Shown here: piece after piece, positions 1-64,000 of the stretch
Position numbering within the stretch: the stretch's first letter is position 1
Layout of the letters: every line of letters starts with the position of its first letter
Assembly: GCA_945859605.1 (NCBI GenBank)
Contig: OX243816.1
Span: 36,856,676 to 36,920,675 of the forward strand
Origin: Lumbricus rubellus
Taxonomy: Eukaryota; Annelida; Clitellata; Crassiclitellata; Lumbricidae
Direction of reading: 5' to 3'
Length of the DNA: 64,000 bases
The notes under the pieces: generated by a model
Seen by the model: the letters and a program-made list of their open reading frames with translations, nothing else
Told to the model about the DNA's origin: nothing
The model's database searches: none
Program-made: the position numbers and the translations under genes

Positions 1-683
1 CGTTACTACATATTGTGATCTTACGTTTCTTTTTCTCTTCCAAATTGTAAATTTAAGCTTTCTTTCAAATTTAAAGTGATTATCCATGTCAGAGTTCACG
101 TGATTTAGATGGTTTTATTTAAAAGTCTGCCTTATTTTCAACTTTCCAGACTTTTTAAAGTAGAATGAAATTATCAATTTATGCAACTTATTTGCCAACA
201 TTGCCGTGCTTGCTTGCTTTGTTGGCATCGTAGCCATGGTTTTTGCAGCATCATTAACCCTGCTTAACAGAATGCCATGAAAGACTGAACGTCTCATTAA
301 GTAGTAAAATTGTGTTATGTTGTGAGCATGCTGTGAAATTGCCCTGTGGTAGTCCTCTATTGATGCGTATTAGATCTGACATTGTCAATATTCTCCAACA
401 CACAGAACTGCATCTGAGAACTAACATAACTCATGAGGCTGTGTTATAAATGGATAATTGTTTACCTAGCTTTTTGTATGTGTAAAATCGTACATGCATT
501 TGCTTAGCAACCATTATGACTTCCAACCCAGCCCAATTTTCAGTGATTTTGTCATTCACAAAACTTCTTTCTTGTCTGCAACATTTTTATAGTCCCCAAT
601 ATATACTAGCCACCTATACTAATCTGTGTCGGTACCGTGCATACTAACCCTATGAAAGTGAATATTACCTTTGCTATATTACC
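1..683. other. No gene recognised; probable intron of the kinase-caspase gene
   Basis: I find no convincing exon here on either strand. The kinase N-lobe exons (glycine loop, VAIK lysine) that must precede the first visible kinase exon were not found here or in 2339-2466, so they probably lie upstream of the window. The 60-codon open frame on the minus strand at 115-297 shows no family features. Confidence 0.4.
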
Positions 684-2338
684 TTTTTTTTTTTTTTTTT
701 TTTCAAATCAAATTTTATTTTGTAACCAACCAATCTTTTACAATTATGCAGTTACAAATCACATTTTCAAATTAGAATGGCCACAAGGATGGGCCCTGAA
801 GGGATCACTGACCCCGCTGATAGGGACACCTACGTACATGTGAAACGGAAAGATGAAACGGCCGACAATTGCTACCAACAAGAAGTGAATGATTACAACT
901 ACTTCTGGTATCTTAACTAAACCAGACAATGTAAACTCTTAACTACATAAGAAGAAAAAAAGTTAAAGAATCAACAAGTGCAAGACATGTGTGTGTGTGT
1001 GTGTGTGTGCGTGGCTTACATGGACCAACACATTGTTACATCATAACACAATGTTGCCATTATTGACAAGGTGAGAGCGAAACTTTTTCTTAAACAATGA
1101 TAGTGATGGAGATTGCCTAACTTCTTGAGGGATTTTATTCCAGATTGAAGGACCAGTGGCTCTAATACAGAAAAGACGGGTATTTGTGCGAGCAAAGATG
1201 CATCTGTAATTTGACGAGTTTCTTGTTGAATGAGAATGGATCTGAGAAGCAAGATTAAAGAATCCCTTGAAAACAGGAGGGAGCAAACCGTGGTCAAAGC
1301 GATACATAAATTCTCCTGATTGATAGAGTTGAATCTGCTCAAATTTTAATATGTTAAAATCACAAAATAATGGGTTGGTATGCGATAAATATGTAGTACC
1401 AGCCACTTTTCGAATGACCCTTTTTTGGAGTATTATCAGTCTATGCAGTCTAGTAGTGTAGTTAGATGCCCATATTAGATTACAGTATGCTAAGTATGGA
1501 TACACAAGCGAATAATATAGTTTTACACGGATAGAGGAAGGTAGTAGGTATGCAGTACGTGCTATTATCCCAGTATTTTTAGCAATTTTTGAGGAAATAC
1601 ATTTTATATGATCTATCCATGTTAAATGTTGATCCACATAGACTCCCAGAAATTTTGTGGACTCTACCCTAGAGAGATTGGATCCATTAATACATAGTAT
1701 AGGAAGTTGGGAGGGACAGGTTTTCCTATGAGACCTAAATAAGATATAGTTTGTTTTAGTAAGATTAAGTGTAAGTTTATTGGCACAAAACCAATCTGCT
1801 GCTAGTGTCAGCTCTGTATTTACTATATCAAAGAGGGTTTCCAGAGAACTATGAGAATAGAAGACATTCGTATCATCTGCAAACAATATGAAATATAATT
1901 TAGAAGAAACATTAGGGAGGTCATTTATATAAATTAGAAATAGTAGGGGGCCCAAGTTAGAACCTTGTGGTACTCCATATTTAATTGCTTTTAACGCAGA
2001 GAAGGAGCCATTGCAATAGACACATTGCGAACGACTTTCCAAATAACTTTTAAACCACAGAAGTTGATTGCCTCGTACACCATATCTTTCCAATTTGGTT
2101 AATAAAATCTCATGGTCGACCGTATCGAAGGCCTTGGCCAAGTCGAAAAAAACACCTAGTGAGTACTCATTTCGTTCAATGGCAGCAGAAATTCTATCTT
2201 GCATACTTAACAAAGACATAGATGGAGAATGCCCAGCTTGAAAACCGTGTTGGGATGAAAATATAATTTCGTTCTTTGCAAGAAACTTATTAATGCGTTC
2301 ATACATAATTTTCTCAAAGAATTTAGAAAAATAGGGGA
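684..2338 (-). mobile_element. 5'-truncated non-LTR retrotransposon (LINE) with reverse transcriptase
   Basis: A minus-strand frame of 421 codons (2306 to 1041) encodes most of a LINE reverse transcriptase. It shows the palm motif FDLAKAFDTVDH, then YGVPQGSNLGPLLFLIYIND, the catalytic FADDTN box, and the thumb motif FLGVYVDQHLTW. The frame continues upstream to about 2338 (LPYFSKFFEK) and then stops resembling a LINE, so the endonuclease and early RT are missing, as is usual for 5'-truncated copies. The 3' end is clear: an AATAAA signal (714-719, minus strand) followed by a 20-base poly-A (684-703). It is of the jockey/CR1-like superfamily by its motifs. The RT frame is open, so the copy is fairly young. 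It sits in an intron of the kinase-caspase gene, antisense to it, about 130 bases before the first visible kinase exon. Confidence 0.9.
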
Positions 2339-2466
2339 GCTTTCATTCTCACAGTTTTAAATTTATTTCGATACATTATGAATTTGTTCTTGTTATTCAA
2401 TGTTGGTTTCTTAATATATTTTAAGTAAAGCGATGCCTTTTTTACCTCACCTGTGTTAAATCTTTA

Positions 2467-4685
2467 GTGAAATGCTTATGTATCCTTATATGGACAATGG
2501 CGACCTGACCAAAGTACATGAGAGACTTGATTGGAAAAACCGTCTTCGAATTTTCTATCAGTGCAGTGAAGGATTGGCTTTCCTCCAACGACCAGTTCAA
2601 GGGATCAGGTAAAATGACAGAACCGCATTGAGCAGACCTGCATAAGGTTATTGTCTATTCCATGCACGTATTTTACGTCAAGAGTTTTGTCAGAAATTGT
2701 ACTGGGGTGACTTATTTTCAAAAGACTGTACTTGCAAGCATAGGTATAGGAAAATTTCAGTAGTGGAGGGGCAACATTCTACTTCTGCCTTTCCCCCACC
2801 CCAAATAAATCCAGAATAGTTATTGTCATGCAAATTTTTAACAAATGAATTTGCTGCAATTTTCACCCATTTTTACAAATGCCGTGAATTCAGAACTTTA
2901 TTCCGCAAATTTCTACTCTCCTATCCATAGTGGTTTTTTTAGCTAGTAGCTACTAACTCGATTCGGACAAGTTGGAGCTGGGAGACAATATGTTGTACGA
3001 ATGAGTGTTGAACTTCATGTAGTCTGTTTAATATTTTCCATAAGGCCTACTTGCCCAAAAAACATAAACACCCCAAATTTGCCTCCCCTCTGGATCCTCG
3101 CCTTTTATACCCAAGCCAGGTAAGTTCAACTTATGCCCACTTCTGTATATTTATACATGTGTTCTGGATTTGACCAAAGGACTCTGATATATCAAAACAG
3201 TAAAATGCTGTATTTGCCAATATTACGGTACCATCCATGAGAAAAATCATTTTGTGTGAATATTTTATTAAATGTTGTGCAATGATTGCAGTTGAACTGT
3301 CTACCAATAACGTGCATCGGATATTGCACATACATATACATATATATGTATACATACCTTTTCTGTTGGTTAACTAGGGAACCCTAATTAGTGTCTCTTG
3401 GGTCCATTCAGGTCTCCCTTTGTTCTGAATTGTGAATATAGAACTACGTGACCTATGGAATGTTCAGTCTGCCCAATAAATCGTTGGGTATGGCTATCAC
3501 CAAATTTATCCCGACACATTTTGAACATTTGTAAAGCACGTAGAGATGGTAAGGTGAACCAATTCAGAAGCACTCCCAGTGCGCAGGGTCTCGTGTGAGG
3601 AAGCAGGTTTTGAGAGGAGAGAACGAGTAAGAGAGCGTTTACCAGACAGAATGTTTTAATGCAAACTTACATAGTTTGGACAGTTCAAAGTTTTAGTACA
3701 ACACATACAAATTCAATTTCACACAGGAATGAGATAATTCACGGCGATATTAAACCTGCAAATATCTTGTTGGACGCAAACTTGAACGCTCGGTTGGGAG
3801 ATGTTGGCGTGGCTGCTGAATTGCCTAAGGGTGCCACACACTGCACGGCAACAGCTAACATGCTTTACGGTACAGAAGGATATGAAGATCCCTTTCGTGA
3901 CGAGGACACTGAAAAGGTGGTACGGAGAAAAGAGAATGATGTTTTCAGTTTGGGTATAGGTAAGAGAACTACCGTATATATTTCTTCATGCTAATCTAAA
4001 CTCAAAATGGTTTTCAACCAAGCACCAACAGTGATTAAGATTTTCATAGACTACCAGGGGTAGTTAGATTTTCAGTGTATTTGATAGTTTTATCTGCCAT
4101 TTTGAAAATGTACAGTAGGTAAATCATTGCATATTTCTTTAAATCAGACTTAGCCCTTAAAGATCCGGTCCTGAATTTGAATGATATTTTCAATAAAGCC
4201 CAAGCACAATTATAGTAGTCTAACAATTGGACTACCTTTACTTACTGATTACACAGTTTGGCATGCATTTTCAGTTTTACTTGATGCTTGGCATTCAAAG
4301 TCTGTACGCAGAATTGAAAATGCATGCACGTCTACATATGCATATACAATTATACATGTATGCATGCTAGCATACATACATACCGTACATATAATTCATA
4401 CATAAATACATACATGCATGCACATTGTACAATGTGTACATACATACGCGTTTGGGCACGGTGGTGTAGGGATATGCTCACTGCTCAGTGCTTTGGAGCC
4501 GGAAGGTCACGGGTTCGAATCCACCTCAAGCCATCATGTAGGGACCCTGAGCAAGTCCTTCACTCACTATTGCTCATGCACTTCGATGTGAAACTCTAAT
4601 TCAGCGTCTGTGCTGTAGTCGGAAGTGCCTCTGAATAGAAATCTTGTAGGAGTGCTATAACAAGTGTTCATACATACATAAAAGA

Positions 4686-4716
<31 letters not shown>

Positions 4717-6476
4717 CATACATACATACATGTCATACATACATACATGCATAACATACATGCACAACATACATGCATGCAGTATGTGTCTTATATGTGC
4801 TAGTAAAATTCTCTGTAAAAATAATTGTTTCAGTTGGTCTTCAGTTTCTCAAGTGGCAGCCAGCAGTGCAGAGTGAGAAAAACAGAATGGGTGCAAAATT
4901 GAAACTTATGCTGTGGGCTAAGCTCCTGAAGGAGATTGACCCTTTAGATGCTCGGCAACTTATTTCTTCAGAAAACTTCTTTGACAAAGTAATGTTCATT
5001 GTACTTTATTTTATTTTTACTCTCGTGGCTGTGAACTTTTATGATGCTAGTACTTCTGACCTTGGTTTTTTAATATTAAATGCATTAGTCCTTCAGTTTG
5101 TAATGTGCTTGTATGCTTGTAAATTTGAGAATTTTTACTAGGTAGGTTTTAAACACATAATTATACTTGACTCTAATTCGGTCATGTATTAATACTGCAT
5201 TGTTTGGTTCTCATGAAACTGTTAGTTGATTGGATATGTCTATAGTTCGTGTTTATGGTTTCATTGTATATGTGTGTGATTTTGTACTTATCTGGGGGTC
5301 TTGTTTACATTTTTACTTCCCCTCTTCATTGCACTTTAATGACTAGCTGCATTGTTTCCCACTTGCTTTTGATGCTGCTTGTCTTTACAGTTCTATGAGG
5401 TTATGTAACCTGTATTGACCAAAGTGTAGTAAATGGTATGGAAATCATATGCCCTTGGTCAGTAAAGAGTTAAGGAAGTTGCATTCTGGTTTTTTCTAGG
5501 TTGCCTCAATGCCTCATGTATATTGGCACATTGTACACTAGTTGTGAAATATGATAGGTTATTATTGGCATTAATAAAGAGGTGAGTTTCTGTTACCAAT
5601 AAGCATCTGACCAGTACTGGTATATTTCCTGTACTTAAAACAAAATGTAACCTAACAGTCATCCTAATTCACAATGGCGTCTTATGAATTATGATTGCTT
5701 CAATGATGCCTTGTGAACCATACAATGTTCGGAGTTATTCCAAGGAAACTTGCAGCCTGAAAGTCAATCATTGGACTGAATTGGATCCCCACTATGCCCT
5801 AGATACAAAAAGATGAGCTGAAACCAAGTCATAGCAAATCGTTTCACAAATGGCAAGCAGCTCTACGATGTCTACATTCATAAGAGTCGCAAGGCCTGAA
5901 ATGGGTTTCGAGCCCAGAGTTTGAGGTTGTAAAAAAAACTTGCAGTTCAGGACAGAAATGTTATTCAATATCACAGAATTAATGTGATCAAGCTGAGAAT
6001 TGAAGATATAATAGTTGCCCAGATTTGAAATCATGAAGTAAACATGGCAGTGCTATTGGACTCTATAACATGGACGCAGTTTGATGGGCATTTCTTGATG
6101 CTTGTCTTGAAGAAAGTCGTGTGAAGCCGCAACCACTTGTGAGTTCATGCTTTTGTCACTTAATGGCTTTTCTTTGTCACTTAATGGCTTTTCTTTGTCA
6201 ACATCATCTGATTGCTTAAGGTGTAAAGCATAAAGTAATTGGACATTAATACATTTATATAGTGTAACCACTAACCTCAAATGAATTGCATTAGCTTTAA
6301 ACATTATGTGCTGTGGTGTTGCATGTATCTTTGTAAGATTGTTTCATTTACAGAACATCTGGCACCAAGATGAAAAAGACAGCATGGTGAACAAGGAAGT
6401 GGCTGTGCTAATTGTGGCATGTCTGCAACCGCCAAAGGAACGCATTTCAGCTGAAGGTCTGGCCTGTAAGCTGAAA
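2467..6476 (+). CDS. Kinase C-lobe exons of the kinase-caspase gene
   Basis: Exon 2467-2608 carries MLMYPYMDNGDL (hinge) and LDWKNRLRIFYQCSEGLAFL (alpha-E helix). Exon 3727-3959 has the catalytic loop HGDIKPAN (HRD read as HGD), the metal-binding DVG in place of DFG, the activation-segment end YGTEGYEDP, and DVFSLGI of subdomain IX. Exon 4834-4988 continues with VGLQFLKWQPA and a polar helix. Exon 6354-6476 ends the lobe with CLQPPKERISAEGLA, the subdomain XI arginine motif. The layout is that of IRAK/Pelle and plant receptor-like kinases. Catalytic Asp, Asn and metal-binding Asp are present, so the domain may be active; the VAIK lysine cannot be checked. Splice phases between these exons are 2, 1 and 0. 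Confidence 0.8.
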
Positions 6477-9400
6477 GTGAGTTCCCTTTATTCAAATGAC
6501 AACCTATAAGCTGCCACACCTGAGTTAACATAATACATGTGCTATAAACTTGTTTCATTAAAAGGAAGGAATGCAGTTGACAGTGGAATATAACTTGGCG
6601 AAATACTAAACATAGGAAGACAAGGCTCCAATATGTTTATAAGCCAAGAGTATAGTTGAAAATCACTAACCACTACTGTTTTGTTGAATGGGACAATAGC
6701 TAATTAGCTATGCAGTAAGTGAGACGGATATTTCAATTGTTTCATCAAATCTTTTATGATTAAGTTTCAGTAGTTTTAAAACTGTATTGTTACTTGAGGA
6801 ACATCGGGTAGCAGAGTGTATGCTGTGTGGGGAATACTGAAAGTAGAAGTCACATTATTTCTGTAGTTAGTATTGTTAAGATTTTTGCACTGAGGGATGG
6901 CTTGCCCTCATTTATTGCTTGCCCCCATTATCTGCTGCTGCTTGCTGCTGCTGCTGCTTGCTGCCTGCTGGCTTGGCCGGCTCAGCCTGCTGGCCTGGCC
7001 GGCTGAGCCTGGCTGGTTCAGCACAGCCGGCTCAGCCTATGCCCCGCCCCTCTTGCCCAGCCGGCTCAGCCTAGCTGGTTCAGCCCAGCCGGCTCAGCCT
7101 ACGCTCCGCCCCTCTAGCCCAGCCGGTTCAGCCCAGCCGGTTTGGCCTAGCCGGTTTGGCCTAGCCGGTTTGGCCCAGCCGGCTCGGGCTCCGCCTCTCT
7201 AGCCCAGCCGGCTGGCTTAACCTCTGCCCAGCCTGCGCTGGTAGTGTATATAAGGAAGGTTGCTGCTCTTGCTCAGTGCAGACGAATGGCCTGGTGAAGA
7301 ACGCGGTAAAACGCGTAGTAGCTGGCTGATGATCTGGCTTGACGAGCGGTAAAACGTTTGTTGAGTGATACTATTGTGGAGAGAGGTAAAACCCTGAATC
7401 TGTGCCTCGAGCTCGAACATCGGCCTCTTCAGGTGCTCCTCCACGGGACTGGGGTTCGGTTTCCGACTACCGCAACCTAGCTGACGGACGAAGCTGCTAC
7501 GACGACGGTTCTACTCCGGGTGCTGCAGAGGTGCAGACGACGGTCCGTCCTGCTTGACGACGCCGGTTCGAATCCTGACCACCGCGAATCTGCTCCGACC
7601 ATTCACGCAGCCTCTATTGCCTGCTGTGCTCGACGACGCCGACTCGATTCCTGAACGCTTCGCATTCACTCTGGCGCTACATAAACTGCTGCATCGACGC
7701 ACGAACTCTGGCGCTACATAAACTGCTGCATCGACGCACGAACTCTGGCGCTACATAAACTGCTGCATCGACGCACGAACTCTGGCGCTACATAAACTGT
7801 TGCATCGGCGCACGAACTCTGATTCCAGCGTTGTAGAAATTGACACAAACAGTTCGTTCTCGAAGTGCTATAGCGATTGTGACGCAATAAATTACTTGTG
7901 CTGTGAACTCTACATGATCATCGTGGTTTCTTCAATAAACGTGTTTAAGCCTAGCCGGCTAGTCCTTGGTCTACAGCCAAGGCCGTACTGCGCGGACTGA
8001 CTGAGGGTACCTTGACGACTGGGGTTGGTACTCGGCTCCTGGTGTTTTCGCCCAACCCCTGGTCCGCTACAGTATTCCCAGGTAACTGATGAAGGTTAAA
8101 ATGTACAGGTAAAAAGCCATCTTGTACCTATGCACTTCCATTGTTGCGGGGCCATTAAATGCTATTTGATACAATGGGAGATTCTATTTTCTGAACTTCA
8201 ATTTAATAAATTTACACTTTACACTTAGTAGCCCAGCTTGATTTCTCTTACCTTCGAAATGCCTGCTAGCATCATATCAATAATACTAAGCAGAACTCTC
8301 TGTGTGATTATATCTTTCCTTTAATAGTTTTGAACCTGTAATACATACCAGTAAATGTTATGATAAATAGGTATGAACTACAATACTATAACATACTATT
8401 TTAGGATTTATTAAGTGCCTCTCACAATACAATCTAATCAGAGACACTCCCAGTGCAAATATCCCCCTGGGAAAAGAAAAGTTTTAAGGAAACATGCAGA
8501 AACAGTAGTGCTGCATAAAGTAGTAGTAATGCATAAAGATAACAAGTATAATCTTAAATTTGCATCATTTTATTGTGAAGCCCAAGTACAATCTGTTCTC
8601 AGTGTAGTTTTGTTATGACGCATTGTAGGAATTGTTGGTTGCAAATAATATCCCCAAATACATATTGACAGAGAGCAAATCCTGTCAGTATTGTTGCTTC
8701 AATAAAGCAGGTAACCATTTGCTCTTGTTTTACACATTTTTTCAAGGTTCTGCATTGTAGCTAAATTTGATTAATTATTTGCCTATACTGATAAAATCTG
8801 GTAGAAACACTTATCATATTGCATGGGCATGTCCTCCATGATCTTCTCCTGCCTGAATGAGTAACTGGACGCTCCCTTAGGCATCGCACACATAATATAG
8901 TGATTCATTGATTGGAATGGGATTTATCAACAGAATGCTGCATAGGTGGCTTTACAGTAATATTTTAGTAATTTTATTCAACTTGTGATTTAATTTGTAC
9001 GTTTTGTTACCAATTAATACTTCAACGTATTATTATTATGTCCCATTGTGCGTTTGCAAGTGGAGTGATAAATAAAATACTTACTACTTTGCAATGATTA
9101 ACAGTTTTTAGCTTACTGGGTGCATCACTATTATGTGATGCATGTGGTGTTCATTGTAGAGTCGAGTCCTACACTTATTCTGTGCTCTGACAGCTGTCCA
9201 GAAAATTGTAAATTCAAGTGCTTGTGTCGGTCTTGTCACCAGATAGCGTACCGAAACCCACTGTACTGCCCAGAGCATGGTCGTCTGAAGCAATTCATTC
9301 GTAAGTATTATTTTCGTTCTTTGAAGTAGTTGGTTGAGTCCATGAGGTTCCCGGGATCTCAAGAAGTGGCACATGTATATGAGCCAAACTCTGTAGTCAA

Positions 9401-12400
9401 TTTAATAGTTCTGAGAAATTTCACTTGTGGTTTTGCCAATTCAGTGGCAAACGTTGCTATTGCAATTGTATGGTAATTCCTGTCACATTCTGTTTAATTT
9501 TGTATTAGAGGTTTTGTTATTGTCATTATTCACACTAAGTGTTAATGCATAGACTATTTTTGATTCTCACTCTCTTGGTGTCATTCAAGTTAAAAAGTGG
9601 TGAGGTTCACAATTTTTTATGGACAGATGACGGACATATCTATTTTCAAAATTCTCTTCGCTCAGGTCCAGAAGAATGCTTTGCGGTTCTAATCAGTGGC
9701 TGCGACAATATTATTGTGGAAAACCAGAAAACATTTGATGATGACGTACAAGCTATGTTTGACGTCATATGTGATCCAAGAGTAATGGGATTTAGGTATG
9801 TATCTCTCTTTCATGAAGTGTAGCATTCACTCATTCATTGCAATGATGTTAGTTATATGATAAATTGGTAAGCTGTTAATGTAACTTCTGATAATTATGA
9901 TTGTGTAATTTATAATTTATACTACTGTGCAGCTAACAAATGCAGCATTCTGTTCATATTTAGTTAGGGAGTGACTTTGGCATTATAGGCCCCTATGTAT
10001 AATTATATATATTTTTCAGGAGTGCTCCCAGTCCAACCTGGTCGAATAAGAAATGAATGAGGCAGAAAGATTAATACGTATTTGACGAAGGATAACAAGG
10101 AGCTAAAAAAATATAAAGAAATACTGTAAATATGCATTATGCAGGCATCAATAAATTGCTTTAACTATTTTGAAAATAAACTACAGATTTTGAACATGTG
10201 CGGTAGGTCAGATTTAGGCAGAATATTGCCTGTGTTTTGCTTTCAGACGACAGCAATTCTTTGATTGTAAATATTATTGTACAGCTCAATACATAATATT
10301 TAATTGTCTCAAGTTTAGCTACTTGTTCATGAAAATTTGCTGGTTTTTGCGTAAAAACTAAGTCAATGTAATGCCCCAGTGTCCATGGATGAATGCTGAG
10401 AAGTAACATATAAAACAATAAAATTTCCCTTTACTGAAATACTCAAAGGCAGAGAACTTAATGTTTCTGGATATTGTCGGCATAAACAAGAAATAAACAA
10501 GAAATGTCTAAACTTATGAATCTCCCATGTGTGGTTGTTAAATTTAGTGGTATGTGTCAGGGAAAAGATGCATCAATGTTACTGTATGGCCATTTCCCAG
10601 AACACTAATGTGCTTTGCCATCTAATTTAGATAACAGCTTGCAGATATACTTGTGGTTCTGAGAGTTTCAAGTTTAGCATTAAACACCAGTAAAAAGAAT
10701 TTCAAGAATAAGTTTAAAGCCATAAAGTGCATGTGCATTTTGAGTCCAATCTGGCTCAAATACACTTTAAATTTGTGTATTTTTTTAGCCCAGACAATGT
10801 GACTCTTATAAACGAGATCACAATGGAAAAGAGTAAAGAAATCATCAAAGCAATTCAAAAACTGCAACAGAAGGATATAGAATTGCTGATAGTTTACTAC
10901 TCAGGACACGGAAACGGGGAAGACAGTGATCCAGAGCTCAACATTTGCAAAGATGACATTGGCAACATGAAAGATCACAAGTTAAAGGAATATTTGGATT
11001 CAATTAAATGCACTAGACTTCTTGTAATATTAGACTGCTGCTATGCTGCTCGATACCACGTGGTACAGCGAAAACCACGTGGTGCATCAGATAGTCGCTT
11101 AGGATGGCGCATTCAGCTAAATGGAGCTGGAGCATTGAAGATGGCTGACATAACAGAAGACAACAAAAGTGTGTTCACACGCCATCTTGTTCATGCAATA
11201 AACGGTCCGTGGCACACTTGTCCGTCTGCTGATGGAGAAACTGATGCGAATGCACCCCCATGTAATTTATGTACAAAGTTCAAAACACTGTGTGAGGCTA
11301 GAGGTCACATCGACATATATGATGTAGTTGGGTTTTGCTCGGAACACATTAAACTTGAAGCAGAGAATGATGAAGACGACGATCAGGAGACTAATATGAT
11401 GGCAGGAGAACTGAGTGGGTCTGCACCACTGGCTCCTTATAACCCAAAACCATTTACACACATTTTCCGTTTTCAAAACAAAGAAGAAAGTGAAAAGTTC
11501 CACTTGAACCATTTAAAGCAAGAGCCAGATCAAATACTTCAACAATTATGGGATAAAATTAGTAAGTTTACAGATCTACCAGTGTGCACTGATTACTTTC
11601 GTAGACAGAAACTTGGCATTCCTGTGATTTAATTTACTGTAGTTCTTTTAACAAGGAACATAGTGTAGGTTAACTCTTCTCTTTTAATTTTAAGGTAAAT
11701 GTTTCATCATCATCATCATCATTCGTCACCTACTCCACAATGGGAGGGAGCGTTGCACAATGAGCTGATTAAATTTCTCCGTGTCCAATCCTCGGCCACA
11801 ATGACGGCCATGTTCAGGTCTATACCTAGCCCTGCTTAAGTCTGCATCTATCATCCCGAGCCAGGTAGTTCTAGAACGGTCTAGGCCCTAGGGCGTTTCC
11901 AGGAAGGCGGAAACCTGCGCCAGTAGTGCCTGTCTCGAATCCGAGTCTGCTGGCATTCGGGCAATGTGTCCAAGCAGCCCCAGGCACCTCCGTCTAATAG
12001 TACCGCATACCGTTTATAATAAATGTTTATTACCGGTACCTGAAGTTAAATATATATCATCAAAAGGTCTGTAGAGATAATAAAATGATGTAATATTTGC
12101 AATTTCAGAAGCTGTCTGTTCACTACCGAAGTACATGAGTTACAGATGCCTCAAAATGGTAGGACTTGTACGAGGAAGGGAGAATGAATTAAGAACCAAA
12201 AATGAATTATTATGTCAATTCAACCGTGGTCACATTGTAAAGGTTTGCATCCGTAGTGCTGGCTCTGACATAGACATTGAGAGGCATGTTGTTATTTTCT
12301 GTTCGCAACATGACAAGTTCACCGACGTTCTGAACAGTTTTGAAACTGCCTATGATTCATGGTTTAAAAGAGAAGAACCAAGGAAAGATCAGGATCTTGA

Positions 12401-13536
12401 GGTCTGTATTCCAATGACAATAATATAATACTAAACTTACAGGCGTATCCTATTGGCCAACAGCAGAACAGGACATAAATGCCATAAGGTTGACAAAAGA
12501 ATACAATGTAAATCTTGAATGGCATTGTTTTAAACTCTCAACTAGTACACTGTGTCCCAATAAATCGGGCACCCTTTTTATAATGTGAATAAAACAGGCA
12601 AATCTTGATCGATTTTCAAAATTTTAAAACTGTTATATCCTGAGATAATTATCTTACACCGATTCAAATATGAAGTTTCTGGCATGAATATTGACGTCAC
12701 AATTACGTCATTTGCATCAGAGAATTCAAATGTTACGTACCGAACACAACGATTTTTGTTGACACTTGGTTTCGATATGTAAATTAACGACGTCATTATG
12801 ACGTAACTTTTTAGTTAGGGCCGTTCACAAATTTACCAATTTGTAGATAATTATCTCAGGATAAAAACAGTTTTGAAATTTTGAAAATCGATTAAGATTT
12901 ACCTGTTTTATTCACATTATAAAAAGGGTGCCCGATTTATTGGGACACAGTGTATATTGCAACTACCCCTGTCTGTCGGCTTGGATATACAATTGCAAAA
13001 CTCACCATTAGGCAGTGCTAAAAGTGTTTTTAAAAATAAGTGCCTGGACGCCCCTTACATTTTCAGGTGTGCTGGCCAAATACCGGTAAGTGGCAGGATG
13101 GCATAGAGATTTGAAAATAAGTGCCAGGACGCCGTCCATGACCGTCCTGCCACTCTTTAAGCCTGCCATTAGGAAGACATTTGCATGGATTTCTGTTGAA
13201 TTATAAAATGGCACTAAGCCTGGGTAGTGGGTACTCTTTTCATTGTGTCAAATTTGTTCAGAAAATTTCTTTTGTAAGAAAATGAGTTGATTCAGTTTGT
13301 TTTCTTTTCAGGCTGAATACTCCTGCATTATTAAATGTGGAGAAACAGATGAGATCACCAATACGTGGAAATTCCCAAGCTATGATGATGAAAAGATAAA
13401 CATTTCTGATGTTATAAAGGAATCTGTGGGCAAAGCCAACACACTGTCCAGAGAACGCTTGCGTTCTGGAAAACCACCAATCTCGGGATTGAGAATTGAT
13501 GTTACAACTGGGTTTGCCCTTTTGGCTCTTGTCTAA
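2467..13536 (+). CDS. Protein kinase - caspase-like protease fusion gene (3' part, nine exons)
   Basis: Nine exons read as one frame: 2467-2608, 3727-3959, 4834-4988, 6354-6476, 9162-9300, 9540-9795, 10789-11561, 12109-12401 and 13312-13536 (stop). Every donor is GT, every acceptor AG, and all intron phases match (2,1,0,0,1,2,1,0), giving about 778 residues. In order they encode a Ser/Thr kinase C-lobe of IRAK/Pelle type, a Cys-rich segment, a hydrophobic stretch, a caspase-like C14 domain and an unrecognised C-terminus. The kinase N-lobe lies outside the window. Kinases of this type act in innate immune signalling and C14 proteases in cell death or proteolytic signalling, so a cytoplasmic immune or death-signalling role is inferred, not shown. 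Weak points are the acceptor at 9540 (which could instead begin a separate gene with a signal-like N-terminus, ATG 9545) and the exit from the caspase exon, where read-through would stop at 11632. The two halves could therefore be two genes, but phase agreement argues for one. Confidence 0.7.
4454..4668 (+). repeat. tRNA-derived SINE
   Basis: The unit begins GGGCACGGTGGTGTAGGG, carries a perfect RNA polymerase III B box (GGTTCGAATCC, 4512-4522), and continues with a non-tRNA body containing GAGCAAGTCCTTCACT and GGAAGTGCCTCTGAATAG. It ends in a CATA microsatellite. A second copy of the same family lies at 42583-42805 on the minus strand. It sits in an intron of the kinase-caspase gene. Confidence 0.85.
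4669..4770. repeat. (CATA)n microsatellite at SINE tail
   Basis: About 100 bases of mostly CATA repeats with a few interruptions. Open frames here on the minus strand only translate the repeat. Confidence 0.9.
4989..6353 (+). other. Intron without other recognised content
   Basis: AT-rich sequence between two kinase exons. A short tandem of CACTTAATGGCTTTTCTTTGT is present at about 6158-6196. I see no other exon or repeat family. Confidence 0.5.
7247..7254 (+). promoter_or_regulatory. TATA box inside the solo LTR
   Basis: TATATAAG lies at the boundary between the GC-rich CAGCCGG repeats and the downstream transcribed-looking part, as expected for the U3/R boundary region of an LTR. Confidence 0.55.
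7668..7815 (+). repeat. 37-bp tandem repeat, four units
   Basis: Units start at 7668, 7705, 7742 and 7779 with ACTCTGGCGCTACATAAACT and are almost identical. They lie inside the putative solo LTR. Confidence 0.95.
8076..9161 (+). other. Intron, mostly unrecognised
   Basis: A short stretch near 8437-8460 (CAGAGACACTCCCAGTGC) matches the 3' domain shared with the SINE family in this window. I recognise nothing else. Confidence 0.4.
9162..9300 (+). CDS. Cys-rich (possible zinc-binding) exon between kinase and caspase domains
   Basis: This 139-nt exon encodes about 46 residues with nine cysteines and two histidines, including CSDSCPENCKFKCLCRSC and YCPEHG. The spacing suggests one or two zinc sites, but I do not recognise a named finger. 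The acceptor is GTAGAG at 9160-9161; using the earlier AG at 9158-9159 would give an in-frame stop. The donor at 9301 is a perfect GTAAGT. It fits phase 0 from the last kinase exon and phase 1 to the next exon. Confidence 0.6.
9540..11561 (+). CDS. Caspase-like (peptidase C14) domain exons
   Basis: Exon 9540-9795 opens with a hydrophobic stretch (RLFLILTLLVSF), then ECFAVLISGCDN, the first beta strand typical of C14 peptidases, and a segment of acidic residues before MGF. Exon 10789-11561 continues with NVTLINE, ELLIVYYSGHGNGED (catalytic histidine in SGHG) and RLLVILDCCYAAR (catalytic cysteine in the DCC motif). SGHG plus DCC resembles metacaspases, paracaspases and CHAT-like clan CD enzymes more than classical caspases, which use QACRG. 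A Cys-rich insert (CNLCTKFKTLC) and an acidic stretch follow. The exon has a GTAAGT donor at 11562; without splicing the frame ends at 11632, giving a possible short isoform. Confidence 0.8.
11700..12010. repeat. Unclassified dispersed-repeat-like block
   Basis: A (CAT)n tract at 11704-11723 is followed by about 290 bases, GC-richer than the surrounding intron, with phrases such as CCAATCCTCGGCCACAATGA. It is flanked by AT-rich intron, lacks an open frame, and looks like the 3' end of a retroelement. I cannot name the family. Confidence 0.35.
12109..13536 (+). CDS. C-terminal exons of the kinase-caspase gene
   Basis: Exon 12109-12401 follows TTTCAG and reads KAVCSLPKYMSYRCLKM after the codon split across the caspase exon donor. 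Exon 13312-13536 follows TTTTCAG, starts AEYSCIIKCGETDEITN and ends in TAA. Together they add about 172 residues. I recognise no family. Support is purely structural: both acceptors have good pyrimidine tracts and phases 1 and 0 fit the preceding exons. The intron between them holds a mariner-type MITE. Confidence 0.55.
12548..12952. mobile_element. Mariner/Tc1-type MITE
   Basis: The element has terminal inverted repeats of roughly 100 bases beginning CACTGTGTCCCAATAAATC and is flanked by TA dinucleotides (12546-12547 and 12953-12954). These are the target duplication and end sequence of the Tc1/mariner superfamily. It has no coding capacity. It lies in the last intron of the kinase-caspase gene. 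Confidence 0.9.
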
Positions 13537-16189
13537 AAGAGATCAAATTTGCTAGACATCATAGACATGCTGTACATTGCATACATATAAAGGGGTATAG
13601 GGCCTACAAAGTTGCTAGTTCTCTATCTGAATGATTAGATGTCTGACTGCAATGTTGCATTCCCATTCATGGAAATTTTTCTGAATTGGAGTAACATGGT
13701 CTGCATGCGTATAGAAACCTAAGTTACGTATCAGCATTGTTTAGTATCCACTGGAAAGGGCAGCAGCCGGTATAATCTCAGGAAATAACCATGTTGAAAA
13801 ACCGGCAAGGTTGAAAACAAATGTGAAGATGCATTGTAAAGCAGCAAATATCAAGAAGTTTTGTGTAGAATTGTACATTTTTAGATTATGTGATATATTC
13901 ATTTCAACAACTTAAGTTTGCTACTATGGTCCAGTGATAATATAGAAATAGGCCTAATTACCCCTTATTTCTGAGCATATATTCAGCTGGCATGATGTCT
14001 TTGAGCAAATTGAGCCATTGCCAAGGATGTGTAAAGGATTTGACATAGCCTATACAAAGGCCTACCGGCCGAGATGTGTACTAGGACTTATGGATATTAA
14101 TCTGGACAAATAGGTCAGTCCAAGGTCGAAAGTAATCGTGATCTCAAAATTTCTAGAGCGCCACTCGAAAGCCATGTGCACGGAACCAGATTATTCATGA
14201 GCAGTCGAGCACTGCTCGTTTCTTATAAGTTTCTCATACTCAAAGAGGCCTATGCATTCATCCAGGACTGTAGCAGTTTTGTTCGACTTAGACGTTCCCC
14301 AGGCATTCTCAGCCTGAATCTGAACATATTACTGAAATTTCAACTCGGTGAAAAGTATATGATTATTAGAATTGAGTGTTATTCAATTCTTTAGGATTAT
14401 TTGTGGAAGAAGACTTCTTATGTTGGCATGCTAGTGTGCTATAAATTTCTAGGTTTGGTTAGGCTATACTGTGTGAGTTTATATCGATTTTGTTGGATTA
14501 ATTATCTGCCGAAAAACACTAGACCTAAACAGTAGACAACTTTGGCTTGTCTTTTTATATTAAATGATTATAGGGCTTATGAATTGTCAGCACTTAGGGC
14601 GTTTTGTGGAGGTTAGCTTAGACTGTAAGCCCTATACGGTACTGTGCGAGTTTATCTAGATTCTGTTGCATTATCTCTGGAGGAACTGTAAACGTCTAAA
14701 CTGTCGTCACTGCTTTAAGTTTTATCTGATTAGTTTTTATTAGTTGAAGAATATATTATGAATAGCAGTTCCTGAGGAGACCATCAGTATGAAACCAGTG
14801 ACTTCATTTTCCAAGCCGCAGCATATGGTGGTGGACGTGGTGGTAATTGGACCTTTCCCATGTCATGTCATCTTCCAACCTACATCTACGATCAGTGTCC
14901 TCATCGTAGCTGTGCTGGAATGGGGCGCGGGTGAAACTCAAATCTCGAACCAAATTTCTACCCTAGCAGGGTTTGAACCCACATCTCTCCATTGGCAGTT
15001 CATCATTCTCAGGCCTACAACTATACACTCAGTCAACCCTGATTATTTAACAACATTTTATTCGGTAACTAATATAGGCCTACTTATATTTTTGCAGATC
15101 GTAAATCTTTATAGAAACAATCCGGTTGACAAACCGCAACCGGTTACAGTGTACTAGTGTAGGCCTACGTTTTATGCAATTTAATATAAACCAATTCACA
15201 AGAACGCAAATTACAGAAGATATAAATCTTAATTACTAACAGAACAGACAGCCTGTGAAACACGGCGCTAATTATAGGCCTAGCAGCTTGCAAATGATGA
15301 CATGCAGTAGGCCTAGAGTCCTAGACCTAATCATGGACATTGGTATTAAAATGCCATGAATGTAAAACGATAAACAATCTTATATGATACGTTGGCCTAC
15401 ATAATAAAGAACGTTAAAATGATGAATTAATTCGTAGGTTCTACTTAATCTTGTAGGCCTATAATATATCTGACCTATCTCCATTCAGTTCCGTTGTTCG
15501 GTCCACGTAGCCTACATGCATGCTGCTCTAATAACTTAATAAGTTACTAACCATATTATATTATTATTATTGACTATAATTATAGGCTATAGTAGGCCTA
15601 TCAGTAGTAGGCTAGTAGCCTATTGGTAGGTCTAACTGACAGAAGTTGAACCAGTTGATTTCAATAGGCCCATAGGCCTGCTTGGTTATGAGTAAAACTC
15701 AACTAAAACTATGACCAATGGTAGCTGCACAATAAAAACATTTAAAAATCGCATTTAAGTCTAATTTATAGCCTATATATATGCCCATCGTCTAATATGC
15801 GTTAATAAATTTCTTAAAATTAGGCCTAACCATGTGTTGAATCAAATCTAAACTTAAACACGTCTTGCCATGGTAGGCTAGGCCTATATGCCTAACTAAA
15901 CAAATTTTTATACAGGCCTTGCCTAATAATTGTCAAATCGCTACTCTTGCTTAATTAAGCCTAGACCTGTTTGAATGAAATAATAAATTGAATACAATTT
16001 CATAGGCCTGTTAGTTAGGCCTAGCTAGGCCACTCATCGTGCATTGTCAATGAACGCAAATATATGAAACACTGAAACTTGATCCATAAGCAGGAAAAAA
16101 CGCAGAAACTCATAAAGTTATAAATGTCCCTTTCAAACACAAGATGTCGTCTCGTCCGTCTATCAGCGCTGCAATGACGTCATTGCTCG
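13537..16189. other. Intergenic region between two convergent genes
   Basis: This lies between the stop of the kinase-caspase gene (+) and that of the neurexin gene (-). It is AT-rich and scattered with many copies of TAGGCCTA. Apart from a SINE-like block I see no gene or RNA. Confidence 0.5.
14850..15045 (-). repeat. Possible second tRNA-derived SINE family
   Basis: On the minus strand a B-box-like GGTTCAAACCC (about 14970-14981) is preceded by a tRNA-like 5' stretch (TGTATAGTTGTAGGCCTGAG). The body differs from the SINE at 4454. The boundaries are approximate. Confidence 0.35.
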
Positions 16190-17060
16190 TCAGACGTACC
16201 ACTCCTTAACGTCTCTCCTCTTCGGCTTCTCAGCTGCAGCTGTCGTCGCCATGGTGATCTGTGGGGCGGGGCTAGCTAGAGTCTTGACGGGAGGGCCAGT
16301 GCTGATCGGTGTTGGCGGAAGCGTATTGCAAGTCTCATACACGTAGCCCTTCGTGTCGCTGCCGCCGCCGTTGCAAGGCAGCTCGTTGCGAGTCTTGTAC
16401 TTGTAGAGCGCGAAAGCAAGAACAAGCAACAATAGAGCGATGCCGATTGCAATGCCGATGATGAGTCCAATGTTCATTGTTAGTTTGTCGATGTAGGCGC
16501 TGTTGGCGTTCCTTCCTGCGTCCTCGAACATCACCTGCTTGATCCTTACTTCCTCCTCGTCCTCCTCTGATGATGAGGTTTTAGACTGCTGAGGCTGTGT
16601 TGCAAGCGTATTCACCAGTCCATTACTTCGGTGATTCTCGAAGCCACCGGTGCTTTGTGAGGACATCCTCTCGGCCAGGGTTGTGGTGGTCGATGTAGCG
16701 ATGGTTCTTGGTTGAACCATCTCTCTTTGAGTTGTCTTGTCGAATATGAGGGTCGATGCCGACGGAGGACTGGATGAGGAGGCGTCCTTGAAGTCTTTGG
16801 AGCCTCCTCCTCCTCCTCCAGCTGACTGGGTCCTGTGGATGTAGATAATGTCATCGGGAGCGGTTGATTTCGTCGTCTTCAGAGGAATGATGACGATGCC
16901 ACCCCCTCCTCCGCCGCCTCTGCCGGGGCCTGGCCCTCCTCCGCCGCCGTTGCCCGAGTAGACATCGCAGTCCTCATCGTCGTCAGGGAAGCACGGCTTC
17001 GAACCGGAAGTCTCCTTGTGAATCGGTGTGTTGAATGGGTGAATTGTTGGAGGACCAACT
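16190..17060 (-). CDS. Neurexin last exon (stalk, TM, PDZ-ligand tail)
   Basis: The 871-nt terminal exon begins after GTAG at 17061-17064 with one base completing a codon. Two poly-Gly runs (GGGGGPGPGRGGGGGGG) and a Ser/Thr-rich, probably O-glycosylated stalk precede an acidic patch (SSSEEDEEEVRIKQ), the transmembrane helix, and a tail of about 70 residues ending RRDVKEWYV. The frames overlapping it on this strand (16276-17070) are shadows. The acceptor's pyrimidine tract is weak, so the exon could start slightly elsewhere. Confidence 0.85.
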
Positions 17061-19815
17061 CTACGCTCACACACGCACATAAATAAACTTTATTGTCTCA
17101 AACACCAAGGGCCTACTCACTAAGCTTATACTTTGCTAACATGCTACCATGCTGCACCTGTAGGATCAATCACCTTGCGCGGGACTCATGTGGTGAAAAT
17201 GCTTTCAGGGTATAATTATGTACCGCATGCATGATTGCATATGCCATAATTTTATATTACCGTATATTTATATATCTACAGTTCCAGACTTTAGCTTCTG
17301 AGGTGCTACACATTATTGACTAGGCCCCTATGAACAAACGGCATCAATCATACTCATATTGGGACCCATGGCATCCACCCTTATGAAACCATTATAGACC
17401 TAGCCACGGGAACTATCAGTTGGCAGTTGCACACGAAATGCTCTAGAAGTGATTTTTCTGACAAATGTACGGCACTTGAGGTGAACTCCTACCAATTAAT
17501 TACAGATGTAAAGATATAATATTATACATGTAGGTGTGATATACAACACAATGCAATATTTTCGTGGGTTACGAGGGGTAGGCTACCGGTACGTCAAGTT
17601 TTGGGCTGGACAGTGGATGTGCAGTATGACTACAGTAACTGTCCCAGAATGTTAATGACCAGAAAAAGGTAGGCCTATACCCATTTTCAGGTTATTCTAT
17701 TGGATAAGGCCATCTGAGCTGAGCCCAGGATTAAAGCCTACAATTAGGCCTATACCCAGCATCATCATCGTCATTGTCATTATTCAATATTTTTTTATTA
17801 GGTCTATATATAGTCATTTATTTTTTTATTACTTTATTAATTTTAATATTTATTTCGTGATCACCTCTTTTGATAGTCCATTCATCCATTCAATCATCCA
17901 TTTCGAGAATTTATATAGCACCTTTTCAAGAATCTACTCAGAGACGCTCCCAGGTAGTATTATTTATCCCAATTATTTGCCTACTGATTACAAATGCATC
18001 AGCAGACGAATACTGACCTGAGTGGTTTCCTGTGCTTGGATAGTCTCGTAGCAGGGTAGAGGAATGCATCAGCATACCTCGCGGGTAGAATGGGGCAGTC
18101 GAGGTTCACTTCCGGTGGACATTCCGTCGTCAGTCGGGTCACAATGAGGTCATCGGAATTGTCGTGAAACGGCTTCTGCAATAGTAATAATTATCAGTCA
18201 TTAAAATTAATTAATGAAAAGGCAAACCTATCTTACATGTTTTTTATAATGTTCGTCTGGACGAAACCATGCTCACATTTTTCTACCAATTAATCGGGTG
18301 CGATCCCTCACCCCGTTTCAATGGGTATAAGGCCTACTCACGCCAAATCAGATCCCGGTGTACTGACCGGCCTAACTATAGTATCGGAGACCGTTAGGGT
18401 CACATTAGACGTCGTGATGTCAGTTAGGGTTAGGGTTAGCGTCGTTACTCTGTCCCAGATAGGCCTACTACTTACCTTACTAGCCAGAGAATCAATCTAA
18501 GAAAAGTCACCGTTCGTATGCGAACCGGTGGGCGATCATGAGCCATCACGCACTGATTCTCAAGGGGCGAACGCTGTGACCAATCCAAAATAGCTGCGGT
18601 GTAATAGTAGGTCCTATGGCCTATGCAGACAGAAGGGGGAAGCGATGAGCCATCCGCACGCTCTCTTTCACAGTGTCGTGTGAGACGCGAATGTCACGAA
18701 ATAGACTATAATAGAGAATTCACCCGAGTGTGAGAATTGTGAAAAAATAACGGGGCGGGGGCTGGGACTATGATCCACTTGGAATTGGAGTGTGAAAAAC
18801 ATAATTTACTACAGGGGTCTAAGACTGGGTGCTGAAACCCCCACTCCCGGCAATTCTCATCTAGTCCCCCCTAACAATCGTATCCCAGATGATGAAAAGT
18901 TGAACAGTCACTTTCGCGTGCAAAATTAATTTCCTTTTTCTTTGTTTTGAACATTGCCAGCTGTGTTTATTCCTACCAGATAACTTTCTTTTCTTTTCTT
19001 TTAGAACACTTAGAACATTTAGAACACCTAGAACATCTAGAGTCACAAAATAAATTCGAGTTACCTTGCTTTGAACATTGCTTAGGTACTCCTGTGTAAA
19101 GCAAATAAATTAGAATTCTAAAAGGATAGATCAACCATGCATCAATGCTATAACTTATAAGGATGACTTATTCTGACTGCATGGAGTGGAAACGAATAAA
19201 GGCAGTTTGTGTAGGCTATAGGACGACGACGATTATATTAGACAACATTTAAATTCTTGTCTTGTCTTCATGACGTTTGAAAGCATACAAGAGATTGCTG
19301 GACAACAGACCTCTTACATAATCATACATAATGTGTCGTACGTGTGTATAATTGTATATGACGTATGCCAGATCTAATCATCAAGATTCAAGACTGACGC
19401 ACACACACGAACGTAAGCCTACGTATATTATGGCTATAAATATCCAACAACACCTGGCAATATATTATGTAGGATATATAATTATATATAATATGTATAC
19501 ATAATATATAATTTTATATATAATATATATATATACGATTATACATGATATATATATATATATATATATATATATCATTCGTCGATGACTTCTGTGGGCG
19601 TATGTTAGCGTTTGCATCAGCACTGCCATCATCATCATCATCATCATCGTCATCATCATCAGCGTCATCATCATCATCGTCATCATCATCAGCCTCCGCA
19701 GCCACAGCCACAGCAGCTCCCCTGTTCTTCCTCTTCCTCTTCCTCTTCCTCTTCTTCTTCTTCTTCTTCTTCTTCTTCTTCTTCTTCTTCTTCTTCTTCT
19801 TCTTGTTCTTCTTCT

Positions 19816-19846
<31 letters not shown>

Positions 19847-20101
19847 TCTCTTCATGGCATCGTATTTGCACTTCTCTCACCGCTGCCGCAGAAGTCGTCG
19901 TCGTCGTCGTCACTCGACAACAGACGCCAACCGTCAACAAGGTAATTCGAAAGCAAATGTAAATTTATCTTGCGCTAGAAAAAAATCAATTTCTCACACC
20001 TAGCCATCGTCGTCGTCACCGGGCGAGATGCAATATGATCGGCCGTGCGTGCTTGCGAGCGTGCAACCTGCCATTGCAGCTGATGCCCTCCATCTTCCTC
20101 C

Positions 20102-20133
<32 letters not shown>

Positions 20134-23100
20134 TACTGAGGCTGCAGCTGCAGCAACAGCTGAACCCACCTTCGAAGGTCTTAGACGACGGTGCCAGCGA
20201 ACGACACAAACCGAATGGCGCAGATGACAAGAGCACCGACCACCACTTCCGCGTCCTTCTCTTCCTCCTCCTGCTTCTTCCTTCTTCTCTTCCTCCTCTG
20301 CATTTCCGCCCTCCTCCTCCTTCTCCTGCTCCTCCTCCTGTTCCTCTTCCTCCTCCTCCATTTCCTGTGCTGCGGTGGCTTCTTGTATCAACTGCTTATG
20401 ACTGGTCAATTATCTCCAGTTACAAAGGATATCCGCTTTGGCGCTGCAGGCAAATCCCTCGTTAGCAGCCGGTCTGTTCCTCTGTCTGTCTGTCTGTCTG
20501 TCTGTCTGTATGTCTGTCTGTGAATGTCTGTCTATTTATACTGGCATGTATGTATGTATGTATGTATGTATGTATGTATGTATGTATGTATGTATGTATG
20601 TATGTATGTATGTATGTATGTATGTATGTATGCATGTATGTATGTATGTATGCTTGTATACGCATGTATGGCATTGTATGCATACCTGCCTGCTGTCCGA
20701 CTTTCCATCCTCCGCGAGAGTGCCTATCTACTTTTACTTTTCCATCTGTCTGTCTATATCTGTCTGCTTCCCGCCTCTTTCAGCCTGAATCCATTGCGAC
20801 CTTCATTCATTTAATCCTTCTTTCCATCCAGTCTATGCTTGTCTGCTCGCCTGCATGCCTACCTACACAATGTATGTGTTTGGCCGCGTGTTGACTGCTA
20901 TATATATCTGATTGTGAATCAGAGGTAGGCCTATACGTATTAGCAGGGATCCCGTCCTAAAGAAAAAGGAACCGGAACGCCGGACACTCACGGCTAGGGG
21001 GTCTGGGGGAGCGTCGTGAGCTCCCCCAGTGGGGTCTGGGGCGAAGCCCCAGCCGACAACGGATTTTAGGGCAATTGCTGCTGAATAGAGCCCGTTTTAG
21101 CCACTTCATTTTACTAATTTTGCTATTTTTACCACTGGATTCTTAGACGTTCTGTGATAAGTAATCTCTTTCTCATCCACTATTTATTTATGCGGAATTC
21201 CTTAGAGCCAACTCGTTTCACCCGGATTCTTCATTGCACTTTGAGCTACTTAGGTTACCGATAAAAATTACTTTGTAGGATACTGGTAGGCCTACTTCCA
21301 TATTATTAGGGCCTGCCATGAAATAATCAGACTGCTTATTATTTTTAGCTAAACATGGAGTCAAAAGCAATGCATGAAAATAATAATAGTTGTAGGCTAT
21401 GGACTACTGTTATTATGCAATGTGTCTGGCTTCTATAGGCGATTATTGACACGGATTAGTTCTCTCAACTTTATAGTCTGTGCACATCTGACACTACTAC
21501 ACTAGCACTATGCAAAGATGCAAGACGAAAATAATGAAACGAAATATTCCAGTTAAGAAATAACACAATAAAATAAAATTGTCAGTAGTTGCATAGACAA
21601 TAGCAAAAGCCATTAAATTCAGTCAAATATTTTCCGCATGTGAAAGTAACGTGGCTCTTCTCGGTCCTCGCATTTCCTGGACTGATTTTCAAATGCGCCA
21701 CGGTGACCGACAGCCAACCATTTCTCCACATACGGAAGCGGGTTGAAGTCCTGCAAGGACGGCCCAACAAGTTTCACAAAAATTAATTTGGATAAACGGT
21801 CAACACCTAGCCTATTCCGAAGAGGCGTACATATTATGTTCATTGTACTGAAGCCACGTTCGGCATCCGCTGATGTTACAGGGATTGTGCTGACAGCGAA
21901 ATTGATATCCGTCATGTCATCAGGTATACTGGAACCCCCATTATCAATGAAATCTCGGAAGCCTCTACGGGTCTTATCAACGTCGACACGCAGTCTCATG
22001 CAAAGTTTGGCAAGTCGCTGTTCACCGTCGTTCCAGGGTGTTGTCACGTCCGCTGGCCACGGGTGTTTGTTCAGCACCTGCAACTGATGACACAATAATG
22101 GATATTGGTTTTATTATCTCTAATGAACTAAGAAGTAAAAAGAAACACATAGGCCTAGACCTAATTGCCATATCAATAATCAATCAATCGACAACAATTA
22201 TATAATTAGGCCCTATAGCATTCCTTCAAGATCCTTACTCAGAGGGGCTCCCAATCGAAGCGCGATCAAAAAAGAGAAGTCTTGAAGAGACCATAAAAAG
22301 GAACCCAAAGAATCAAGGGGTGGCAAGCAGAAGCCAAGATTAGTCGGAGCTCGATCGTATACTGAACAATGAATGAAAAGAATGTACAATGGATGACAGG
22401 GCCTTTCACGTCGCACAACCGAGTAGACTATAGAGTAGTCTTCTTGCCAGGGGCGGAAACCTAGGGGGGACAGGGGGGGACGGTCCCCCCCAAAGAAGAC
22501 GTTGGGGGGGACGGCCCATGCATTTGTCCCCCCCAATGTTCAAGCGTTAGGACATGTACACAATCTTCAGTAGGGAACTAGAGAAAAAAGTTTAGCAGAT
22601 GAAGTAAATATTTATAATGTTATGAACTCCAGAGCAATCCAGGCACTAACCGAAAGTTATTAAGTCCCACATTGGATAGTTTGTGAACATTATACTGTAT
22701 AGATAAGACACCTCTTTTAACTCATTTCCAATTATTATAAAGACTTGAAAACACCCAACGTCACAAACTCACAACGTCACATGTCGGGTTTCTGCTAAAT
22801 TCAATTCAGCTTCTCTTCAGGCTCAAATCAGCGTCATGTTCAACATCAGAAGTAAAAGAAAAAGTTAATACGTAAATAAGTAAGTAAGTAAGTATTTTGT
22901 TTATTGTTCCTCTGGAAAACGAACAGTGGGACATAGAACATCATTGGGTCCATGGGCGGAGTTTATAACGGGCTAGGGGGCTCAAACCCCTCAAGAAGAC
23001 CCAGATTCAGGTCTGTCACAAGGAAAATGGTATAGTTTCCGGGGTTAGCCCCCAAGAAATTTTCACGAGCGAAACTTGAATCCGATGATTAACGCTTTTT

Positions 23101-26100
23101 TATCCAGGAAAAATAGCATGGTTGTTGTGAAACTTCAATTAAAGTCGTTGACTAAAACGGGTGTGTCCGGAAAGTTAGTATGGTTTCATGAGATTTCTAT
23201 TAAACTCGACGTGTGTAAGGAAAAAGAATGGTTTTTATGAGATTTCAACTCTATGACCAAGAAAAGGTCGACACACTTTTTGTCTGAAAAATAATATGGT
23301 TTTGTGAGATTTAAATTAAACTCCCAAAAAATATGTTTACGCAAAATAGTATGGTTTTTATGAGAACTTAACAAATTTCGATGACTAAAAAAGGTGTTTA
23401 CGGAAATATTATGGTCTTACGAGATTTCAATTAAACTCAATGACTAAAAAAGGTGTTTACGCGAAATAGTAAAGTTTTTATGAGACTTAAATTAAACTCG
23501 ATGACCAAAGAAGGTGTCTTCGGAAAATAGTATAGATCTATGATATTTAAATTTAACAATATGACTAAAAAAGGTGTTTACGAAAAAAAACATGGTTTTA
23601 CAATATTTCAATTAAACCCGGTCACTAAAAAAGGTGTTTACGCAAAATAGTATGGTTTTTATGAGATTACAATTATTCTCGATAATAAGAAAGGTGTTTA
23701 CGCAAAATAGTATGGTTTTATGAGATTCAAATAAAAATTGATGACTGAAAAAGATGTTTACGCAAAATAGTATGGTTTTATAAGATTTTAATTAAACTCG
23801 ATGAGTTGATGTCTAAAAAAGGTTTTTACGCAAAATAGTATGGTTTTATGAGACTTCAATTAAACTCGATGACTAAAAAAAGTGTTTACGGAATAAATTA
23901 TGGTTTTGTGATATTTCGATTAAATTGGATCACTAAACAGGTGTTTACGCAAAATAGTATGTTTTTTTTATGAGATTTCAGTTAATCTCGTTGACCAAAC
24001 AAGGTGTTTACGCCAAAAAATATGGTTTTTATGAGATTTTAATTTAATTTGATTACTAAAAAAGGTGTTTACACAAAATAGTATCATTTTTATGATATTT
24101 CAATTAAACTCGATGACTAAAAAAGGTGTTTACGGTAATTAGTATGGTTTTATGATATTTCAAATAAACTACTTGACTAAAAAAGGTGTTTACGCAAGAT
24201 AGTATGGTTTTTATTAGATTTAAATTAAACTCGATGACTTAAAAGGCTCATTAACTTTTGATTCGAGAAAAAAATCCCGGCGCCGCTCAATCTGGACCAA
24301 GTCTCCGCCTCATATCCAAACTTTAAGTTTTTTTAGCCCCCAAAAATGTAAACCAAACTCCGTCCACGATTTGGTCTCTTGAACGGATTTAATCTATGCA
24401 TAATGAGAGTTGGCAGGTCTTTTAAACGTGCAAGTTCACATAGAAGTGTTGATTTTAAATAAAATGGCAGTTATAATGGTCTTAGACAGTTGTAAAATCA
24501 CATCCTCGCAGCAAAAAATAGTTTTGAAAAAGTCATTGTCATCTGGTTGGCAGTTATTTACCAGGGTAGATCAAAAGGCTGAGAAAAAGTCATGCAGTTC
24601 TGTAACGGAATTCTTTTGATATGCTCTGATAGTATGTATATAATAATTATAGACAAGAGTAGATTTTCATTCCTATCAGTGTTTTCTTTTTAGTCTTTCT
24701 AATAAACATAATTTGCATGTAATAAATTAACGCAAATATTTTAGTCATGAATTTGAGTAATATTCACTACATATATAGCATGATTTTCTTATATATATAT
24801 TTGATTGATTGCATTACAGAGGTGTCTATGTTAAATGCATAGATAGTTTTTTTGCAAAACTGTTTTGCGAAATTTAGCACATTCCATCATTATATAAATT
24901 TGTGATATCAGCATTAAAAAGGTGTCTAATACAATCTGCACTCCGATCGTGTTCAATAACAAATTACAGTTTGAACTACTTCTATTGGGACTAAGAAAAT
25001 GGATCATTTTTCATTTTTGACGACAGCTAAAATGCTACAATTAGGTGTGAATATTAAAAACAACCTTAATTCACCCCTCCCAACTCGGTGCTTCGCGCTT
25101 CAGCGATCGTCTTTCAGCCGCTCGTCCGTCCCCCCCAAAGTTCGGACCAGGTTTCCGCCCCTGCTTCTTGCACATAGGTCATAGGCTTATCCAGAAAGAC
25201 AAGCAACCACTTAAAATGTAGGAGATATCTCTAGTTGATTCCTAGCAATATCACTTGAGCTGGCAATAGTAGACATTGTGTAAGCATCCAAGACATAGCT
25301 TGCTACAGACAATAAGCTATAGGCCGCCTATAGACCTAAATTAGTCTAGCTACACATTTCCGAAGCTTGGACTAGGCAAAAAATTGTAGGGGCCTATGAT
25401 ATTCATCACATAATGGATTAAGTAAGGATTTCAGTGTAACTGAAAGTTCATGAAATGCAGTAGGACCTATCATAATTATAGGCATAGGCTTAATTATATG
25501 TAAGTTTAGTCGTTACCTGTGAAATTAGTTCTTCAAATTCTGATTTATTCCGGGATGACTGAGCTGTGTTCTCAGCAGAAACGTTGGAAGCAATAACCGT
25601 ATAAAGGCGACTACGCAAGTTATCGGCCAGACTCTGAAGAAACTGATTGCGCTCAATCGCAACCTGTTTGCGACTTCCAATCCTGTGTGAAATTATTTGG
25701 ACATTGCGATATTTCTGTTCAGCAACACCATCGACTGATTCCTTAATGTGCAGTGGATGCTCTTCTTTCATTTTCTCCAGTGCACGTATTGTGCGATTCA
25801 TCACTTGATACGCACGTGAAAGTGTGATATCGTCTCTCTGCAGCTCTTGTGAAATATTATTGAGTTCTTGCAAAGCGTCTATCATCAATCCCAGGTTAAG
25901 CACGAATGCCTCAGATGCCAAAGCATCTGCAAGTCCGCGGTACTGCTGCCGCTGCGTATTGTCTCTACGCGCATCGCCAGCGGCAGATTTAAAGTGATTG
26001 TAAAGAGCATTGTAGTTTCTGTGGACAGCCATGAATGAGACAGAGGGTTTACCTATGTGTATACATGGACTCTGCATGACTAGGGCTGAGCTCAACATGA

Positions 26101-29100
26101 GCGCAGAGAAAATTATACGAAATAAAAAACGACGCCGTACATGCAAGAATTATTTTATAAAAAGGAACCGGAACGGCGTTCCGGTCGTCAAAAAAGGAAC
26201 CGGAACGGCGTTCCGGTGCGTTCCGGTCCGACCTGTTCCCTGCGTATTAGAGATTGGTCGATCAGTGGTAACATACCCTTTAAACAGATTCGATTGAAGT
26301 GCAGAAGGTGAAATTATCAATGTCGTAATCGGTAATACAGAAACATACGTACATGTATACAATTGCCATTGTATTCTTTTGTCCCTAAGCCGTCTCCTCC
26401 ATTTTTGCTTCTTCTCCTCCCTCCTTTTCCTCTGTATGTTTCTGAGACTGGTTGTCTGCCAACAAACGGCATTATGCGTGTGTGTGTTTTGTCTATGTCT
26501 CTGCCTATAATTGTCTTTCTGCCTCTTTGTCCTTGTCCTTCGTAACGTAATTGATTTGGTTTCTTTAGTAACCGTTCAAGACAGCTAAGGACGTGAAACA
26601 TGGCTACCTGACTGACAACAGCTTCGTCCAAGCAGGTGTCTTATGATAAGCAGCTTCTGCATGCATGTAGATTCTCAGCCAGAAATAATTATCATCACAA
26701 CTACCGTCGGTTTTTTACGCACGAAGCAATAATAGCGTGGAGCGGCTGCAGCATATATAATGTTATGTCAGATGCAGGAGAAGCCATGGCTCCTATGGGT
26801 AATAATTATTACCTGTGGATATCTCGTCCTCACGCACAGTCGCCGTCCGTCTCATGGGCATGATCATCATCATCAGACTTACTGCACGACTTAACCCTCG
26901 GGCTACCAGGGGGGGCGGTATCCACCCCCCTAGGTTTTTCCCAAATCAATTTTTTTTCGTTAGGAATAAAATTTTGACGTTTTAGGTAGCTGTAGAGGAT
27001 TCATTTGCACTCATTCTGAGCTAAAATTTGTGATGATATACCATACCATTCAAAAGTTATACCCGATATACCCGAGGCACCAGGGGGTGGATACCACCCC
27101 CCTTAGATTATCGGCTGTATCTTATCCGTCCTTTGACATGAAAAGACACCAATTCCACCATTCTGTAGAGGGAATGTGGGGCTACATTTGGTGGTCACGG
27201 AGTTGTCTTTTGACAACCGAAAGTGCTCAAAATAAATTAAAATATAAATAAAGGTGTTTTATTTTCATAAAATTTTCATGTTTTTCCTATTAAAAATTAT
27301 TCATAATTTATTTTTTAAGAGAAATAAATTATGTCTTTCTATAGAGTGCATTTAGGGCTATTTTTTGATACCAATTAATTTGACATTTGATGACCGGAAG
27401 TGCTCAAAATAAATTTAAATGTGTGAAAATGTTGGGTTTATTTTACAATGCAAACCGATAAGTCTGCGTAAACGTTTTTCAGCATGTTTTACATGTTTTT
27501 TCTCTTTTTATTGTAACTAAAACTAACTTATTACTAGTTTTTATAGTTGAATATTGGACTTTATTATATGTAAACTATTTTTAATTAAATAAATTATGTT
27601 AAAACACACCAAAATCTAATATTTTGCTTATGCGAAAGTATACATTTTGTGGAATCGACGGGTGCCTACGGTAAAAAATTCATAACTTCGGGGTGCTTTC
27701 ATATATTTTAAACCTAAATATACCATTTTGTGCAGAAATGAATGCTGAATCCATAAGTGTATTACAAGTTATGATATCTCAAACCAAACCCAAAATCCAG
27801 GGGTGGTAACCACCCCCCCCTTGGTAGTCAGTGTTACAAAAATAGCGTGGTAGCCTGAGGGTTAATAAATACACACTGGATGCGCTAAAAACGTCCACTG
27901 TCTTCCTCTCCATGTTTCTCTTACATGTAGAGTATACCTACATGTATCTGTGTGTGTTTCTTTGTCTTTCTCTATTTTCTGTGTCTCTTTCTATGTTTGT
28001 ATGTCTGTCCACCTTCTGTCTGTCTATTCGTATGTCTGTCTGTTTATCTGTCTATTTGCCTGTCTGAAATAAACCGCAGTCTTCCTGTAACCTACGTGTA
28101 GCTTTCTCTGTCTGTCTGTTTAAGTGAAGGCCTTCTTCATCGTATGTTTCTGTTGATCTGTGCATGAGTCTACCTGTCCCTGCATAGATCCGCGCATTAA
28201 CCTCACTCAATCCGTCCGCATATCACTGTCTATGTATCCATCAGTCTTTGCGTCTGACTATGTCCATCCTAAAACGAACCCAAAAAAAGAGAAGGAAATC
28301 ATGACTTCCTGATTGCAGACCAGTGCCACAATATATAGATCAACGTGTCTCTGTCCTCAGTGTCTGTTTGAACCAACAGACTGACCGGCTAACGGCAACC
28401 ACTGGCCGGCCATCAGCCATCAGCTGGCAGCTGGTCTGTCAGTCCAATCGTCCGTCCGTCCGTCCACCCGTCCGTCCGTCCGTGTGTCTGTCTGTCCGTT
28501 CGTATACCACCCGTTAATAAAAACAGCGCCCTTTCTGTATGCCTAACTAAAAAGCGACGCCCGCGCCAGTCTGTAGTCTGTATGCCTATAGCGTTAAATG
28601 TCACCAAGAACAGACATTAGTAATATTAAAACGAGCAAAAATATTGCATAGCGATTCATCAATGTTGCGCCCAAGCACATACGAGGAACCAAACCAAAAC
28701 TATTTTATCATCATCATCATCGTCGTCGTCGCCATCATCATCACCATAACCAATTCACCATCACCATCAACAACAACATCATCATCATCGTCGTCGTCGT
28801 TATCATCATCATCATCATCACCGTCATCATCATCGTCGCCACCACCACAACCACTACCATTATCATCAACGCCACCACTACCAATCTTCATCATCAAGCG
28901 TACATGTAGCATCATTGTTAAAAGACGAGGCATCACTAATATTATTGCTGTCACGAGACATTGTCCTCCTCCCCCCCCTCAAACCGAGTTTACGCAAGGT
29001 CCAGTTATCGCTCTCCGAAAGCCTTTTTGTACCATTTACATCACATTTATCTGCTTACTAGATGAGATTTAAAAACATTACCCGCATTGACCTTACCTGA

Positions 29101-29308
29101 GCTGACTATGACCACCTTTAACCTTTGTATAATACAGGCCTACGTCAATTTGTCTGTTTCCATAACCAACCTAGAACTTATCGCGTATTTCCAGAGCCCC
29201 TCCTCGGCTTACCTGAACTGGTTGCACCTGGAGCCTGGCACCGCCGGCAGAGCTGAAAACGACTCCAGGTAGAACCCTATAGAGAAGAAGGACGAGGAAT
29301 CTATCCAT
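16190..29308 (-). CDS. Neurexin, short (gamma-like) form: signal peptide, linker, TM, cytoplasmic tail
   Basis: Three minus-strand exons join in frame: 29308-29213 (96 nt, phase 0 donor CAG|GTAAGC), 18175-18078 (98 nt, phase 2) and 17060-16190 (stop), giving about 354 residues. The start encodes MDRFLVLLLYRVLPGVVFSS, a plausible signal peptide. The middle exon and the start of the last carry acidic, Cys-containing stalk sequence (LTTECPPEVNLDCPI, DDDEDCDVY) like the neurexin segment before the membrane. The last exon has a Gly/Ser/Thr-rich stalk, one transmembrane helix (IGLIIGIAIGIALLLLVLAF), the basic KYKTRNE juxtamembrane site expected to bind protein 4.1, and the terminal PDZ ligand KEWYV that binds CASK/Mint-type proteins. 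Neurexins are presynaptic adhesion proteins. No LNS or EGF exon lies between these exons, so the product would match gamma-neurexin. Longer isoforms from exons beyond the window are possible. The tail assignment is firm; the first exon is a prediction. Confidence 0.8.
17879..17957. repeat. SINE 3'-domain fragment with CATT tract
   Basis: An ATCCATTCAATCATCC-type tract is followed by ATTTATATAGCACC and CTCAGAGACGCTCCCAGG. The last part matches the 3' domain of the SINE at 42583-42805 (reverse strand). Confidence 0.5.
18078..18175 (-). CDS. Neurexin linker exon
   Basis: A 98-nt exon between TTGCAG (acceptor) and GAG|GTATGC (donor) reads KPFHDNSDDLIVTRLTTECP and onward to NLDCPILPAR. It corresponds to the extracellular stalk containing the conserved cysteine region before the neurexin membrane helix. 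The phases (0 in, 2 out) fit both neighbours. Confidence 0.75.
19480..20680. repeat. Cluster of simple repeats
   Basis: In order: (TA)n around 19525-19575, (CAT)n at 19626-19692, a long CTT/CCT polypyrimidine tract at 19725-19855, (CTC)n near 20094-20130 and again at 20264-20362, (CTGT)n at 20480-20525, and (TATG)n at 20546-20660. The many open frames here translate microsatellites and are not genes. All of it lies in the long first intron of the neurexin unit. Confidence 0.9.
21619..22083 (-). pseudogene. hAT A transposase, C-terminal dimerisation exon
   Basis: After the acceptor TCATCAG the frame reads LQVLNKHPWPADVTTPWNDG, continuous with the upstream exon in family alignments. It contains IPVTSADAERGFSTMNIICT and LRNRLGVDRLSKLIFVKLVG, the hAT C-terminal dimerisation domain (Dimer_Tnp_hAT). 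The frame is intact to its stop at 21619. Confidence 0.88.
22951..24368. mobile_element. hAT-like element C, nested in hAT B
   Basis: The ends CATGGGCGGAGTTT and AAACTCCGTCCACG are inverted repeats (12 of 14), flanked by ATTGGGTC (22943-22950) and ATTTGGTC (24369-24376), an 8-bp duplication with one difference. The interior is almost entirely a degenerate tandem repeat. A related 5' fragment lies at 37896-38035. Confidence 0.8.
23090..24245. repeat. Degenerate ~60-bp tandem repeat inside hAT C
   Basis: About twenty units of the pattern AAAAAAGGTGTTTACGCAAA / ATAGTATGGTTTTTATGAGA / TTTCAATTAAACTCGATGAC occur with substitutions and small indels. It has no coding function. Confidence 0.92.
25517..26104 (-). 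pseudogene. hAT A transposase, middle-part exon
   Basis: The frame includes AVHRNYNALYNHF, GLADALASEAFVLNLGLMID and ALQELNNISQELQRDDITLS, the insertion/alpha-helical part of KIAA1586/ZNF862-like hAT transposases. It ends ELISQ at a CAG|GTAACG donor (exon end 25517). Only about 140 bases separate its start from the element end, so the DNA-binding and first catalytic segments are missing and the gene cannot encode a full transposase. The 5' boundary is approximate. Confidence 0.8.
26895..27861. mobile_element. piggyBac-type MITE
   Basis: The ends CCCTCGGGCTACCA and TGGTAGCCTGAGGG are inverted and flanked by TTAA (26891-26894 and 27862-27865), the piggyBac target site. Inside, GGGGTGG-TACCACCCCCC palindromes recur near both ends and at about 27077-27105. 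It has no transposase. It lies in the neurexin intron. Confidence 0.9.
28430..28500. repeat. (GTCC)n simple repeat
   Basis: CGTCCGTCCGTCC-type tract; the proline/arginine-rich open frames across it are repeat translations. Confidence 0.85.
28707..28895. repeat. (ATC)n trinucleotide repeat
   Basis: ATC/GTC/ACC triplets over about 190 bases; overlapping frames are poly-Ser or poly-Asp artefacts. Confidence 0.9.
29213..29308 (-). CDS. Candidate first coding exon of gamma-like neurexin (signal peptide)
   Basis: The ATG at 29308 is followed by 32 codons and a consensus donor. The N-terminus has an early Arg, an aliphatic core and small residues (SSAGGA) suitable for signal peptidase. An in-frame TAG lies 19 codons upstream, and a TATA-like box sits about 55 bases upstream, giving a compact TATA - short 5'UTR - ATG layout. 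It joins phase 0 to the linker exon more than 11 kb away. Confidence 0.55.
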
Positions 29309-29362
29309 GTCTTCAGCTATAATGATGGACAGAGCGATGCAGCGAACGACAGCAAACGCAGC

Positions 29363-29370
29363 CTATATAC
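29363..29370 (-). promoter_or_regulatory. TATA-like box of the putative short neurexin promoter
   Basis: On the minus strand TATATAGG lies about 55 bases before the candidate ATG, so transcription would start near 29335. Confidence 0.45.
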
Positions 29371-29396
29371 TATACTGACGAACCCACGCACTTTAT

Positions 29397-29443
29397 GCGT
29401 ATAAGTCGACTCGAGTATAAGTCGACTCGAGTATAAGGCGACG
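29397..29443 (-). promoter_or_regulatory. Tandem 16-bp motif upstream of the TATA-like box
   Basis: GTATAAGTCGACTCGA is repeated head to tail nearly three times, and each unit contains the palindromes GTCGAC and CTCGAG. It starts about 27 bases upstream of the TATA-like box on the minus strand. It may be a clustered factor-binding site or part of an unrecognised repeat. Confidence 0.4.
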
Positions 29444-30465
29444 CAGTGTTGACGTCTCCGCCGCTCCGTCTTCAGAGATCGTCGGCCGCAGCAGAAGAAG
29501 AAACGAAGAGGCGGCGCTGCAGGAAAGCATGCATCGTCAGTCGATCCCTCGTCTCAGGCGGCGGCGGTGGCGGGGCGGCGGCGGGGCCACTCCCCATCTA
29601 ATTAGGTGGATTGGCGTCCACACACTCATACACACACACACGCAGACGGCATCGTCACTGCGACGGTCGACCTGGCATTGGCATGCGTTGACACTGTGAA
29701 GTGCATACGAACGATAAGATTAAGGCGCCACTTCGTTCATCAGACTGAACGGCCGCCGTCGGATTCTCCCAGGGATCTAGTCTTACAAAAACGGAGGGAG
29801 GAGAAGAACGAGGAGACAGCAGTGACCTTCTTTGATCAGCTGTACGTCCGGCGGTCGCTGCGATTTCTCTGGGGTTTCGATTTAAAAGATCAATCCTTTC
29901 GAATACCATTTCAACTGGACTTGGTGTGCATCTGGAAGACCGTTGTTTTTGACGGAACTTGCTCCTGCATTCCTGACGACATACATGTAGTGTCTTTTCG
30001 ATGTTCAATGCCAATAAACGTTCAATAGACAATATACTTAGCTTGCTGCCTAAATACAGTCTCTTGTTTTATAGATGCTTGTTACCTAGGCTACTCGTCA
30101 GTGTTTTACCGGCTCCTTAAAACTTTTTGTCACCGTGGTGCGACAGATTGCAGTTGGATTAAGATCGCGTGAAGAAACACAAGAAATTAACAAATTCTAT
30201 TCAAGAATATAATTTAAAACATCACATACAAGCATAGGGCTACTACGAAAAAGGGCAACAACGGTCTATGAACGACAGCCTAGATTTAGGGGCCTATTGA
30301 GCATTTTTAGATTAGAAGCCTATGTTATAGGCCTATTAAGGAACTGATGTTGACGGTGCCAATTTGCCAAACATTCGATACGTGTTGCTCGTGCAAGAAG
30401 AAAATGCACGCTAATCTAATAATAATGTTGTATCTGTGTCTTTAACTGCACCGTCTTTCAGATCA

Positions 30466-30909
30466 TCACAAAGCCAGGGCTAGTAGAGCAGTGCTCAGAA
30501 TTATTTCACGGCGACTAAACGGAATAAACTGTAGAACGATGCAACACCAAAACAACCCAATCACATAACTTTGCCCGTCGTCCTGATCAACCAAAGACCT
30601 CAGCTGATAGATACGCAAAGCAGAACGACCAGCTTCACTCCGGACGACCCTAAAGCCCGTCCCAAAGGCACTTAGCACTGGCACAACCCACTCATAGACG
30701 CCAGAAATGAAGACAGAATGCGACCCGCTGATAAACCGAACGCCTGGGCGTCTCCGATAAAAAAAAAGAGAGAGAAGGCGACTAACAGGCAAATGCCCTT
30801 CGGTCGGTCGGTCGGTCGGACGGTCGGGCAAACGACCATCGCAGTCGGGAATGCGAACTAAACTGACGTCGTTGCTGTTGTTGAAATCGAGCGAATGGGA
30901 CGCAGCCAT
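30466..30909 (-). other. Unassigned open frame downstream of a putative promoter
   Basis: A 147-codon frame starts at 30909, about 70 bases past a plausible transcription start. It contains a (GGTC)n-encoded DRPTDRPT run and hydrophobic stretches but no family features. It may be untranslated leader or chance. It is listed because it follows a promoter-like array on the same strand. Confidence 0.2.
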
Positions 30910-31001
30910 TAGTGGCGAACGCCGAACGAAGAAATGGCGTTGCCTGCTTAGATCGGGTCAAGACGCCATTACCAGCGACGACGACGACGACGAAGACGTC
31001 T

Positions 31002-31035
31002 TATATATATTACGCATGACGATTGGATGACGTCA
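31002..31035 (-). promoter_or_regulatory. CRE + CCAAT + TATA array (minus strand)
   Basis: Reading the minus strand: TGACGTCA (CRE, 31028-31035), CCAATCG (reverse CCAAT site at 31020-31026), then ATATATATAAG (31002-31012). The spacing suits a TATA promoter with a start near 30975. It points toward the neurexin unit and the unassigned frame at 30909, so it could drive either. CRE is palindromic, so a plus-strand role is also possible. Confidence 0.4.
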
Positions 31036-31701
31036 GAGTCCGACTCTGGTGGCGCCATCTATAAATTGGCATCAAAACCTTGGGCTCGGGTCCGGCCAGT
31101 AATCAATTCACCACGACGAGCAATCTATCGGACGACGGGTCGAGCGGCTGCGGCCGGACATCCGATCGCCCTGCGGGTCACCGGAAGACTGTTGAGTGTT
31201 AATGCGCCATTTCGAAGGCGGATGCAGTCGGCTGAGGCTTAGCGGATGAACTGAATGAGGACATTGAGGAGGCTCAGTTTCCTATGGTTGACCTAATTCA
31301 CTGCTATGCAAACTCATTACTTCTATCCGACGGCACATTATGTGTTTGTAAATGCTATGCTGCGGAATTTGGCATTCAACGTTGATGCAAAATAGCGGCG
31401 CACATGAGTGAATGTCATAATCGAAATCAACACAGGGCCTACCTCGGTCTGGGGGAGGCCACAAAGAGAAAGAGGCACATAGCATGGACATTCATTGGAA
31501 GAAACAGGATAGGATCCGATGATATTTAATCATAATAATTGCAACGACGACGAAGATGATAGCAATAGTAGGCCTAGCTGAACTTCATTTAGTAGCAGTA
31601 AGCTTTAATTAGTAGGCCTAGTAGGCTTAGTAGTGGTGGTGGTGCTGGTGGTGGTGGCGGCGGCGGCAGCAGCAGCAGTAGTATAGAGATAGGCCTAGGC
31701 C

Positions 31702-32487
31702 CAGTGGCGTAACTACGGGGGGGCAAGGGGGGCAGCCGCCCCCCCCAAATGAAAGGGCTGTCTCCCAGCTCCCCCCCCCAATCCCTGCGCTTGTTTTACT
31801 TTTTACTTTTACGAGTGATAAAGAATGTTATATAATTTGACTTATTTTATTTTTTATACAACTTCCTGTACAACTTCTTATAGGGTGGGTGATGGGAAAG
31901 TGGGACAGGCCACTATAGTGCACTGTGGGACATACAGGCTAGTGAGGCTTGCATGCGTATTATGTCCAATAATGTAATACATCCAAAATCTAAAAATACA
32001 TAGTCTATGGCTTCACTAAAAGTGGTATAACTTTTGTTGTGTTTGAAATATTTTGATGAAATCTGGCCATCATGTGTAAATATGAATTGTCATTAAACCT
32101 GTAAAGATTCATTTTGAAATTCTTACTTCTGGCCATGATGTTAGCAAAAAACCTTTAAAAAATTGCGTTTAGTTTTTGAATCGTCAAAAAACGGTGGGTG
32201 GCCTCACTAAAAGTGGTATAACTTTTGTTCTGTTTGAAATATATTGTTGAAAGTTGAAGCATTGTACGTAAATATGAATTGCCTTTAAGACGGTAAAGTT
32301 TCATTTAAAAATTCGTATGCTTGGCCAAGATATGGGCTAAAAACCGTAGGGATTACTTTTTTGCGCACCCTGTATGTAGGTAGGCCTACGTATGTATGTG
32401 CGCTTTAATTGCCAACGGTAGCCACCCCATAATTTTAAGCTGCCACCCCACTGCCCCCCCATGAAAAAATAGCTGGCTACGCCACTG
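31702..32487. mobile_element. Non-autonomous hAT (TIR CAGTGGCGTA)
   Basis: Terminal repeats CAGTGGCGTA...TACGCCACTG with a perfect 8-bp duplication CCTAGGCC (31694-31701 and 32488-32495). Inside, a segment of about 190 bases containing CACTAAAAGTGGTATAACTT is present twice (about 32012 and 32206). It has no coding region. Confidence 0.92.
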
Positions 32488-33377
32488 CCTAGGCCTACTC
32501 ATCGCCGTCTCAAGAGCATTTTTTTTCTCTTTTGATCTCTCTCGTATTGGAAGCGCCTCTGATTAGTGTGTACTGCGAGAGTCGCTAATCTCGCTATATA
32601 AATTTAATTTATTGATGCAATACAGTACAATACAACAGCAACAGGGGTCCGTCAAGGCAGCGGTGAAGAGTCTCCTATCTATCTTCCTATATATACTGCA
32701 GCTGTTCCAATGTTCCAATGTTGGGTCATTCTCTTGAATATAGGCTAGTCATGTCCAGAGACTTCTATCACAGTAAATTACAGTAATAACCTACAGTAAT
32801 AGAAGACTTTGGACATGACTACATTCCAAAGAATGACCCAAAATTGGAGCAACTGCAGTAGGCTATATAGGAAGGCAGATATATCTACACCACTGCATTG
32901 AAGGACCTCTGCCATGTTACAAACCTGCCCCCTACCAGGACACTCCCCTATTAGTCTACATGCGTCCCAGACCACATGACCGAATTGTGTCACATGCTGA
33001 CAACTTAATGAAAAAAGTTGTTGACAAGAATCCTTTATGATGCGTAACTTCATGTAAACTAAAGTGCGTTTAGGCAGTTGGATTAATAAAGAATGGGCCT
33101 ATACTTACTTACTTAGCTCCCTACTCCGACACTGCAACGACACTGTTTTGCCCCTCATTCTTAGAGGAGAGGGTATTCTATGGTGTCAGCGGCTTGAGCT
33201 TTTACTATTTTCCATGCCCTCTATTTCGCAGGCTATTGAGGACCTCTATGTTTGTTGGAGTACTTCTGATGCGTTTGTTTGAAAAGACGCTATAGAAAAC
33301 GACATTTAGGCCTCTTACAATTTATTAGGCCTAATTAGCTTACTCTTCAGCATCAATAAATATGAATTTATTCTGCG
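32488..33377. other. Intergenic, inverted repeat only
   Basis: 32700-32860 contains an imperfect inverted repeat (TTCCAATGTTGGGTCATTCT facing AGAATGACCCAAAATTGGAG) spanning about 160 bases, probably a MITE relic. I see no gene. Confidence 0.45.
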
Positions 33378-33408
33378 TGACGTCACAATAAACTGTTTCG
33401 TGACGTCA
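33378..33408 (+). promoter_or_regulatory. Paired CRE motifs, candidate promoter of F-box cluster 1
   Basis: Two TGACGTCA sites lie at 33378-33385 and 33401-33408. The surrounding 200 bases (TTCTGGTTCGAATTGC, GATCGGTGTTTCTTA) match the sequence just before the start exon of cluster 2 (53560-53695), where one CRE is intact and the second has become AGACGTCA. Conservation between paralogous clusters suggests the promoter/5'UTR. In cluster 1 about 2.6 kb containing a hAT now separates it from the ATG. Confidence 0.55.
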
Positions 33409-33825
33409 TAATTTCTGTTGAAACCTGCTTCATGTTAATGTTTCAATTTCTCCATTTTAATACAATTTTAAATAACATAGGCCAATATTTCCCGAGATTA
33501 GTTTTAAAACGTTTGTTTGAGGAAGGTAGGCTACTTTATGTTGATATTGTTCTGGTTCGAATTGCGCAGCCATTTTACCGATAATAGATCGGTGTTTCTT
33601 ACAACGAAAGGGTCCATGAGATGGATATCTTTAGTGTCACCATGGCTCACATTGACAAACTAAGCTTGTATAGGTACCGCAAAGACCGGCAAGCCCTTGG
33701 GCGGAGACCTGGGCGGAGATGGGGGGGGGGGGGAACGAACGAGTGGCCGAAGGAATGACGCGAAATTTTTGGACGGACGAAAATTTCTGACGACCTTTTT
33801 CCAAGCAAAATTTTTCTACTTTCAC

Positions 33826-35899
33826 CAGTGGCGGCGCCAGGATTTTTGGTTTGGGGGGGCTGAAGCCCTAAGTCCTTCCTCCCTCATAATTATTGCAAGC
33901 GCCGAAGGCGCGAAGCTGCGAGTGCCAAAGGCACGAAGCCCGTACCGACTAGGGGGTCTGGGGGAGCGTCGTAAGCTCCCCCAGCGGGGTCTGGGGCGGA
34001 GCCCCAGCCGCCAACGCAATTTTAGCTCTGTTGACCTCAAATGGAGCCATTTTAGGCTCTTTTTTGACAGCTATTTATGCGCGATAAAATCATGAAAAAA
34101 CGGGGTCTGGGGCGGAGCCCCAGTCACCAACGAATTTTTAGCTCTGTTGTCCTCAATTGGAGCCATTTTGAGGTTCTTTTTTACAGCTATTTATGCACGA
34201 TAAAATCCTGAAAACAACGGGTCTGGGGCAGAGCCCCAGCCACCAACGAATTTTCAGCTCTGTTGTCCTCAACTGGAGCCATTTTAAGGCTCTTTTTTAC
34301 AGCTATTTATGCGCGATAAAATCATAAAAACAACGGGGTCTGGGGCGGAGCCCCAGCCACCAACGAATTTTTAGCTCTGTTGTCCTCAACTGGAGCCATT
34401 TTTAGGCTCTTTTTACAGCTATTTATGCACGAAAAATTTTTCTGAAAACAACGCGGTCTGGGGCGGAGCCCCAGCCACCAACGCATTTTTAGCTCTGTTG
34501 ACCTCAAGTGGAGCCCTTTTTAGGCTCTTTTTGCCAGCTATTTATGAACGATAAAATCATGAAAACTTCAATAAGAGGTCGTTTTGCAGAGTCGCACACT
34601 GCCAATATGAGATTGTCCAAATTTTATTGTAAAAGAAATGGGTTTCGTCTTTACTATGATCAGGCCTATAACCTAACAAGTTTATAAGGATACTGTCATA
34701 GGCCTACTGTATCTATGAAACCCTAGGGGGCATGCTATATGTAGTATTTTTTACAGGCTCAACCCAACCAAAATGTCCCACCCAAAATGTGTAATTTCCT
34801 AATTTAAAAAGCTTATTATGTGAAGGCTTAGCCTATAGTCCCTATACCTTTTGTGCACGACATTTTGTCGTCGGCGACATTTCGTCTTGCGACATACATG
34901 TACATGTATTGAATAGGTGTGCATAGGTGGCCCTAACCAGCGGACTCTGCAGTCCCTTCTGGGTGTCCTTTTGTTACCAAGAGCGTTCATGCTTATTTTG
35001 ATGATAGAGATCTATTTCGTGTGTGCTTTTTGGCTCAATAAAAAATTTGAAAATTGATTGTCACTTGACGTTTTGTCTTGCGACATATCGTCACTGCGAC
35101 ATTTTGTCGGCGACATTTTGCCAGGTCACCAGCCGGGTCTTTCAGGGTCTGCGACCCGACATTGATTTTCGTGACTTCCTGGTGCCGGGTCTCAGTCGGT
35201 AACAAGTTTTAAAAAAAATGGGAAAATAGGGCCTAACTAAAAAATCTTGTCGTGAGACACAAAAAATAGATAAAAAGGTATGATTTTGAATTTTTTTGGC
35301 AAATGAGTAAAAAAAAGGTCGTCAAAGGCTTCGGCTCGTCCACCAAAGTCAGACCCGGCAACTTTCCCAAATCACTTTCAGCCCTGGCCTAGGCCTTCCG
35401 GTAGAATTCGAGTTTTCTAGAATATTAAAGCCTACAGTGCCTTATTGGCGGGAAATCAACTTCGCAAATGTTATGCTTGAGAACTCTTTTCAGAGAATCG
35501 CTTGCTTCTTGGGCCCCGCACACCCTAGGGCCGGGCTTGACCACAAACTTGGGGACCGTCCCCTATGGCCCAAAGTCTCCCCATGTGTGCTGCTGCTAAT
35601 TGGAAACCCCATTTCGTATGTGATTTCATAAAACTACAGGCGTAGCCCTCAGCCGGCCACCGTGCTGCATATGGTGTACAACTGTACATAACCTCATCAC
35701 GGCTCGGCGGCATGTTTATTAGGATATTAAAGCACTCTACGCTATGATTACATAGTTGATTTCATTGACGTTGGTCACTGTCTAGATTTCTTTTTCGAAG
35801 TTAGCAGTTGTAGAAATTTTCCTCGTTTTGTTTTTGGGGGGCTGAGCCGCCGATAGGGGGGGCTTAGCCCCCCCTAGCCCCCCCCTGGCGCCGCCACTG
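33826..35899 (+). mobile_element. hAT D, copy 1 (five internal repeats)
   Basis: The TIR CAGTGGCGGCGCCAGG begins it and its complement ends it. A perfect 8-bp duplication ACTTTCAC lies at 33818-33825 and 35900-35907. It contains five ~117-bp tandem units with the hairpin CTGGGGCGGAGCCCCAG. The rest of its body is nearly identical to copies 2 and 3. It has no transposase; small frames such as those rich in GLRPRPR are repeat translations. It sits between the candidate promoter and the start codon of F-box cluster 1. Confidence 0.95.
33954..34560. repeat. Hairpin tandem repeat in hAT D copy 1
   Basis: Five units each start near CGGGGTCTGGGGCGGAGCCC and continue with GCTCTGTTGTCCTCAACTGG and CAGCTATTTATG. 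Each has a perfect 7-bp stem (CTGGGGC/GCCCCAG) with a 3-base loop. A longer first hairpin (CTGGGGGAGC...GCTCCCCCAG) begins the array. Confidence 0.9.
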
Positions 35900-36100
35900 A
35901 CTTTCACCGCCCAAAAAGTTGACCTCTTTTAGTCATCTGCCCAAAAAGTTTACAGAAAATGTCTATTTCACCGCCTAGAGTCGATGTCTTTGCCAAAAGA
36001 AGTGTTATTATGAGCCTGTTGTAGGACGTTGCATGATATTTCTATTGCTTATTTCCTCTGTAAACTACTGTGCGTTTGTTGGTAGTCTAATATTCATACC

Positions 36101-36122
36101 TACTTATTTACTTACTTACTTG

Positions 36123-36181
<59 letters not shown>
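36101..36181. repeat. (TTAC)n microsatellite
   Basis: About 80 bases of ACTT repeats, 79 bases before the cluster 1 start codon. Confidence 0.95.
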
Positions 36182-36182
<1 letters not shown>

Positions 36183-36259
36183 GCCTACATAACATTGATG
36201 ATGATTATTGCAGGAGGACGCTTGTTTTCCGCAGATCATAAGCACCTCCTAAAGACATA

Positions 36260-36323
36260 ATGCCGAAGAAACGCACATCACCTGAATCCAGTGATGATGA
36301 GCCAGCGAATACAGGCTCAGACT
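36260..36323 (+). CDS. Start exon of F-box cluster 1
   Basis: ATG at 36260 in AGACATAATGCCG, then MPKKRTSPESSDDEP, with a GTAAGT donor. The same 64-nt exon with a few substitutions starts cluster 2 at 53764. The sequence upstream ends CTCCTAAAGACATA in both clusters. Confidence 0.75.
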
Positions 36324-36575
36324 GTAAGTTAATGACAAGGAGTTTTAATTTGTCAATATTCATAAGGCTTATATTAGTTGTTGTTTCAATAATTGCTGTA
36401 ATTTGTAAAGTAATTCTTAAACTGTATTTACAGAAAGCAAAAACGTAGCCTATCATTTCTGACCCGCTGACGTTGTTTCTGGCCATATCTTTCTTTGTTA
36501 AATCACTCTGATTTTTCATTGCTATTTTACGCTTAATAAAACTTAGACAGCATTGCATAGCCAAACCATAGCCTT

Positions 36576-36617
<42 letters not shown>

Positions 36618-38919
36618 GGTGAAAGCCTATTAGAAAGTAACTAGCTGATCAGCTGTTTATGCAGGCCTAATTATAATCGCTTCATGAAAAACCCCTCAAA
36701 TACTGGTCTCAGTTGTAGGCCAAAAATACGATGCACGAATAAGAAATTATTTAGGATTGCATTTTATCTCTTGTAGCAGTATTACAGGAAGATGAGAATT
36801 CTAAACGAGCAAAACTCGTCTCATTGAGTGACACGACGGTAAGCTATCACATTCAAATGCAATTCATAGATCTTCTTAATATTAATAATATTATTATAGA
36901 TGTGTCTTTTTTACCATAGCCTTCCGCTAAACATCTCAATACACCATTTAACCAAGGTAATTGTAATGCTAGAAGACGCCTTGTTAATATTGAGCTTGGC
37001 CTCTATTAGACTGAGGATCTCCAAAGTGTCTAACCAGATCTGGTAGGTCTATACGACTAATATCAGACTCGGCTTAAAAGCTCTATGATCGATGAAAACG
37101 TGTCATAGTACAAAGTACAGACAGAATTTTAATGAACGGTAAATCATATTATAGAAATTATAAGTTAAATGAGCGGCAAAATAAGACACTAAAACTAAAT
37201 TATTATTCCAGTTGAAATAGAAGTTGGATCAGTGATTCAATTGCTATTTGCTTATACACATAGTCAGGAGTTCTAAAATCTGGTATTTTTTTACTTTGCC
37301 TGTAGTTGCAAGATTTACCGATGGAACTAATTGAGTCCATCCTCATTAAAGCCATAGTAATGGAAGTGAAGGATTTGAAGCTGGTGAAAAGTGAACGGAA
37401 GGGAAAGGCGGATCCAGTGATAGACAGACTTAGAACAGTATGTCAGCAATGGGACAGCATCCTTACGACAAACTTCTTCCGAAATGAACTCAACAGGACT
37501 TTTGACGGTAATCGTTTGTTCATAAAATTTAATTAAAAGTCGCTCATTTTCATGCGAACGATAAAAAAGAGGACCTGAAATAAGAATCGCGACCAGTGCG
37601 CGGTCTGCGTCTCGCCGTCTTACGCTAGCATGAGATGTCAAAACTTTCATTTTATCAGCTTACCGGTAGGCTACATGTATATATAATTTTACTATGGCAA
37701 GTGGCTATGCCAGTGCCTCACTCCCAGTCTGGTTTCTCACTGCCCTGCAGGCAGAACCTCGTCAAGCTACAATGTATAATTGTATAGGCCTATGCCTAAT
37801 TGCGCCGTTTGTTCTGTGCATAGCAATCGCTCCCAAAGATTATGAAAACAATACAAATATAGATTTTTATAACAAGATCATGCATATATAATATGCATGG
37901 GCGGAGTTTATAAGGGGATAGGGGTGGTTATGCTCCCAAGAAAACCAAGAGTCATTTTTTCACCATGAAATAAAAATTGTAATTTTTGCGGGTTAGCCCC
38001 CTCATGCAAGAAGAAGGCCCAGACTGGAAAATATATTGACCCTATAATTATTTATAACGCAATTGTTTTAGCTCAAAGGACGATTTGTTTGGAAAGTTTG
38101 CATCAATCTCGGCTTGGATTCAGAGTTGCCAGTTTGACTACATTGAGAGATGAAATATTTGTTCTCTCCAGACCATCTACTATTGACGTGTACGACTGCA
38201 ACAATATGGCAGCGGTAAGAGATGTTATCACGGTACGAGAAATATGGCCGGATTACATGGAATCTTGCAGTGTCTCAAACTGCGTGTATATACTACACAG
38301 AATACACAGAACAAGAAACTTTAGAATATTGCGCATTACAAAGAATGGCGAGCACAGTTTTAAAATTGCACTATTGATCACACTCGCCCCTTGGATGCAA
38401 TATTCTACCCTGTCGGTAGCTGCCGATGGCTGCTTAATCGTTTCAGGACATCAGAGGTGCAAGCTTCCAGTGATAAGAATTTATAACGCGGATGGTTCCG
38501 TGCAGCGTGAAATGAAAATGCGCTCAGACATTCCGGAGTTCTCGCGCATAATTCCAAGACCAAATGGAAACCTTGTTTTGGTTTCAACAGACTACGACAT
38601 ACAAACAATATTAAGGGAGATCGACATGGATGCCAAGATTATACGTCAATATCAGACGTCATCACTTGGAGCAATGAGTGTTTGTAATGCAACGTTTGGA
38701 CGCATGATGCTTATCGATCGGAGCATGAAGATCGAGCTTTTAGATTCTGAATTGAATTTCCTTGATGTTACTGGTCCGGAGCTGACTGGGGACAAGCACC
38801 TTCATAATCCATATATATCGCACTTCAATAGTGACAGTAATGAGTTGGTAACTGCTGTACGTGACGCGAAACATATTCCTCTCAATTTCCTGAATATCTT
38901 CCGTTTCCAGGAAGAATAG
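36260..38919 (+). CDS. F-box / beta-propeller protein, cluster 1 (constant exons + first propeller exon)
   Basis: Exons 36260-36323 (64 nt), 36777-36838 (62 nt), 37306-37507 (202 nt) and 38072-38919 (848 nt) join at phases 1, 0 and 1 into 391 residues. The start MPKKRTSPESSDDEP is basic then acidic and may include a nuclear signal. The third exon is an F-box-like domain and the last a TolB/NHL-like beta-propeller. F-box proteins bind SKP1 in SCF ubiquitin ligases and present substrates through a C-terminal domain, so this would be a substrate adaptor; substrates are unknown. Two further propeller exons (41360, 51442) follow with no new F-box exon and could replace the first by alternative splicing. 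The protein class rests on motifs only. Confidence 0.72.
36777..36838 (+). CDS. Second exon of F-box cluster 1
   Basis: A 62-nt exon reads SVLQEDENSKRAKLVSLSDT and is 97% or more identical to 55682-55743. The acceptor is TAGCAG (NAGNAG), so a one-codon alternative start is possible. Confidence 0.7.
37306..37507 (+). CDS. F-box exon of cluster 1
   Basis: The 202-nt exon reads LQDLPMELIESILIKAIVME ... RLRTVCQQWDSILTT ... RNELNRTFD. LPxELIExIL, then a loop, then VCxxW and a final FxRxxL pattern are the F-box signature, with a charged insertion (KSERKGKADP) in the middle. It leaves with one base of a codon (GAC G|GTAATC), exactly the phase needed by every propeller exon. Confidence 0.75.
37896..38035 (+). 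mobile_element. Fragment related to hAT C
   Basis: It starts CATGGGCGGAGTTTATAA, as hAT C does, and shares GGGTTAGCCCCC further in. No matching right end is visible. It lies in the intron just before propeller exon a. Confidence 0.55.
38072..38919 (+). CDS. Propeller terminal exon a (cluster 1)
   Basis: It starts after TTTTAG with CTCAAAGGACGATTTGTTTG and ends in TAG. Blade-like segments recur: TIDVYDCNNM, ESCSVSNCVYILH, ILRITKNGEH, TLSVAADGCLIV, VIRIYNADGSV, RPNGNLVLVS, EIDMDAKIIRQYQ, LLDSELNFLDVTG and NIFRF. About six such strand-turn units suggest a six-bladed TolB/NHL-like propeller. It is the most divergent of the five. Confidence 0.78.
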
Positions 38920-39320
38920 ATTATTCGAAAGAATGTTAACTGTTTAGACAATTTGTATTGTTTTTATTTTTTCGTGTAACGATCATTATCATGGCTTTGG
39001 CCACTATAGGGCCTATCTATATTTTCGAAGTTCGTTGAAGTAAATGGATCTTTTTCATTGAGAAATTGTTTACACTGTGTACTTCACTTAACAAATTAAA
39101 ATAATTTCGTTCTTCTATGCGCTTTACGTTATAGAAGTCTGTTCGCATCTTTTTGCTGATATTTTGCAGGATGGCAGCCTAATTGTGACGAGTCATGCTC
39201 GATCCCGATTTTTTCTATCATCAGTAGGCCTAAATGCTTAACATTTACTTTTATGCATTTCAATTATTTTTAAGCGTATATTATTTTATTTAAGAAAGTT
39301 CAACAGGACAATTGTTTGGA

Positions 39321-39683
39321 CATAGGCGGAGGAGACGGGGTCCAGGGGGGGGCAAATGCCCCCCCAAATTTCGGGCAAGTCTGGTTTTTCGGGCAAGTAG
39401 GCTAGTCCGGGAAAAGTTTTAAAAAATGTATTAAAAAATTTCGGAATTTCGACCGAACGACTAAAAAAAAGGTCGTCAGATTTTTCGGGCGGAAAAGTAA
39501 CAGGAATTTTCGGGCAATTTCAACCGGAGGACTAAAAAAGGTCGTCAGATTTTTTCCGGCGGAAAAAGGTAAAAATTATGGGAATTTTCGGTCGGACGAT
39601 AAAAAAAGTCTTCACATTTTTCGGGCAAAAGTGTAAACTTTTGCCCCCCCCCCCCCACTCCTGAAATGTCCCCTACGCCTATG
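39321..39683. mobile_element. Short hAT-like element
   Basis: The ends CATAGGCGGAGGAGAC and GTCCCCTACGCCTATG are inverted (two differences), with candidate duplications TGTTTGGA (39313-39320) and GGCTTGGA (39684-39691) matching at 6 of 8. The interior repeats AAAAAAGGTCGTCAGATTTT-type phrases. Similar phrases surround hAT D copy 1 (33760-33815, 35908-36000). Confidence 0.6.
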
Positions 39684-40159
39684 GGCTTGGAAATTTGAAA
39701 CACTGTGGAAGAAAGATGTCAAACTAAGCTGGTCACAATATAATAGCCTATAATTAAGCCCACACATATTTTTAAAAAAATCGACTTTACTAATACCATA
39801 ATATTATCGTTGATTCATGATTTTTCACCGAGGATATTATTCAATTACGTGTTATGTCTGCATCATCATTGTGTGCGGATCAGTGTGTTGATTATCGAGT
39901 TGAGCAGTTCCCTTATAATAGATGTAGGCCTATTGGTTTTTCTGTGACAGAATAAGTTGTAACAGGATTAGCATTCTTCTACAACAGTGCTTTTCCAACG
40001 TCCAAATATGTCAACCTTCTTAAATTGCACTTCTTAGGCTTATGAAGCCGTAGTCCCTACATGCAGACAACGTACGTTATCTGTAACACTACCGGTACTA
40101 AAACTCAAAACAATAATATTATGTCATATGGCTAGTAATAGTGTATGCGTGAGTGTGTG

Positions 40160-40176
40160 TGCAACGACAGAGAAAG

Positions 40177-40207
<31 letters not shown>

Positions 40208-40256
40208 GAAAGAAAGAAAGAAAGAGAGAAAAAGACAGACAGACAGACAGATCTTT
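40160..40256. repeat. (GACA)n/(GAAA)n simple repeat
   Basis: Purine-rich tetranucleotide tract, without coding sense. Confidence 0.9.
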
Positions 40257-40603
40257 ATTTAGGCGTATACAATCCCCACACTTCTCCTGTCCTGGAGAAG
40301 AACTTATGAGGTAGGTCTACGCACTGGCTCACCCTTATTGCATGAGTTCAACTGAAGATTCTCACATTAATCTAGTGGTGGTAAATAACCTTATCCGTCT
40401 GCATGTCGACGTCAGCCATGCAGTCTGCTCTTCGCCCGCTACGCTCACGACGGACATAATTATCTCTTTGTCCAGAGACCGAGGACTGCTATGACTCAAG
40501 CAAGAAACCTTTCGGTCATTAGTCCTGCACTATGCCACTATGAAACAATCTCCCTGATTCGAACCGTTCCTCCTTATGCTTGTGGACCAAGCGACTATAG
40601 TCC

Positions 40604-40660
40604 TATTCAAATCAAATCAAATCAAATATTTTTATTTTTGCAACTAGTATAGGCCTACAT
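40604..40660 (-). mobile_element. LINE 3'-end relic
   Basis: An AAATC repeat followed by ATTTTTATTTTTGCAAC resembles the 3' end of the LINE at 43082, with its (ATTTG)n tail. A similar relic is at about 62617-62640. Confidence 0.4.
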
Positions 40661-41359
40661 GAAAGGTTCACACATCGTTCACATTGGCTAGACAATGTTA
40701 TAGTACATACACGCAGTCCTATTCGTTCTCTCAAGACAACATGCTTTTCTCCGGGTCTCTCGCACTGAGAATGCCTGTGATTGGTGTACGCTTAGACAGG
40801 CCATAGACTATAAAATTATAGATAATATATCCTAATACAAGAAGACAGTGCAGAAAAGACGCGGTACCGGTACCGGTACTGCTTTCTGCATAAATTGAAA
40901 TCGTATGGAGCCTATCTACGATTGAAATTTTCATGAGTTCTATATTGTAAGACTTCAACATCTATGGCCTATATATATCGCCCTGTTGATTGTCGCCCCT
41001 TTGTTTCCTCGACCTTTTGATCGGCGCCCTTTCGAACAGGCGCCTTTATGACGGACTACTTGAAAAGAATAGATGAGGTTTGAACTATGCAGACAAAAAT
41101 TTGCTCATGTTCATTCATTCATTCATTCATTCATTCATTACGAGGATTTGTATAGCGCCCCTTAGGTTAGGCTACTACTCCGAAGTGCTCCCGGGTCAAC
41201 CTCGACTAAAGAGAACAGTTTTAAGATTGCGCTAGAACGTGCCAGAGAGAGGACCCTGAGCAGCAGGAGCAAGTATGGAGGGAACCCATTCTTTTCAGGA
41301 AACGCTTGCAACACCTTATATTAATTTGAGAATTATATGTCGCAAATAATATTTTTTAG

Positions 41360-42225
41360 CTCAAAGAACGATTCGTTTGGAAATTTTGCATCAGTTTGCC
41401 CACCGAGATATCTTCTTCAATTTGACTACAATGAAAGATGAAATCTTTATTCTCAATCATCGAGCGTACCAGGACTTGGCGATTAACGTGTACGATTGCA
41501 ACAATATAGCAACGGTGAAAGACGTCATCAAGTTACCTGAAATATTCCCGCATTGCATGGAATCTTGCAGCGTCTCAAACTGCGTGTATGTGCTACACAC
41601 CTGCAGGAAAGTTCGTTACATTGGAATCTTACGCATAACCAAAGATGACGAACATCAGTTTAATACTAGGCATACGCCATTTATCAGAGGGGTTTGGATG
41701 CCAAATTCGAGACCTACTCTGTCAGTAGCTGCCGATGGTAGATTAATCTTATCAAAAATCCAAGAGAATAAACTTCCAGTAATCTGTATTTATAACGCGG
41801 ATGGTTCCTTGCGGCATGAAATGACTATGTACTCAGATATACCGAAGTTCTCCCGCATAATTCCAAGACCAAATGGAAACCTGGTTTTGGTTTCAACAAA
41901 CCACCAAAGGAAAATAATATTAACGGAGATCGACATGGATGTCACGATCATACGGCAATATCAGACGTCATCACTTGGAGCTGTGTACGTTTTTAATGCA
42001 ACGTTTGGACGCATGATGCTTATCGATGGGACCATGAAGATCGAGCTTTTAGATTCTGATTTGAATTTCCTTGATGTTACTGGTCCGCAGCTGACTGGGT
42101 ACGAGTACATTTATGAACCGAAAACGTCGCACTTCAACAGCCACAGGAATGAGTTGGTAGCCATTGTTCATGGCGCGATCAGTAATCGCCGTAATTTGAC
42201 GATCTTTCGTTTCAAAGAAGAATAA
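41360..42225 (+). CDS. Propeller terminal exon b (cluster 1)
   Basis: An 866-nt exon with the same start (CTCAAAGAACGATTCGTTTG after TTTTTTAG) and the same blade motifs as exon a, ending in TAA; an AATAAA lies near 42437. It is open throughout, so it is unlikely to be a dead copy. Splicing from the F-box exon at 37507 would give a 397-residue protein. No start exon or F-box exon lies between exons a and b. Confidence 0.75.
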
Positions 42226-42582
42226 ACTATCCAAAGAAAGTTAAAGACTGACAACTTTTGCACTAGTTTTGTTATTTCGTGCAGTGGTCATATTCTAGCT
42301 TTTATTACGTAGGCCTATAGTTTCCAAAGACTCTTTTGAGTGTTGAATTATTTAAAATTAGACATACATGTATCTGAGACATAAAAACCTACTGAGAAGT
42401 TGTTGCCACAAGTATACTTCACTCGGGCCAACATGAAATAAAAATAATTCTTTCTTTACTTGAGTTTTATTTTTCAAAGGTTCTGGTATTAACTCATGGT
42501 CTGTTGCATGGTAAGTCAATCGATCAGAATTCATAAAGCGCTCCTATAGGTCTCTACTCAAATTCGGCGCGTTACTTAGGTT

Positions 42583-42805
42583 ATTTATTTATTTCTCGCA
42601 TTTTCTGTAACTCCCCTTCAATCTCCCTACTCGGAGGCGCTCCTGACTACAGCGCGGACATTACATCAGAGTTTCACGCCCAAGCGCACGAGTAATTGCA
42701 AGTGAAGGACTTGCTCGAGGTCCCTACGTGGCGTCCTGAGGTGGATTCGAACCTGGAACCCTCCGACTCCGAGGTATCGAACCCACCACTACACTGACGC
42801 GCCCC
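42583..42805 (-). repeat. tRNA-derived SINE (second copy)
   Basis: On the minus strand it starts GGGGCGCGTCAGTGTAGTGG, has the B box GGTTCGAATCC and the same body as the SINE at 4454 (GAGCAAGTCCTTCACT), and ends in an AAATAAATAAATAA tail. Confidence 0.85.
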
Positions 42806-43735
42806 AGATGTTTGGTTAATTGTTTATCAATAAGTACGCAACACTTTATCGTAATTATGCATTCTAGCTATCTGGATACAATTAAAATTTTAAAATGTTG
42901 CAAATTTATTGAGTACGAGAGCAATTTTCAGTCCTTAACCTGTCGATGAGTCACCATGAGTGCTGTGCCATGTGTCTAAGAACCAGAGTTCAGTCATTAT
43001 AATATCAATCAGATGTTTCAACTATAGCTAGCTGCTCTGGTCAGATATCTATTTTTTACCAATTCTATGTCCACTTTACTTAAATCAAATCAAATCAAAT
43101 CATTTTATTTGGCAACCAAAATAATCAAGAAAACAAGAACAAATCGAATCAGGCATCAAAGAGAACAGGGTTAACAAATATAAAAAAAGCAATACTTAAC
43201 TAATGATGCCAAAAGTTAGAATTTGATTGCACAGGGGACCCAAAAGGGTCTTGCAACCCCGCTAGGCGAGTCCCCTGGGCGGTAGCATCAAGATGATGAT
43301 GGCCATTGAGTTGCCATAGAGTGGTTCTGACATAGATTATGAGTCAAAATAACCAACGGAAAAAATAAACAACAAACACCTTAACTAAAGCACAGTTACA
43401 CAATCGATGATCAAAGAGCCTGTTGTATGAGGTTTAGGCACGGAGATCCTTGGATGGTCGAGAAATACACAAGTACATGTAGTAGGGATTTATAATCTAA
43501 TTTAGGTCGCCACCAAATTAACTCAATGCGGGAGATAGGATAAATTAGTCACAAAATTCAACAGTTAGTGTCGAGTATCAGGGAACGCAAACGTAACTTA
43601 AAAAGACCAAGACTAGGCAGCAGTCTAATGGAAATAGGAATAACATTCCATGTTTGAACTCCACTGTATTTAACAGAGAAGCGTCGAGTGTTTGTGTGGG
43701 CATAGGGCAAATGGTAGGAATCAGCGTGTCTGCAT

Positions 43736-46164
43736 CAGTGGCGGCGCCAGGATTTTTGGTTTGGGGGGGCTGAAGCCCTAAGTCCTTCCTCCCTCATAAT
43801 TATTGCAAGCGCCGAAGGCGCGAAGCTGCGAGTGCCAAAGGCACGAAGCCCGTACCGACTAGGGGGTCTGGGGGAGCGTCGTAAGCTCCCCCAGCGGGGT
43901 CTGGGGCGGAGCCCCAGCCGCCAACGCAATTTTAGCTCTGTTGACCTCAAATGGAGCCATTTTAGGCTCTTTTTTGACAGCTATTTATGCGTGATAAAAT
44001 CCTGAAAAAACGGGGTCTGGGGCGGAGCCCCAGTCACCAACGAATTTTTAGCTCTGTTGTCCTCAATTGGAGCCATTTTGAGGTTCTTTTTTACAGCTAT
44101 TTATGCACGATAAAATCCTGAAAACAACGGGTCTGGGGCAGAGCCCCAGCCACCAACGAATTTTCAGCTCTGTTGTCCTCAACTGGAGCCATTTTAAGGC
44201 TCTTTTTTACAGCTATTTATGCGCGATAAAATCATAAAAACAACGGGGTCTGGGGCGGAGCCCCAGCCACCAACGAATTTTTAGCTCTGTTGTCCTCAAC
44301 TGGAGCCATTTTTAGGCTCTTTTTACAGCTATTTATGCACGAAAATTTTTTCTGAAAACAACGCGGTCTGGGGCGGAGCCCCAGCCACCAACGCATTTTT
44401 TAGCTCTGTTGACCTCAAGTGGAGCCCTTTTTAGGCTCTTTTTTGACAGCTATTTATGCGGGATAAAATCATAAAAACAACGGGGTCTGGGGCGGAGCCC
44501 CAGCCACCAACGAATTTTTAGCTCTGTTGTCCTCAACTGGAGCCATTTTTAGGCTCTTTTTACAGCTATTTATGCACGAAAACATTTTCTGAAAACAACG
44601 GGGTCTGGGGCGGAGCCCCAGCCACCAACGAATTTTTAGCTCTGTTGTCCTCAACTGGAGCCATTTTTAGGCTCTTTTTACAGCTATTTATGCACGAAAA
44701 AATTTTCTGAAAACAACGCGGTCTGGGGCGGAGCCCCAGCCACCAACGCATTTTTAGCTCTGTTGACCTCAAGTGGAGCCCTTTTTAGGCTCTTTTTGCC
44801 AGCTATTTATGAACGATAAAATCATGAAAACTTCAATAAGAGGTCGTTTTGCAGAGTCGCACACTGCCAATATGAGATTGTCCAAATTTTATTGTAAAAG
44901 AAATGGGTTTCGTCTTTACTATGATCAGGCCTATAACCTAACAAGTTTATAAGGATACTGTCATAGGCCTACTGTATCTATGAAACCCTAGGGGGCATGC
45001 TATATGTAGTATTTTTTACAGGCTCAACCCAACCAAAATGTCCCACCCAAAATGTGTAATTTCCTAATTTAAAAAGCTTATTATGTGAAGGCTTAGCCTA
45101 TAGTCCCTATACCTTTTGTGCACGACATTTTGTCGTCGGCGACATTTCGTCTTGCGACATACATGTACATGTATTGAATAGGTGTGCATAGGTGGCCCTA
45201 ACCAGCGGACTCTGCAGTCCCTTCTGGGTGTCCTTTTGTTACCAAGAGCGTTCATGCTTATTTTGATGATAGAGATCTATTTCGTGTGTGCTTTTTGGCT
45301 CAATAAAAAATTTGAAAATTGATTGTCACTTGACGTTTTGTCTTGCGACATATCGTCACTGCGACATTTTGTCGGCGACATTTTGCCAGGTCACCAGCCG
45401 GGTCTTTCAGGGTCTGCGACCCGACATTGATTTTCGTGACTTCCTGGTGCCGGGTCTCAGTCGGTAACAAGTTTTTAAAAAAATGGGAAAATAGGGCCTA
45501 ACTAAAAAATCTTGTCGTGAGACACAAAAAATAGATAAAAAGGTATGATTTTGAATTTTTTTGGCAAATGAGTAAAAAAAAAGGTAGTCAAAGGCTTCGG
45601 CTCGTCCACCAAAGTCAGACCCGGCAACTTTCCCAAATCACTTTCAGCCCTGGCCTAGGCCTTCCGGTAGAATTCGAGTTTTCTAGAATATTAAAGCCTA
45701 CAGTGCCTTATTGGCGGGAAATCAACTTCGCAAATGTTATGCTTGAGAACTCTTTTCAGAGAATCGCTTGCTTCTTGGGCCCCGCACACCCTAGGGCCGG
45801 GCTTGACCACAAACTTGGGGACCGTCCCCTATGGCCCAAAGTCTCCCCATGTGTGCTGCTGCTAATTGGAAACCCCATTTCGTATGTGATTTCATAAAAC
45901 TACAGGCGTAGCCCTCAGCCGGCCACCGTGCTGCATATGGTGTACAACTGTACATAACCTCATCACGGCTCGGCGGCATGTTTATTAGGATATTAAAGCA
46001 CTCTACGCTATGATTACATAGTTGATTTCATTGACGTTGGTCACTGTCTAGATTTCTTTTTCGAAGTTAGCAGTTGTAGAAATTTTCCTCGTTTTGTTTT
46101 GGGGGGGCTGAGCCGCCGATAGGGGGGGCTTAGCCCCCCCTAGCCCCCCCTGGCGCCGCCACTG
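43736..46164 (+). mobile_element. hAT D, copy 2 (eight internal repeats)
   Basis: The same TIRs and body as copy 1, with a perfect 8-bp duplication GTCTGCAT (43728-43735 and 46165-46172). The extra length over copy 1 (355 bases) equals three more ~117-bp hairpin units. It is inserted in the LINE reverse transcriptase/3' region, so it is younger than the LINE. Confidence 0.96.
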
Positions 46165-47361
46165 GTCTGCATGGTATGGTATGAATGCACCTCAGTAGTA
46201 TGGATAAAAAAATTCTTAAACACAGGAGGTAATAGGCTATGGAAATATTTAAACATGAATTCACCTATCTGCATCTGTCTAATTTGGTAAACATTGAGAA
46301 GGCTGTATTCGTGGAATTTAGATTCAGTCGAAGTTCCATAGGGCAAGTTTGCTATATATCTAATTGCTCGCTTTTGGAGCTTCATTAAATCCAGAAGACT
46401 AGATTTATAGGTAGAGGCCCATATTATGTTACAGTATGTGAGGTAAGGGTATATGAGTGAGTAATACAAAGTAAGACGAATTTGGGGAGGCACTAGCTGG
46501 GAGGTACGGGATAATATTCCAAGATTTTTAGCGATTTTATTAGTTACAGTTTTTATGTGGTCTTTCCAGGTTAGGTGTTGATCTACATACACTCCTAAAA
46601 ATTTGGTTGATATTACCTGGGTGAGTGGGACCCCTTCAATGCACACCCCCAGGTTTCCTGTATGACAACTCTTTCTATGGGATTTAAAAATTATATAATT
46701 AGTTTTATCCAGATTTAACGACAGTTTATTAGCATGGAACCATTCGGCTACATTTTTCAATTCAAAGTTGACGTCATTAAATAGAGTTTCAAGAGATGAG
46801 CTGGAGTAAAATACATTAGTGTCATCAGCGAAGAGTATAAAGTACAACAGAGAAGATGCATTAGGGAGATCATTGACATAGATCAGGAACAGCAAAGGAC
46901 CGAGAATTGACCCCTGGGGTACTCCAAAATTAATTTGCCGAAGGTTAGATAGAGCACCATTACAGGAAACCAATTGGGATCGATTAGTAAAATAACTTGA
47001 GAACCAATTTAATTGGGTGTCCCGGATCCCATAAGTGCTTAGTTTTTTTTAGTAAGATATCATGATTAACAGTGTCAAATGCTTTTGCCAGGTCGAAAAA
47101 GATTCCTATTGCGTACTGGTTATTTTCAATTGCATTGGAGATTTTGTCTTGCATACTCATTAGGGGCATGTAGGTAGAGTGCCCGGATTGGAAACCATGT
47201 TGAGAAGGGAAGAGAACATTTCCCTTAGAAAAGAAATTATTTAGACGTACATACATAGCTTTTTCAAAAAAATTTGAGAAAAATGGTAGTACTGAAATTG
47301 GTCTATAGTTTGTTACATCGTCTTTAATCCCTTTTTTTATAAACTGGAACCACTTTGGCAA
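46140..47361 (-). pseudogene. LINE reverse transcriptase, frameshifted
   Basis: Two minus-strand frames (47361-46984 and 46973-46140) together cover the RT. The break is in the homopolymer after HDILLKK; one fewer A would keep the frame. The downstream part ends inside the target duplication and the hAT. The FADDTN catalytic box is intact. Confidence 0.85.
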
Positions 47362-47487
47362 TTTTTAAAGAATGGGGAACTATCCCAGTGCTAAAAGAAC
47401 AGTTTATTATACCTGATAAAAGATGGGCAACCGCGGGTAGCGAGTAAAGTGCAATACCAGGATCAATATCATCAACTCCTTTGCCGT

Positions 47488-50032
47488 CAGTGGCGGCGCC
47501 AGGATTTTTGGTTTGGGGGGGCTGAAGCCCTAAGTCCTTCCTCCCTCATAATTATTGCAAGCGCCGAAGGCGCGAAGCTGCGAGTGCCAAAGGCACGAAG
47601 CCCGTACCGACTAGGGGGTCTGGGGGAGCGTCGTAAGCTCCCCCAGCGGGGTCTGGGGCGGAGCCCCAGCCGCCAACGCAATTTTAGCTCTGTTGACCTC
47701 AAATGGAGCCATTTTAGGCTCTTTTTTGACAGCTATTTATGCGCGATAAAATCATGAAAAAACGGGGTCTGGGGCGGAGCCCCAGTCACCAACGAATTTT
47801 TAGCTCTGTTGTCCTCAATTGGAGCCATTTTGAGGTTCTTTTTTACAGCTATTTATGCACGATAAAATCCTGAAAACAACGGGTCTGGGGCAGAGCCCCA
47901 GCCACCAACGAATTTTCAGCTCTGTTGTCCTCAACTGGAGCCATTTTAAGGCTCTTTTTTACAGCTATTTATGCGCGATAAAATCATAAAAACAACGGGG
48001 TCTGGGGCGGAGCCCCAGCCACCAACGAATTTTTAGCTCTGTTGTCCTCAACTGGAGCCATTTTTAGGCTCTTTTTACAGCTATTTATGCACGAAAAAAT
48101 TTTCTGAAAACAACGGGGTCTGGGGCGGAGCCCCAGCCACCAACGAATTTTTAGCTCTGTTGTCCTCAACTGGAGCCATTTTTAGGCTCTTTTTACAGCT
48201 ATTTATGTACGAAAAATTTTTCTGAAAACAACGCGGTCTGGGGCGGAGCCCCAGCCACCAACGCATTTTTAGCTCTGTTGACCTCAAGTGGAGCCCTTTT
48301 TAGGCTCTTTTTTGACAGCTATTTATGCGGGATAAAATCGTAAAAACAACGGGGTCTGGGGCGGAGCCCCAGCCACCAACGAATTTTTAGCTCTGTTGTC
48401 CTCAACTGGAGCCATTTTTAGGCTCTTTTTACAGCTATTTATGCACGAAAAAAATTTCTGAAAACAACGGGGTCTGGGGCGGAGCCCCAGCCACCAACGA
48501 ATTTTTAGCTCTGTTGTCCTCAACTGGAGCCATTTTTAGGCTCTTTTTACAGCTATTTATGTACGAAAAATTTTTCTGAAAACAACGCGGTCTGGGGCGG
48601 AGCCCCAGCCACCAACGCATTTTTAGCTCTGTTGACCTCAAGTGGAGCCCTTTTTAGGCTCTTTTTGCCAGCTATTTATGAACGATAAAATCATGAAAAC
48701 TTCAATAAGAGGTCGTTTTGCAGAGTCGCACACTGCCAATATGAGATTGTCCAAATTTTATTGTAAAAGAAATGGGTTTCGTCTTTACTATGATCAGGCC
48801 TATAACCTAACAAGTTTATAAGGATACTGTCATAGGCCTACTGTATCTATGAAACCCTAGGGGGCATGCTATATGTAGTATTTTTTACAGGCTCAACCCA
48901 ACCAAAATGTCCCACCCAAAATGTGTAATTTCCTAATTTAAAAAGCTTATTATGTGAAGGCTTAGCCTATAGTCCCTATACCTTTTGTGCACGACATTTT
49001 GTCGTCGGCGACATTTCGTCTTGCGACATACATGTACATGTATTGAATAGGTGTGCATAGGTGGCCCTAACCAGCGGACTCTGCAGTCCCTTCTGGGTGT
49101 CCTTTTGTTACCAAGAGCGTTCATGCTTATTTTGATGATAGAGATCTATTTCGTGTGTGCTTTTTGGCTCAATAAAAATTTGAAAATTGATTGTCACTTG
49201 ACGTTTTGTCTTGCGACATATCGTCACTGCGACATTTTGTCGGCGACATTTTGCCAGGTCACCAGCCGGGTCTTTCAGGGTCTGCGACCCGACATTGATT
49301 TTCGTGACTTCCTGGTGCCGGGTCTCAGTCGGTAACAAGTTTTTAAAAAAATGGGAAAATAGGGCCTAACTAAAAAATCTTGTCGTGAGACACAAAAAAT
49401 AGATAAAAAGGTATGATTTTGAATTTTTTTGGCAAATGAGTAAAAAAAAAAGGTCGTCAAAGGCTTCGGCTCGTCCACCAAAGTCAGACCCGGCAACTTT
49501 CCCAAATCACTTTCAGCCCTGGCCTAGGCCTTCCGGTAGAATTCGAGTTTTCTAGAATATTAAAGCCTACAGTGCCTTATTGGCGGGAAATCAACTTCGC
49601 AAATGTTATGCTTGAGAACTCTTTTCAGAGAATCGCTTGCTTCTTGGGCCCCGCACACCCTAGGGCCGGGCTTGACCACAAACTTGGGGACCGTCCCCTA
49701 TGGCCCAAAGTCTCCCCATGTGTGCTGCTGCTAATTGGAAACCCCATTTCGTATGTGATTTCATAAAACTACAGGCGTAGCCCTCAGCCGGCCACCGTGC
49801 TGCATATGGTGTACAACTGTACATAACCTCATCACGGCTCGGCGGCATGTTTATTAGGATATTAAAGCACTCTACGCTATGATTACATAGTTGATTTCAT
49901 TGACGTTGGTCACTGTCTAGATTTCTTTTTCGAAGTTAGCAGTTGTAGAAATTTTCCTCGTTTTGTTTTGGGGGGGCTGAGCCGCCGATAGGGGGGCTTA
50001 GCCCCCCCTAGCCCCCCCTGGCGCCGCCACTG
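47488..50032 (+). mobile_element. hAT D, copy 3 (nine internal repeats), mismatched flanks
   Basis: Intact TIRs at both ends and nine hairpin units. The left flank (TTTGCCGT) is LINE sequence and the right flank (ATAGTGAC) is a piggyBac relic, so there is no target duplication. It is nearly identical to copies 1 and 2 outside the array. Confidence 0.95.
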
Positions 50033-51035
50033 ATAGTGACGTCGGGGTGGCAGATCAATCCACAGATGATTATGATGACGATGACGATATTCCTCTTACC
50101 GAATATGTGGAACTGCAAGTAATGTTACTGAAAGTCGGTATTTGGTCGGTTGGCACAATCCGTTCAAACCGTCTCAGAGGTTGTGACCTGCAGACGGAAA
50201 AGCAGTTGAAGAAAAGGGGTCGTGGATCATGTGACCATCGTACAGACAAGAAGACTGATTTGACGGTAATTCGGTGGATGGACAGTTCTGCTGTGCAGCT
50301 AGCATCAACCCATGTAGGTACTGAGCCAATGTCAACAATACACAGATGGGACAGACAGCACAGGAAGTATGTCAAAGTTTCATACCCAGCCATCGTCAAA
50401 GAATACAATGACAATGGGCTCAGAAACGCTTCCAAGAAGAAACAAAGAGTCACGGCAGCTAAAGTGTCTGGGCGTTACGACAACGTTGGACATTTTCCAG
50501 AACACTCTGAAGCCAAACAGAGATGCAAAATGTGTCACAGTTACATACGCATAAAATGCATAAAATGTCAGTGCCATATGTGTGTCACAAAGGACAGGAA
50601 CTGTTTTTTAGCATTTCATACTCAGTCAGTGTAGCCTATGTTCGAGTGCTCAATTGTTCATGTTTGAAATTTCATCCGAGACTAAATAGGCCTAATTCCC
50701 AGTAGGCCTATTAGTGAATTGATGTTCATGTTGGAGTAGCTATGTTTTCAGTTTACATTCTAATTTCTGAACAGTCTGAAAGGTTTCTCATCTTAATTTA
50801 GCAAGTTACTAGCATTATTGTTTGTTATTTGAAAAAAATTGAAACTTCGGTTTTATTCAGTTTTTTGGGTACCTCTGAACCCCAATGACTCCAAATGGAG
50901 TCATGCCCAAAAATGCACTTTTCCACATTTTAAAAATAAAATTCCAAAAGGCATGTGTTCTGGTCTATAAAGTAAGCATAGTTTACATATTCCATAATTT
51001 TTTCCTTTAAAAAAATCAATTTGGGAATGAAAGGG
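50033..51035 (+). mobile_element. piggyBac element relic, left end lost
   Basis: The right end is AATGAAAGGG followed by TTAA (51036-51039), the piggyBac target site. The left end is cut off by hAT D copy 3. It contains the deleted transposase frame 50047-50634 and a palindromic subterminal CTCCAAATGGAG (50888-50900). Confidence 0.8.
50047..50634 (+). pseudogene. Internally deleted piggyBac transposase
   Basis: The 195-codon frame contains GIWSVGTIRSNRLRGC, RGSCDHRTD, VIRWMDSSAVQLAS and VSYPAIVKEYN, typical of PGBD/piggyBac transposases, then the C-terminal Cys-rich finger (RCKMCHSYIRIKCIKCQCHMC). An acidic N-terminus (DDYDDDDDIPLTE) is joined directly to the middle, and the usual segment after PAIVKEYN (MGGVD onwards) is missing. 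At least two in-frame deletions have removed much of the catalytic domain. The frame is still open, so a small DNA-binding protein is conceivable, but a relic is more likely. Confidence 0.8.
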
Positions 51036-51441
51036 TTAAAACGAATTGTGAGGTGGAAATATCTGCAGCGTTGACCTACAAATTCGCTTGAGAACGTTTC
51101 GTAAAATTTATCGTATAGGCCTAATGCTACAGCGTTTCGTTTCGGAACCTTTGGCCGAGCTCATCCAGAAAATTCATCTAGCGTCTCTTAAAGAAACTAC
51201 CCACAGGTTAATGTTTCGGGTTTATCTTAAGTTCCAAGTCTATTTTGTTTTCTGCTTGAAACTTGATGTAGAATGTCTTGGCCCTATTGGGCATATGCTA
51301 CAATAGCCACTTTTGGAACTTGTTTTCAATGCAATGATCGATAGCCTAAATGTCGTCTTTGGAGAAATTGTGTGTGACACCTACCACTACTTTGAAAATA
51401 TATCCATACGGTAAGCTTATAGTATAATCTTTTTGTTTTAG

Positions 51442-52331
51442 CTCAAAAGACGATTCGTTTGGAAATTCTGCACCAGTCTCCGCCCCGATACAGAATCTCC
51501 AGTTTGACTACATTGAAAGATGAAATATTTATTCTCTACGGACCAAGGTATAGAATGTCAAACGACGTTGCTCTTGATGTGTACGACTGTGACAATATGG
51601 CAGTGGTGAAAGAGGTTATCCTGCTACCAAGAATATTTCCGATTTGCATTGAGTCTTGCAGCGTCTCAAACTGCGTCTATGTACTACACAAAAGAAGAAC
51701 CGAGTACATGAATATCTTACGCATTACTAAAGATGCAAATCACCAGTTTAGTATGACACCATTGATCACTGACGCATGGATGCCAAATCCTGTACCTACT
51801 CTGTCAGTAGCTGCCGATGGAAGTTTAATCTTCGCAAGAAAGCAAACGGGTAGACTTCCAGTGATAGGCATTTATAACGCGAATGGTTCCGTACGGCATC
51901 AGATGAAGCTGTACTCAGATATACCGCACTTCTCCCGCATCATTCCAAGATCAAATGGAAACCTTGTTTTGGTTTCATCAGACGATCACGTGCGAATAAG
52001 TGAAACAACATTAACGGAGATCGACATGAATGCCACGATTTTACGTCGATACCAGACGTCATCACTAATTGGAGCTGTGAACGTTTTTAATGCAGGCACG
52101 TGTGGCCAAATGATGCTTATCGATCGGATCAACAGAATCGAACTTTTAGATTCCCAATTGAATATCCTTGATGTGACTGGTCCGCAGCTGACTGCGAACA
52201 AGTTCATTTACAGTCCAGCTACATCGCACTTCAATCGCGACAGGAATGAGTTTGTAGCCATTGTGTATGACAATTGCATTTGTCCTCTACATAAATTGTT
52301 AACTATCTTCCGTTGCACAGAAGCATTATAG
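51442..52331 (+). CDS. Propeller terminal exon c (cluster 1)
   Basis: An 890-nt exon after TTTTAG, starting CTCAAAAGACGATTCGTTTG and ending in TAG, with all the blade motifs. It is closer to exons d and e (YGPRYRMS, MNILRITKDANHQF) than to a or b. It is separated from exon b by about 9 kb of transposons. In frame with the F-box exon it gives 405 residues. Confidence 0.75.
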
Positions 52332-53573
52332 ATCATTCGAAGAAATGCTGAAGAGTTTAAATTGTCTCATTATTTTTGTATAATGTCATATCTTTTTCTA
52401 TATAGAATACCTGCATTTTAGATGAACTCTGTTGAAATTAATCAACCTTTTCTTTTTTAAGAAAGACATAGTTTGCATTAAATATTATTTCGTTCTTCTT
52501 TGTTTCGAGAGTTTTGTTTTAAAGAAGTTTTGCTGTTGTATTATTATTTCACTGCGCTACTTTTGTCAAACAAAAATTCTTCACACTGATATTATTAACA
52601 ATACTAATTATTGTAGGCCTACACGAAGTAAAATCGAGAAATTTACATTTTTAAAGACTCTATAAAAAACACTAATGTTCTCAATTTCCTGCACTGCATT
52701 TTCAAGCTCTTGCTGATCAATTTAACCGTGACAATTGCGTTTTGCTCCTCCTGAAAGAATATATATCAGTGGGCGCCCTTGTTCGCATGCAATTCAAGAC
52801 CAATAATATTATGTTCGGTCGTGGTCTTGCGCAGTTAGGCTGGTGGCAGCTCCTCACAGTGTTTTGGAAAGCATCCTTCAGGTGCCGCAACTGTTGCAAT
52901 GAGAGTCAGTCTGGCTGAGGACCGACTGCTGCATGCAGTGGCCAGGAACGACTTCCACGTCAGTCGAGGTCTTTTCCAGCCAAAGAACAACCATCATCCA
53001 GGTCTCAGGGCCCGTATGCACAGTTTCGAACTTCCGAGCAAAGATGACCGTAACTTTGCCTCTGGAGTTCTTTTTAAACATATTACTAAAGCATAGTCTA
53101 ACCAAAGATATTAGAGTCGTAGACTACGACTCTAATATCTTTGGTCTAACTATAGATTCAATTCAATTCCAAAACTGATTGCTCCTTTAATATTATTATT
53201 TCAATGTAATTTTGGTCTGTCTCAATGTATGCCGTAGGTTGCTGTTTTCCAACCTGTTTTTGCTCATTAAACGAATATACAATTATACATATAGGCTACA
53301 TAAGATAATAATATATATAGACCTACGATTAATCGCCTGTAAGGACACTACTCTTTGATTTGCGTCACGAACCGCATTTACCGTCCCACGGGAGGACATC
53401 GAAACAACAAAAACGTGTTTAGCAGCAATGCCAAATATGCATAATTGCTTAATTTTGTGCAAGCCATAGTGCGATTAAAGATTTGGAAAACATATAGAAT
53501 ATGGCCTACTTACTTTTTTACTTCCTAACTGCTAGGCTTACTTAGTGTAAATAAATATGAACTGTCTATGTTG
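52332..53573. other. Intergenic between F-box clusters
   Basis: It contains the 3' flank of propeller exon c, a perfect 45-bp palindrome (53101-53145) and, at about 52750-53080, a GC-richer block with partial open frames on both strands (plus: AEDRLLHAVARNDFHVSRGL) that may be a transposon relic. No family is recognised with confidence. Confidence 0.4.
53101..53145. repeat. Perfect 22-bp-arm palindrome
   Basis: The arms ACCAAAGATATTAGAGTCGT-AG and their exact complement flank a single A. It would form an almost loopless hairpin or cruciform. Confidence 0.95.
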
Positions 53574-53604
53574 TGACGTCACAAAAAATTGCTTCAAGAC
53601 GTCA
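53574..53604 (+). promoter_or_regulatory. CRE motifs, candidate promoter of F-box cluster 2
   Basis: TGACGTCA at 53574-53581 and AGACGTCA at 53597-53604, with the same spacing (23 bases) as the two CREs upstream of cluster 1. The start codon follows 160 bases later with no insertion. Confidence 0.55.
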
Positions 53605-53763
53605 TCATCAGTTATGTTGGTATTTCCTTCGTGTTGATTTGAGATTATTCTGGTTCGATTTGCCAGCAGTCACCGCCAAAAGATTGGTGTTTCTTAAAGC
53701 ATTGAGGAGGCGAGGTCTATTCTTCCGAAGATCTGATAATTATAAGCATCTCCTAAAGACATA

Positions 53764-56700
53764 ATGCCGAAGAAACGCACATCATCTGAATCCAGTGATG
53801 ACGATCCAGCGAATAAAGGCTCAGACTGTAAGTAACTGTTTATGCCAACGAGTTTTGATAATCGAAGTGACTAGCGGACCGCCAGGCGGCCGTCCAATTT
53901 CAATTACTGGCGGACCGCCCGGCGGCCATCTGATTTCAATTACTAGCGGACCGCCAGTCACGTGTAACCTGTCACATGAGTGACGAGTCTTGATTCTTGA
54001 ATATTGTTACAATGGCGGCAGTTACCGATAGTTTGTTTGGTAATCCTGGGAACGGCGGTCGTAAATTCCGAAACACTGTTTTTATATTGTGTATATAGTC
54101 CGTGGGTACTATAATTTTAATTCACCTTTTAATTTCGAATTAATTTTTCGAATTTATTCCGAAATTATTTTAGCGACGCGCATATCCGCTTTTATAAATC
54201 CGACTTCTATTTAGATAACAAATATTTCTCATCTACCATTTAGTCAAGAAATCGTTTAAATTTGTTCAAAATACGACATTTCGCATGCGAAATCGCCGTT
54301 CGAATCGCCATTGAACCACAACATTTGACCGGAAGTTGGGTACGCGTCCAAACCATCGACGTATAATGGTCCATGCGACAATAAATAACGTGTACGTTCA
54401 GACTGCGATCCTAAGTTCAAAATACAATCACTGGAAGCTGGACTGATTAAAATATTCTTACCTCAATTGAAGCTGGGTTAATGAAAATATTCTGGCGTAA
54501 ATTGAAGCTGGATGGCTGAAAATAATTATTATTAAAATAGAAGTTGGGTGCAGCGTAAGAATTTGTTCGATAAATCCCGTTTCTATTTCGCCAGCAAATA
54601 TTTCTCATCGATTTGATAAATTATTCATAAGACAACTGATGCAATTGAAATATAATCTGGACTTTTACTTACTTACTTATTTTTGCGTGCTGTCTTATTG
54701 CACACCTGGCGCACGCAATTTCCGGAAAGGGTCGTGTTTTCAGCTTTGTGTTTTACGCGCCTCGCCGTTTAAAGTTTATAAATTCGATTAAAAATATTTG
54801 CTGACAAAATAGAAGCGGGATTTAGCGCTTGAGGGTCGGTTAGGGCTCAGGTTAGGCGTCGTGAGGGTCGGTTAGAGTTAGTTTTAGGGTTAGTGCAGTC
54901 ATTCTGCTGAAATTGAAGCTGGATTGATGAAAATGTTCTTGCCTAACTAGAGCTGGATTGACGAAAAAATTGTTATCTAAATAGAAGTTGGATAGCAACT
55001 ATTGAATGACGCGATTGGCATCAATTATTTCGACGCTGAAAACAGTGTTTCGGAATTTACGACCGCCGTTCCCAGGATTACCGTTTGTTTTAGATCTATG
55101 TCGGACAAAAGTTTTCTTGTTTTAATGACTTAGAAAATTGCAAAAAAAGAGTATGAAATGAGTAACTTTTGTAATCTAACAATGCTATATATCATTTTCA
55201 TCCGTCCCACTTCTAGTTACCAAAAACGTGAATGATTTTCATCAATCCAGGCGGCTTGCTAGTATTCGTTATTGGACGGCCGCCACTGGCGGTCCGCTAG
55301 TATTCAGCATTAGACGACCGCCTGGTGGCTTGCTAGTATTCCGTATTGGACGGCCGCCACTGGCGGTCCGCTAGTATTTGAAGTTCGAGGGCCGCCTGGC
55401 GGTCCGCTAGTCACAGCCATCTTTGGTAATATCATAAAGGTTTATTTAAGCTGTAGTTGCGATGACCCATGATAGACACAAAGTGCCACAAACTCCAGGC
55501 AAGCACCTTTCCCCCCATCCTCTTGGCCGAAATAGTGTGCTGCGAGATGCACCAGTATAAAAATTTAGATACGCTACAATCACTTACTTAAAAGACAATT
55601 GCTTCCGTCAGTTGTAGGATAAATTCTATTCACGAATTATGATTAATTTCTTATAATTAATTGCAGTTATTTCTCTTGCAGCAGTATTACAGGAAGATGA
55701 GAATTCTAAACGTGCAAAACTCGTCTCATTGAACGACACGACGGTAAGATTTTCTGTAGGCGTAGGCCTACATTAGCCTACATTCAAATGGCCTATCAGG
55801 TCACATACTCATGCAGTCTCTTTAATCCAAACTTAGTGAATTTCTTTGAGCGCGGCTTACTGGCCAACATTTCTAGGCTCTTATTATGGCAAAGTAGCAT
55901 TATTAACACTTGGAGATGATCGTATGTGTTGCAAAGGCAAAGATTTAAGTATAAAATGCGTAATATCGCAAAATGAGATGGGCTTCAAACTCGGCAAACC
56001 TATTAGCCTACACCTATAAAATAATGTGGCTTAATGCCCTATGTATTAATGCTCGGTGTCTGCTTATCTCAGTTAGCGTTACGATCATCGTATGATTTTG
56101 TCATGTTATTGGTTCAACTGCGCCGGTGTAAAGGTTTCAAATTACCCCTCCTAAACATTACCCCCCTGCAAACTGTAATTTGCATCAATCATGGCATTTA
56201 TTGCACTAAACATATAAGAAAAATCATCCCGCTTCTTGTTTGGGTCTGAAGATTTTCATCCGTGATCCCACTTCGTGGTTTGTTATCAATATTTTCATCT
56301 GTAACTAAAATACTAAATCGCCGCTGAAGCTACATGGAAAAATGGCTTCGAGGCTATTATTTTTTCCCGATTAGAATATTGATAGGGCCTTTCAAACCAC
56401 GAAGTGGGATGACAGATGTAAATTGTCAGACCAAAACAAGAAGCGGGATGATTTTTCTGATTTTTTAGTGCAATAAATGCGATGATTGATGCAAATTTAG
56501 TTTCCGGGGGGTAATCTGAAACCGGTTTCAAGTTACCGGGGGTAATGTTTAGGAGGGGGTAATTTGAAACCTTTACACCGGTCACACTACATGGAATTAA
56601 TTTCATATCGATCAGCAGGCTTAACATTTCTAACCATTGTTTAAAACGCATGAGCGAGAGTTCTTCTTAAAGCTAACCAGGAGAATTTATGTTTCATGAT

Positions 56701-59700
56701 GTATCCAGCTTCAATTGCAGCCGTAACTTCCGTAAGATTCCTTAAGCCAACCTCCATTTGTAATGCATCTTTCATTAATCCAGCTTCTATTTCAGCTATG
56801 AAAATACCCTGATACAGCATCTGTATCTAAAGCGTTATTTTAATCTCTCCAGCTTCCATTTCATACATGAAAATATCTAGGCAGAGCCTTCATCCAGCTT
56901 CCATTTCACATGCGTCTTTTCATTAATCCAGCTCTATCTCATATATACAAATTCACTAATCCAGCTTTCATTTCTTCCATACCATTTTGTCCGTACCATT
57001 TTGTCCGTACCATTTTGTCCGCTACCATTTTGTCAGGTCACCAAATACACCAGTTAAGCAGAGTCATTTTTTGTGATGCTATAGAAAGAAGTCTTGCGTG
57101 CTTGCGTTCGATTATGCCCTTTCACATTTTTATTATACTGAGCGTGTAAGCGTATTTCGAAGTTTAGAACTTGGAAATGCCATCAGTAGGGTAGGAGTCC
57201 CGGTTCTGTTACAATATAAGGAAAGGTTAAGGTCAAAATCGAAGTCCTCTCCCTTTGCTGATTGTCGTGGCGTCTAGTCTAAACTTAAAAGGTCCTTAAT
57301 TGTCCGTATATACTCTGGTCTGAAGAGCTCTAAAGTGTCTGTAATTATGATATATTTTTACTTTGCCTGTAGTTGCAAGATCTACCGATCGAGCTAATTG
57401 AGCGCATCCTCATTAAAGTCATAGTAATGGAAGTGAAGGATTTGAAGCTGGTGAAAAGTGAACGGAAGGAAAATGCGGAACCAGTAATAGACAGACTTAG
57501 AACAGTCTGTCCGCAATGGGACAGCATCCTTACGACAAAGTTCTTCCGAAATGAACTCAACAGGACTTTTGACGGTAGGTCTCTACTGGTTTCTAAATTA
57601 ATAATGCATAGTCGCTTAAGTTGTCTGTGCGATAAACTAGGATCTGCTGTTTTGCCCCTCTGACCCTGTGGTAACTCAACCCGGACCTCCTTTGGGTTGC
57701 TCATACGGACAACCCTTTTGACGCAACGCAGCACTCGTGAATAAGCTGGTGCCACGCGCGTCTACTGTCGGGTGAAGTTTACCTTTTTGCAGTCTACTAG
57801 GCTACTATAACACAGAGGGTGTGCCACCGCAAAAAGTCTATTGCAAACTTACGCAGTTAGAAAAAATCCAAAGCACTTTTGCGTTTTAACCCTTTAACAA
57901 CCAGCTATATATGTTTTCCATGCATTTTAGTACACGCTGGTCGTTAAAGGGTTAACATAAAAATATATTGTTGTAAACAGCAACACCTCAGAATATATTT
58001 AACGTTGAATATAGAATTGGAAGTTGAACACGAAATAATTACAAGCAACATAATCTAAGCAGGACAGCTTGGACAGAGCACTTCCAAATGACGGCCATGT
58101 CGGCTAACTGACGTCAGCACTTATCGTTCACTGCGCACTACATAGGCCTACAAACTAGCAAGCAATGGTCAATACCTAACATCAGAACTTTGTGCATGTT
58201 TCATCTTAACTTTTTTCCGGTGACTGGCCGTGAAATAAACATTATTCTGGAAATATAGTTTTTCGGATAATGCTCAAACTTTCCGCACGTCTCCGCGACT
58301 GATGGCGGCAGCCTAGTCGCATTTGAGCAATATATACAGATTGGGTAAAAAAATAATCCCCTAGAGTTTTTGTCGATATAATACCCCCACCCTAAATACT
58401 GTCATGTACGCTTGTACAGATAGGCTACTCTGAACAGGATGTGTGTTTAGTTGGCAACTGTTGTGTGGGAGTGTCTGTCGCCTGAAACTTCCTCGGTTTT
58501 TTCTTATTTGGGAATGCTGCTTACAGATGACTTCATTATTCGTATTGAACATTGACGTCATTGAATATAAATCGCAAATATTCTTTTAACTGCTAGACTC
58601 ATACCGGTACGTCGAACAGCACAGGATTTGTGTATTTACAGTGAATTCGTAGTTTTCTTGATAGCACCACAGCCACCACCACCATTTCCAGCTTCGACAT
58701 TTTAATACTATGTCGTAACTTTTACGGGCAGTTGTCATCAAAGAATTTTAAGATTATAGGCCCGCTCGCAACTGTATACGGCGATCTATTTTACGTGCGG
58801 TTAATATAGTGTGGTCTCCTGGTAACAACGCTCACTTGTCTTATTTAGCATTGCATCAGTGTCGCTTTCAAAACATAATTTTCAACAACCTCTGCAATTA
58901 TTAATTTTCTTATTGCATGTCAACTTTATCCACCCATAATTCTATTGAAAACACGTAATCCATTCATTCCTGATATTCATATAGAGCCACTTCCATTAGC
59001 CTGCACAGAAGCTGACGTTTCCGGTTTAGGCCTGTTTTAGGTCTCAAGTTTCTTTTATAAACATTCTACTTAGGCTAATCATTGAAGTAGAATGTGTTGG
59101 GCGTATCAATTCAATTTTTATAACTTTTTGACGCATAATTGCATACACTTAAAGTCGTAAACCTACAGAATGATTATTCTCTGTCGTTTTTTGAGAAAAG
59201 CGTGTGACACCTGCCACCATTTGCGCGATTTACATAGCACAATTATAATTTCTGCAGCTCAAAAGACGATTCGTTTGGAAATTTTCCATCAGTCTCAGCC
59301 CCGATCAGAAATCTCCAGTTTCACTACACTGAAAGATGAACTCTTTATTCTCTATGGACCAATTTATGGAACGTCAAAAACCGTGGCTCTCGATGTGTAC
59401 GACTGTGACAATATGGCAGTGGTGAAAGATGTTATCCCGCTACCAGAAATGTATCCGATTTGCATTGAGGCTTGCAGCGTCTCAAACTGCGTCTATGTAC
59501 TGCACAAAAGAAGAACCGTTTACATGAATATCTTGCGGATTACTAGAGACGATGAACACCAGTTTAGTATGACACCATTGATCACTGACGCATGGATTCC
59601 AAATCCTTGGCCTACTCTGTCAGTAGCTGCCGATGGCAGTTTAATCTTCACAAGAAAGCAAAAGGATCAACTTCCAGTGATAAGCATTTATAACGGGGAT

Positions 59701-60123
59701 GGTTCCGTACGGCATCAAATGAGGATGTACTCAGATATTCCGGAGTTCTACAGCATAATTCCAAGACCAAATGGAAACATTGTTTTGGTTTCAACAGTAT
59801 TGTATAGGAAAACAACATTAACGGAGATCGACATGGATGCCACGATTATACGTCAATATCAGACGACATCATATGGCGCATTGGGTGTTTTTAACGTAAG
59901 CATGTGTGGACGCATGATGCTTATAGATCGGAGCAACAGAATCGACCTTTTAGATTCTCAATTGAATTTCCTTGACGTTACTGATCCGCAGCTCGACGAG
60001 TACATTTATGATCCAGAGACATCGCACTTCAATCGCCACAGGAATGAGTTGGTAGCCATGGTAACTCACCCCAAAAAATACCGGATCAGTTTGATAACTA
60101 TCTTCCGTTTCACAGAAGAATAA
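53764..60123 (+). CDS. F-box / beta-propeller protein, cluster 2 (constant exons + first propeller exon)
   Basis: Exons 53764-53827 (64 nt), 55682-55743 (62 nt), 57373-57574 (202 nt) and 59258-60123 (866 nt) join at the same phases as cluster 1 into 397 residues. All exon lengths of the constant part are identical to cluster 1. Start MPKKRTSSESSDDDP; F-box exon LQDLPIELIERILIKVIVME to RTFD; propeller exon d. Introns 1 and 2 hold a fold-back element and an inverted-repeat element. A second propeller exon (61104) follows, and probably a third beyond the window. Role by analogy: SCF ubiquitin-ligase substrate adaptor, possibly nuclear. Confidence 0.74.
53867..55414. mobile_element. Fold-back element with (GACTAGCGGACCGCC)n ends
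   Basis: The left end GTGACTAGCGGACCGCCAGG is mirrored at the right end (CCTGGCGGTCCGCTAGTCAC). Both ends hold several tandem units of GCGGACCGCC-type sequence spaced by AATTTCAATTACT- or TAGTATT-like spacers. A second, inner inverted pair lies at about 54024-54085 and 55028-55087. There is no open frame. It sits in intron 1 of F-box cluster 2. Target duplications are not clear. Confidence 0.8.
55682..55743 (+). CDS. Second exon of F-box cluster 2
   Basis: 62 nt after TTGCAG, reading SVLQEDENSKRAKLVSLNDT. The acceptor is CAGCAG (NAGNAG), so a one-codon alternative is possible. Confidence 0.7.
56123..56581. mobile_element. Inverted-repeat element (MITE-like)
   Basis: The arms begin CCGGTGTAAAGGTTTCAAAT and extend about 170-190 bases each, including AATCATCCCGCTTCTTGTTT and CCCACTTCGTGGTTTG, with a short unique centre. 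No clear target duplication. In intron 2 of cluster 2. Confidence 0.75.
56980..57036. repeat. 14-bp tandem repeat TACCATTTTGTCCG
   Basis: Three exact units plus a fourth variant ending TGTCAGGTCACC. The last phrase resembles CATTTTGCCAGGTCACC inside hAT D, so this may be a fragment of a related repeat. Confidence 0.85.
57373..57574 (+). CDS. F-box exon of cluster 2
   Basis: 202 nt, reading LQDLPIELIERILIKVIVME ... RLRTVCPQWDSILTT ... RNELNRTFD. It differs from cluster 1 at only a few residues. It ends GACG|GTAGGT, phase 1, as required by the propeller exons. Confidence 0.76.
57575..59257 (+). other. Intron between F-box exon and propeller exon d
   Basis: Besides the 62-bp TTAA element I see no repeat or exon. 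The last 250 bases are homologous to the sequences before exons c and e and to the end of the window. Confidence 0.55.
57890..57951. mobile_element. Miniature TTAA-flanked element (62 bp)
   Basis: The ends CCCTTTAACAACCAGC and GCTGGTCGTTAAAGGG are inverted (one difference), and TTAA lies on both sides (57886-57889, 57952-57955). It is a piggyBac-like end pair with almost no interior. Confidence 0.75.
59258..60123 (+). CDS. Propeller terminal exon d (cluster 2)
   Basis: 866 nt after TTCTGCAG, starting CTCAAAAGACGATTCGTTTG and ending in TAA. The blade motifs are as in the other four (ALDVYDCDNMAVVKDVIPLP, SCSVSNCVYVLH, TLSVAADGSLIF, SIYNGDGSV, EIDMDATIIRQYQ). A frame opening at ATG 59170 runs into it, but the splice site at 59257 and the paralogues fix the exon start. 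Confidence 0.8.
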
Positions 60124-61103
60124 AACATACGAAAGAATAAGAGTCAGACAATTGTTTTGGTTTAAATTGTTTCATCGTTTTCGTGTAGCCTAATGTCATA
60201 TATCTTAGTTTTTGCTACCTGTAGTTTCGAAGAACTCTGTTGAAATTAATGCAGCTTTTTTCTGCGAAATACATTGAAGGAATTTTTGCTCAAACATATA
60301 ATTTCGTTCTTCTTTGCCTCGAGTGTCTTTTTTAAAGAAGTTCTGCAGGCTCATACAGTTTATGTTGTAGGATAGAAAGTATCCCAGTGTGATGATAGCG
60401 CCAATGAATTGTACCACGGCGTTATCATCATACTATTCGAATCATTAATCAATTATAGGCCTATGAAAGTCAAGGATAATCCAATTGGTCACAGAAACTA
60501 GAGATCATACGGAGCAGGTATCTATTTTGAAACAAGTGAATGACAGAAAGACCCTAATTCTTCGCCTCGGCGTATAATGGAGGGCGCCTTTGAGGTATTT
60601 CTAAAAAATATATCTGCTCTAAATATCGCAGATTAGAATCCACAAGCCAGCCCAGTAACCACATGACTTTCACACGCATTTCGCCACGCAAATGATGTCG
60701 CTTAACATGATTTTCAGCAACCTCTGCACTTTTTAATTTATTCATTTCAAGTCTACTTTATCGTTCTGTGCTGAAAACTAGAATGCACACACGATATTCA
60801 TTGAAACCGAAAGTGCATAGGCCTATAGTGCGACTTCCAGAAAACTACTCAGATTAATATTTCAGGTTTGGACCTATTTTAACTAACAAGTTTAGTTTAT
60901 ATTCCTCATGGTCCTTAGGCCAACAACTTGAGGTAAAATGTATTTAATTGTGTAACTTGTTTTGACGTATAGGCCTAATTGCGTGCTTGTATCCCCCGTG
61001 TTAAATGATCATTCTGTGTCGTCTTTGAGAAAATGTGTATATAATAGCCTACCCCTGCCACTTTTTTTACCCAATTCATAAAGCACATTTATAATTTCTG
61101 TAG

Positions 61104-61972
61104 CTCAAAAGACCATTCGTTTGGAAATTTCGAATCAAATTCGGCCGCGATTCAGAATCTCCAGTTTGACTACACTGAAAGATGAAATATTTATTCTTTA
61201 CGGACCAAATTATGGAATGTCCAAAAACGTTGCCCTTGATGTGTACGACTGTGAAAATTTGGCAGTGGTGAAAGATGTTATGCCGCTACCAGAAATGTAT
61301 CCCGTTTGCATTGAGGCTTGCAGCGTCTCAAACTGCGTCTATGTACTACACAAAAGAAGAACAGTTTACATGAATATCTTACGCATTGCTAGAGATGACG
61401 AACACCAGTTCAATAGTACACCATTGATCACTGACGTATGGATGCCAAATCCTTGGCCTACTCTATCAGTAACTGCCGATGGCAGCTTAATCTTCACAAG
61501 AAAGCAAAAGGACAACCTTCCAGTGATAAGCATATATAACGCGAATGGTTCCGTTCAGCATCAGATGAGAATGTACTCAGATATTCCGGAGTTCTACCGC
61601 ATAATTCCAAGACCAAATGGAAACCTTGTCTTGGTTTCAACAGATTGCTCTTGGAAAACAACATTAACGGAAATCGACATGGATGTCACGATTATACGTC
61701 AATATCAGACGTCATCACTTGGCGCAGTGAGTGTATGCAATACACGCATGCTTGGAAGCATGATGCTTATCGATCGGAGCATGAAGATCGAGCTTTTAGA
61801 TTCTGAGCTGAATTTCCTTGACGTTATTGGTCCGCAGCTCAATGACGACAAAGGCATTTATCCAGCAACATCGCATTTCAGTCGCGACAGGAATGAGTTT
61901 GTAGCTGTTGTGTATGATCGTTTCAATTATCCGCTCTGTTTGTTAACCATCTTCCGCTTAACAGAAGAATAG
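61104..61972 (+). CDS. Propeller terminal exon e (cluster 2)
   Basis: 869 nt after TTCTGTAG, starting CTCAAAAGACCATTCGTTTG and ending in TAG, fully open. It is very close to exon d. It has no start or F-box exon of its own. Joined to the cluster 2 F-box exon it gives 398 residues. Confidence 0.76.
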
Positions 61973-63255
61973 ATCATTTGGATTAGTGCTAAAAGTCAGA
62001 TAATTCGGTTTCAATTGTTTTATCATTTTCGTGTAAACTAAAATCATGTAGGCTATTCCTCTAGTTCTTGGTTTTTTACTACCGTGCCTGCATTTCTGAT
62101 AAACTCTTTTGAAATTAATGGACTTTATCTCTTCGATAAATGTTTTGAGCAATTGTTTAAAAAAATCGTTCTACTTTGCTTTACGCGTTTTATTTTATTA
62201 AGTTCTGCTCCTACATTGTAGGTTAACTGTCATAGGCCTGCAGTAGGATAGTAGCCTATAATGGGTATGCTCTGCATGTGATTTCTACATAATCTGTTGA
62301 CGCACCGTTTACTTGAATCATTGTGGTTATGAAAGCCTATAGGAGATTTAAAATGTATCGGTGTTGAAAATATTGATAGGATACTATGGTAAGCAAAGCG
62401 CGGTTTAAATGTGCAAAGCCCGTTAGGTCTCAACCTCTTTCTGTCTCATGAGCTGCTATATTTTTAAAATGTAAATCCAGTTTTTTTATGTGATTCAGGT
62501 GTCTCAAATAGCTACAAATGTAGCTAATTCGTATGATTTTTGTTTCATTGACAAATTAGATTTCGACCTTCCTTCTTGATCGATCTATTTTTTTTACAAT
62601 AATCGGATAATGATTTCAAATCAAATCATTTATTTGCACTTTATGATGATAACGGCAATCGTGTAGTCATCGGATTTATAGAATTAGTTGAATTGAATTG
62701 TATTTACTCTATCATATGGTGCTCAACAGTGTAGAGGTGAGAGTTCTGGGCCTTGATCCATTAGGACGGGTGTTCAAAACTCCGCTACCGTACCGCTGGA
62801 GTTTGTTTTCGGATTTCTGCTCCACATGAGCTACTGCGCCCTTTTATCAACCGAGCCAATCCCCGATCACCGCACGTATAGGCCCTACAACGTGAGATCA
62901 TCCTCCCCTAGCTGGTCTAAAAATCTCAACTAGGCCTAGTCCTGTCTCCAAATATCTCTCTGATGGGTAATAGAAATGAGTTATCCCCCTGGATGCTTTA
63001 TGCCGGTGTAGGCCCTACATAAACATTCCGAGTGGATAAATTCTATATCATTCCGGGATAGTTCTAGAACGGATAGAATAACACGGGACACAGACTCTCC
63101 TCATTCGCAGGTACTTTATACACCATTGATGCTTGATGGACGGTGTTAAGAAATGGCGGTTCACCGTTGTCACAGGCCTGCAGCTGTGGATCAGCCAAGT
63201 CACGAAATTCGCCAGCAAAATCAGTTGCTGCTAGATGGCGAAGAAGGGCTGTGTG
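61973..63255. other. Downstream flank of propeller exon e
   Basis: Contains a LINE 3'-end relic near 62617-62640 (AAATCAAATCATTTATTTGC) and a vaguely tRNA-like stretch near 62716-62790. I do not support any gene here. Confidence 0.4.
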
Positions 63256-63590
63256 CTACAGTTGTGGAGACTTTCTTCTGAACTCCATCCCATCAGGTCT
63301 TTTCTTCCGGTTGTTCAGCTGCTTATGAGGGGTGACGACGATTGCTTTGTGGTCAGTTTTTAAGGTGGAAGATAGAAGTTTAACGATCGAGTAGCAATGT
63401 TCTGATACAAAGAGGCGGTCAAACATGTTTTTGTCCTTGTGGGTTATGTAACTATATGCAACCAAACCTGTTCTCTCAGCAACGTCGCACTCGATGCTCT
63501 CCATCTAGTCGGTTAAAGTCACTACCCAAAACCACCATCGTAGACCAGACCTTCTTGAAGGCTTCTTCCCATAAGGTCACATAGGAAGAG
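63256..63590 (-). pseudogene. LINE endonuclease fragment
   Basis: On the minus strand TMVVLGSDFNRL (GDFN-type motif of EEP endonucleases, about 63505-63540) is followed after a frame change by DRLFVSEHCYSIVKLLSS and TDHKAIVV (the SDH-like catalytic histidine motif). This is the apurinic-type endonuclease of a jockey/CR1-like LINE, broken by a frameshift. Confidence 0.6.
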
Positions 63591-63709
63591 ATTATTTTAT
63601 TCATTTGCAAGTCCACTTTATCGTTCTGCGCAGGAAACTATTGCACACACGGTACGGTATCCAATAATTGGTCTCAACCTCTTTCTGTCTCATGAGCTCA
63701 TAATGTCTC

Positions 63710-63793
63710 ATAATTTTCAGGAAGAATCGCTATATACATTTCCGGAATAATATTATTCCGGAAATTTATATAGCGATTCTTCCTGAAAATTAT
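63710..63793. repeat. 84-bp near-perfect palindrome
   Basis: Two 42-base arms meet at 63751/63752 with one mismatch; each arm contains TTCAGGAAGAATCGCTATAT and TTTCCGGAATAAT. There is no spacer. Confidence 0.95.
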
Positions 63794-64000
63794 ACCCAAA
63801 GATTAATATTTCAACCGTAGGTCTATTTTACGTTTTCAGTTTATAAGTTTACATTCTACTTTCAACCTGAATCAGAATGCGTTCAATTTTATAACTTGTT
63901 TTTGACGGGCTATTTGCGTGCATGTAGCGGTTGTACCCTATGTAGCCTTAATGATCGAACAGTGTCGTCTATTGAGGAAATGTGTGTTACACCTGCCACT
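63794..64000 (+). other. Intron sequence preceding a predicted further propeller exon
   Basis: AGATTAATATTTCA, TCAATTTTATAACTTGTTTTT, GTGTCGTCTATTGAGGAAATG and ACACCTGCCACT match, in order, the introns before exons c, d and e. In those, the CTCAAA(A/G)GAC exon start follows 42-46 bases after CTGCCAC, so a sixth propeller exon is predicted at about 64045. Confidence 0.6.

Follow-up and report, generated by a model that had tools for sequence, protein, structure and literature searches.

A tandem array of F-box genes in Lumbricus rubellus in which most constant exon sets are followed by several propeller terminal exons

The window analyzed here, a stretch of 64,000 nucleotides from Lumbricus rubellus, holds the start of a tandem array of F-box genes. 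The first unit on the + strand opens with an upstream region, presumed to be promoter and 5' UTR (35913–36259; nhmmer, E 3e-39), followed by a 64-nt exon 1 with the ATG (36260–36323, donor GTAAGT), a 62-nt exon 2 (36777–36838) and a 202-nt exon 3 (37306–37507), which is labeled F-box via its family members. Behind this constant set lie three terminal exons encoding a propeller, namely 1a (38072–38919; open in phase 1 from its AG acceptor to the stop codon), 1b (41360–42225) and 1c (51442–52331). The second unit repeats this order, with an upstream region (53468–53763; nhmmer, E 8.8e-61), exon 1 of 64 nt (53764–53827), exon 2 of 62 nt (55682–55743), the F-box exon of 202 nt (57373–57574) and the terminal exons 2a (59258–60123, assigned on coordinates and open frame) and 2b (61104–61972); exon 2 of the first set and both short exons of the second were assigned on coordinates, phase and splice sites. 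Positions 63900–64000 are the upstream flank of the third terminal exon of this cluster, 2c (locus L009), which lies just beyond the window edge at 64051–64916. The coordinates, lengths, splice dinucleotides and phases of the first-pass annotation, in which the five window terminal exons were named a to e, were all reproduced, as were the product lengths of 391, 397, 405, 397 and 398 amino acids, each with a single terminal stop. Since these five exons are 74–85% identical to one another over 817–885 aligned nucleotides, chance resemblance is not an issue.

A search of the assembly for further copies, as suggested by the same annotation, extended the locus to a tandem array of 113 kb (window numbering 36260–149567), with every unit on the + strand. 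The array comprises 10 constant sets (exons of 64, 62 and 202 nt) and 19 terminal exons, besides which one fragment lies near 73.7 kb. Units 1 to 10 carry 3, 3, 2, 1, 2, 1, 2, 2, 1 and 2 terminal exons, respectively, meaning that at least two are present in 7 of 10 units; without unit 5, which has a broken second copy, the count is 6 of 10. The front exons are near-identical between units (93–95%), and the 118 kb of the array region contain no N in the assembly.

The F-box label given earlier holds for the family more clearly than for the window copy. PF00646 was matched at E<=1 by 9 of 24 family members (best, 1.8e-5), the homologue P0030 carries this domain, and one of four relatives tested beside the set 2 exon exceeded the Pfam cut-off (20.9 versus 20.5 bits; 1 of 5 F-box exons). 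The set 2 F-box exon, in contrast, scored 12.9 bits against the cut-off of 20.5, and the two whole window products gave no PF00646 match in a Pfam scan. The AlphaFold2 model of this exon has four helices (pLDDT 89.6) and was without a Foldseek match at E<=0.001; an F-box profile searched against PDB sequences returned chance matches alone. For the propeller label, it is the fold that agrees, while the Pfam NHL signature found no match. The AlphaFold2 model of exon 2b (exon e; m27ad9ccd9469, pLDDT 87.8, pTM 0.87), the only terminal exon modelled, has 23 listed strands plus one short strand in the DSSP line, which on our reading form six blades closed by an N-terminal strand, that is, a predicted complete six-bladed propeller nearest to NHL domains. 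Its best PDB matches by Foldseek were Brat NHL structures (E from 4.9e-9, TM 0.63–0.67 by query length), with Skp1–Fbw7 entries (2ovq) also among the fold matches. Neither NHL nor WD40 was matched by Pfam in the two window products or the three relatives scanned, and a propeller profile reached the TRIM2 NHL domain among PDB sequences at just E 0.0045.

Seventeen of the 19 terminal exons are open, comprising 9 of 10 in first position and 8 of 9 downstream; the broken ones are 4a and 5b. Front exons are intact in eight units (1, 2 and 5–10), and these yield 15 in-frame products of 392–408 codons including the stop, in which all donors are GT and all acceptors AG, and the downstream copies retain the AG acceptor and phase. 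Units 1, 2, 7, 8 and 10 combine an intact constant set with two or three open in-frame terminal exons, which is the arrangement of one set and several frame-compatible terminal exons that marks constant/variable loci of the mod(mdg4)/lola type. Unit 4 is without an ATG, and exon 1 of unit 3 carries a +5-nt frame shift, yet both 3a and 3b are open. In a neutral simulation, which considered substitutions only and was uncorrected for gene conversion, stop-free survival of all eight open downstream copies came to ~3e-12.

Between the terminal exons of the window, the first-pass annotation had seen no additional start, second or F-box exon, and our nhmmer searches (E<=10) agreed with this. Across the array, the gaps before 1b, 1c, 2b, 2c, 3b, 7b, 8b and 10b gave no match to exon 1, exon 2, exon 3 or the upstream region at this threshold. 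The upstream-region model, built from the 400 nt before exon 1 of all 10 units, matches ahead of all ten constant sets, whereas the open downstream terminal exons have no such match in front of them. Alternatively, the downstream terminal exons could belong to separate genes with unrecognised first exons and promoters of their own; by their coordinates they are preceded by gaps of 1 to 9 kb, and an in-frame ATG lies upstream of 2 of the 8 open copies (2c at -19, 8b at -52). We consider this highly improbable, as the family front exons and upstream region were not found in the gaps, the other six copies have no in-frame ATG within their open frame, and the common AG and phase 1 point to splicing. 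No family upstream region marks a promoter of their own, which the earlier annotation had considered together with a start codon for exons b, c and e, and promoters of other kinds are possible.

Upstream of the terminal exons, conservation fades on average to random level past ~100 nt, in first and downstream copies alike, and some pairs of terminal exons, with first and downstream copies mixed, have 400–880 nt upstream in common. We found no conserved block specific to downstream exons. Poly(A) hexamers lie without a fixed place across copies, and poly(A) signals did not cleanly set the first copies apart from the downstream ones. Separately, the motif TGACGTCA occurs exactly in 5 of the 10 upstream regions and is absent from the 1000-nt stretches before eight downstream exons, which we do not take as proof.

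The terminal exons are maintained by selection, with gene conversion as a caveat. Selection was measured by pairwise dN/dS and by private changes, i.e., changes at positions that are invariant in all other open copies, and the counts exclude the broken exons 4a and 5b and the fragment near 73.7 kb. Downstream copies carry 42 replacement and 22 silent private changes (0.35 of neutral, p 1.7e-4), and first copies 62 and 29, respectively (0.40 of neutral). The propeller loops of one face, as assigned from strand order, have a dN/dS of 1.00 and the remainder 0.43, a pattern that recurs when downstream copies are taken alone (0.93 for the one face, 0.41 for other loops and 0.39 for strands) and likewise in first copies (1.06, 0.44 and 0.46). 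With variability gathered on one face of the propeller, that face is predicted to bind a ligand or substrate and to be under pressure to change. Last-exon duplication leaving untranscribed copies, the alternative named in the first-pass annotation, is disfavoured by these data when taken as passive decay, given that the downstream copies are as intact as the first ones, show the same selection pattern and have kept AG and phase.

The terminal exons are also recombinational mosaics, the observed PHI value being reached in 0 of 1000 permutations, and the nearest neighbour of a copy changes, both between first and downstream positions and among the first copies of separate units. Unused copies could therefore be kept intact for some time by gene conversion from working ones. 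The strong mosaic signal and the switching of neighbours between first and downstream copies would also fit a role of the downstream exons as silent stores, from which segments are copied by gene conversion into an expressed first exon. We give this idea very little credence, because silent donors would not need a frame and yet 8 of 9 downstream copies keep theirs, private replacement changes of downstream copies are purged, and the switching between first copies of different units is that of ordinary tandem families.

Other remains, in and just ahead of the array, would fit a history of birth and death. Partial F-box relics lie before the broken 5b and before 6a, and a partial copy of the upstream region lies at 33374–33604, with no family front exon found behind it up to 36260. 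The extra terminal exons might accordingly be former genes minus their front exons, or last-exon duplicates, that are undecayed and unused; a layout with multiple terminal exons could also arise where front exons have recently been lost, gene conversion among terminal exons would slow decay, and the terminal exons of unit 3 are open behind a broken exon 1. We nevertheless regard this explanation as rather unlikely, since 8 of 9 downstream copies are open despite pairwise dS values of 0.19–0.62, replacement changes are purged among their private changes, no front-exon relics were found before the eight open downstream copies, and no comparable orphans occur in six other arrays of the family among the matches listed.

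These six arrays follow a layout of one F-box exon to one terminal exon, with two terminal exons after 0 of 62 F-box exons among the matches listed. The comparison rests on 135 of 638, 150 of 475, 139 of 802 and 142 of 640 candidates scored, so that very diverged extra exons could be missing from it, and for C5:42.5, C5:45.4 and C4:11.6 the terminal-exon list came from a query just 36–44% identical. An independent exception was found on C8, where one F-box exon precedes a broken terminal exon and, behind this, two open ones 1 kb apart, the open pair having a dN/dS of about 0.5. By eye, and among the matches listed, close pairs of terminal exons outside the main array amounted to C8:35.45M and one split copy at C3:2.09M. 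The array also offers a natural test, comparing first and extra terminal exons within one family whose other examined arrays are 1:1.

Given the open downstream copies, the purifying selection on them and the absence of matches to front exons or upstream region before eight of them, these exons probably serve the set upstream as alternative last exons. On this anatomy, we favour a reading in which most units gained extra complete 3'-terminal exons and would splice their F-box exon in cis to one of them. A unit comprises one upstream region, two short exons and the F-box exon, behind which stand one to three propeller exons that have an acceptor, a stop and a 3' flank of their own. Transcription would begin at the single upstream promoter, the donor of the F-box exon would be spliced in cis to one available propeller exon, and the choice of last exon may be coupled to the poly(A) site used. 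One Skp1-Cullin-F-box adaptor, with Skp1 binding presumed, could then present different faces for ligand recognition. If such junctions exist, several substrate receptors would arise from one F-box promoter, which is a constant/variable design for protein degradation.

Two findings weaken a simple alternative-splicing reading, namely the mosaic terminal exons and the open terminal exons of unit 3 behind a frame-shifted exon 1. The latter would suit trans-splicing as in Drosophila mod(mdg4), whereby downstream exons would be transcribed separately and joined to front exons irrespective of unit, perhaps even to those of another unit. A phase common to the units and the near-identity of their front exons are compatible with this, as is the likeness of the layout to mod(mdg4), for which alternative 3' exons from independent promoters are described (PMC12692577). 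There is, however, no conserved block specific to downstream exons, conservation upstream is alike for first and downstream copies, and cis-splicing takes fewer assumptions, which together make trans-splicing improbable in our view. Going beyond the favoured cis-splicing of alternative last exons, the array might constitute a splice-selected repertoire of ubiquitin-ligase adaptors, in which each promoter puts behind one F-box any of its own propeller faces, or any face in the whole array if trans-splicing occurs. Selection on one surface, together with gene conversion among terminal exons, would diversify the faces while the front exons stay near-identical. Such intracellular variable/constant recognition via protein degradation could plausibly serve immunity or conflict with genome parasites; we put this forward as a speculative proposal that is more doubtful than not.

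Loci of this kind are known from mod(mdg4), lola and pip, of which the layout is a novel version. The products of mod(mdg4) and lola pair a constant BTB domain with a variable specificity domain, whereas here an F-box is constant and a whole propeller varies. As in the array, a constant 5' part precedes a set of alternative 3'-terminal exons in these Drosophila loci (PMC12692577). They join these exons by trans-splicing and are one locus each, in contrast to the array with its 10 tandem units, which carry one to three terminal exons and for which splicing is predicted. Clustered protocadherins and UGT1 resemble the array in that arrayed variable exons use common constant exons. In those clusters each variable exon has a promoter and lies ahead of the constant ones, whereas those of the array come last, behind one upstream region.

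The products of pip and PGRP-LC are, to our knowledge, not F-box proteins. For these Drosophila genes, tandem duplicates of terminal exons or of 3' variable regions, with mutually exclusive choice among them, and competing RNA structures are reported (PMC9013439), whereas our pairing test in the array was negative. This test was prompted by two consensus elements with an apparent 8-base complement, and it compared docking/selector pairing between the intron behind the F-box exon and elements upstream of terminal exons. Cognate pairs did no better (mean -36.19 kcal/mol, 19 pairs) than non-cognate ones (-36.16 kcal/mol, 171 pairs), with 61% of permutations as low, and the docking/selector reading was therefore rejected.

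The F-box families of C. remanei and C. elegans are likewise large and clustered (PMC5041008); multiple terminal exons are not mentioned in the part of that source considered, and the partner domain here is an NHL-like propeller. Among the titles and abstract openings listed for the terms searched in one open-access library, no F-box genes with arrays of propeller terminal exons were described. FBXW proteins such as Fbw7 combine an F-box with a substrate-reading propeller; no WD40 Pfam match was obtained in the proteins scanned here, and in contrast to FBXW proteins the modelled propeller of the array has six predicted blades and is closest to Brat NHL.

The array extends well past the two clusters and five terminal exons of the first-pass annotation, whose exons, lengths and frames were all correct when each exon was re-derived. 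Searching from 76 kb before the first cluster (40 kb of this outside the window, C6:36856676-36920675, in a genome of 787 Mb and 368 contigs) downstream as far as C6:37069600, we found 10 constant sets and 19 terminal-exon places. A constant set (64-nt exon 1, 62-nt exon 2, 202-nt F-box exon 3) and the terminal exons behind it are here called a unit, and terminal exons are named by unit and order (1a, 1b). In window numbering, where values above 64000 lie past the window end, the sets of units 1-10 start on the plus strand at 36260, 53764, 66712, 74956, 87476, 96123, 102498, 113149, 125493 and 144427. All 19 terminal-exon places are on the plus strand, the array ends at 149567, and no further terminal exons were found in the following 63 kb. 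Units 1-10 carry 3, 3, 2, 1, 2, 1, 2, 2, 1 and 2 terminal exons, hence two or more in seven of ten units. AG precedes every one of the 19; 17 are open, all in phase 1. The broken ones are 4a, apparently interrupted by an insertion and belonging to unit 4, where exon 1 lacks the ATG, and 5b, which loses its frame at about codon 213 and is preceded by a partial F-box relic. Exon 1 of unit 3 carries five additional bases leading to a stop at codon 40, and there is a fragment of a terminal exon at about 73.7 kb. No N bases occur in 33000-151000, so missing front exons are not N-type assembly gaps. The upstream region of the family (the 400 nt before exon 1, presumably promoter or 5' UTR) also has a partial copy at 33374-33604, 3 kb before unit 1, with two TGACGTCA motifs; no family front exon was found between this copy and 36260, and it is possibly the relic of a lost unit.

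The first-pass annotation had weighed alternative splicing against duplicated last exons. As read from the sequence, each unit probably works as one upstream region and one front set, whose F-box exon donor would be spliced to one among the available terminal exons downstream, each bringing its own stop and 3' flank. In the gaps before 1b, 1c, 2b, 2c, 3b, 7b, 8b and 10b, neither the three front exons nor the 400-nt upstream region gave a match at E ≤ 10, F-box relics occur only before 5b and 6a, and six of the eight open downstream copies lack an in-frame ATG in their upstream open stretch. The main rival, that the extra terminal exons are remnants still undecayed, appears less likely. Downstream copies are open in 8/9 cases versus 9/10 for first copies, and neutral simulation on the tree branches gave a chance of about 3e-12 for eight stop-free downstream copies, on branch lengths that are not clean because the terminal exons are mosaics (PHI, 0/1000 permutations); many inner nodes of their tree have low support. 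The within-unit sister pairs 8a/8b and 10a/10b (support 99 each) have dN/dS of 0.47 and 0.75, respectively. Private changes, counted where all other open copies agree and thus less open to conversion, numbered 42 replacement versus 22 silent in downstream copies (0.35 of neutral, p = 1.7e-4) and 62 versus 29 in first copies (0.40, p = 8.9e-5), the neutral expectation being 84% replacement. Trans-splicing of terminal exons to front exons would account for unit 3, with its open terminal exons behind a frame-shifted exon 1, but is clearly less likely than splicing within units. An RNA pairing mechanism for terminal-exon choice was tested and found unsupported.

The front exons are alike between units while the tails differ: mean identity is 93-95% in exons 1-3 versus 64-74% in adjoining intron stretches (random pairs, 59%), and silent sites diverge by 0.089 in exon 3 versus 0.374 in terminal exons. 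Selection or conversion thus keeps the front exons alike. Exon 3 (202 nt) is a divergent F-box whose conserved halves, two in number, are separated by an insert; on contig C3, a relative scores 20.9 bits in Pfam (cut-off 20.5), the window copy of set 2 scores 12.9, and homologue P0030 is labelled PF00646. The predicted model of the exon is helical, and a structure search with it returned no significant fold match. Over the terminal exon, two window products gave no Pfam match (E ≤ 1); among those of three diverged relatives, two had none at E ≤ 10 and the third a chance-level match (PF01244, E 0.08). An AlphaFold2 model of 2b, built on an alignment of five window exons and 27 database proteins, is confident (pLDDT 87.8, pTM 0.87), has Brat NHL domains as its best solved structural relatives, and is read as six four-stranded blades with an N-terminal strand closing the propeller. 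The terminal-exon profile also reaches TRIM2 NHL by sequence (E 0.0045).

In propellers, D-A and B-C loops lie on one face and A-B and C-D loops on the opposite one. Assigning faces from strand order by this geometry, we found over the 17 open exons a mean entropy of 1.44 and dN/dS of 1.00 in D-A/B-C loops (12 loops, 73 residues) versus 0.67 and 0.43 in A-B/C-D loops (11 loops, 53 residues) and 0.73 and 0.43 in strands. The face difference was significant by loop-label permutation (p = 0.0003), 31 of 32 loop gap columns fall on the variable face, and the pattern was alike in nine first and eight downstream copies analysed separately. A recognition surface pressed to change would look like this, though dN/dS of 1.00 alone is no proof of positive selection.

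Genome-wide, the family counts no fewer than 135 matches to the terminal exon and 150 to the F-box exon. Among the matches listed for six other arrays, 60 of 62 F-box exons have one terminal exon, two have none and none has two; the nearest relatives (C4:37.52-37.54M) pair three F-box exons with three terminal exons. A much larger sister array at C5:20.55-20.95M holds 23 F-box exons on the minus strand, then 14 on the plus, each with one terminal exon save one without (among the matches listed). A second, independent unit with several terminal exons (L050, C8:35447084-35452838) has an F-box exon, a first terminal exon that an apparent insertion interrupts, and two open ones 1 kb apart, from a duplication of about 1.8 kb (88.5% identity, dN 0.122, dS 0.245). 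A full product from this unit, if there is one, would require skipping of the first terminal exon.

Alternative 3' exons behind constant 5' exons are described for mod(mdg4) and lola (PMC12692577); the F-box array resembles them, with its splice choice inferred from genomic DNA. Its tandem terminal exons recall pip and PGRP-LC, mutually exclusive choice being a feature of pip, with PGRP-LC similar (PMC9013439). Large clustered F-box families are noted in nematodes (PMC5041008). Repeated units that combine an F-box front, a propeller tail and a single variable face were not found in the open-access literature searched, and we therefore count the array as a new arrangement within the known constant/alternative-3'-exon type.

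In the gap between 1b and 1c, two very similar 2.5-kb repeats (43738-46166 and 47490-50034), each with tandem repeats inside and ends of GGCGCCGCCACT type, were seen by eye flanking a reverse-transcriptase-like frame (46140-47048, minus). In intron 1 of unit 2, similar and partly inverted 'ctagcggaccgcc..' sequences (53860-55420, by eye) border an insert in a MITE-like layout. Elsewhere in the window, a minus-strand frame at 16190-17089 ends in a transmembrane-like stretch and KRRDVKEWYV, resembling a neurexin C-terminus; one at 10718-11632 has what we take to be a caspase-like SGHG...DCCYA stretch; and frames at 21619-22110 (minus) and 50002-50634 resemble the C-terminal portions of transposases of hAT-like and piggyBac-like kinds.
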